A program made the translations under genes and the position numbers. From the IMG/VR virus record IMGVR_UViG_3300030101_003279, positions 1 to 30,810 of that record: DNA of 30,810 nt; one strand, 5' to 3'. How positions within the stretch are numbered: the first letter of the stretch is position 1; the number at the start of each line of letters is the position of its first letter. Below are positions 1 to 30,810 of this stretch, piece after piece. The notes below the pieces were generated by a model, which was not told where the DNA came from, did no database searches, and saw nothing but the letters and a program-made list of their open reading frames with translations. Origin of the DNA: a virus.

Positions 1-14
1 GGAGACCATTCACA
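1..14. repeat. Terminal direct repeat, left copy
   Basis: The 14 bases GGAGACCATTCACA are identical to the last 14 bases of the window (30797-30810). Joining the two copies keeps one reading frame open across the junction. The repeat is therefore best read as an overlap of a circular or circularly permuted genome; a real short terminal repeat is less likely but not excluded. Confidence 0.85.
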
Positions 15-136
15 ACTTTTTATTTTCTATGAGTGGAAAACGGACGGAGTTTACTCGTAAAGCGCACAGGATGGCGCTGGCTGGCTTTGATTGTGTTTCA
101 AGTGGTGAGGTTGCGGCAAAAAATAAAACGCTTTAG
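2..136 (+). CDS. C-terminal part of a small junction-spanning protein
   Basis: This frame is open from base 2 and stops at TAG 134-136. Joined to the open frame at 30747-30810 through the 14-base overlap, it gives a protein of about 61 residues starting MTTPPRKESIRRD and ending AAKNKTL. It is basic, has no membrane segment and no domain I recognise. An internal ATG at 29-31 could serve as a start if the ends were not joined. It lies between two DNA methyltransferase genes and just upstream of the terminase genes, so a small packaging or regulatory role is possible, but that is a guess from position only. The reading through the junction is seen directly; the function is unknown. Confidence 0.6.
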   Translation, partial: ETIHNFLFSMSGKRTEFTRKAHRMALAGFDCVSSGEVAAKNKTL

Positions 137-145
137 AACTTAAAT

Positions 146-1360
146 ATGGCCAAGGAAAAGGCATCGAAAATAAATGGGATTCCGGTCTACTGTTCATACG
201 ACAGGCCGGTTGATTTGGTTGATTTGGTGGAACATCCAAGCAACCCGAACAAGCACGGCGACAAGCAGATTGCGCTACTGTCAAAAATAATAAGAAACCA
301 AGGCTGGCGGAATCCGGTCATCGTGTCGAAGCGTTCCGGTTTTATTGTTGCCGGCCATGGCAGATTGGCAGCGGCAAAGCTATTAAACGTCGAGGCCGTG
401 CCGGTTGACTACCAAGATTTTGCAAACGAGGCGGAAGAACACGCGCACCTAATAGCCGACAACCGCATTGCGGAACTGGCCGAAATAAACAGCAACGAAC
501 TGGCCGGACTGCTGCGTGATTTGGAGGGCAAGATTGATTTGGATTTGACCGGCTTTGACGAGGTAAGCCTTGACGACATTTTGACGGCAACAGAACCCGA
601 AGCTGCCGAGGTGGATGCAGAACCACAGATTGATAAGGCGGAAGAATTGCAGGCCAAATGGAAAACCGAACTTGGCCAGGTTTGGGAACTAGGCGACCAC
701 CGGCTGTTGTGTGGGGATTCCGCTAATGTTGACGGATTCAAAAAACTAATTAGCAAAAGTAAGGCAGATATAGTTTTGACAGACCCGCCCTACGGCATTT
801 CATACCAATCAAACTATAGAAAGCAAAAATTCACAAAACTAGATAACGATAATGATGTTTTTATTGATTGGATAAAACCTGCTGCTGAGAACACTAAGTC
901 TTGGTTTATATTTTTCTGTGCGTGGCAAAAAATTGACAAGTGGGTAAACGCCGGAAATCAAGTCGGCAGTCTTACGAATGTTTTAATCTGGAAAAAATTC
1001 GCTGCGATGGGTGACCTAAGAGGACAATTTGCGCCTACGTTTGAAATTGCGCTGGCCTATAACAGGGGCGGAAAGTTAAAGGAGGGAACAAGAAAGTCAG
1101 CGGTTTTTGATTGTCCAATTGAAGCGGCAATAAATTTTCAACATCCAACACAAAAGCCGGTCAAACTTATTACTGATATTTTAGATGGTTTGCCGGCTGG
1201 TTCTGTATTCGACCCTTTCCTCGGCAGCGGCACGACTTTAATTGCCTGCGAAAATTTAAAGCGCAAATGCTATGGCGTTGAACTCAACCCAGGCTACGTC
1301 GCGGTGATACTTCAACGCTGGGCGGATGCCACCGGCCGAGAGCCAAAATTATGCAGCTAA
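146..1360 (+). CDS. ParB-like domain fused to a beta-class DNA methyltransferase
   Basis: This is a 404-residue fusion. Residues about 20-130 look like a ParB/sulfiredoxin-type N-terminal domain (pattern around HPSNPNKHGDKQ and the GHGRLAAAKLL stretch). Residues about 180-400 form an S-adenosylmethionine-dependent DNA amino-methyltransferase. The catalytic DPPY lies at 213-216, HPTQKP begins at 333, and the SAM-binding DPFLGSGT lies at 356-363. The order catalytic motif before SAM motif is the beta class. DPPY is usual for N6-adenine enzymes, although N4-cytosine cannot be excluded. Such ParB-methyltransferase fusions are common in phages, often beside terminase genes as here. The stop overlaps the next start by 10 bases. 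No clear ribosome binding site precedes the ATG. The middle (about 740-1190) is visibly richer in A+T than its flanks, which fits an exchanged target-recognition segment. Confidence 0.9.
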   Translation: MAKEKASKINGIPVYCSYDRPVDLVDLVEHPSNPNKHGDKQIALLSKIIRNQGWRNPVIVSKRSGFIVAGHGRLAAAKLLNVEAVPVDYQDFANEAEEHAHLIADNRIAELAEINSNELAGLLRDLEGKIDLDLTGFDEVSLDDILTATEPEAAEVDAEPQIDKAEELQAKWKTELGQVWELGDHRLLCGDSANVDGFKKLISKSKADIVLTDPPYGISYQSNYRKQKFTKLDNDNDVFIDWIKPAAENTKSWFIFFCAWQKIDKWVNAGNQVGSLTNVLIWKKFAAMGDLRGQFAPTFEIALAYNRGGKLKEGTRKSAVFDCPIEAAINFQHPTQKPVKLITDILDGLPAGSVFDPFLGSGTTLIACENLKRKCYGVELNPGYVAVILQRWADATGREPKLCS

Positions 1361-2013
1361 CACCGGAACAGATTCAGAAGGTACAGGCCAAGAACATCGA
1401 GAACTTGGTCAAGAAAGCGGCCGAAGGCAAAACGCTGACGGCCCGCGAGTTGGAAATGCTAAACCAGCAGGCCGAACTTGCCGAGATAGCAAGGCCGGAA
1501 TTTGTAAAGACCAAGGCGTCGCTGGCCGCGCTTTTCAACTTCACAAAACAACGCCTGCAAAAGCTGTCGAAAAAAGAAGGATTCCCAAAAGCAACCCCGC
1601 AGGGATTCAACGTACAGGAGGTGACGGACTACTTGCTGGCTGAAGGAATCGACATCCACCAGGCAAGCAAGGGAACCCTGGCCGCCGAGAAAAACGGCGA
1701 GACAAAAAGCCTGACCGAACTCAAGGCGGAATTATTGCAGGAACAAATTCGTCGCCTCAAATTCCAAAACGAGGTTGAGCGCCGGCAGTATATTTCGACC
1801 GACGAAATAGCCATGGAAATCACGCGCATCATTTCACAATTCAAGTCGGTGATTTATTCAAAGATGGAATCCGAGCTGCCGCCAATATTGGAAGGAATGA
1901 CGGCGGCCGACATCCAAGTCAAAATGCGCGACGGAATTGCAGACGCCTTTGGCGTTTTAGAATCAGACAAATGGAAGAAAACTTTTGCGAAACAATCGCC
2001 CGCCGCGCAATAG
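1351..2013 (+). CDS. terS: Terminase small subunit (Nu1-like candidate)
   Basis: The 220-residue protein begins 10 bases inside the methyltransferase gene and ends 43 bases inside the large terminase gene, the usual place for a small terminase. Residues about 50-80 (KASLAALFNFTKQRLQKL and following) resemble a helix-turn-helix for binding the packaging site. Residues about 120-185 are charged, heptad-like helix rich in E, K, Q and R, suited to oligomerisation. Lambda Nu1 is 181 residues, so the length is reasonable. The role would be to recognise concatemeric phage DNA and hand it to the large subunit. The call rests on position and architecture, since small terminases are poorly conserved. 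Confidence 0.75.
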   Translation: MQLTPEQIQKVQAKNIENLVKKAAEGKTLTARELEMLNQQAELAEIARPEFVKTKASLAALFNFTKQRLQKLSKKEGFPKATPQGFNVQEVTDYLLAEGIDIHQASKGTLAAEKNGETKSLTELKAELLQEQIRRLKFQNEVERRQYISTDEIAMEITRIISQFKSVIYSKMESELPPILEGMTAADIQVKMRDGIADAFGVLESDKWKKTFAKQSPAAQ

Positions 2014-3710
2014 CGCCGCGCAGCACCGACCCGCCATGGCGCTGGGCCGAGCAGAATATTGTCGTCGATAAAACTTCGCCGTTTCCTGGCAAATTCGACG
2101 CCAACATCGCGCCTTGGACAAAGGAACCGATGGAATGCTTCGCCGACAACCGTTGCAAGGACTTGGCCATCATGTGCAGCGCCCAATCCGGCAAAACCCA
2201 AATGGTGATAACCTTGGCGGCCTGGTGCATTGCACAAGACCCTGGGCCGGCCATGTGGGTAATGGCCGCGCAGGACGAAGCCAAGACATTCGCCAGGACA
2301 AGGCTAATGCCGACGCTGGAAAACTGCGAAGCGGTTGCCGAACTATTCCCGACCGACCGGCACGCCAAGACGACCCTTGAAATAAATTTTGCCAGTATGC
2401 CGTTGGTGATTAACGGCGCCAACAGCCAAAGCAAGTTGCAATCGAAACCAATCCGGTGGCTGTTTCTGGATGAGGTGCGGAACTATCCACCAGGCGCATA
2501 CGAGATGGTGATAAAACGAACACGCGCATTTTGGAACGCCAGGCGAGTCGTCATCTCAACACCTGACCACGAAAACGACCACGTCCATCGTGCTTTCCTT
2601 GCCGGCGACCAAAGAATCTACGAGGTACTTTGTACCGAATGCGACGAACGTCACGAAATGAATTTTGATTTTATCAAATGGGACACGAACGAAGTCACCT
2701 TCGTAAATGACGAATACGACTTCGACGAACTAGCCAAGACAATCCGCTACGAGTGTCCGCATTGCATGGCAACCTTCACCGACCGGCAGGACGTCCGCAA
2801 AGCGTTCGCCATTTCCGGCAAGTGGCGGCCCACGAATGAGAAGGCGCCGTCGGAGAAAGTTTCATTTCGTTGGTCGGCCGTCCTGCCGCCATGGGTTCCC
2901 TGGCGTGATTTGGTGCAAGAATTTTTGCAGGCCAAGGCAGCCATGAAAGTCGGAACCACGGTTCCGCTTAAAGTGTTCAAGGCCGAATCGCTTGGCGTGC
3001 CGTGGATAGAAGAGATGGAAACCGATGACGAACTGCGCGAACTGGCAACGCACGACGACAAATGGCCTTGGCCCGACGAAGCGTTCCGGTTTGCCACCGT
3101 CGACGTGCAGCGAGATTTATTTTATTTGGTAGTCCGCGCTTGGGCTGCCGGCGGCGAGAGCCGGCTTGTGCATTGGTCGAAGCCGTTGACGTTTGAAAGC
3201 ATCGAGGACTTGCGGGCGCAGTACAACGTCAAGCCGCACCTGACATTCGTCGACTCCGGTTACAACGCGCAGAAGGTTTATGCGGCCTGCAAGCGTTTCG
3301 GCTTCACTTCAATAAAGGGCGCCAAGACCAAGGACTTCGCGCATAAGGTGAAGGGCGAAACCGTTCGCCGCGCTTACTCTCCCCGCGTCTATGTCGACCC
3401 AGCCGTCGGAACGAAAAGCCAAGGCAGGGTGCGGCCGGTGACTTTGTTCCATTGGTCGAACCCAACTTGCAAGGACGTGCTGGCCAACCTACGCGACGGC
3501 CGCGGCGCGAACTGGACAGTCACGCCGGATGCTGGCAACGAGTATGAACTTCAAATGTTTTCCGAGCGGCGCAGGGAACGCCACGACAAGGCCGGCCAAA
3601 CCGTTTACGAATGGCACCGCGTCGGCAAGCGTGCCAATCACCTTTGGGATTGTGAGGGGATGCAGATTGCGGCAGCGATGATGGCCAAATGCCTGGCGGA
3701 AACCGCTTGA
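1971..3710 (+). CDS. terL: Terminase large subunit, GpA family
   Basis: The 579-residue packaging motor and nuclease. Residues 69-76 (CSAQSGKT) are the ATPase Walker A-like loop and 163-169 (WLFLDEV) the Walker B strand with its catalytic glutamate. Two CxxC pairs (CTEC and CPHC, about residues 222-225 and 264-267) could bind zinc, as in other GpA proteins. The C-terminal nuclease half carries acidic residues in FATVDVQ (D378) and FVDSG (D428), fitting an RNase H-like cleavage domain. Lambda gpA is 641 residues. The gene overlaps the small subunit by 43 bases and is followed by the longest gap in the head region. The family assignment is firm; the exact nuclease residues are inferred. Confidence 0.95.
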   Translation: MEENFCETIARRAIAPRSTDPPWRWAEQNIVVDKTSPFPGKFDANIAPWTKEPMECFADNRCKDLAIMCSAQSGKTQMVITLAAWCIAQDPGPAMWVMAAQDEAKTFARTRLMPTLENCEAVAELFPTDRHAKTTLEINFASMPLVINGANSQSKLQSKPIRWLFLDEVRNYPPGAYEMVIKRTRAFWNARRVVISTPDHENDHVHRAFLAGDQRIYEVLCTECDERHEMNFDFIKWDTNEVTFVNDEYDFDELAKTIRYECPHCMATFTDRQDVRKAFAISGKWRPTNEKAPSEKVSFRWSAVLPPWVPWRDLVQEFLQAKAAMKVGTTVPLKVFKAESLGVPWIEEMETDDELRELATHDDKWPWPDEAFRFATVDVQRDLFYLVVRAWAAGGESRLVHWSKPLTFESIEDLRAQYNVKPHLTFVDSGYNAQKVYAACKRFGFTSIKGAKTKDFAHKVKGETVRRAYSPRVYVDPAVGTKSQGRVRPVTLFHWSNPTCKDVLANLRDGRGANWTVTPDAGNEYELQMFSERRRERHDKAGQTVYEWHRVGKRANHLWDCEGMQIAAAMMAKCLAETA

Positions 3711-3902
3711 CGATTTGCCGACCTAGTTTGCAATCGGTTCGCCGGCTTTTGGTTCTGCCGGCATGGTTGTTTGGACATGACAACAGCCCGCAACGGGCGC
3801 TCACTCATAACTAGAGCCGGTCGAGGTTTAGTAGCTTTCCCTCGGCCGGCTTGCTTTTTGTTTCGCTTGAGAAAACGAGCCATCCGCTAACATGGGAAGG
3901 AA
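3711..3902. other. Gene-free gap between terminase and head genes
   Basis: This 192-base stretch holds no convincing gene on either strand, although the rest of the genome is tightly packed. It contains a short perfect hairpin (GCCCG at 3786-3790 pairing CGGGC at 3794-3798, loop CAA) and a longer stem at 3814-3852 followed by a T-rich run. A candidate -35 TTGACG at 3707-3712 has no acceptable -10 partner. The gap may hold a transcription stop, a small RNA, or a packaging-related site. Confidence 0.6.
3814..3863 (+). terminator. Rho-independent terminator-like hairpin after terminase
   Basis: Bases 3814-3826 (GAGCCGGTCGAGG) can pair with 3840-3852 (CCTCGGCCGGCTT) over 13 positions with two G-U pairs and a 13-base loop. 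The stem is followed by GCTTTTTGTTT. This fits a factor-independent terminator on the + strand at the end of the packaging genes. The loop is rather long and the T run begins two bases after the stem, so it may be partial or act as an attenuator. Confidence 0.6.
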
Positions 3903-4154
3903 ATGCGGGCGGAAGGTTTATTTCTTAATTTCACAACCAGCGAAATCACCACGATTCAGACGAAGGCGAAAACGCTTTTGACTGAAGGCAAGACGCTGAT
4001 GGCATACGGCATCGGCGGCCGGAACGCCACCAAGCAGTTTACGCTGCCGATTGACCAGGTGTTGCGCGAATGCCGGTTCGCCTTAAAGAAAAAAGACCCT
4101 GCCACCTACGGTTATTTGTCGACCCGCACCTACGCCAAGTTCCGCAATGCTTAA
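3903..4154 (+). CDS. gpW-like head-tail joining protein (candidate)
   Basis: An 83-residue protein located exactly between the large terminase and the portal, the place of gene W in the lambda order A-W-B. The segment from residue 15 (EITTIQTKAKTLLTEGKTL), through a basic GIGGRNATKQF turn, to a second helix (DQVLRECRFALKKKD) matches the helix-hairpin-helix layout of gpW (68 residues in lambda). gpW plugs the portal exit after packaging and prepares it for the tail. The ATG follows the purine-rich GGGAAGGAA directly, so the ribosome site is close to the start. The gene overlaps the portal by 8 bases. The call is inferred from order and shape rather than strong similarity. Confidence 0.65.
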   Translation: MRAEGLFLNFTTSEITTIQTKAKTLLTEGKTLMAYGIGGRNATKQFTLPIDQVLRECRFALKKKDPATYGYLSTRTYAKFRNA

Positions 4155-5535
4155 AGGATTCTTGAAAAAACTCGGTTCCCTTTGGGAGCCACAATATCAA
4201 AGCAACCGGCACCGCCGGCCGCTGCGCTATCTCAATAAAGACACCAGACAGCTAATCCCGACCGGAACGCACCAGCAACTTGTCAGCGCGGGCCGCTGGT
4301 TGTTTGGCAACTTCGCACCGGTACGCGGGGCGCTATTGGAACAATGCACATATTCTGTGCAGCCATTCGTTCCGCAGTATGTCGGGAAGGATTTAGAATG
4401 GGGCGCTCAAGCTGAAGCCTGGCTGAAGGAATTCCACGGCATCATGGACATTCAAGGCCGCTGCGACTTTGAAGAGTTTCTTTACTTGGCGCTGCTGTCC
4501 ATCAAGCGCGACGGCGACGTTGGCGTTCTGCTGACCAAGACCGGCAGCGGTTATCCGGCCGTGCAGTTAATACCGGCGCACCGCATCGCCAGCAGGACAC
4601 AAGGGCCAAATGAATTTAACGGAGTCATCACCAACAAGCAGGGGCGGCCTGTCAGTTACATGATTGACGGCGAGCGAAAGGTAAGCGCCCGCGATATGGC
4701 ACTCTGTTTCTTTCCAGAGTGGGCGGACCAAGGCCGCGGCATCTCGCCGCTGTCTGCTGTTACTGGCGACTTGCAGGATGTCAAGGAACTCAGAGAATAT
4801 GAACTCAGCGCACAAAAGGCAGCCAGCAGCATCGCCCTGGTCGAACACAACGAGGACGGATACGCCGACGACAGCGAAGCCTTTATCGAACAAACCATTG
4901 ATAGCGGCAGTTTATCGACAACCCTGGAGTCGCTTGAGGGAGGGGCAATTAGATACTTCCGCGCCGGTTCTGGTAGTAAGATTGAAGTCGTAGACCGCAA
5001 CCGCCCAAGCGCCAACGCGCAGGAGTTTGAAAACACAATACTTCGCAGCGCGTTCCAGGCTATCGAATGGCCATACGACCTCAGTCTCGACCCGACGAAA
5101 ATCGGCGGCGCTGTCGTTCGCCTGGTAACAGCCAAAGCGCAGCGCACCGTCGAGAAGAACCAGCGCCTTGTCCGCAAGATTGCAAAACGGATTGACGGCT
5201 ACGCTTTAAGCAAAGCCATGAAGGCCGGCCTTCTGCCGCGACCGCAGGGCGGCGATTGGTATTCATGGCACTACCAAGGGCCGAGGAAGATTAGCGTCGA
5301 CGGTGGCCGTGATGCAGGCGCCGCCCGCGAGGATTACAAAATGGGACTGACGACCTTGCAGGAGTTGTACGCGGAACGCGGTTTGCATTGGGAAGATGAA
5401 GTCGAGAAGCGAATTAGCGAGCAGCGGTTTGTTTTAGACCTTGCCGCAAAACACGGCATCGACCCGAACCGCGTGCAATTGTTGACCCCGAACGGACTGC
5501 CGGCCGATGGCAACATACAAGGGCCAGGAAATTAA
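4147..5535 (+). CDS. Portal protein, lambda gpB family
   Basis: The 462-residue protein fits the portal family that accompanies GpA terminases (lambda gpB, 533 residues). The N-terminal region is basic and aromatic (NRHRRPLRYLNKDTRQL). It is followed by the typical core in which LIPAHRI (about residues 140-146) precedes a beta segment and CFFPEWADQGRGISPLSAV (about 188-206), a pattern common in these portals. A dodecameric ring at one capsid vertex would dock the terminase and let DNA pass. The gene overlaps gpW by 8 bases at the front and the protease gene by 29 bases at the end. The family is recognised with good confidence. Confidence 0.92.
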   Translation: MLKGFLKKLGSLWEPQYQSNRHRRPLRYLNKDTRQLIPTGTHQQLVSAGRWLFGNFAPVRGALLEQCTYSVQPFVPQYVGKDLEWGAQAEAWLKEFHGIMDIQGRCDFEEFLYLALLSIKRDGDVGVLLTKTGSGYPAVQLIPAHRIASRTQGPNEFNGVITNKQGRPVSYMIDGERKVSARDMALCFFPEWADQGRGISPLSAVTGDLQDVKELREYELSAQKAASSIALVEHNEDGYADDSEAFIEQTIDSGSLSTTLESLEGGAIRYFRAGSGSKIEVVDRNRPSANAQEFENTILRSAFQAIEWPYDLSLDPTKIGGAVVRLVTAKAQRTVEKNQRLVRKIAKRIDGYALSKAMKAGLLPRPQGGDWYSWHYQGPRKISVDGGRDAGAAREDYKMGLTTLQELYAERGLHWEDEVEKRISEQRFVLDLAAKHGIDPNRVQLLTPNGLPADGNIQGPGN

Positions 5536-6667
5536 CACCAAGCCGACCGAGGCCGTGGCAAATGCGGCCAAGCGCGGTTTGCGGTTACGAAAAGAATTTA
5601 AACGCGGCGGCACTAGGGTCGGCGTGACACGGGCCAACCAGTTGGTCAGGCGAGATGAATTGTCGACCGACACAGTAAAGCGGATGAAGGCTTACTTTGA
5701 CCGTCACGCTGTCGACTTGCAGGCGCCAAAAAACAAAGACCCTGACGCGGCCGGCTACCCTGGCGCCGGTTTAATCGCCTGGCTTTTGTGGGGCGGCAAT
5801 CCTGGCCGCGCCTGGGCTAATAGAATAGTTAATAGAATGAAAACGATAGACGAACAACAAAACAGCACGGCCGTTGATAACAAGATTTGGGCCATCAACC
5901 CGAAACACTTGCAGCAGGCCAGCGCGACATTAAGCGCGGAAATCATCATCGAGGATAAAGACGATGACGACGAAGATGACATATTTGACAGCTACGCAAT
6001 GAGCGAGGAGAACGGCGTCGCCATTATTCCTGTCTCCGGCGTCATTGGTCACAAGGTTTCGGCCGTTTCAAAACTGCTTGGCGCAGTCGACACGCTTGAC
6101 GTTATTGCGGCCATTGAACTGGCGGCAGAGGATGATGACATCGACACAATCATTTTAGACATCGACTCACCAGGCGGAACCGTCGGCGGCGTGCCGGAGT
6201 TGGCGGAGACAGTCGAGGACGTACAACGTGCCGGCGTCAAAAAGATTTACGCATACACCGACAGCATGATGGCAAGCGCGGCCTACTGGATGGCCGCCGG
6301 CGCCAACGGCATTTTCGCGGCACCATCGGCAGAGGTTGGCAGCATAGGAGTATACTTGCCGGTAATGGACACCAGCAAGGCGTTGGCCGAGAAAGGCGTC
6401 ACCGTCGAGATTTTCAAATCCGGCAAATACAAAGCTGCCGGATTTCCTGGCGTGGCATTGGATGAAGAGATTCGCAAGCACCTACAACTTGAGGTGATGG
6501 AAACCTACAACGAGTTTGCCGGCTTCGTGAAGAAGTACCGCGCCGAACTTAATTACGAATATATGCAGGGCCAGACGTTGACCGGCCGCAAGGCTGCCGA
6601 CGTTGGCATGGTCGACGGCACCGCCAAGAATTTGGATTCCCTCTTGCAAATGCTGGGAAAGGCATAG
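5507..6667 (+). CDS. Head maturation protease, S49/SppA family, with N-terminal extra domain
   Basis: The 386-residue protein has two parts. Residues about 10-115 (KPTEAVANAAKRGLRLRKEF, then WLLWGGNPGRAWANRIVNRMK) form a small domain also known as a separate protein in other phages. Residues about 165-386 are an S49 Ser-Lys peptidase as in lambda gpC. The nucleophile is Ser257 in MMASAAYWM and the general base is probably Lys309 in SGKYKAAG. The spacing of 52 residues equals that of Ser147 and Lys199 in Bacillus SppA. DSPGG at about 222-226 lies at the expected oxyanion region. It would trim scaffold and other head proteins during capsid maturation. An acidic linker (about residues 148-162, rich in D and E) joins the parts. 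No internal scaffold gene in the same frame, as in lambda, is obvious. Confidence 0.9.
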   Translation: MATYKGQEINTKPTEAVANAAKRGLRLRKEFKRGGTRVGVTRANQLVRRDELSTDTVKRMKAYFDRHAVDLQAPKNKDPDAAGYPGAGLIAWLLWGGNPGRAWANRIVNRMKTIDEQQNSTAVDNKIWAINPKHLQQASATLSAEIIIEDKDDDDEDDIFDSYAMSEENGVAIIPVSGVIGHKVSAVSKLLGAVDTLDVIAAIELAAEDDDIDTIILDIDSPGGTVGGVPELAETVEDVQRAGVKKIYAYTDSMMASAAYWMAAGANGIFAAPSAEVGSIGVYLPVMDTSKALAEKGVTVEIFKSGKYKAAGFPGVALDEEIRKHLQLEVMETYNEFAGFVKKYRAELNYEYMQGQTLTGRKAADVGMVDGTAKNLDSLLQMLGKA

Positions 6668-6693
6668 AATCAACTCAACTTGTTTTTTTTGAC

Positions 6694-7080
6694 ATGACAA
6701 TCGCAGAAGAAAACGCCGACTTAAAAAGCCAGATTGAGGCTTTGACGGCCGCACAAGAAGAAGGCCAAGGCGCTTTGGCGACCGTTGGTGAAACGAACGA
6801 GAAACTCGAAAAGGCCAACGCGGCCCTAGTCGAGAAAGTGGCTCAACTTGAAAACGAACTCGCCGACGTGAAAAGCGAACAGCAGGACGTCGAAGAGATT
6901 GCCGGCGAACGTGCTGCCGAGATAGTAGCGCAGCAGGGCGCCGAGCCGGTAGCCGAGGAAACCGAGGAAGCGGCCAAGCCGAAAACACTCGACGAACTTT
7001 GGGCGGAGTACGCTTCAATCAAAAATTTAAAAGAGAAAACTTTGTTTTTCCGCAAGGAAATCAAACCTTTAACAAACTGA
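6694..7080 (+). CDS. Coiled-coil scaffold-like head protein
   Basis: The 128-residue protein sits between the protease and the major capsid gene. Residues 1-75 are an almost unbroken heptad pattern rich in E, K, L, A and Q (DLKSQIEALTAAQ, VEKVAQLENELADVKSEQ). An acidic linker (EPVAEETEEAAKP) follows, then a short basic end (FFRKEIKPLTN). Scaffolding proteins are typically long helical proteins whose basic C-terminus binds coat protein, so this fits a scaffold that the neighbouring protease removes. No family motif proves it. The ATG is preceded by eight T residues and no ribosome binding site, so translation may be coupled weakly to the gene 26 bases upstream. Confidence 0.6.
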   Translation: MTIAEENADLKSQIEALTAAQEEGQGALATVGETNEKLEKANAALVEKVAQLENELADVKSEQQDVEEIAGERAAEIVAQQGAEPVAEETEEAAKPKTLDELWAEYASIKNLKEKTLFFRKEIKPLTN

Positions 7081-7082
7081 TA

Positions 7083-7089
7083 AAAGGAG
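7083..7089 (+). promoter_or_regulatory. Strong ribosome binding site of the capsid gene
   Basis: AAAGGAG lies 9 bases upstream of the GTG at 7099. It is one of the few near-perfect Shine-Dalgarno sequences in the window and decides the GTG as the capsid start, consistent with very high expression. Confidence 0.75.
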
Positions 7090-7098
7090 TTAAATAAC

Positions 7099-7980
7099 GT
7101 GGCCAATACACTAAATGGTATCAACCTAAGCCAGATTGCGGCTTATACATTGGAGACACTCAGCGCCGAGATGCCTGTCGTGTCTGCCTTTACAACTGAC
7201 TTTTCTGCTGACGTGGCAGATGTCGGCGAATCGGTCAGCACTCGCGTTGCTAGTGCGGTGAGCGCAGGAGATGCCGCAAGTGGCTACTCTGCCACGGACG
7301 TAACTTCGACGGCCAAGACAATTACGCTGAACAAGCACAAGCATTTCACGGCCAAATTCACCGACCTTGAAATCGCCAAGGGTGGCTTGGATATGTTGGA
7401 GCGCACTTTCGTTCGTCCTGCTGTCCACTCTGTCGTCAACGCTATGATGGATGACCTGCTGGCCTTGGTTGTGAACGCAACATACAGCAACAACACCGTC
7501 GTGACTGCCGCCAACTTTGGCGCTGATGATGTTGCTACTCTTGCTGGCGACTTGACGACCCTAAACGTGCCGCGTTCACCGCGCAGTATGGTTATCAAGC
7601 CGGCCTACTACGCCGCGCTCGCCAAGGATAACGCTATCCAGGCCAGTTACGCCTTTGGCAACCCTGGCGCCATACAGGATAACAGCATCCCCCGCGTCCA
7701 CGGGTTCGACGTGTTGGAGTATTCCGACATTCCTGCGAACTCCGAGAACCTGGAAGGTTTTGTTTGCGGCAAGGAAGCTTTAATCATCGCAGCCCGCCAG
7801 CCGGCGCTGCCGGAAAACTGGGCGGGTTCGGTCGAGTCTGTCCAAGACCCTGACAGCGGAATTACAATTCAGCTAAGGAATTGGTACGAAGGTAAAGACG
7901 GCGCTCAATACCTTACTTGCACGCTAATATATGGCGTTGCCGCTGGTACTGACAGCCTCAAGCGAATCCTTTCAGCTTAA
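7099..7980 (+). CDS. Major capsid protein
   Basis: The 293-residue protein starts with GTG behind AAAGGAG. It follows protease and scaffold candidate, the standard place of the coat gene. The sequence has the look of an HK97-fold coat: an early helix (NLSQIAAYTLETLSAEMP), an extended TITLNKHKHFTAKFTD segment like an E-loop/P-domain strand, a long helix (FVRPAVHSVVNAMMDDLLALV) and a late A-domain with VHGFDVLEYSDIP and IQLRNWYEG. Many copies would form the icosahedral shell. No separate decoration protein is evident unless the small gene at 7980 plays that role. The stop TAA and the next ATG share one base. Confidence 0.85.
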   Translation: MANTLNGINLSQIAAYTLETLSAEMPVVSAFTTDFSADVADVGESVSTRVASAVSAGDAASGYSATDVTSTAKTITLNKHKHFTAKFTDLEIAKGGLDMLERTFVRPAVHSVVNAMMDDLLALVVNATYSNNTVVTAANFGADDVATLAGDLTTLNVPRSPRSMVIKPAYYAALAKDNAIQASYAFGNPGAIQDNSIPRVHGFDVLEYSDIPANSENLEGFVCGKEALIIAARQPALPENWAGSVESVQDPDSGITIQLRNWYEGKDGAQYLTCTLIYGVAAGTDSLKRILSA

Positions 7981-8162
7981 TGAAGTTGAACATTGCAGTC
8001 GGCCGTAAAGCCGACAAGTTCAAGGTGCTATATGTCGGTGGTGACGCCGACAAAGCAATTGAGGCAATGACCGAGGCAGCGGAGGCTGACAAACCGAAGT
8101 TTGAAGAAGTGACGGTTTACAAGTCGCCGCTGCATTTTAAGCGCAGGAAAATTTCTGCATAG
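7980..8162 (+). CDS. Small protein after the capsid gene
   Basis: A 60-residue protein whose ATG overlaps the capsid stop (TAATG), so it is probably translated by coupling. It starts MKLNIAVGRKADKFKVLYVGGDADKA-like, a beta-strand then helix pattern, and ends with a basic KRRKISA. I do not recognise a family. Its place just before a strong terminator makes it the last gene of the head transcript. A small head accessory or decoration role is possible but unproven. Confidence 0.65.
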   Translation: MKLNIAVGRKADKFKVLYVGGDADKAIEAMTEAAEADKPKFEEVTVYKSPLHFKRRKISA

Positions 8163-8185
8163 TTAAGGTGGTGGATTAGGTGTTT

Positions 8186-8221
8186 GGCCGGTAGTCGCGT
8201 AAAACGGCTGCCGGCCTTTTT
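8186..8221 (+). terminator. Strong Rho-independent terminator after head genes
   Basis: Bases 8186-8197 (GGCCGGTAGTCG) pair with 8205-8216 (CGGCTGCCGGCC) over 12 positions with two G-U pairs and a 7-base loop CGTAAAA. TTTTT follows directly at 8217-8221. It sits 23 bases after a stop and 7 bases before the next start. It may lower tail-gene expression relative to capsid. Confidence 0.88.
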
Positions 8222-8227
8222 ATTGAA

Positions 8228-8524
8228 ATGAGTTACGCAACAGATTTAGAAGAGATGTTGAACGACCTTCCTGCGTTTTATTCGATTGGCTCTACGCAAT
8301 ATATTGGCGCAGTCAACGAAAGCAGCAAAGGCCAAGACGCAGGAGAGGGCGGGTTCCTTGACGACTTCGACCTGACGTTGGTCGGCAAAAAATCAGACCA
8401 TTCGACGCTGCCGGCCATTGGTTCCAAGATAACATACGACAGCCAGGCTTATAGAATCGAAAAAATCACAACCACCGGCGACGGCGCCGAGGTGCGGTTT
8501 GATTTAATGAGCGCCGACAGATGA
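8228..8524 (+). CDS. Head-tail connector-like protein
   Basis: A 98-residue protein right after the head terminator and before the tail completion genes. It is beta-rich and acidic, with YRIEKITTTGDGAEVRFDLMS at its end. This kind of C-terminal strand (a measured value followed by a check on dose or scale) is seen in gpFII-like or head-tail adaptor proteins, but I cannot assign a family firmly. Its last bases form an ATGA overlap with the next gene, indicating translational coupling. The role is inferred from gene order. Confidence 0.55.
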   Translation: MSYATDLEEMLNDLPAFYSIGSTQYIGAVNESSKGQDAGEGGFLDDFDLTLVGKKSDHSTLPAIGSKITYDSQAYRIEKITTTGDGAEVRFDLMSADR

Positions 8525-9189
8525 GTTTGACCATTGACCAGGCAGCATTCACGCGCACGCTTCGACGATACGCGAAGGTAAACAAAAAAACCTTTCGCGA
8601 AATCGTCAACAAAAAGGCGCTCGACCTGGCCTTCAACGCGCAGCGATTGACGGAGGCAGCCGACCCGCAAGCAATCGAGTACAAACTCGGCGCCATTGGC
8701 AACAAAGTCGGCCGGAACCGCAAGACGGGCGGCATCCGCAAAGGCCGCAGAATTTTAAAAGAGGACAACTTCGCCGCCCGCATAGTTAACAGCCGGCGCA
8801 AGAAGGCTGGCCAGCCGTTAATATGGGGCAAAGAACTTGAGAGAGCGGCACAAAAACTCATAAACGCGAGGGTGCGGGCTGTTAAGTTTCTGCGCTCCGG
8901 CTGGCTGCCGGCCATCAAAAAACTTTCGTTTGCAGTCGACCGCCGCGACCGCGTCCGGTGGCCGAAGGGATTAACCAAGGGCAAGGCCAAGCCGAAAGGC
9001 TACGGCATCGCGGCCCGCAGCGAATTGAAGCCGGCGGCGCTGGTTGTGAATAGCGCCACCAAAAACAACGCCAAGGCGCAGTCAAAAATCATTAAAGGAT
9101 TAAAGGCAGGACTGAACGCGACCATGGCCGACATGGTTGTTTATATTGAACGCAAAATGGGACGCGATTGGAGAAAAGCAGGATTCTAA
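8521..9189 (+). CDS. Tail completion/neck protein (gp10- or gpZ-like candidate)
   Basis: The 222-residue protein is strongly basic (many K and R), helical at the N-terminus (FTRTLRRYAKVNKKTFREIVNKKALDLAFNA) and has the repeated pattern of HK97 gp10-like or lambda gpZ-like proteins: an early helix, a variable basic middle, then a second helix (KIIKGLKAGLNATMADMVVYIERK). Its place between a connector candidate and the tail-terminator candidate agrees. It would help complete the neck that joins head and tail. The ATGA overlap couples it to the gene before, and its stop directly abuts the next ATG. Family membership is inferred. Confidence 0.55.
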   Translation: MSLTIDQAAFTRTLRRYAKVNKKTFREIVNKKALDLAFNAQRLTEAADPQAIEYKLGAIGNKVGRNRKTGGIRKGRRILKEDNFAARIVNSRRKKAGQPLIWGKELERAAQKLINARVRAVKFLRSGWLPAIKKLSFAVDRRDRVRWPKGLTKGKAKPKGYGIAARSELKPAALVVNSATKNNAKAQSKIIKGLKAGLNATMADMVVYIERKMGRDWRKAGF

Positions 9190-9624
9190 ATGGCATTTAA
9201 TACACTAGAAGAAAAACTTGAAACGCGGGCCAAGGCCATACTTGACGACGACAGCACGTTCAGCGGTTACAGCATCACCGTTTCAAAGGGCGAGGACGAC
9301 GACGAACTATCGCTGCCGCGGTGCCTGGTGATTTGTGAAGGCGGCGAAGAGTCAATCCCTGGCCTTGGTAACTTCAACTGCGAACTGGTCATCCGCCTAG
9401 TCGAGTCAATGGACGACACAACCCTAGCCAACCACCAGACGCACGTCGCCACGATGCGGGACTTGTTTATGGATGACGGAATCGCCGGAACCCTGACCGA
9501 CAGCAGCGAGGCCGTGACCGTTTTCGCTGTCAAAAGTTTTAGTATTTCCAAGACCGTAGAGGACAGAAATTGGGTTTGCGATTTGTCGCTTGAGGTTTTA
9601 GCGGCCGCCAGCAACATCACTTGA
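9190..9624 (+). CDS. Tail terminator-like protein (gpU position)
   Basis: The 144-residue protein starts at the base after the previous stop. An N-terminal helix (FNTLEEKLETRAKAIL) is followed by strands (PRCLVICEGGEES, CELVIRLVES), a helix (ANHQTHVATMRDLFMD) and a final strand (NWVCDLSLEVLAA). This helix-strand order is that of tail terminator and related small proteins in siphophages. It lies immediately before the tail-tube genes, where lambda gpU is found. Such a protein caps the growing tail tube and joins the head. No motif confirms it. Confidence 0.5.
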   Translation: MAFNTLEEKLETRAKAILDDDSTFSGYSITVSKGEDDDELSLPRCLVICEGGEESIPGLGNFNCELVIRLVESMDDTTLANHQTHVATMRDLFMDDGIAGTLTDSSEAVTVFAVKSFSISKTVEDRNWVCDLSLEVLAAASNIT

Positions 9625-9637
9625 GGAATTTATTTCG

Positions 9638-10030
9638 ATGGCAACTGTTAAGGGTACTTCAATAATTTATGGTGTTGCCGGTGGCTTGCAGACATCGGCC
9701 GGCGTGGCACTTACCGGCGTTGCGGCAGTAACGTCAACCGACGCAAACGCCAACTCAGAAACCAAGCGCATAAGAGGCAATAACGGAAACACTCAATCTT
9801 TCGTTTTCAGCAATAACACCACCGAAGTCACGGCCACCGTTGTCACAGCGAACACGGTCGAACTTCCTGCGGTTGGCAGTATTATCAAGCTGGATTCTTT
9901 CACGGCATCAAGTGTAAACGGCAAGTATTACGTCACAAGCGCAGATGAAAATTTCAGCAACGAGAGCGAGATGACCATGACGGTCAACTTGATAAAATTC
10001 CCAGGTTCATCGTTCACAGACCTTTCATAA
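9638..10030 (+). CDS. Major tail (tube) protein candidate, copy 1
   Basis: A 130-residue beta-rich protein starting MATVKGTSIIYGV. It shares an obvious common origin with the following gene: both begin MATVKGT, both have ET(K/R)-I-(R/K)G followed by a GN/GD turn, and both end with NG-YY-T then FSNES/YSNEN and a final strand. Tail-tube proteins are small beta-sandwich proteins placed before the chaperone and tape measure genes, as here. GAGGA at 9622-9626 precedes the ATG by 11 bases, a modest ribosome site. One of the two copies is probably the tube subunit. Confidence 0.65.
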   Translation: MATVKGTSIIYGVAGGLQTSAGVALTGVAAVTSTDANANSETKRIRGNNGNTQSFVFSNNTTEVTATVVTANTVELPAVGSIIKLDSFTASSVNGKYYVTSADENFSNESEMTMTVNLIKFPGSSFTDLS

Positions 10031-10031
10031 T

Positions 10032-10502
10032 ATGGCAACCGTCAAAGGCACAAATATCGAGTTTGGCATCGTAAACAATGCCACGACAGGATTCAGCGGC
10101 GAGGCAATAGTCACCAGCGCCAGCGGCGGAACTCGTGCCGAAACTCGGCAAATCAAAGGCAGCGATGGCGACGCGATGAGTTACGTCATTTATGACGAAT
10201 CGAAGGAAGTCAGCGTCGACGTTGTTTTAAAGTCAGGATGTTCAATTGGTGGCCATGTTACCCAATCTGCCTGTACTTCTGCCGGCGGCACATGGACGGC
10301 CGGAGACGTTGCTGACCTTGGTACAAACGGCAGCGTGCTGACGCTTTCAAACTTTGCAGGCGGAACAGCGGACATAAATGGCGCTTATTATTTAACAGGC
10401 AGCGCCGTTAACTACTCCAACGAAAACGAAGCAACTGCCAGCCTCACATTGTTACGCTTGGAGGATGCCGTATTCACCGGCACCGGCAAAGACCTCGCCT
10501 AA
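10032..10502 (+). CDS. Major tail (tube) protein candidate, copy 2 with Cys insertion
   Basis: A 156-residue paralogue of the preceding gene, starting one base after its stop. Relative to copy 1 it carries an insertion around residues 69-95 with two cysteines (C70, C81) in a C-x10-C-x6-W pattern containing GGTWT. I recall similar cysteine-GG-W peptides in marine and metagenomic virion proteins, where they may form a small loop, but I cannot cite a family. The insertion would lie on a loop of the beta-sandwich and could project from the tail surface. Whether both paralogues enter the tube, or one caps or decorates it, is open. Confidence 0.65.
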   Translation: MATVKGTNIEFGIVNNATTGFSGEAIVTSASGGTRAETRQIKGSDGDAMSYVIYDESKEVSVDVVLKSGCSIGGHVTQSACTSAGGTWTAGDVADLGTNGSVLTLSNFAGGTADINGAYYLTGSAVNYSNENEATASLTLLRLEDAVFTGTGKDLA

Positions 10503-10504
10503 AT

Positions 10505-11071
10505 GTGGATGACTACTTGCACAGTATCATTCCCGAACCTGTCACGATTCTCGGACAGGATTTGCGGCCGTTCAGTCTAGGCCATTACCTACTACTGCAA
10601 CGCCTGGAATGCGCCTTCGTCTGCGATGACGAGGAACCGCTTCTAGGTGATTTACTTTTGGGGTTGCTGGTCTGCGGCAACACTTTTGAAGGCGCACAGG
10701 AACTACTGCGCCGCGCCGAACTAGGTGACGACATCAAGGCTTGGGCCGAGAACGTCGGCGAGTTTGAAGCGGACGAAAAGGCTGTTCTGTTTACCGACTA
10801 CATCAACGCCGCTTTGGCCATGCCTAAATTTTGGACGAAAGGCCAGGGCGGGGGAACCAAGGCAGGCGCACCATGGCCGCAAGCCATGAGGGTGAAGCTA
10901 ATCAGCGAGGGAGGCTTCACCGCCTCGGCCGTAATGAATCAACCGCTTGGCCAAACCTGGTGGGATTATCTGACATTGAATGAATTGAAGGGCAGCGTGA
11001 AAATCAGCGACGACAGCACAGAGGAACTTTTGCGCCGGCATAGAGAAGCGCAGCAGGAGGTTGCAACCTAA
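10505..11071 (+). CDS. Tail assembly chaperone-position protein
   Basis: A 188-residue mainly helical protein between the tail-tube and tape measure genes, where tail assembly chaperones (lambda gpG/gpGT) sit. The usable start is GTG at 10505; an ATG at 10503 is in a frame that closes after about 25 codons. The N-terminus (PVTILGQDLRPFSLGHYLLLQRL) looks like the start of a gpG-like chaperone that reads as a small domain about a substrate level. I see no convincing slippery heptamer for a programmed frameshift. The stop overlaps the tape measure ATG (TAATG). Confidence 0.5.
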   Translation: MDDYLHSIIPEPVTILGQDLRPFSLGHYLLLQRLECAFVCDDEEPLLGDLLLGLLVCGNTFEGAQELLRRAELGDDIKAWAENVGEFEADEKAVLFTDYINAALAMPKFWTKGQGGGTKAGAPWPQAMRVKLISEGGFTASAVMNQPLGQTWWDYLTLNELKGSVKISDDSTEELLRRHREAQQEVAT

Positions 11072-12285
11072 TGGCAACCGCGCACATGAATGTCAAAGGC
11101 CGGACGTCGCTTGACGGTTCCGGTTGGGCTGCCGGCCTCCGCAAGATGGAAGTCGGCACAAAGGGCGCCGCAGGCCGGATGGCCGCAAGCATGGCCGGCA
11201 TGGTCGGCGGTTTGTTTGCTGTTTCAGCACTCCGCAGCGCCACGATGAGAATGGTGGCCCACGCTGACGCCATCGACAAAATGGCCAAGCGAATGGAGTC
11301 GTCGACTGATACTGTCCAAAAGTTCGATTTTGCTGCCACGCAAAACGGCGCCACAATGCAAAACGTCGAATCGTCATTCATTAAAACGGCGCAAGCAATG
11401 GAAGGCGCAAGGCAAGGCTTGTCGACTTATGTGCGTGCATTTGAGGCGTTTGGCATATCAATGCAGCAGATTAAAAGCAGCACGCCGGAAGAGATATTCC
11501 TACAGATTGCAAGGGCTGTTGAAAAGGCTGGCGGCGCATTGGATAAGGCAAAGTCGTTGCAGGACATCATGGGCCGAGGTGGCAAGATGTTGGTGCCTGC
11601 TTTTGTGTCTGGATTTGCCGGGACTGCCGGAACAGCGCCGCCTTCAATTGACGTTGATTCGATTCGCCGCCTTGCAGAATTTAATGACGAACTTGACCGG
11701 TTAAAGCGCGAAATATTGCCGGGTGCAGCTTTAGCGGTAAAGGGGTTGGCCGATGTGTTTTTTGCATTCAACGCTGAATACAAAAAGGACACCATGACAT
11801 TCAAGCCGGGAGAGGCTGGCAAAGTTGGTGCCGGCGGCAAAATGCCTGCGGTAAAACAGACTGCCGGCTTTTTGGAAACGATACTTGTTGAATTAAGTAA
11901 GAACCCATTACTGCCAGATGCAGCACCTACATCATCAAAAATAAGAGTGGCACAAGACAGGGAACGGCGGCGCCTTATGAAACAAGGCGTACCGGTCAAC
12001 CTTGCCACCGGAGAACTGGTGCGCGACGACATGAACATGGACAGGGGTGTTTTCCTTGGTTCAAACGTCGGACAATTGCCGTCGTCTCAGGTAAGTGAAT
12101 CAGCAGCAGCAGCAACAGCAGGCGCCAAGTCGTTTATAAAACCAAGCCTAGCACTTAACGCATTGCAGCGAATCGGTGCGGCAGTCAGTCAATCCGCCGA
12201 CCCGATAGCCATCGAGAAGGACAACAACATCCTTTTGAAACGCATCGCCAACAACACTAAAGACATCGCAAGGAACAGCGAATAA
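11071..12285 (+). CDS. Tape measure protein (short)
   Basis: A 404-residue protein with the usual tape-measure layout: Ala/Gly/Met-rich N-terminus with a hydrophobic stretch (AASMAGMVGGLFAVSALRSATMRM, about residues 37-60), then ADAIDKMAKRMESSTDTVQKFDFAATQNG, a pattern repeated in many phage tape measures, and further helices. At about 1.5 angstrom per residue this predicts a tail near 60 nm, less than half of lambda (gpH 853 residues). A run of CAG codons (Ser-Ala-Ala-Ala near residue 347) is present. The protein would set tail length and may help DNA entry. The gene begins at a TAATG overlap and ends at another. Confidence 0.85.
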   Translation: MATAHMNVKGRTSLDGSGWAAGLRKMEVGTKGAAGRMAASMAGMVGGLFAVSALRSATMRMVAHADAIDKMAKRMESSTDTVQKFDFAATQNGATMQNVESSFIKTAQAMEGARQGLSTYVRAFEAFGISMQQIKSSTPEEIFLQIARAVEKAGGALDKAKSLQDIMGRGGKMLVPAFVSGFAGTAGTAPPSIDVDSIRRLAEFNDELDRLKREILPGAALAVKGLADVFFAFNAEYKKDTMTFKPGEAGKVGAGGKMPAVKQTAGFLETILVELSKNPLLPDAAPTSSKIRVAQDRERRRLMKQGVPVNLATGELVRDDMNMDRGVFLGSNVGQLPSSQVSESAAAATAGAKSFIKPSLALNALQRIGAAVSQSADPIAIEKDNNILLKRIANNTKDIARNSE

Positions 12286-13154
12286 TGCCGACAGTTAAGG
12301 GAGTCAATTTAGTCGAACAGAACCCAAGCATTGCCTGGGACAAGAACAGCGGCTTTTCATTCACCAAAGAATTTGAAGGCGAGACGACTGCGGTGCGCGG
12401 GCTGATGGGCCGCTACGTCCGAGACGGTTCCGCAAGCAACATTCGCTTTGAGCCAGACGGCGCCACGGCCAAGCTGTTTGTAAATTATCAGAAAGACGTC
12501 TGGGGTGGTTCCGGCTTAGACGAAACGCCTGTCGAAATTTGGGAACTGGATGGCAACGACACGCAATACAGTTTGTGGGAACATCCGACAATCAAGGCAA
12601 TCAACTTTCAAACCGCGGACAACGAAAAGGCGCGGAACAAAATCAAAAAGCAACTGGAACAGGAGGTCGAAACCGACGCCGACGGTGATGTCATTGTTCC
12701 GGCATTCTTGTCGGACTCAAGCTGTCCTGCTGACCTCAAAAGCATTTACCGGCATTTGACCAAGGAACAAGACTCTTGGCAGCGGCCGACCTACACACTG
12801 CGACACACGCTGACATTCTCACCGGAGTACAACTACGCGGCCAGCGTCGTGCAGCGTGCTTACTCTTACGTTAATTATATCATCACGCCGGCGCAGTTGA
12901 CCGGCAACGCCACAATCGGCGAACCGACACTTGATGCCGCTATAACGACCAGCATAACAAACGCGCAGACGAACAGCCTGCCGGCCGGTGTTAATTCTGG
13001 AACCGGCCAGCAAACGATTGACGGCATCACGCACCAATGGGGGTGGCTGAAGTCTGCGCCAAAGATTGTGTCCGAAGGCCGCCGCAAAATTACGCTGACG
13101 CAAGAGTGGAAACTAGAACTCTGGTCGACTTGGATTTACACGGTAGCAAGTTAA
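12285..13154 (+). CDS. Tail tip or distal tail protein (unrecognised)
   Basis: The 289-residue protein follows the tape measure with a one-base overlap, the position of distal tail proteins. It starts MPTVKGVNLVEQNP. The middle contains a long charged helix (NEKARNKIKKQLEQEVETDADGD) and the C-terminus an aromatic strand region (RRKITLTQEWKLELWSTWIY). I do not recognise a family; a role at the tail tip is inferred only from gene order. Its start shares only TVKG with the two tail-tube paralogues, which is too little to claim kinship. Confidence 0.6.
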   Translation: MPTVKGVNLVEQNPSIAWDKNSGFSFTKEFEGETTAVRGLMGRYVRDGSASNIRFEPDGATAKLFVNYQKDVWGGSGLDETPVEIWELDGNDTQYSLWEHPTIKAINFQTADNEKARNKIKKQLEQEVETDADGDVIVPAFLSDSSCPADLKSIYRHLTKEQDSWQRPTYTLRHTLTFSPEYNYAASVVQRAYSYVNYIITPAQLTGNATIGEPTLDAAITTSITNAQTNSLPAGVNSGTGQQTIDGITHQWGWLKSAPKIVSEGRRKITLTQEWKLELWSTWIYTVAS

Positions 13155-13157
13155 ACC

Positions 13158-13370
13158 ATGCAGGCGCCGCAAAGACTTCCCGAAACCAACACCAAAAACA
13201 GTTGGTTAAACCGTCTCCTGGCATACACCAAAAGCCTGGAGGTGCGCGGCAATAATAAAGTCAGAGTCAGCAGGGGAACCAGCGGAACAGAAATTGACGT
13301 CAAACAGCCGCGCCGGATGTCTGCAGGAGGTAGTGGCGGCACAGATGAAGGCAGAGCGGTTTGGCTGTAG
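13158..13370 (+). CDS. Small tail-region protein
   Basis: A 70-residue basic protein starting 3 bases after the previous stop and overlapping the next gene by 10 bases. It contains NSWLNRLLAYTKSLEVRGNNKVRV and a Gly/Ser-rich end (SAGGSGGTDEGRAVWL). Tight packing supports translation. No family is recognised; it may be a small tail-tip or assembly factor. Confidence 0.55.
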   Translation: MQAPQRLPETNTKNSWLNRLLAYTKSLEVRGNNKVRVSRGTSGTEIDVKQPRRMSAGGSGGTDEGRAVWL

Positions 13371-16300
13371 ATTACATCACCGGTTCCAAGACGGCTGTCA
13401 CGGCCGCCAAACTAAATCAACTCTGGGCCGAGGTGGACACAATCGCCGGCAAAGCGCTTGACGAAAAAAGCTGCCTGCTTGTTTCCGACCACACTGACCG
13501 CACCTTGTTCGGACAACCGTTTTACTTCTTCACGGCCTCAGACCACACAATAAGCGATTATACGGTGTTTCGAGGCGCCATAGGTGCAGGCAGCGGCAAA
13601 ACGGTCACAGTAAGCAACCACGACCAAGCAAGCTATGACACAGCAGCAGCAGGCGCGACAATCACGTCGACGAACACCACGAACTACTGGGCCAAGACAT
13701 CAGACACGCTAAATCTGGAGAAGTCGCTGAAAGCGCACACGCGCATTGTCGGCAGCGACACGCTTTATTTGTGGGAGGATAGGCTACCACATCCAGAGAA
13801 GGTGTTTCGCTATGCCGTGGCGGAACTGGTAATCGGCAATCACAGTGGCACGTTCACCGTCGACGACAGTTGGAACAAGTTCCAATTCTTCCGCATACAC
13901 AATCTGACGGCGACAGATGTCACGGTTAACTTTGGCAGCACGCCGCACCACACATTCACCGTCGGCAAGTTCTCGCAGAAGTGCGCCAGACGCGACTCAG
14001 TCACAAGCGGATACGATTCGACGTACAGATACGTCTGGAAGGTGAAAGCAGGCGACCCGCGGTTCATTAAATTCACAAGCTATGCCGGCAGCGTGATGCA
14101 AACCATGGAGGCCAACAACGTTACAAACCCAAGTTGGCTTTACCGTTTTTTTTCAGAGTTAAGCGAAAAAGGTTTCATTTACCTGGACAGGCACACCTGG
14201 ACAGACATCGGCAGCGACTACCAGGACGCCGGCAAGCTGCCGACGATTAGCAACAGCACGCTGGTCGGTGATTTGATTTATACCAAAGGCACGTTTTCAA
14301 AGGTGCGTAAAATCACGAGCGGCAGCGCGTTCAGCAGTAACACCTACACGCACGCCGGTTTCTCAACGCTGCCGTCGCTGCTGACCGCTCTGGGATATTC
14401 GACGTATCTGGACGACCATGACCTTGTCATCAACCAAGACACCGGCAGCTACTTGAACAACTTGGCCGGCATCACGACCAATCTCTTCGACTACCGCGAC
14501 AACTTCCGCGTGATTGATGTGGTTGACAATGATAAGGCGCTTTTGACGGCAATGCTGCTGCCTGCTTTGGGAAGCGTTTCATCTAATCGGCCAAATAACA
14601 GTGCCTTGAGAATATCAGCTTTCGAGGTGCCGGGAGATTTGCCGATAGTTTCAATTGATTACGGTGACAAGTATTCAAGCCACACGACTACACTTGGAAC
14701 GCTGGCAACCGCGTTGACCGGCTCGATGCCGATACAGAACAACCAGCAGGCCAACACACCGACAATCACTTGTATCAGCACAACAGAAGGGCCGATTTTG
14801 ACGTGGACGGAAAACTGGTATCTTGGAACAGCAACTCCAAAGACCACGCACGGGTACACGGTGTTTAATATGAACTGGCGTTCGCAGCTACACCAAGCAA
14901 TCGACAGCAACGGCCGGCTTGAATACCAACGCTTCTGGCGTCTTAACACGCACCGCAACAGCAACGCCACCGAGTTTTATTTTGCAGGCTGGCCGACGCC
15001 GCTGAAGGTTTCCGGTTCAACCATGGTTAACCGATATGACCGGATTTTTGAAGGCGGCCGCAAGGTGCGCCGGTACGGAACCAAGGACAGCGACGGCACT
15101 CACAACGACATCACGGCCGACCCTGTCGGCATATCTGGTGCAGACTTTGGTCAGGACAACATTGAAACGCTGACCGACAGCACCATCGCCACGCAGACGT
15201 CCAGCTTTGCCTTGGTGAATCCGACATTCTCAAGCGGTGACACCGACAAGGCGAATATTCCTGTCGTCGTTCCTGACGGCGCCAAGCAGTACCAAGACAA
15301 CAAAACAGACCAGACGTGGCTGAACTCAAACTTGGCCAATTTGCGATTCCCCGGCCCCGAGTACGATTGGACGACTATGGCTGGCGATGAATACATTCGT
15401 CTGAATCTATTGCGTGAACATTACAACGACTTGGTCACGCAGTGCAAAAAGGTGAAGCGCATCAGAACACTGGCCATTGATTCGGTTTATTTTGGCGAAA
15501 AAGCACTCGCGCCAAGCGAAGATACTTCGATGATAAGAGCGGCCGGCGGAATTAGTGCTTCATTGGCAATTCTACCCAAAACGGCTTATGCGGTTTTCAG
15601 AGACGCGGCCAGAATTGCAGCGTGGACTGCCGCCGGTGCAACAATCAGCGACTCGTCTGACCTACCAAACACCGTCACCCAATTCGCAAGGGTTAACCAA
15701 AAAACATTTCCGCCGTCGTTTGCACACGCAGCATATCAAAGCACGGCAGTCGAAAATCAATTTGCCGCTCTGCGCTGGGTAAAGATTACCGACGCAATAA
15801 GCGCGGCCGCTGCGCTTGGCTTCAAGTTTAGGTTTACGGCTTGGTTGCGTTCGTTGGCATACAACCCATCGACAGTAGCCGACACATCCGACACGATGAC
15901 AATGTCGACCAGCGGCGACTATGTCGGCCACGGCGAGGAACGAATGGAAACCGGTTCTAGTCCAGCAGAAGGGCCGTTTCCGCCGCCGTGCATTACCGGC
16001 GGCAGTTTGTTGCAGACGTCTGACAGTTGCACCTACGGTAAAGCCGCGAACAACTCAGGCCAACAGGGCGGCGGCATTACGGTAGAACATTACATAAACT
16101 TCACCACCAATTTGATTGAGGAAAATGTCGGCGGTGGCTTCTTTAAATATCCCTACATTATTTCAGAAAAAGCCATCACGTTGCACCTTTACGACACCAG
16201 CGTCAGCGGAACAATTGGCACGCTTTCAAAGCAACTCGTCCAAAGCGGAAGCACGCCAGCCAGCGGTTTCGTCAACAACGGCACAGCCACGACCTCAACC

Positions 16301-16393
16301 TACACGCAAGGCACTTTTAACCTCTCTGCAAGCAGCGCAACCCAACAGCACCGATACGCCTTGGAATTAGCGCACACGACCCATTCGGCCTAG
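13361..16393 (+). CDS. Large tail protein of unknown family (TTG start)
   Basis: A 1010-residue protein, the largest in the genome. The frame opens after TGA 13346-13348 and contains no ATG or GTG near the front; TTG at 13361 is the only sensible start, with AAGG at 13348-13351 nine bases upstream. The sequence is rich in T, S, N and aromatic residues, as in beta-rich virion proteins (for example NFGSTPHHTFTV and FRVIDVVDNDKALLTAML). There is no NlpC/P60 peptidase and no gpJ-like motif that I can see. By position it should form the tail tip or baseplate and contact the host. Function is inferred from place and size alone. Confidence 0.75.
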   Translation: MAVDYITGSKTAVTAAKLNQLWAEVDTIAGKALDEKSCLLVSDHTDRTLFGQPFYFFTASDHTISDYTVFRGAIGAGSGKTVTVSNHDQASYDTAAAGATITSTNTTNYWAKTSDTLNLEKSLKAHTRIVGSDTLYLWEDRLPHPEKVFRYAVAELVIGNHSGTFTVDDSWNKFQFFRIHNLTATDVTVNFGSTPHHTFTVGKFSQKCARRDSVTSGYDSTYRYVWKVKAGDPRFIKFTSYAGSVMQTMEANNVTNPSWLYRFFSELSEKGFIYLDRHTWTDIGSDYQDAGKLPTISNSTLVGDLIYTKGTFSKVRKITSGSAFSSNTYTHAGFSTLPSLLTALGYSTYLDDHDLVINQDTGSYLNNLAGITTNLFDYRDNFRVIDVVDNDKALLTAMLLPALGSVSSNRPNNSALRISAFEVPGDLPIVSIDYGDKYSSHTTTLGTLATALTGSMPIQNNQQANTPTITCISTTEGPILTWTENWYLGTATPKTTHGYTVFNMNWRSQLHQAIDSNGRLEYQRFWRLNTHRNSNATEFYFAGWPTPLKVSGSTMVNRYDRIFEGGRKVRRYGTKDSDGTHNDITADPVGISGADFGQDNIETLTDSTIATQTSSFALVNPTFSSGDTDKANIPVVVPDGAKQYQDNKTDQTWLNSNLANLRFPGPEYDWTTMAGDEYIRLNLLREHYNDLVTQCKKVKRIRTLAIDSVYFGEKALAPSEDTSMIRAAGGISASLAILPKTAYAVFRDAARIAAWTAAGATISDSSDLPNTVTQFARVNQKTFPPSFAHAAYQSTAVENQFAALRWVKITDAISAAAALGFKFRFTAWLRSLAYNPSTVADTSDTMTMSTSGDYVGHGEERMETGSSPAEGPFPPPCITGGSLLQTSDSCTYGKAANNSGQQGGGITVEHYINFTTNLIEENVGGGFFKYPYIISEKAITLHLYDTSVSGTIGTLSKQLVQSGSTPASGFVNNGTATTSTYTQGTFNLSASSATQQHRYALELAHTTHSA

Positions 16394-16437
16394 CTTCGCT
16401 TGCAAACTGCCAACGCTGCGGCAGCCTATGGAGGCGA

Positions 16438-17349
16438 ATGGCGAACAAATTCGAACTCACTATCGACCTGACGAACCGCAAATTTGTCACAAGTCGCTAC
16501 GACTCCAGCACGTTTTCCCTAGATAAACTCTACCAGGGCGACGTGTTGCCGCTTCGGATTCGCCTGGTAACACCAAAAGAGGACGGCGGCCTGACATCGC
16601 CATTTGACCTAGTGACTGCCGGCAGCATTGAACTGGCCATCGTTACGCCAAACAGCAGCAGTCCGGCCGTCCTGGCAACCACCAGCGCAACCAGCATTTC
16701 GGCAGATGGTTCAGACTATTACGCGGACTGCACCCTCGACCTAAACACAAGCGAGATTGACGGCCTGACGTATGCCGGCAACACGTCGCCAGCCACGACG
16801 ACCATCGAGGCCGAGTACATCAACGGCGGCAACAACCTGACGGCCATTCAGCAGGCAATCAGCATTCAGCCGCACGGCATTGACTCCGGCGCCAGCGCAC
16901 CATCGCCAAGCAGCAGCTACTACACACAGACGCAGACTGACGCCAACTTCCTCGCCAAGTCAGGCGGCACAATGTCCGGCGTCCTGGCTTTGTCGAATGC
17001 CTCCAAGCTAAAGTTTCAGCATCTCAATGACACAGCAATCACCGGCGCAGGCAATCACACGCTGAATCCAAACAATGCTGCATTTATTAAAATCGGCAGC
17101 TTGTCTGCGGACGCAAATTTGGTTGGCATTAGTGGCGGCGAGGATGGGCGCTTTATAATAATTTACAACAGCAGCACCAGTAATAATTTAATAATCCGAC
17201 ACGACAGCAGCGACGAATCATCGGCTGCCAATCGTATCTACACAATGACCGGCAATGATGTGACTATATCGGCCCGCGGTTCATTTAATTGTATTTATGA
17301 CGCGGAAGATGACAGATGGATTATCTTATCTTTAAGAGGTACAACTTAA
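16438..17349 (+). CDS. Tail appendage protein with fibre-type motif
   Basis: The 303-residue protein has an N-terminal beta region (FELTIDLTNRKFVTSRYD, then GDVLPLRIRLV) resembling the Ig-like N-terminal domain of baseplate upper proteins. The middle has the tail-fibre signature FLAKSGGTMSGVLALSN (about residues 175-191), seen in many fibre stalks. The C-terminus (FNCIYDAEDDRWIIL) is the recurrent end of such appendages. GGAGG at 16430-16434 lies only three bases before the ATG. It probably forms part of the tail-tip fibre or its attachment. The fibre motif is recognisable; the Ig-like reading is inferred. Confidence 0.7.
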   Translation: MANKFELTIDLTNRKFVTSRYDSSTFSLDKLYQGDVLPLRIRLVTPKEDGGLTSPFDLVTAGSIELAIVTPNSSSPAVLATTSATSISADGSDYYADCTLDLNTSEIDGLTYAGNTSPATTTIEAEYINGGNNLTAIQQAISIQPHGIDSGASAPSPSSSYYTQTQTDANFLAKSGGTMSGVLALSNASKLKFQHLNDTAITGAGNHTLNPNNAAFIKIGSLSADANLVGISGGEDGRFIIIYNSSTSNNLIIRHDSSDESSAANRIYTMTGNDVTISARGSFNCIYDAEDDRWIILSLRGTT

Positions 17350-17361
17350 AAATTTAAAACA

Positions 17362-17670
17362 ATGGCACAACAACAATTCGGCAGTATCACGAAAACAGTA
17401 TCGGCCACCGGCACGCCGGAGGCATTAGGCAGCGGCGCCGTTCGCGGCCATTCATTCACCTTCGTCGGTATGAAGGCGGCAAGGACTGACAACGCCGGCA
17501 AGGTTTACATTCAGCCGGCCAGCGGCAACGACACGGCAGGCATACCCTTAAACCCTGGCGACACGATTACCTTCACCGCCGATTCGCCGGATGATTATTT
17601 TACCGACGCGCAGTTTTTTATCGACGTGGAGACTGCCGGCGACGGATGCATTGCATTTTACGATAAATAA
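17362..17670 (+). CDS. Small virion protein next to fibres
   Basis: A 102-residue beta-rich protein containing KVYIQPASGNDTAGIPLNPG and ITFTADSPDDYFTDAQFFID. Small proteins with a comparable pattern (a measured quantity, PG, then a D-rich strand and a final G-D-G strand) occur near tail-fibre genes in other phages. The A-rich leader AAAATTTAAAACA before the ATG has no Shine-Dalgarno sequence. It could be a capsid or tail decoration protein; the call stays open. Confidence 0.6.
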   Translation: MAQQQFGSITKTVSATGTPEALGSGAVRGHSFTFVGMKAARTDNAGKVYIQPASGNDTAGIPLNPGDTITFTADSPDDYFTDAQFFIDVETAGDGCIAFYDK

Positions 17671-17679
17671 GGGCCGGCC

Positions 17680-20172
17680 ATGATTACCGTAAACAAAGCC
17701 AACCCAACCCCTGGCGAAATCACGTCCAGCCTGACCGGCTCAACTGGTGACGGCGCGGGTCTGCATTTTGCCGACTCCGGCAACATCAGTTTGACCAACT
17801 CGGCGGCAGCGGAATTTGGCACAAGCGATTTCAGCTTGGAGTTTGTGCTGAATCAGACCGTCGACAATTCAAACGACAACTATATTTATTTTTCGCATAC
17901 ATCGAGTAACAATCGTATTTATTTATACAACGATATTTCTGCCGATGATTTAAAATTAGTTTTTAACAACTCAAGCAGCTCCCCAGCGACGTATTCAATT
18001 AGTCACAATATGGCGAATGAGTACAACGAAGTAACTCACTATGTTTTAACTTGTGACCGCGACGGGAACGCAACTTTATACAAAAACGGAAACAGCGTTG
18101 GGACAGCAGACATTAGCGGCAGTAGTTCAGTAGATATAGGTAACTCAAATTCCAGCGCGGGTGCCATTTCTCACGCAACAAATGGGTTTGGCGTGCTTGG
18201 AACTTTTTACCGTTTTAGAACGTGGAACAAATTGCTTTCCAGCGCAGAGGTGCAGACAGCGTTCGAGAGAAGTGACGTTGATTATGCTGACCAGTATGGA
18301 AGTCAAACCAACTTGGTTAACTCCGCCGCAAACGGCGATTTCTCTGGCTCAGTAAACTGGGGAGCGAGCGGAAATCACTCCATCAGCATCGTCAGCGGCG
18401 AGTTGAAGGTCGTGGCAACTGGAGCCAGCACAAGTTCGTCTAATGCTGCTACTTTGGCCGCGACCTACGGAGGAACCAACACCAACGGCAAAGTCTACAA
18501 GTGGGAATTTACAGCACGCGCAAGTTCAGGAACGCCAACGCTTCGCGCTAGAACACCGTTTGACCACAGCGATGTCACGACAGGAAGTTACAAAGACTTT
18601 GTGCTTTCGACATCAAATCAAACTTTCTCAATAACCGGAAAAAGAATTGCGCTTGAGAACGCATATTTTGGCTTACTGGAAGCTGGGACGTTTTTCATAG
18701 ACAACGTCAAAGCGACTCAAATCGGCTGCGTCAGCGACTACGACCTAGCATTCGCCAACCCAAAAAATTCTTTCAAGATAAACGACCGAAGCGGCGCAGC
18801 GGATGGCACGGCAAGCAATGACGGAACTAACCCGACCGGAATTTCCCAAGTGCAAGTCATCAAGCAGTTGAATGCCACCGCAGCACGAATCGGCACTACT
18901 GCGGCGACTCCTGCGGATGGTGAGGTTTTGGCTGATAAAGTAAAAGTCGGCACTTCAGCAGTCGCGCCAGACGCCGGTCAAATTTCAGCGGCTAAAGGTC
19001 GATTCAACGCAAGCGATTATCAAATTCATCTAGACGCACCGTCCGGAGATGATTGGTATATCCGCAACCCAGACGGAACATTGCGTTTTCACAACACGCC
19101 TTCCGACAAATTGACCATAGACTCCAGCGGCAACGTCGATTTATCCAAACTACTAACAATCACCGACACAGACGGTCGTTCGACTCTAAAGTTAGTTGGT
19201 GCAAAAACGTCTGATGGCAATTTTGGCGACATAACAGCGAGAAACAATGGAACTAGCGGCCAAGCACAAATTTCGTTTAGGCGAGACGGAGCGGACGATG
19301 CTGCTGCAATTCTGTTTTATACGAACACAGGAGGCGCAAGCGAGGCGGAGCGGATGCGGATATCCAGCGCCGGCATACTAACAGCTAAAAACGCAATTGC
19401 TTTAGACACAGACACGACACCGGATACTTCTGGTGGTGAGGCGTTTGTTTACAAGCACGCCAGCAATGGCACAACATTAAGCGGATATAATGCGTCGATT
19501 GAAACTGGTTCCGCTGGTTCAAGAGCCAACCGTCTCACCATATCGAGCGCGGGCGTGGCGACGTTCGGTAACGCTATGGCTTTTGGCGGCAGCAATTCAA
19601 TTGAGGTCAGCGGGGTTACTGAAGGTCGCATCAACATTGATAACAACTCAACCGACACTAGGTATGCCGTTTCGTTCTACAACCCAAATGGAAACGTCGG
19701 GAAAATAACTACGAATGGTTTAGCGACCTCATACAGCACCTCATCCGACTACCGCTTAAAAGAGAATCTTGAACCGCTAACCGGCGCACTCGACCGGCTC
19801 GACGCTTTGCCGGTTTACAGATTTAATTTCAAAGCCGACCCCGACACAACCGTTGATGGTTTCGTCGCGCACGAAGTTTCCGCGCACGTTCCCGAAGCAG
19901 TTACCGGAGAGAAAGACGCAATGAAAACTGTTGTTGTTCAGGAGGCAGTAGCAGAACAACCGGCAACCTACTACGCTGAAGGCGACGAACTGCCAGAAGG
20001 CAAAGCAGTAGGAGACGAAAAAACACCGGCAGTTGAAGCAGTTGCGGAAGTGACCGAGGAACAAATCGACCCGCAAGGCATCGACCAAAGCAAGCTAGTG
20101 CCGCTTCTGGTTGCTGCCGTCAAAGAATTGAAAGCGAAAGTCGAAACTTTAGAAAACGCACAAACAGAATGA
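17680..20172 (+). CDS. Tail fibre with LamG-like, CBM-like and S74 chaperone domains
   Basis: An 830-residue modular fibre. Residues about 25-200 look like a concanavalin/LamG fold (LHFADSGNISLTNSAAAEF at the start, FRTWNKLLSSAEVQTAFE at the end). Residues about 210-345 resemble a carbohydrate-binding jelly roll (NSAANGDFSGSVNWG to FFIDNVKATQIG). A repetitive beta region (TIDSSGNVDLSKLL, MRISSAGILTAKN, LTISSAGVATFGN) follows. The end is an S74 intramolecular chaperone: SDYRLKENLEPL, with Ser689-Asp690 at the expected self-cleavage site, and a final coiled coil (SKLVPLLVAAVKELKAKVETLE). S74 domains trimerise the fibre and then cut themselves off. An unusual insertion rich in E, A and V (about residues 760-795) lies inside the S74 part. 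It probably binds a host surface glycan. Confidence 0.88.
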   Translation: MITVNKANPTPGEITSSLTGSTGDGAGLHFADSGNISLTNSAAAEFGTSDFSLEFVLNQTVDNSNDNYIYFSHTSSNNRIYLYNDISADDLKLVFNNSSSSPATYSISHNMANEYNEVTHYVLTCDRDGNATLYKNGNSVGTADISGSSSVDIGNSNSSAGAISHATNGFGVLGTFYRFRTWNKLLSSAEVQTAFERSDVDYADQYGSQTNLVNSAANGDFSGSVNWGASGNHSISIVSGELKVVATGASTSSSNAATLAATYGGTNTNGKVYKWEFTARASSGTPTLRARTPFDHSDVTTGSYKDFVLSTSNQTFSITGKRIALENAYFGLLEAGTFFIDNVKATQIGCVSDYDLAFANPKNSFKINDRSGAADGTASNDGTNPTGISQVQVIKQLNATAARIGTTAATPADGEVLADKVKVGTSAVAPDAGQISAAKGRFNASDYQIHLDAPSGDDWYIRNPDGTLRFHNTPSDKLTIDSSGNVDLSKLLTITDTDGRSTLKLVGAKTSDGNFGDITARNNGTSGQAQISFRRDGADDAAAILFYTNTGGASEAERMRISSAGILTAKNAIALDTDTTPDTSGGEAFVYKHASNGTTLSGYNASIETGSAGSRANRLTISSAGVATFGNAMAFGGSNSIEVSGVTEGRINIDNNSTDTRYAVSFYNPNGNVGKITTNGLATSYSTSSDYRLKENLEPLTGALDRLDALPVYRFNFKADPDTTVDGFVAHEVSAHVPEAVTGEKDAMKTVVVQEAVAEQPATYYAEGDELPEGKAVGDEKTPAVEAVAEVTEEQIDPQGIDQSKLVPLLVAAVKELKAKVETLENAQTE

Positions 20173-20477
20173 TTGAACTCAACACAGTACCCAACTTGGA
20201 AGCTGGTCTAAACATCAGCAAGGTCGTCGTGCAACTTAACAGCGTGAACGACTCGCCGTATCAATTGCAGTACAGCGTGACCGGCTTTGGTAAAGACTCA
20301 AAGGGCGCGTTTTTCCCGAACCCGCTGATGTCAAAACTGTTCGTGATTAGTGGCGACACTTGGACGAACTGGACGCCTGACGCTGCCGGTTCCGACAACG
20401 AATACGTCGGTGGTCTAGTGCTGGCCGACCTCGGCTTGGAACGTGCCGAGGCCGAGGAAGCACCGGCGGCAGAGTAG
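20169..20477 (+). CDS. Small protein coupled to the fibre gene
   Basis: A 102-residue protein with its ATG overlapping the fibre stop (ATGA). It begins MIELNTVPNLEAGLNISKVVVQLNS, is beta-rich and ends in an acidic Ala/Glu tail (ERAEAEEAPAAE). The coupling to the fibre suggests an assembly factor or a small structural subunit. No family is recognised. Confidence 0.65.
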   Translation: MIELNTVPNLEAGLNISKVVVQLNSVNDSPYQLQYSVTGFGKDSKGAFFPNPLMSKLFVISGDTWTNWTPDAAGSDNEYVGGLVLADLGLERAEAEEAPAAE

Positions 20478-20488
20478 GGCGGCGATGA

Positions 20489-20794
20489 GTGACCACCGAC
20501 ACCGTCAATCTGATTCAAACGCTGGGTTTTCCAGTGGTTTGCGCGGCGGCGGTCGGTTGGTTTGGTTATCGCGTGGTGTTTTACGTTCTGCGGGATTTAT
20601 CCGGCGAGGTTAAGAACGTCTATTCGATAATCGTTAAGCTGATTGATTCGGTTAACCTGGTAAAGAAAGAGATTTGTGGAATTGAGAAACGACTTGCGGA
20701 ACTACGGGAACAGCATCGCAATTTCAGCGGTTTGCTTGGTTGCGATTCTTGTCGGCCAAGGATGCACAAACCTCGGCGCGATAAGGCAAGTTGA
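20489..20794 (+). CDS. Single-TM protein with coiled coil (holin- or i-spanin-like)
   Basis: The 101-residue frame starts with GTG at 20489; the ATG at 20485 lies in another frame that closes after about 42 codons. Residues about 10-32 (TLGFPVVCAAAVGWFGYRVVFYVL) form one membrane segment. Then comes a charged helix (SGEVKNVYSIIVKLIDSVNLVKKEICGIEKRLAELREQ). This layout fits BhlA/UviB-like holins and also inner-membrane spanins. The 3' part overlaps a lipoprotein-like gene (20676-20894) by 119 bases, which favours a spanin pair. The basic, Cys/Arg-rich tail beyond residue 85 looks less constrained, as expected when the other frame is conserved. Confidence 0.6.
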   Translation: MTTDTVNLIQTLGFPVVCAAAVGWFGYRVVFYVLRDLSGEVKNVYSIIVKLIDSVNLVKKEICGIEKRLAELREQHRNFSGLLGCDSCRPRMHKPRRDKAS

Positions 20795-20894
20795 CGTCGG
20801 TTTTGGTGGCCTCGAAATTGAGACTTGGGAACCGAATGAATTTAACAACCAGGAATATCGGCGCAGCACCAATGGCGTCTGGTATCGCAAATGA
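20676..20894 (+). CDS. Lipoprotein-like small protein overlapping the upstream gene
   Basis: A 72-residue frame starting with GTG at 20676 inside the preceding gene. Residues about 12-30 form a hydrophobic signal (NSIAISAVCLVAILVGQGC). The Cys at 30 could be the lipid-modified residue, although the lipobox LVGQGC is not canonical. The mature part is short, beta-rich and charged (GGLEIETWEPNEFNNQEYRR). A lipoprotein overlapping a TM-coiled-coil gene is the hallmark of Rz/Rz1-type spanins. The stop overlaps the next ATG (ATGA). Start choice and lipid modification are inferred. Confidence 0.5.
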   Translation: MELRNDLRNYGNSIAISAVCLVAILVGQGCTNLGAIRQVDVGFGGLEIETWEPNEFNNQEYRRSTNGVWYRK

Positions 20895-21055
20895 ACGAGG
20901 CCATCGACATGGCCAAGGCGATGGGGGCCGGCACCAGCGGAGTCGGAGTCTGGTACTTGCACCTTTCGCAGATTCTCCAAATATCAATTTCAACGGCCTG
21001 CCTTGTTTACCTGGTAGCCAAGATTGTCTTTCTGATTAGGAATAAAGGAAAATAG
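20891..21055 (+). CDS. Small membrane protein (holin candidate)
   Basis: A 54-residue gene starting ATG 20891 in an ATGA overlap with the preceding stop and ending TAG 21053-21055. It has a short amphipathic front (MNEAIDMAKAMGAGTSG) and one hydrophobic segment of about 22 residues (LQISISTACLVYLVAKIVFLI) followed by a basic RNKGK tail. Size, single TM and basic tail match small phage holins. It lies between two lysis-type gene pairs. Confidence 0.65.
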   Translation: MNEAIDMAKAMGAGTSGVGVWYLHLSQILQISISTACLVYLVAKIVFLIRNKGK

Positions 21056-21056
21056 A

Positions 21057-21233
21057 ATGCTAAAATCAAAAACATTGTGGACAGGCGTTTCGGCAATTAC
21101 CGCCGCGGTCGGTGCGTATTTTATGCAGGAAATTCAGTTCGGCGAGATGCTGCAAATTGTCGTCACCAGCGCCCTGGCTGTTTTTCTCCGGCATGGAGTT
21201 AAAAAGGCCGAGAAGGCCGCCGAGGGCGCTTGA
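21057..21233 (+). CDS. Small membrane protein, second holin candidate
   Basis: A 58-residue gene starting ATG 21057, one base after the preceding stop, and ending TGA 21231-21233. MLKSKTLWTGVSAITAAVGAYF is a first hydrophobic stretch and MLQIVVTSALAVFLRHGVKKAEK a second with a basic end. Short proteins of this form (KSKTLWTG... then ...AVFLRHG) are widespread in phage lysis regions and resemble two-helix holins. Together with the previous gene it may form a holin/antiholin pair. The family recall is mine and unverified. Confidence 0.65.
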   Translation: MLKSKTLWTGVSAITAAVGAYFMQEIQFGEMLQIVVTSALAVFLRHGVKKAEKAAEGA

Positions 21234-21514
21234 TGTCGCTAATCAGCGCCATCGTTGCGCTATGCAAGGCGCTGCCGGTATTGGAGCGCCTTTTTTTGTC
21301 GGTATCGGATGCAATAAGGGAGGCAAAAGCCAAAGCAAGATATGAAGCGAAACTTACTCATATTGATAACGCTATGCGCCTCCATGGGCTGCCAGACGGC
21401 TCCGGTCGAGTACAACAACACCAAGAGACTGACGGCGCACCCTCAGTTTCCGAGAGCGGCAATGCAGGCGCCGGCATTCACCAGGGACGCGCTGCGGACA
21501 ATAGCCGAACTTGA
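21233..21514 (+). CDS. Inner spanin-like protein (candidate)
   Basis: A 93-residue frame starting ATG 21233 in a TGATG overlap. The front (MSLISAIVALCKALPVLERLFLS) is a moderately hydrophobic helix and is followed by a charged helix (DAIREAKAKARYEAKLTHIDNAM). Beyond residue 50 the sequence becomes Gly/Gln/Ser-rich, exactly where it overlaps the lipoprotein gene at 21342-21542 by 173 bases. A membrane-anchored helical protein whose 3' half overlaps a lipoprotein gene is the Rz/Rz1 arrangement. The hydrophobic segment is short for a firm TM call, so it could instead be a peripheral protein. Confidence 0.5.
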   Translation: MSLISAIVALCKALPVLERLFLSVSDAIREAKAKARYEAKLTHIDNAMRLHGLPDGSGRVQQHQETDGAPSVSESGNAGAGIHQGRAADNSRT

Positions 21515-21542
21515 GTATGAACTTGAACGCCGGCCCAAATGA
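21342..21542 (+). CDS. Outer-membrane lipoprotein (o-spanin-like)
   Basis: A 66-residue lipoprotein. Residues 1-16 form a clear type II signal (MKRNLLILITLCASMG) with Cys17 after SMG, an acceptable lipobox. The mature part has QTAPVEYNNTKRLTAHPQFPRAAMQAPAFTRDALRTIAELEYELERR. The HPQF...AP-FTRDAL...I-LEYELER pattern recalls small phage lipoproteins of lysis cassettes. It starts inside the previous gene in another frame, as Rz1 does within Rz. It would sit in the outer membrane and meet the inner spanin to fuse the membranes at lysis. Confidence 0.65.
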   Translation: MKRNLLILITLCASMGCQTAPVEYNNTKRLTAHPQFPRAAMQAPAFTRDALRTIAELEYELERRPK

Positions 21543-21956
21543 ATGGCGGAGCCAAGCGACAACTTCCGCGTCTCCGCTGCCGGCGAGTACCTGACCGCTG
21601 CTGAACTAACAATCCGCGGCTGGCAGGTCTGCATGTCGCCGCACCAACCGTCTTTTGATATTGCCGCCGTAAAAGGCGAGAAGTTTCACCGCGTCCAAGT
21701 CAAAACGGCAGCTAGGCCGATTATCGACAAAGGCAAGAACCTTGGCCGCTACGGGTTCGCCTGCAAACATCGCGGAACCAATTCAGCCTACACCAAGACG
21801 GATTGCGACTTCATCGTTTTTGTCGGCCTTGAACACCGTGCTTTTTTTGTGCTGCCGGTAAAGGAGGCCACATCAATCAAATACAACTGGGCGCCAGGCA
21901 GCCACAACTGTTTTTTGGCGCCGTACTACATGGCATGGGGGCAGCTAGAAAAATAA
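21543..21956 (+). CDS. PD-(D/E)XK-fold nuclease-like protein
   Basis: A 137-residue protein, starting ATG 21543 just after the lipoprotein stop. The fold is suggested by GEYLTAAELTIRGW (E15 on the first helix), a strand with SFDIAAV (D39) and a strand with RVQVKTA (Q52 and K54). The E...D...QxK pattern occurs in the restriction-endonuclease-like superfamily, where the QVKT form is common in PDDEXK_10-like proteins. An F/Y-rich C-terminal strand follows. It may cut DNA branches or foreign DNA; activity is unproven because the usual second acidic residue is Gln. Its 3' end overlaps the next gene by 22 bases. Confidence 0.65.
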   Translation: MAEPSDNFRVSAAGEYLTAAELTIRGWQVCMSPHQPSFDIAAVKGEKFHRVQVKTAARPIIDKGKNLGRYGFACKHRGTNSAYTKTDCDFIVFVGLEHRAFFVLPVKEATSIKYNWAPGSHNCFLAPYYMAWGQLEK

Positions 21957-22255
21957 CCCCGCCGAAGCGGTTACAGATTTTGAACCTTACCTATAAAGTA
22001 AGATTTACCGACGACGGGGAGATGGCCGAGGCTGCCGGTTGGTGCGATTGCGGCAAGCAGGAAATCGTGTTGGCCAACGACCAGACACCGGACAGCCTCA
22101 AGGACACGTTCCTGCACGAAGTATTTCACGCAATCGCTCACGCCATGGGTATCGAGTGGAAGGACGAGGAAAACGTCGCGAGGCGATTGTCGTCCGGTTT
22201 GTGCCTGTTTGCGAAGCAGAACCCTGGCGCCTGGCGGTGGTTCAATCGGTTGTAA
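21935..22255 (+). CDS. HExxH zinc metallopeptidase-like protein
   Basis: A 106-residue protein with HEVFHAIAHAMG at residues 61-72. HExxH is the metal-binding and catalytic motif, and E78-E81 (DEENVARR) could provide a third ligand, as in ImmA/IrrE-like or SprT-like small phage peptidases. A CDC pair precedes the motif at residues 37-39 and is not needed for the HExxH site. Small phage HExxH proteins are frequent, and their substrates are unknown. The gene starts within the previous one and ends before the terminator at 22279. The likely role is cutting a host or phage regulator, which is an inference. Confidence 0.65.
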   Translation: MGAARKITPPKRLQILNLTYKVRFTDDGEMAEAAGWCDCGKQEIVLANDQTPDSLKDTFLHEVFHAIAHAMGIEWKDEENVARRLSSGLCLFAKQNPGAWRWFNRL

Positions 22256-22278
22256 CCCGCGCAAAACCTAGCAACTTC

Positions 22279-22307
22279 ATGGGACATTAAATGTCCTATA
22301 TTTTTTT
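22279..22307 (+). terminator. Rho-independent terminator
   Basis: Bases 22279-22287 (ATGGGACAT) pair with 22291-22299 (ATGTCCTAT) over nine positions with one G-U pair and loop TAA, followed by a run of T at 22301-22307. It ends the structural and lysis transcript. An ATG at 22291 in the stem opens a longer frame of the next gene, but a start inside the hairpin is unlikely. Confidence 0.82.
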
Positions 22308-22323
22308 AACAAAAACACTTGCA

Positions 22324-22340
22324 CACAAATTCACTTTGTG
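22324..22340. promoter_or_regulatory. Inverted repeat, possible operator or promoter site
   Basis: CACAAA at 22324-22329 and TTTGTG at 22335-22340 form a perfect 6-base dyad with a 5-base spacer. It lies between a terminator and the start of the RlpA-like gene, where a promoter for the following genes would be expected. A TTGCAC at 22319-22324 could be a -35 element, but no good -10 follows. The call as regulatory site is inferred. Confidence 0.3.
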
Positions 22341-22371
22341 CATGATGCGGCCGGCCCGCACGGGCAAAGAA

Positions 22372-22752
22372 ATGAAAGCTATACTTACAGCATTGTTATC
22401 GGCCGCAGTTTTCTACGCAATAATAAGCCAACCCTACGCCGAACAGCCGACAGTCGTCGCCTCCTGGTACGGGAACGAATGCGCCGGTAATAGGACGGCG
22501 AATGGAGAGATATATGACCCGACCAAGTTAACGGCAGCCATGTGGGAGTGGGACGGAAAACCGGTTCCATTTAATTCGCTGGTGCGCGTGACGCTGGGGC
22601 CAAAATCAGTAGTCGTCAGAATTAACGACCGCGGGCCAAACAAGAAGCTGGGCCGCGCCATAGATTTAAGCCGCGAATCGTTCAGCCGTTTGGCTTGCCC
22701 AAGTGCCGGATTGATTAACTGCAAAATTGAAATTTTGAGATACGGCAAATGA
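22372..22752 (+). CDS. RlpA-like double-psi beta-barrel wall enzyme with signal peptide
   Basis: A 126-residue protein. The start at 22372 is chosen because it gives a signal peptide (MKAILTALLSAAVFYAIISQPYA); an in-frame ATG at 22291 lies within the terminator hairpin. After cleavage the RlpA/DPBB pattern appears: VASWYGNECAGNRTANGEIYD (about residues 30-50), LTAAMW, VVVRINDRGP (about 85-94) and GRAIDLSRESFSRLA (about 100-114). RlpA proteins act on peptidoglycan as lytic transglycosylases or bind it. No other cell-wall enzyme was recognised in the genome, so this is the best endolysin candidate, exported by Sec. The three Cys residues may form disulphides. Its stop overlaps the next ATG (ATGA). 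Confidence 0.85.
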   Translation: MKAILTALLSAAVFYAIISQPYAEQPTVVASWYGNECAGNRTANGEIYDPTKLTAAMWEWDGKPVPFNSLVRVTLGPKSVVVRINDRGPNKKLGRAIDLSRESFSRLACPSAGLINCKIEILRYGK

Positions 22753-22907
22753 CCTACGACCAAGCGGCCGAATACCTGGAAGTCAGCAAGCGGCAACTGC
22801 GGCGAATTGTTGCCGCCAAGCTGCTGCCTGTCACCAGGTACGGCCACAGAACCGTGAGAGTAAGCAAACAGGCTTTGGACGCATATCGAGAGAGTTGCAC
22901 CAAATAA
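22749..22907 (+). CDS. Excisionase/HTH_17-like small DNA-binding protein
   Basis: A 52-residue gene starting ATG 22749 in an ATGA overlap and ending TAA 22905-22907. MTYDQAAEYLEVSKRQLRRIVAAKLLPVTRYGHRTVRVSKQALDAY is a textbook MerR-like winged helix as in excisionase-family proteins: helix, turn, recognition helix, then a hairpin with R-RTVRVSK and a final helix. It could be a transcription regulator or a recombination directionality factor. There is no integrase in the window, which argues for a regulator of the neighbouring early genes. Confidence 0.75.
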   Translation: MTYDQAAEYLEVSKRQLRRIVAAKLLPVTRYGHRTVRVSKQALDAYRESCTK

Positions 22908-22926
22908 ACAGAAACAAAGTAATAAA

Positions 22927-23523
22927 ATGTTAGAAGTTAAATATGAAGAAAGCGGCGGCGGTGGCCAATGGGAAAATGCACCGGCGGGTATTCATAAAGC
23001 TACATGTTGCGACCTGGTTGATTTGGGTATGCAGGATGATAATTACAACCCAGGAGTTAAAAAGCATCAGATTGAAATTGTTTTTGAACTAGACAGGGAA
23101 ACGGCTGGAATTGTTGAGGCAACCGGCAACCCTTTTACTGTCAGGACACAAAGGCTAAATCTGCCGGCACAAGGCAAACCTCTGCACGAAAAAAGCAGTC
23201 TTTACAAAGTCTTGTCTGGATGGCGTGGCGGCCCAATTAAAAGCGGCGAAAACATCCCATTGGAGAAGCTTATAGGCAAGCCGGTTCATTTGGTTCTGCA
23301 AAAGGCAATTGCAGAAGGCAGCGGCAACGAGTACACCAAAATTGCAAGCTATTCACCAAAGCGGAAAAACGAACTATTCCCGCCGCTGTCCGGTTCCTAT
23401 ATCCGCCGAAAAGACAGGGAAGGCTACGAGCCGCAGGCAGCACCGCAACCGGTTCAACCGGCCAGCCAGGCGACCGCACCAGTTGCGGCCGATAACCTCG
23501 ACGACGACGACGTCCCTTTTTGA
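22927..23523 (+). CDS. SSB-like single-stranded DNA-binding protein
   Basis: A 198-residue protein starting MLEVKYEESGGGGQWENAPAG. Residues about 15-150 are beta-rich (HQIEIVFELDRE, PFTVRTQRLNL, KPVHLVLQKAI) and suit an OB fold. A Pro/Gln/Ala-rich linker follows, and the protein ends DDDDVPF. This acidic tip with a terminal Phe is the signature by which SSB proteins recruit replication and repair partners. Placement at the head of the replication genes fits. The leader is A-rich without a Shine-Dalgarno sequence. The tail is seen directly; the OB fold is inferred. It could also be an analogous phage ssDNA-binding protein unrelated to bacterial SSB. Confidence 0.7.
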   Translation: MLEVKYEESGGGGQWENAPAGIHKATCCDLVDLGMQDDNYNPGVKKHQIEIVFELDRETAGIVEATGNPFTVRTQRLNLPAQGKPLHEKSSLYKVLSGWRGGPIKSGENIPLEKLIGKPVHLVLQKAIAEGSGNEYTKIASYSPKRKNELFPPLSGSYIRRKDREGYEPQAAPQPVQPASQATAPVAADNLDDDDVPF

Positions 23524-23525
23524 TT

Positions 23526-23717
23526 ATGTTCAACAACAACAAAATACAAATACCGGAAATGGAAACTAAACCAATATCGAAAAACCAAGACATTTGTCGG
23601 TTGGTTAACTTTCGACTGCGGAAAACTGACCTCGACGCCTTGGACGAATGGTGCAGGCAGCACCACGTTTCACGCACCAAGGGAGTCGAAACGCTAATCC
23701 GCGCATTACCGCAATGA
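23526..23717 (+). CDS. Ribbon-helix-helix-like small protein
   Basis: The frame is open from 23520 (TTG), with ATG at 23526 and a second ATG at 23559. The C-terminal part RLVNFRLRKTDLDALDEWCRQHHVSRTKGVETLIRALPQ has the ribbon-helix-helix pattern: a beta strand with alternating residues, a helix beginning TDLDALDEW, a turn at HVSRTK and a second helix. Such proteins bind DNA as dimers and often autoregulate. The N-terminal 15 residues are polar (NNNK) and may be a tail. The gene follows the SSB stop by two bases and overlaps the exonuclease start. Confidence 0.65.
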   Translation: MFNNNKIQIPEMETKPISKNQDICRLVNFRLRKTDLDALDEWCRQHHVSRTKGVETLIRALPQ

Positions 23718-24382
23718 AGCCGAAAAACCCCAACCCGCCGGACGCGGTCGACGTCGACTACTACAACACGGCGCCCGTCTTTTTCGACATTGAAACGATG
23801 CCGCTTGAACAAGCCGAGGTTCTGGAATTCCTGCCGAAAATCAAGGTGCCAGGACAGTACAAAAAACCGGAATCAATTGCCGCGTTTATCGAGGAAGCGA
23901 AGGAGGAAAAGATAAAGAAGGCCGCACTCTCCCCGTTGACGGGGAGGGTGTTGGCCATCGGCGTGAAAACTGACGGCGAGCGCGGTGTGTTCGACTACGG
24001 CGACGAGAAGCACACTCTCAAAGAGTTTTGGAAGTATTTCCGGCACAATAACGTCGCCATTTGGGTTGGTCACAACTCGAATAACTTCGATTGGCCTTTC
24101 CTAATCAAGCGGAGTTGGAAGCACAACATCACAATTCCAACTGGCATCAAGGAAGGCAGATGGTATCGCAAAAACATTCAGGACACGCAGGAGATATTCA
24201 CCGGCGGCGCCTACGGCGAGCGGATTAAGTTGGACACCTTGGCCAAGTATTTTGGCGTCGGTGCGAAGAACGGTGACGGTGCGTTTTTCTCGGAACTGTA
24301 CTCCGACAACAAGGCAGCCGCCATCGACTACCTTTACAACGATTTGGACATCACTCAGGCCGTATGGGAGCGGATGCAGTAA
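23714..24382 (+). CDS. 3'-5' exonuclease, DEDDy (DnaQ/PolB-exo) family
   Basis: The start at 23714 (ATGA overlap with the previous stop) gives 222 residues; a longer frame from 23648 overlaps the RHH gene and lacks natural sequence. Motif I is FFDIETMP (D25, E27), motif II GHNSNNFDWPF (D126), and motif III YLYNDLDIT with Tyr208 and Asp212, the DEDDy form. RNase H-fold exonucleases of this kind proofread or trim DNA. The window holds no polymerase gene, so the enzyme may work with the host polymerase or process recombination ends. Confidence 0.88.
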   Translation: MKPKNPNPPDAVDVDYYNTAPVFFDIETMPLEQAEVLEFLPKIKVPGQYKKPESIAAFIEEAKEEKIKKAALSPLTGRVLAIGVKTDGERGVFDYGDEKHTLKEFWKYFRHNNVAIWVGHNSNNFDWPFLIKRSWKHNITIPTGIKEGRWYRKNIQDTQEIFTGGAYGERIKLDTLAKYFGVGAKNGDGAFFSELYSDNKAAAIDYLYNDLDITQAVWERMQ

Positions 24383-24606
24383 CTACCGACACCGAACTGC
24401 TGGCGCTTGGCCTGCACAAGTTTCAAGTCGAGGCCGAAGTCAAATTCATTGCCGGCATCAATGAACACAATCCCAACGGCGACAGGCATCTCTGCCGGCT
24501 GGAACCGTTGCAGATAGTACAGCAGATGAAACAGGAGGCAATCGACCAATGGTTTTACGCCTGCGCCCTGGAACAAAAACTGAATGCCGCGCCGAAAGAA
24601 GGATAA
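24364..24606 (+). CDS. Small helical protein of unknown function
   Basis: An 80-residue frame starting within the exonuclease gene and overlapping the next gene by 23 bases. It is mainly helical (TELLALGLHKFQVEAEVKFIAGIN, then EPLQIVQQMKQEAIDQWFYACALEQKLN). It lies in the DNA-metabolism block. No family is recognised. The tight overlaps suggest it is translated. Confidence 0.55.
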   Translation: MGADAVTTDTELLALGLHKFQVEAEVKFIAGINEHNPNGDRHLCRLEPLQIVQQMKQEAIDQWFYACALEQKLNAAPKEG

Positions 24607-24790
24607 GCCTGCCGAGGTTGAGGAATCGTTTCATGCGCTGAATGCACGCATGACGGCAAAGATTCGCGAGAACATTCTATCCGGTCGGTGGCCGGCAGAA
24701 ACGATGGAGGAAAAGCGACTGCTGCGCGAACACCTGGAACAGCAGGAGAAAAAGGCCGAGCGCAAACGTAAACGCAAACGCAAACAATGA
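24584..24790 (+). CDS. Small basic protein with KRKRKRK tail
   Basis: A 68-residue protein starting MPRRKKDKPAEVEESFHALNARM and ending ERKRKRKRKQ. The middle is helical and charged (TMEEKRLLREHLEQQEKKAERK). The C-terminal tail is encoded by four copies of the hexamer CGYAAA at 24761-24784. It may bind nucleic acid through its tail. No family is recognised. The stop overlaps the next ATG (ATGA). Confidence 0.6.
   Translation: MPRRKKDKPAEVEESFHALNARMTAKIRENILSGRWPAETMEEKRLLREHLEQQEKKAERKRKRKRKQ
24761..24784 (+). repeat. CGYAAA hexamer tandem repeat
   Basis: Four tandem units CGCAAA, CGTAAA, CGCAAA, CGCAAA end one gene just before the next start. Two more units (CGCAAA) lie at 24934-24945 in the same place of the next gene. 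The repeats encode Lys-Arg tails, yet could also act as DNA sites. Confidence 0.8.
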
Positions 24791-24951
24791 AAAATAAAGA
24801 ATCTGATTTTTTTACAAAATGCGCAGAAGACTCAAAACAATGTGCAGAGGAATCTTTATCAAGGCACCTGGAAGGCGCCGCCAACGCATTACAGCACTTG
24901 TCGGCTATAAATGCTGTCCTCGTTGACATTAAACGCAAACGCAAAAAATGA
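24787..24951 (+). CDS. Small protein with second KRKRKK tail
   Basis: A 54-residue gene starting ATG 24787 (ATGA overlap) and ending TGA 24949-24951, again in an ATGA overlap with the next gene. It begins MKNKESDFFTKCAEDSKQCAEESLSRHLEG and ends DIKRKRKK. The N-terminal part is acidic with two Cys, the helix is amphipathic and the tail basic. Sharing the tail with its upstream neighbour suggests duplication of the end or selection for the same signal. Unknown function. Confidence 0.65.
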   Translation: MKNKESDFFTKCAEDSKQCAEESLSRHLEGAANALQHLSAINAVLVDIKRKRKK

Positions 24952-25466
24952 CCGTCTACATTGCGCCTGATTGGCAGGACACAATCAACTGCCACGCTGC
25001 CAGAAGGCACAACAAGCACAGATTCGACGACAACCACCGCGTGCTGGTTCCCGACTATTGGAAGAAGGGGTTGACCGGCGAAGTGGCGTTTGCGCTGCAC
25101 TACGGACTGGCGCCCGACCTTGAGGACAGGCCGGCCGGTGACGGCGGCGTGGACTTCCAGATTGGCGACATGGCCATCGACGTCAAGACCACCAACAACA
25201 TCGACATCGGCCTGCTGGTTCCTGTCATTATGAACAGCAGGGAGGAAGTCAGGCGGCAGGACACCTGCCTTGTGCTGGCCCACTATCGCAGCGCCGACAC
25301 CGTCACGCTGGTTGGTTGGATACGCGATGCGGACGCCAGGACATTCCGCAGCGACGTCGTCATCGGTCGCGGGCCGCTCAATCACATTGTGCCGCTGGCG
25401 CGGCTGTCGCCTTTGGATTTACTGCACGCACGAATGCAGGAGGCCAAGCGCTCGATTGTTGTATGA
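24948..25466 (+). CDS. PD-(D/E)XK nuclease-fold protein
   Basis: A 172-residue protein. The nuclease core is visible as GLTGEVAFALHYGL (E45 on the first helix), GDGGVDFQIG (D69) and AIDVKTTNN (D78 and K80), the E...D...DxK arrangement of the restriction-endonuclease-like superfamily. Acidic and metal-binding positions are all present, so it is probably active. An N-terminal basic, His-rich stretch (CHAARRHNKHRFDD) may bind DNA. The gene sits directly before the RuvC-like resolvase (ATGA overlap), suggesting work on recombination intermediates or branched DNA. Confidence 0.75.
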   Translation: MTVYIAPDWQDTINCHAARRHNKHRFDDNHRVLVPDYWKKGLTGEVAFALHYGLAPDLEDRPAGDGGVDFQIGDMAIDVKTTNNIDIGLLVPVIMNSREEVRRQDTCLVLAHYRSADTVTLVGWIRDADARTFRSDVVIGRGPLNHIVPLARLSPLDLLHARMQEAKRSIVV

Positions 25467-25969
25467 GCGGCACAATCAAAACGCTGGCGGAACTGCCGCC
25501 GACCGAGTCGCTAACCGACGGCCCGACGCAAATCGCAATCGACCCTGGCAAGGCTGGAGGGATTGCGGTGCGTTACGCCGGCAACAAGGTTCTGGCATTT
25601 AATATGCCGGAAACCGAGGGCGACATCCGCGATTTGTTTGTGCGGTTATACAACCCCGACAGCCCGACGGTGGCATACGTCGAGAAGGTCGGCGGCTACA
25701 TCGGCGGGCCAGGCGCACCTGGCAGCGCGATGTTCAACTTCGGCCGGAACTTTGGATTCCTACTCGGAACCCTTGCCGGCCTTTACATCAGAACCGAACT
25801 AATCACGCCGCAAAAGTGGCAGAAAGCGCTTGGCCTTGGAACCAGCAAGGGAATGACCAAGCGCGATTGGAAGAACAAATTGAAGGCCGAAGCGCAGCGC
25901 CTTTTCCCCGACATCGAGGTGAACTTAAACAAGGCCGACGCATTATTGATTTTAGAAGCTACTAAATGA
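25463..25969 (+). CDS. RuvC-like Holliday junction resolvase
   Basis: The start at 25463 (ATGA overlap) gives 168 residues; the frame is open further upstream but that part lies inside the nuclease gene. Motifs fit a RuvC/RNase H-fold resolvase: IAIDPGKAGGIAV (D27), VAYVEKVGGY (E74) and a late NKADALLILEA (D159). The block GGPGAPGSAMFNFGRNFGFLLG between motifs II and III is typical of phage RuvC-like proteins. It would resolve recombination or replication junctions before packaging. Stop and next ATG overlap (ATGA). Confidence 0.85.
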   Translation: MSGTIKTLAELPPTESLTDGPTQIAIDPGKAGGIAVRYAGNKVLAFNMPETEGDIRDLFVRLYNPDSPTVAYVEKVGGYIGGPGAPGSAMFNFGRNFGFLLGTLAGLYIRTELITPQKWQKALGLGTSKGMTKRDWKNKLKAEAQRLFPDIEVNLNKADALLILEATK

Positions 25970-26244
25970 ACCCCGAAACGATTTTAAAAGCTACTGCCGA
26001 ACATTACGGCATACCGGAGGAAAAGCTGAAGCAACGCCGACGCGGCCCTTGGAAAATATCCTGGCCGCGACTGTTGGCGATGTCGCTGGCATACGAGGAC
26101 AATACCGGCATGAAAGTCGGCGCGGCTTTTAATAGGCACTACACGGCCGTCGTATACGCCGCCAAGCGAGTCGATGCCTTATGCGAAACCGATGCGGCAT
26201 TGGCCAAAGAACGGGAACAACTGAAAGGGGTGTTGTGTGGATAA
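25966..26244 (+). CDS. Stand-alone DnaA domain IV-like DNA-binding protein
   Basis: A 92-residue protein resembling only the C-terminal DNA-binding domain of DnaA. ILKATAEHYGIPEEKLKQRRRG matches the first helices, PRLLAMSLAYED the helix that begins with P-R-xx-A-M in DnaA, and GAAFNRHYTAVVYAAKRVDAL the signature GxxFGGRDHTTVxxAxxKI. The Asp-His of the DnaA signature is replaced by His-Tyr, so base contacts may differ. There is no AAA+ ATPase part. It could bind origin sequences, recruit the host replication machinery or block host DnaA. It starts in an ATGA overlap with the resolvase. Confidence 0.8.
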   Translation: MNPETILKATAEHYGIPEEKLKQRRRGPWKISWPRLLAMSLAYEDNTGMKVGAAFNRHYTAVVYAAKRVDALCETDAALAKEREQLKGVLCG

Positions 26245-27139
26245 TCCCGAACAACTTGCCTGCCTGTCCCTCTGCACCGGCTACGGCGGAATCGAACTTG
26301 GACTTGAACGAGCTGGCGTTCCTCTGCGGCCAATCGCTTATGTGGAGAGGGAAGCATTCGCCGCAGCGAACTTGGTCGCAAAGATTGAAGCGGAACAAAT
26401 GGCTGCGGCGCCTGTCTGGACGGATGTTAAAACCTTCCCATATTCCGACTTTCACGGCCGCGTGGACATCCTGCTTGCCGGCTATCCCTGCCAACCGTTC
26501 AGCGCGGCAGGACAAAGAAAAGGCGAAGCAGACGAACGACATCTCTGGCCATTTATTGCAAGAGGAATTGCCGCTTGTCAGCCCCGACTTGTGTTCGCCG
26601 AAAACGTCGAAGGCCACTTGTCCCTTGGGATTGAAGACGTCTTTAGCGACCTGGGCCGAATGGGTTACCAGTACACGGCAGGATTATTTAGCGCGGAGGA
26701 AGTCGGCGCCAGCCACCGGAGGAAACGGCTGTTCTGGCTCGCGGTGGACAACTCCTGCCGCGAGGGATTGGAAGGACTCAAGCGGGATGGCAACAACCCG
26801 CAGCGATGGCCGGAACAGATTAGACCAGTTGCCGCGCCAGGTTTTTGCCAACACGAATGGGAGGAACCCCGAACGGTGGCCGACACCGGCGAGCGGGACA
26901 AGCAGCGGCGGGCCGCACGGGCTGGACGGCGGCAGCGGGGCGAGGTCGATGTTGCCGCCGGAAATGAAGCAAAGCAGCGGCAAACTGAATCCGAACTGGG
27001 TCGAACAACTTATGGGACTCGATGTCGGCCAGACGCAACTGCCAACCGAGTGGACAGACTGCGATTACTCGGCAACGGAGTCGTCCCGCAAACAGCAGCA
27101 AAGGCATGGGTGACGTTATGGGAGAGATTGAACAACTAA
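26237..27139 (+). CDS. C5-cytosine DNA methyltransferase
   Basis: A 300-residue enzyme starting with GTG at 26237, 8 bases inside the previous gene. Motif I is LSLCTGYGGIELGLERAG (about residues 10-27), motif IV GYPCQPFSAAG with the catalytic Cys85, motif VI ENV (E122), motif VIII HRRKRLFWLA (about 161-170) and motif X RLLGNGVVPQTAA near the end. All key motifs are present, so activity is likely. It is shorter than bacterial enzymes (about 330-470 residues); residues about 175-260 are low in recognisable structure. No partner endonuclease is adjacent. A second open frame runs through the same DNA (see 26745-27113). The target sequence is unknown. Confidence 0.9.
   Translation: MDNPEQLACLSLCTGYGGIELGLERAGVPLRPIAYVEREAFAAANLVAKIEAEQMAAAPVWTDVKTFPYSDFHGRVDILLAGYPCQPFSAAGQRKGEADERHLWPFIARGIAACQPRLVFAENVEGHLSLGIEDVFSDLGRMGYQYTAGLFSAEEVGASHRRKRLFWLAVDNSCREGLEGLKRDGNNPQRWPEQIRPVAAPGFCQHEWEEPRTVADTGERDKQRRAARAGRRQRGEVDVAAGNEAKQRQTESELGRTTYGTRCRPDATANRVDRLRLLGNGVVPQTAAKAWVTLWERLNN
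26745..27113 (+). other. Overlapping frame with methyltransferase-like C-terminal sequence
   Basis: In the frame +1 to the C5 methyltransferase, the DNA is open from 26181 to TGA 27111-27113. From 26745 it encodes WTTPAARDWKDSSG, WPTPASGTSSGGPHGLDGG, KLNPNWVEQLMGL and a final QQQRHG. Such peptides recur in phage methyltransferase-region proteins that I remember with the form PTPxARDWK and LNPxWVEWLMG. The other frame here reads TESELGR, matching the EPxVGRVADG form. Both readings look natural. No start codon with a ribosome site marks an independent gene, so a frameshift product, an overprinted protein or a mere shadow are all possible. Confidence 0.4.
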
Positions 27140-29037
27140 AACAAAAGCTGCCGCTGCCGCAACTGATGGAACAGCTTGGATATGGCGAGTTTGCCAAGCG
27201 GTCGGTCTGTTCTCCTTTTCGCGAAGATAAAAACCCTAGTTGGGGGATTTACGAGGACGCGAAGGGGTGGCACTTCAAGGATTTCGCAACGGGAGAGGGT
27301 GGCGACGAACTGGACTTCCTGGCTATCCACAACAAATGCGACGCCAAGCAGGCGCTCAAACTATATCAGCAGTATGCAGGCAACACGCCAATCGAGGCCA
27401 CCGTCAGCATCGGCGAACTGCCGCCGCAGGATGAATGGACGCAGGCAGTCGAGGCGTTGGTCGCCAAGGACAAGTGGCTTTTTCAGTTGGGCCAGAAGCG
27501 TGGCTATTCCAAGACCCTACTGGCCGGCCTAATCGAAAACGGCCTAATCGGCCTACATGATAAATCCATCGCCTTTCCCATTTACAACCAGGGCGGAGTG
27601 TTCCAAGGGATGCACTTAAGGGGTGCAAACGGTTGGCGGATTACCGGCGGTGGAACCGAGCCATGGCTAATCGGCCAGCACGATGCCAAAAACGTCCACG
27701 TTTTTGAATCGCAATGGGACGCCTTCGCCATGATGGACACGCTTGGATATGGCAATGGCGCCTGGAATGGCGAGCGGGATTGCGTGCTGATTAGTCGCGG
27801 CGCCAGCAACACCAAGAAGCTGGGCGATTACATCGGCGAAGGCCAAAAGGTCTACATCTGGCCGCAGAACGATGAGCCAGGCGAGAAATGGGTGCAGAAG
27901 GTCGCACAATTGGCGCCTGGCGAGGTTTTGAAGGTCAACGTGCCGGCAGCATACAAGGACGCACAAGAATGGCTGAAAGCGGAAAACAAGGATGCGCTCA
28001 AGACCGGCCTGGCATTTGCGCGGCCGTTGGAAGTCGCCAAGGAACCGGAGCGGGAACAGCCGGCAGCCTTTAGGATTCGCAGCTACTCGGAACTGTCGAC
28101 GGAATCAATGTCGGTGCCACCGCAAGTCATCGACGGCGTCATCTACAAGGGCGGCAAGCTGATTGTCGGCGGCACCAGCAAAGGCCGGAAAACCTGGTCG
28201 CTCATGGACTTGGCGGCAGCAATCGCAACCGGCGGCAAATGGTGGGGGTTCCAGGCCAACCTTGGCGACGTGCTTTATGTCAATTTCGAGTTGCAGGACT
28301 TTCTGTTTCGGCAGCGGATGGACGCGATTATTAAGGCCAGAAAGGCCAAGGACTTGTCGCGCCTTCATGTAATGAATCTGCGCGGCCATGCGGCCGATAT
28401 GACCGATTTACGGCCTCCAATCGAACAGGCCATCGAAAAACACGACTTTTCGCTGATTATCTTCGACCCTGCCTACAAAATGCTTGGAGATAGAAGCGAA
28501 AACGATGCCGGCGAGATGGCCGACCTAATGAACGAATTTGAGGCATTGGCCGTTCAATCCGGCTCTGCCGTCGGTTTCGCGCATCACTTTAGCAAAGGCA
28601 ACCAAGCCGGCAAATTCGCCATCGACCGCATGAGTGGCAGCGGCGTGCTGGCCCGCGACCCCGATGCTATTATCACGCTGACCGACCACGAAGAAGAGGA
28701 CTGTTATATCTGCGAAACGACCCTCCGCGCCTTTCCCGCTTTGCCGCCGTTTGGGTTGCGCTGGAACTTCCCGCAGTTGCGGCCCTGCGCCGATGTAGAC
28801 GTCGAGGGGATACGGCAGCCAGGCAGAAAAAAGAAATGCAGCGAGAAGCAGCTTCTCGACGTCATGCCGCCAAGGAAAGGAATTAAGGCTGCCGAGTGGA
28901 TGGACTTGGCCAAAGAGGAACTTGGAATCAGTCGGCCAACCTTCTACCGACTCCAGAAGCAGCTATCGGATAGCGATATGATTTACAAGCAGGAGGACGG
29001 TTTTTGGTATCGGATGGCTGCTGTCACCGTCAAATAA
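27106..29037 (+). CDS. Bifunctional primase-helicase (degenerate zinc finger, TOPRIM, RepA-like ATPase)
   Basis: Starting at ATG 27106 the protein has 643 residues; ATG 27118 is an alternative and the frame is open further upstream. An N-terminal CHC2-like finger is recognisable (VCSPFREDKNPSWGIY, then FATGEGGDELDFL) but the second Cys pair is missing. A TOPRIM-like region follows (VFESQWDAFAMMD and VYIWPQNDEPGEKW) with Gln where Asp is usual. The C-terminal half is a RecA/RepA (AAA_25) ATPase: GGTSKGRKTW at 355-364 (K362), LIIFDPAY with D454, and GFAHHFSKG. A winged helix (SRPTFYRLQKQL) ends it. It would open and prime the phage DNA. Confidence 0.85.
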   Translation: MGDVMGEIEQLKQKLPLPQLMEQLGYGEFAKRSVCSPFREDKNPSWGIYEDAKGWHFKDFATGEGGDELDFLAIHNKCDAKQALKLYQQYAGNTPIEATVSIGELPPQDEWTQAVEALVAKDKWLFQLGQKRGYSKTLLAGLIENGLIGLHDKSIAFPIYNQGGVFQGMHLRGANGWRITGGGTEPWLIGQHDAKNVHVFESQWDAFAMMDTLGYGNGAWNGERDCVLISRGASNTKKLGDYIGEGQKVYIWPQNDEPGEKWVQKVAQLAPGEVLKVNVPAAYKDAQEWLKAENKDALKTGLAFARPLEVAKEPEREQPAAFRIRSYSELSTESMSVPPQVIDGVIYKGGKLIVGGTSKGRKTWSLMDLAAAIATGGKWWGFQANLGDVLYVNFELQDFLFRQRMDAIIKARKAKDLSRLHVMNLRGHAADMTDLRPPIEQAIEKHDFSLIIFDPAYKMLGDRSENDAGEMADLMNEFEALAVQSGSAVGFAHHFSKGNQAGKFAIDRMSGSGVLARDPDAIITLTDHEEEDCYICETTLRAFPALPPFGLRWNFPQLRPCADVDVEGIRQPGRKKKCSEKQLLDVMPPRKGIKAAEWMDLAKEELGISRPTFYRLQKQLSDSDMIYKQEDGFWYRMAAVTVK

Positions 29038-29042
29038 GGTAA

Positions 29043-29217
29043 TTTGAGACAAATGAGACGTAAGTCGTTGATAATGAGTGGTTTGGCGGAAAAAACTGGT
29101 CTGTCTCAAAATGGCTCTTGCGGCCTTTTGAAGACAGCGGTTTTTTCTAGGAAAAATGGTGTCTCAAAATCTCAAAATATATATATATAGAGATTATGAG
29201 ACAAAACGATTTGAGAT
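29043..29217. repeat. TGAGAC/GTCTCA repeat cluster, candidate origin or operator
   Basis: Within 175 bases there are five exact copies of TGAGAC or its complement (29045-29050, 29054-29059, 29103-29108, 29161-29166, 29197-29202) and near copies at 29075-29080, 29169-29174 and 29212-29217. They follow the primase-helicase gene. Chance gives about 0.1 such hexamers per strand in this length. The region also has an AT-only stretch. Direct and inverted repeats with AT-rich DNA are a usual origin layout, but an operator is equally possible. Confidence 0.65.
29160..29203. repeat. Large dyad with AT-only centre
   Basis: TGTCTCAAAATCTC (29160-29173) pairs with GAGATTATGAGACA (29190-29203) over 14 positions with one mismatch, around a 16-base centre of A and T (29174-29189). 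There is no T tail, so a terminator is unlikely. It could be a melting element or a protein-binding site. Confidence 0.75.
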
Positions 29218-29431
29218 GAAGGCAGAAGAACTAGCGAAAATGGCAAGAGGCAAGCGTTGGAAAGAATACACTACTGACGACCAACTGCCTGGCGGTTGGG
29301 TTGAGGTGGTGGCGACGTGGCCCGATGCCGTCGAGTGGCAAGACCATCCTCAGGTCAAGGCATGGAAGAAACGCGGCAGGCTTGTCGGATGGGATAAACG
29401 AGGTAACAGGATATGGAGCGGCGTAAACTAA
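29216..29431 (+). CDS. Small protein after the repeat cluster
   Basis: The frame is open from ATG 29156, but that start would lie in the dyad region; ATG 29216 is preferred and gives 71 residues. It begins MKAEELAKMARGKRWKEYT, then DQLPGGWVEVVATWPDAVEWQDHPQVKAWKKRGRLVGWDKRGNRIW, a compact helix-then-strand protein rich in Trp and Lys. No family is recognised. The stop overlaps the start region of the next gene by 19 bases. Confidence 0.6.
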   Translation: MKAEELAKMARGKRWKEYTTDDQLPGGWVEVVATWPDAVEWQDHPQVKAWKKRGRLVGWDKRGNRIWSGVN

Positions 29432-29706
29432 ACCACCGGCCGGCAGTATTTGTGGACGTTGACGGCACGCTGCTGCTGCATCGCAGCAAGCGCATCAACA
29501 AGCAACTGCTGGGCAGGATAGAGGAACGGCAGGGCAAGGTGGACTTTGTGCTGTGGTCGGCCCGTGGCCGTAAGTATGCGGAGACATTTGCTAGAACTGC
29601 GGGCATTGAGGATTTATTCGTGGCAATCGTACCCAAACCGACGTGCATTGTGGACGACCTTGGCAGCGGTTGGGATAGGTGCATAGCAATTAACGCTTTT
29701 GAATGA
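29413..29706 (+). CDS. HAD-superfamily phosphatase-like protein
   Basis: A 97-residue protein with the HAD motifs. FVDVDGTLL at 13-21 carries the nucleophile Asp15 and acid Asp17, LWSARG at 47-52 gives Ser49, and PKPTCIVDD at 74-82 gives Lys75 and Asp81-82. It has no cap domain, so it is one of the smallest HAD enzymes. Phages use such proteins as nucleotide or DNA-end phosphatases (for example in kinase-phosphatase repair), but the substrate here is unknown. It starts within the previous gene and overlaps the next by 8 bases. Confidence 0.8.
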   Translation: MERRKLNHRPAVFVDVDGTLLLHRSKRINKQLLGRIEERQGKVDFVLWSARGRKYAETFARTAGIEDLFVAIVPKPTCIVDDLGSGWDRCIAINAFE

Positions 29707-30106
29707 AGCAGCAGACAGCCCGCAAGACCTGGCTTGCCTCTACTTTGTCGGGGCGGTCATCGAGCAGGCTGTACGCGATTGGAGGCTGGCCAGGCGGATT
29801 GGCTTCATTGACAGGAGCGGAGAAGTGAATGGTGACATGATACAGGGATATTATCGGAACAGCAGCAATTACAAGCTGCCGACGGCATTCGATGGGCCGG
29901 CCGACATCGAGACGCTGGCCAGTTTCTTCAATCGCGGTGGCCTGGAAGTCTGGCTTCGCTTTGCCGGCTTTAACGTGGACGCCGATACGATAATTGCCGG
30001 GTTAGAGAAAGTTACGGTCGTTAAGCCTAAAATCGGCCACCTACTCAAATCGGAACACGAACAGAGCGGGAATTATTACGCCGACATGGAGTGGCGGACG
30101 TTATGA
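29699..30106 (+). CDS. Hypothetical protein (TTG start)
   Basis: The 135-residue frame begins with TTG at 29699, overlapping the preceding stop. An ATG at 29703 belongs to a frame that closes after about 40 codons. The protein is helical at the front (QDLACLYFVGAVIEQAVRDWRLARR) with a Phe/Tyr-rich middle (GDMIQGYYRNSSNYKLPTAFDG). No family is recognised. The end overlaps the methyltransferase start in ATGA fashion. Confidence 0.6.
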   Translation: MNEAADSPQDLACLYFVGAVIEQAVRDWRLARRIGFIDRSGEVNGDMIQGYYRNSSNYKLPTAFDGPADIETLASFFNRGGLEVWLRFAGFNVDADTIIAGLEKVTVVKPKIGHLLKSEHEQSGNYYADMEWRTL

Positions 30107-30750
30107 ACCATTACTATCAAGATTCAGCGGTTACAATTTACAACGGGGATTGCAGGCAAATTCTGCCGGCGCTTGGTGAATTTGATTTATTACTGACCGA
30201 CCCTCCCTATGGGATTGGAGCCGATAAAAATAAAAGGGCGAACAAAAAACACGGCAAAGCAAAAGTGGCGTCTACTGATTACGGCGCTGGTAATTGGGAT
30301 GATTCAATTGTTGAATTTTGGTTAATCGCACAAGCAATAGCAAAGTCTAAAAACCAAATTATTTTTGGCGGCAACTATTATGATTTGCCACCTTCTCCTT
30401 GTTGGTTGGTTTGGGATAAGCAAAACGGAGACAACAATTATGCTGACTGCGAACTTGCTTGGACTTCTTACTCATACGCGGTTCGTATGCGCTCACATTT
30501 ATGGCACGGAATGTTGAGAAAAGATAAAGAACAACGATTCCACCCAACGCAAAAGCCGTTGGAAATTATGACGTGGGCGCTGACATTTGCCGGCGAGGAT
30601 GCCAAAACAATTATTGACCCGTTTGCCGGTTCAGGAACCACAGGCAGAGCGGCAAAAGATTTAGGACGCCAAGCCGTTTTAATAGAACGCGAAGAAAAGT
30701 ATTGCGAAATTGCAGCCAAGCGAATGGCGCAGGAGGTTCTACCGTTATGA
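30103..30750 (+). CDS. DNA amino-methyltransferase, beta class (adenine-type)
   Basis: ATG 30103 (ATGA overlap) is preferred over GTG 30091 and gives 215 residues. LLLTDPPYGIG has DPPY at 33-36, HPTQKP begins at 147, and DPFAGSGT lies at 172-179. Catalytic motif before SAM motif marks the beta class. DPPY suggests N6-adenine. It lacks the ParB domain of the other enzyme at 146-1360, but both share HPTQKP and the same motif order. The segment about 30190-30540 is clearly AT-richer than neighbours. No restriction partner is adjacent. The target is unknown. Confidence 0.9.
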   Translation: MNHYYQDSAVTIYNGDCRQILPALGEFDLLLTDPPYGIGADKNKRANKKHGKAKVASTDYGAGNWDDSIVEFWLIAQAIAKSKNQIIFGGNYYDLPPSPCWLVWDKQNGDNNYADCELAWTSYSYAVRMRSHLWHGMLRKDKEQRFHPTQKPLEIMTWALTFAGEDAKTIIDPFAGSGTTGRAAKDLGRQAVLIEREEKYCEIAAKRMAQEVLPL

Positions 30751-30810
30751 CCACCCCCCCCCGCAAGGAATCTATTAGGCGCGACAGCTTCACGGAGGAG
30801 ACCATTCACA
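30747..30810 (+). CDS. N-terminal part of the junction-spanning small protein
   Basis: ATG 30747 overlaps the preceding stop (ATGA) and the frame is open to the end of the window. It encodes MTTPPRKESIRRDSFTEETIH. With the 14-base overlap removed, it continues at base 15 to the stop at 134-136, giving about 61 residues. Codons 3-6 lie in a run of nine C (30754-30762). The close coupling to the methyltransferase and the continuous frame support a real gene. Confidence 0.65.
   Translation, partial: MTTPPRKESIRRDSFTEETIH
30797..30810. repeat. Terminal direct repeat, right copy
   Basis: Identical to bases 1-14; see the left copy. Its presence and the open frame across the join indicate that the window is a whole circular or circularly permuted genome. 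Confidence 0.85.

What the first reader, a model, noticed from the sequence alone, without database searches (positions are those of the whole stretch)
1..30810. No GATC tetramer in the whole genome
Reading the whole window by eye I found no GATC, while the related tetramers GTAC, CATG, TCGA, CTAG, AGCT and GGCC are all present and GGCC is common. At random about 120 GATC would be expected in 30.8 kb, so even a few missed copies would leave strong avoidance. Known cause in phages: pressure from host enzymes that cut GATC (MboI/DpnII/Sau3AI type, or DpnI type on methylated GATC). Inference: the host, or several hosts, carry GATC-specific defence, and this phage escaped by losing the sites rather than by methylating them. 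It also narrows the search for the host.
Basis: partly seen in the sequence, partly recalled or inferred. Interest (0 to 1): 0.82.

Follow-up and report, generated by a model that had tools for sequence, protein, structure and literature searches.

The report
Phage genome stripped of restriction sites
This virus of (probably) Verrucomicrobiota bacteria has lost every GATC and nearly every copy of several other short symmetric DNA words that bacterial restriction enzymes cut, and a close sister phage shows a partly mirror-image pattern; the escape strategy is known, but this is an unusually clear natural experiment of it.

Summary
In detail: 0 GATC in 30,810 bases, against 84 (order-2 Markov), 117 (base composition) or 87 (synonymous-codon shuffle) expected. 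It is the most depleted of all 256 tetramers. It is incomplete, because GATC is the strongest of a set. The window also nearly lacks GGWCC (1/41), CCSGG (6/63), CYCGRG (1/23), GWGCWC (0/18), RCATGY (2/15) and CASTG (7/45). Matched non-palindromic words show almost no such losses. The phage's GATC-free sister contigs share most of this. A sister lineage (92% TerL identity, in one case from the same sample) has GATC and CASTG at near-normal frequency but has purged CCWGG (0/27, 1/41), which the window keeps (82/70). A 3-kb window segment apparently imported from that lineage has lost all its GATC but still carries vestigial CASTG/CCSGG sites at identical positions. This fits site elimination driven by Type II restriction-modification, with different enzyme sets in different lineages, and fits mismatch-repair or self-nuclease explanations poorly. 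The likely host phylum is Verrucomicrobiota (only cultured MCP relative: phage P8625), where DpnII-type and MvaI/BcnI-type enzymes occur. No host strain was identified. The phenomenon is known (phiX174; Rusinov 2018); the partly reciprocal pattern and the recombination scar are the new parts.

The parts
1..30810 (.). Whole phage genome without any GATC; also nearly free of GGWCC, CCSGG, CASTG, CYCGRG, GWGCWC, GKGCMC, RGGCCY, RCATGY, SAGCTS
146..1360 (+). ParB-N + N6/N4 DNA methyltransferase (phrog_498; PF01555), next to the terminase; counterpart in Verrucomicrobia phage P8625 CDS3 (30% identity)
26237..27139 (+). C5-cytosine DNA methyltransferase (PF00145), specificity unknown
30091..30750 (+). 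Small N6/N4 DNA methyltransferase (PF01555), specificity unknown
13361..16393 (+). Tape-measure-sized gene apparently imported from the GATC-bearing sister lineage: about 90% nt identical to G007, about 55% to own sister G004; GATC fully purged, vestigial CASTG at 13492, 13843, 15440, 15468 and CCSGG at 14630, 15350 shared in position with G007
11471..11971 (.). Second stretch closer to G007 (0.85) than to G004 (0.76), holding three of the six CCSGG sites (11618, 11719, 11806; the last two shared with G007)
4725..4729 (+). The only GGWCC in the window (GGACC)
21543..21956 (+). PDDEXK_5-type nuclease-like gene; examined as a possible self-encoded GATC nuclease, no support
1971..3710 (+). Terminase large subunit, used to find relatives and build the tree
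7099..7980 (+). Major capsid protein; only match in 50,697 phage records is Verrucomicrobia phage P8625 (36%)
1..14 (.). 14-bp end sequence GGAGACCATTCACA, repeated at 30797-30810; conserved start point of relatives' contigs

Best explanation
The phage lineage has been purged of GATC, and of several other short palindromes, by long exposure to hosts carrying orthodox Type II restriction-modification systems. Each unmodified site risked cleavage on entry, so mutants that lost sites, mostly by synonymous changes, were favoured until none remained. Sister lineages have met different enzyme sets and therefore lack different sites; a site returns toward its random frequency when the pressure ends. 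Shown: the absence, its multi-site nature, the synonymous route, and the lineage-specific sets. Inferred: the enzymes themselves, the direction of the segment transfer, and the host (Verrucomicrobiota).
For: Zero GATC against 84-117 expected and against 87 in synonymous-codon shuffles. Codon context: Ile after a codon ending in G uses ATC/ATT/ATA 0/67/28, elsewhere 186/139/65; Asp before C uses GAT/GAC 0/79, elsewhere 185/319. Other Type II-like palindromes are lost while matched non-palindromes are not: 7 of 359 palindromic patterns vs 1 of 404 non-palindromic in the window, 13-14 vs 0-1 in relatives G011/G020. Lineage-specific sets: window GATC 0/87, CASTG 7/45, CCWGG 82/70; sister G005/G007 GATC 34/43 and 41/56, CASTG 21/21 and 37/32, CCWGG 0/27 and 1/41; G009 GATC 0/64, GGYRCC 0/19, GRCGYC 1/23; G011/G020 CTNAG 0/64 and 0/73. 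At homologous positions, 0 of 30 G005 GATC are kept in the window (21 with the same amino acids) and 0 of 27 window CCWGG are kept in G005, while 54 of 76 GCGC are kept. In the apparently imported tape-measure segment all 8 G007 GATC in the aligned region are gone but 4 of 13 CASTG and 4 of 4 CCSGG persist at the same positions; 11 of 13 residual CASTG/CCSGG sites of the window lie in 11.4-16.4 kb (binomial p about 1e-7; interval chosen after seeing the data). The GATC-bearing lineage nests within the GATC-free clade, fork support 92/89. DpnII-family enzymes occur in 9 of 289 sampled Verrucomicrobiota genomes, six next to a D12 methyltransferase; MvaI/BcnI family over cut-off in 15 of 289. Independent precedent: site avoidance is common in non-temperate phages, and GATC has CB < 1 in all 46 phages whose hosts carry a cognate enzyme (PMC6286503).
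Against: No host strain, cognate restriction gene or methylome is known, so causation is inferred. The host phylum rests on gene similarity (MCP 36% to P8625, TerL 35-45% to three MAG contigs, two of them named Verrucomicrobiales); no convincing CRISPR spacer was found in one half of the window. Depletion of the non-palindromic GAGC (76 against 170) is not explained by an orthodox palindromic enzyme. Some depleted degenerate words (RGGCCY, GKGCMC, SAGCTS) overlap or have no prototype enzyme I can name with confidence, and the palindrome counts overlap one another.
Confidence: 0.85

Rival explanations
1. Methyl-directed mismatch repair (Dam/MutHLS) or MutH nicking of unmethylated GATC selects against GATC, as proposed for enterobacteriophages such as phiX174.
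For: phiX174 is entirely GATC-free and restoring sites lowers its mutation rate (PMC5014478).
Against: Mismatch repair would touch GATC only, yet GGWCC, CCSGG, CASTG, CYCGRG, GWGCWC and others are purged too, and a sister lineage has GATC back but lacks CCWGG. The MutH/Sau3AI family is in only 3 of 289 sampled Verrucomicrobiota genomes.
Confidence: 0.05
2. The phage's own nuclease (for example the PDDEXK_5 gene 21543-21956) cuts GATC to degrade host DNA and so forbids the site in the phage.
For: A PDDEXK-fold nuclease gene is present in all clade genomes whose replication half is held.
Against: Genomes with 64-70% identical copies of this gene still have 22-25 GATC (G011, G015, G020). It explains neither the other purged palindromes nor the reciprocal pattern in the sister lineage. 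The replication half of the GATC-bearing lineage is not in hand, so absence there is untested.
Confidence: 0.04
3. Methyl-dependent defence (DpnI type) plus GATC methylation, by the phage's or the host's methyltransferase, removes GATC.
For: Three methyltransferase genes lie in the window.
Against: None can be assigned GATC specificity. No D12 (Dam-type) methyltransferase was found in 20 relatives' records, though many are fragments. The other purged words are typical orthodox Type II sites.
Confidence: 0.06
4. Composition, codon usage or assembly artefact.
For: None found.
Against: Survives synonymous-codon shuffling. Seen in contigs from many samples. GATC-bearing and GATC-free relatives come from one sample (3300030106, L005 and L009).
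Confidence: 0.01

Closest known systems
Restriction-site avoidance in non-temperate dsDNA phages (Rusinov et al. 2018, PMC6286503)
   Same: Elimination (CB < 0.1) of palindromic Type II sites; GATC is one of the sites most consistently avoided when the host has an enzyme
   Different: There single phage-site pairs with known hosts; here a whole clade with about ten purged words, lineage-specific sets and a partly reciprocal pattern between close sisters, host strain unknown
GATC-free phiX174 (PMC5014478); phage T7 has few GATC (from my own knowledge)
   Same: Complete or near-complete loss of GATC
   Different: Linked to Dam/MutHLS in E. coli; only GATC is discussed there
Verrucomicrobia phage P8625 (KP792622)
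   Same: Related capsid (36%), portal (28%), terminase (24%) and ParB-methyltransferase (30%); same order methylase-terminase-portal-protease-capsid; also purges sites (GTAC 0/72, GGNCC 2/62)
   Different: GATC is not avoided (187 observed, 162 expected in coding sequence); its purged set differs
Phage-encoded protective methyltransferases (lactococcal 936-type phages, PMC4190342, from its title and abstract)
   Same: The window also encodes DNA methyltransferases
   Different: Specificities here unknown; site loss rather than methylation accounts for GATC

Membership tests
Restriction-site elimination (anti-restriction by site loss) | Observed/expected of a palindromic site below about 0.1 with expected count of at least 15 | tested here: met
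   GATC 0/87, GGWCC 1/41, CCSGG 6/63, CYCGRG 1/23, GWGCWC 0/18
Restriction-site elimination (anti-restriction by site loss) | Palindromes, not matched non-palindromic words, are lost | tested here: met
   7/359 vs 1/404 in the window, 13/332 vs 0/405 in G011, 14/349 vs 1/408 in G020; exception GAGC
Restriction-site elimination (anti-restriction by site loss) | Loss acts on DNA, proteins unchanged | tested here: met
   21 of 30 lost GATC with the same amino acids; codon-context data
Restriction-site elimination (anti-restriction by site loss) | Host carries the cognate restriction enzyme | tested here: inconclusive
   Host strain unknown; DpnII family in 9/289 and MvaI_BcnI over cut-off in 15/289 Verrucomicrobiota genomes
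P8625-like phages of Verrucomicrobiota | Shared capsid, portal, terminase and adjacent ParB-methyltransferase in the same order | tested here: met
   24-36% identity, same order; distant, so not the same genus
Dam/MutHLS-driven GATC counter-selection | Avoidance limited to GATC | tested here: not met
   Several other palindromes purged

The most novel reading that the evidence does not exclude
Co-occurring sister phages form restriction types with partly reciprocal site sets (GATC, CASTG and CCSGG lost in one, CCWGG lost in the other) that partition hosts by their R-M systems. Genes exchanged between the types are then purged site by site in a fixed order (GATC first, CASTG next, CCSGG last), giving a clock for restriction pressure in nature.
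Probability: 0.4. Interest if true: 0.65.

Novelty: new member of a known kind. Interest (0 to 1): 0.5.

Why it matters
Loss of restriction sites is a textbook escape route, but how fast sites are lost, regained, and re-purged after gene exchange is rarely visible. Here closely related phages, in one case from one sample, lack different sites, and a segment apparently imported from the other type has lost all its GATC while keeping other forbidden sites as vestiges. That makes strength and order of restriction pressure measurable in uncultivated phages, and gives a read-out of which enzymes their hosts carry.

Tried and rejected
Near-DNA search of phage records: no match. A D12/Dam gene in 20 relatives' records to explain the GATC-bearing lineage: none. 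PF01555 methyltransferase as the correlate: only one of 20 records (G017), so no link. The relatives' C5 methyltransferase as the reason CCWGG is kept: rejected, because genomes without it (G009, G015, G020) keep CCWGG too. CRISPR spacers for 1-15,400 in 388 Verrucomicrobiota genomes: only methyltransferase-gene similarity and short chance-like matches; the second half was not run (the first attempt with the full window exceeded the length limit). PDB match for the PDDEXK gene: none. The first 6.2 kb of G017 (which with the adjoining fibre gene holds all 33 of its GATC) was suspected to be host DNA; it encodes an integrase-like and other phage-like genes, so it is another phage joined at the fibre gene, by recombination or assembly. 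A literature search for a reciprocal site pattern between sister phages found nothing specific.

Full report
CHECK. The window holds no GATC. Expected counts are 83.6 from the trinucleotides, 85.0 from dinucleotides and 116.7 from base composition; z = -11.9 is the lowest of 256 tetramers. Shuffling synonymous codons across the predicted genes (93% of the sequence), which keeps all proteins and codon usage, gives 86.8 expected and z = -10.4. The route is visible in codon context: after a codon ending in G, isoleucine is ATC/ATT/ATA 0/67/28, elsewhere 186/139/65; before a codon starting with C, aspartate is GAT/GAC 0/79, elsewhere 185/319. So it is DNA-level selection, not composition or codon bias.

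WHAT THE WINDOW IS. An IMG/VR virus record: a tailed-phage genome with terminase, portal, protease and capsid genes, fibre with an S74 chaperone domain, exonuclease, Holliday junction resolvase-like and primase-helicase genes, and three DNA methyltransferases: ParB-N6/N4 at 146-1360, C5 at 26237-27139, N6/N4 at 30091-30750. I noted no integrase among the searched genes. Both ends carry GGAGACCATTCACA, and many relatives' contigs begin at the same point, so the ends look like fixed physical ends and the genome near complete. The capsid protein matches only Verrucomicrobia phage P8625 in 50,697 phage records; P8625 shares the order methylase-terminase-portal-protease-capsid. The three terminase matches in 84,980 genomes are two Verrucomicrobiales MAGs and one unnamed bacterial MAG. 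Verrucomicrobiota is the likely host phylum (my estimate about 0.75).

GATC IS ONE OF A SET. A both-strand Markov scan, a palindrome scan with codon shuffling and a version with matched non-palindromic controls agree. In the window, GGWCC is 1/41, CCSGG 6/63, CYCGRG 1/23, GWGCWC 0/18, GKGCMC 0/20, RGGCCY 0/25, RCATGY 2/15, CASTG 7/45, SAGCTS 3/33. From my own knowledge these include the sites of AvaII, BcnI/NciI, AvaI, HgiAI, NspI and TspRI. Under strict joint criteria 7 of 359 palindromic but only 1 of 404 non-palindromic patterns are depleted in the window, 13 vs 0 in G011 and 14 vs 1 in G020; most unrelated control contigs show 0-4. Pattern counts overlap and are not independent tests.

LINEAGE-SPECIFIC SETS. 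Eight contigs with 97-98% identical TerL (L001, L002, L004-L008, L025) are GATC-free; L003 has three. The 90% lineage (G009; the phage part of G017) is GATC-free and additionally lacks GGYRCC and GRCGYC. The 80-83% lineages keep about 0.2-0.3 of expected GATC, and G011/G020 lack CTNAG entirely. The 49% relative L030 keeps GATC (62/74) but lacks ACGT, GTAC, CCWGG, GGYRCC and RGCGCY. L032/L033 look normal for most motifs. P8625 has normal GATC but lacks GTAC (0/72) and GGNCC (2/62). More distant phages found through the RuvC-like protein have GATC at 0.8-2.2 of expectation.

THE SISTER LINEAGE. G005/G007 (TerL 92%, about 81-83% nt) have GATC 34/43 and 41/56 and CASTG 21/21 and 37/32, but CCWGG 0/27 and 1/41, which the window keeps at 82/70. 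CCSGG is intermediate there (9/16, 17/30), so the pattern is reciprocal only in part. GATC-bearing L009 and GATC-free L005 come from one sample. In codon alignment, none of 30 G005 GATC sites survives in the window (21 of them differ by one base, 21 keep the amino acids) and none of 27 window CCWGG sites survives in G005, while 54 of 76 GCGC are conserved; six of nine G005 CCSGG sites are CCWGG in the window. In the TerL tree the GATC-bearing group sits inside the GATC-free clade (100/99 for the group, 92/89 for its union with the window's group, 99/100 for the wider clade), so regain after relaxed pressure is more economical than repeated loss, though a single-gene tree in recombining phages is weak evidence.

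A SCAR OF GENE EXCHANGE. The window is about 90% identical to its sister G004 in most structural genes and about 82% to G007, but in the tape-measure gene (13.4-16.4 kb) it is about 90% identical to G007 and only 50-58% to G004. In 11.4-16.4 kb, all 8 GATC of G007 are gone in the window (single changes in most), whereas 4 of 13 CASTG and 4 of 4 CCSGG remain at identical positions, and 11 of the window's 13 residual CASTG/CCSGG sites lie in this sixth of the genome (p about 1e-7; interval chosen after seeing the data). The simplest reading is import from the tolerant lineage followed by purging, GATC first. Transfer the other way would need many sites gained within 10% divergence and leaves the shared vestiges unexplained. 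L003 may be a younger case: about 1 kb is 95% like G005 and still holds GATC. Contig chimerism cannot be excluded for L003 and G006.

MECHANISM. Orthodox Type II restriction explains palindromes, several at once, different sets in sisters, and synonymous loss. Mismatch repair explains GATC only; MutH/Sau3AI-family genes are in 3 of 289 sampled Verrucomicrobiota genomes. A phage nuclease would not explain the other sites. DpnII-family genes are in 9 of 289, six beside a D12 methyltransferase, and MvaI/BcnI-family in 15 of 289 over the cut-off, so suitable enzymes exist in the phylum, though no host is tied to this phage. The three phage methyltransferases may protect other sites; their motifs are unknown.

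KNOWN OR NEW. Site elimination is known: phiX174 has no GATC (PMC5014478); in a survey, eliminated sites were 3.9% of all phage-site pairs and 7.1% for Type II (PMC6286503). I file this as a new, unusually informative member of a known kind.

Noticed in passing
window 1-14 and 30797-30810: Identical 14-bp ends GGAGACCATTCACA; G009 has GGTGACCATTCCCG at both ends and about ten other contigs start at the same spot upstream of the small terminase gene. Looks like a fixed physical genome end (perhaps filled-in cohesive ends).
   Followed up: partly
window 1-30810: GAGC/GCTC, a non-palindromic word, is about half as frequent as expected (76 vs 170) in the window and its sisters, and in G005/G007, but not in the G009 lineage. 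No explanation; a Type IIS or III specificity is possible.
   Followed up: partly
window 146-1360: The ParB-methyltransferase sits between the genome end and the small terminase; sisters such as L003-L007 and L009 start directly before the terminase gene without it, so it is a variable insertion at the end.
   Followed up: partly
window 22291-22752: RlpA-like (DPBB) lytic transglycosylase gene in the phage, an unusual possible lysis or host-wall gene.
   Followed up: no
window 25966-26244: Small protein with a DnaA C-terminal helix-turn-helix domain, perhaps binding DnaA boxes.
   Followed up: no
L048:1-6200 (G017): Contig G017 joins a GATC-free phage to 6.2 kb of another phage with an integrase-like gene, many GATC and a PDDEXK gene, the junction lying in the tail-fibre gene: recombination or chimeric assembly.
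   Followed up: partly
L039 (G006): Contig with no GATC in 1-10065 and 31 in the rest; the left part resembles GATC-free G004, the right part is about 100% identical to GATC-bearing G007.
   Followed up: partly
L156 (P8625): The cultured Verrucomicrobia phage has zero GTAC (72 expected) and almost no GGNCC (2 of 62).
   Followed up: partly
L030: Distant relative lacks ACGT, GTAC, CCWGG, GGWCC, GGYRCC and RGCGCY all at once.
   Followed up: no
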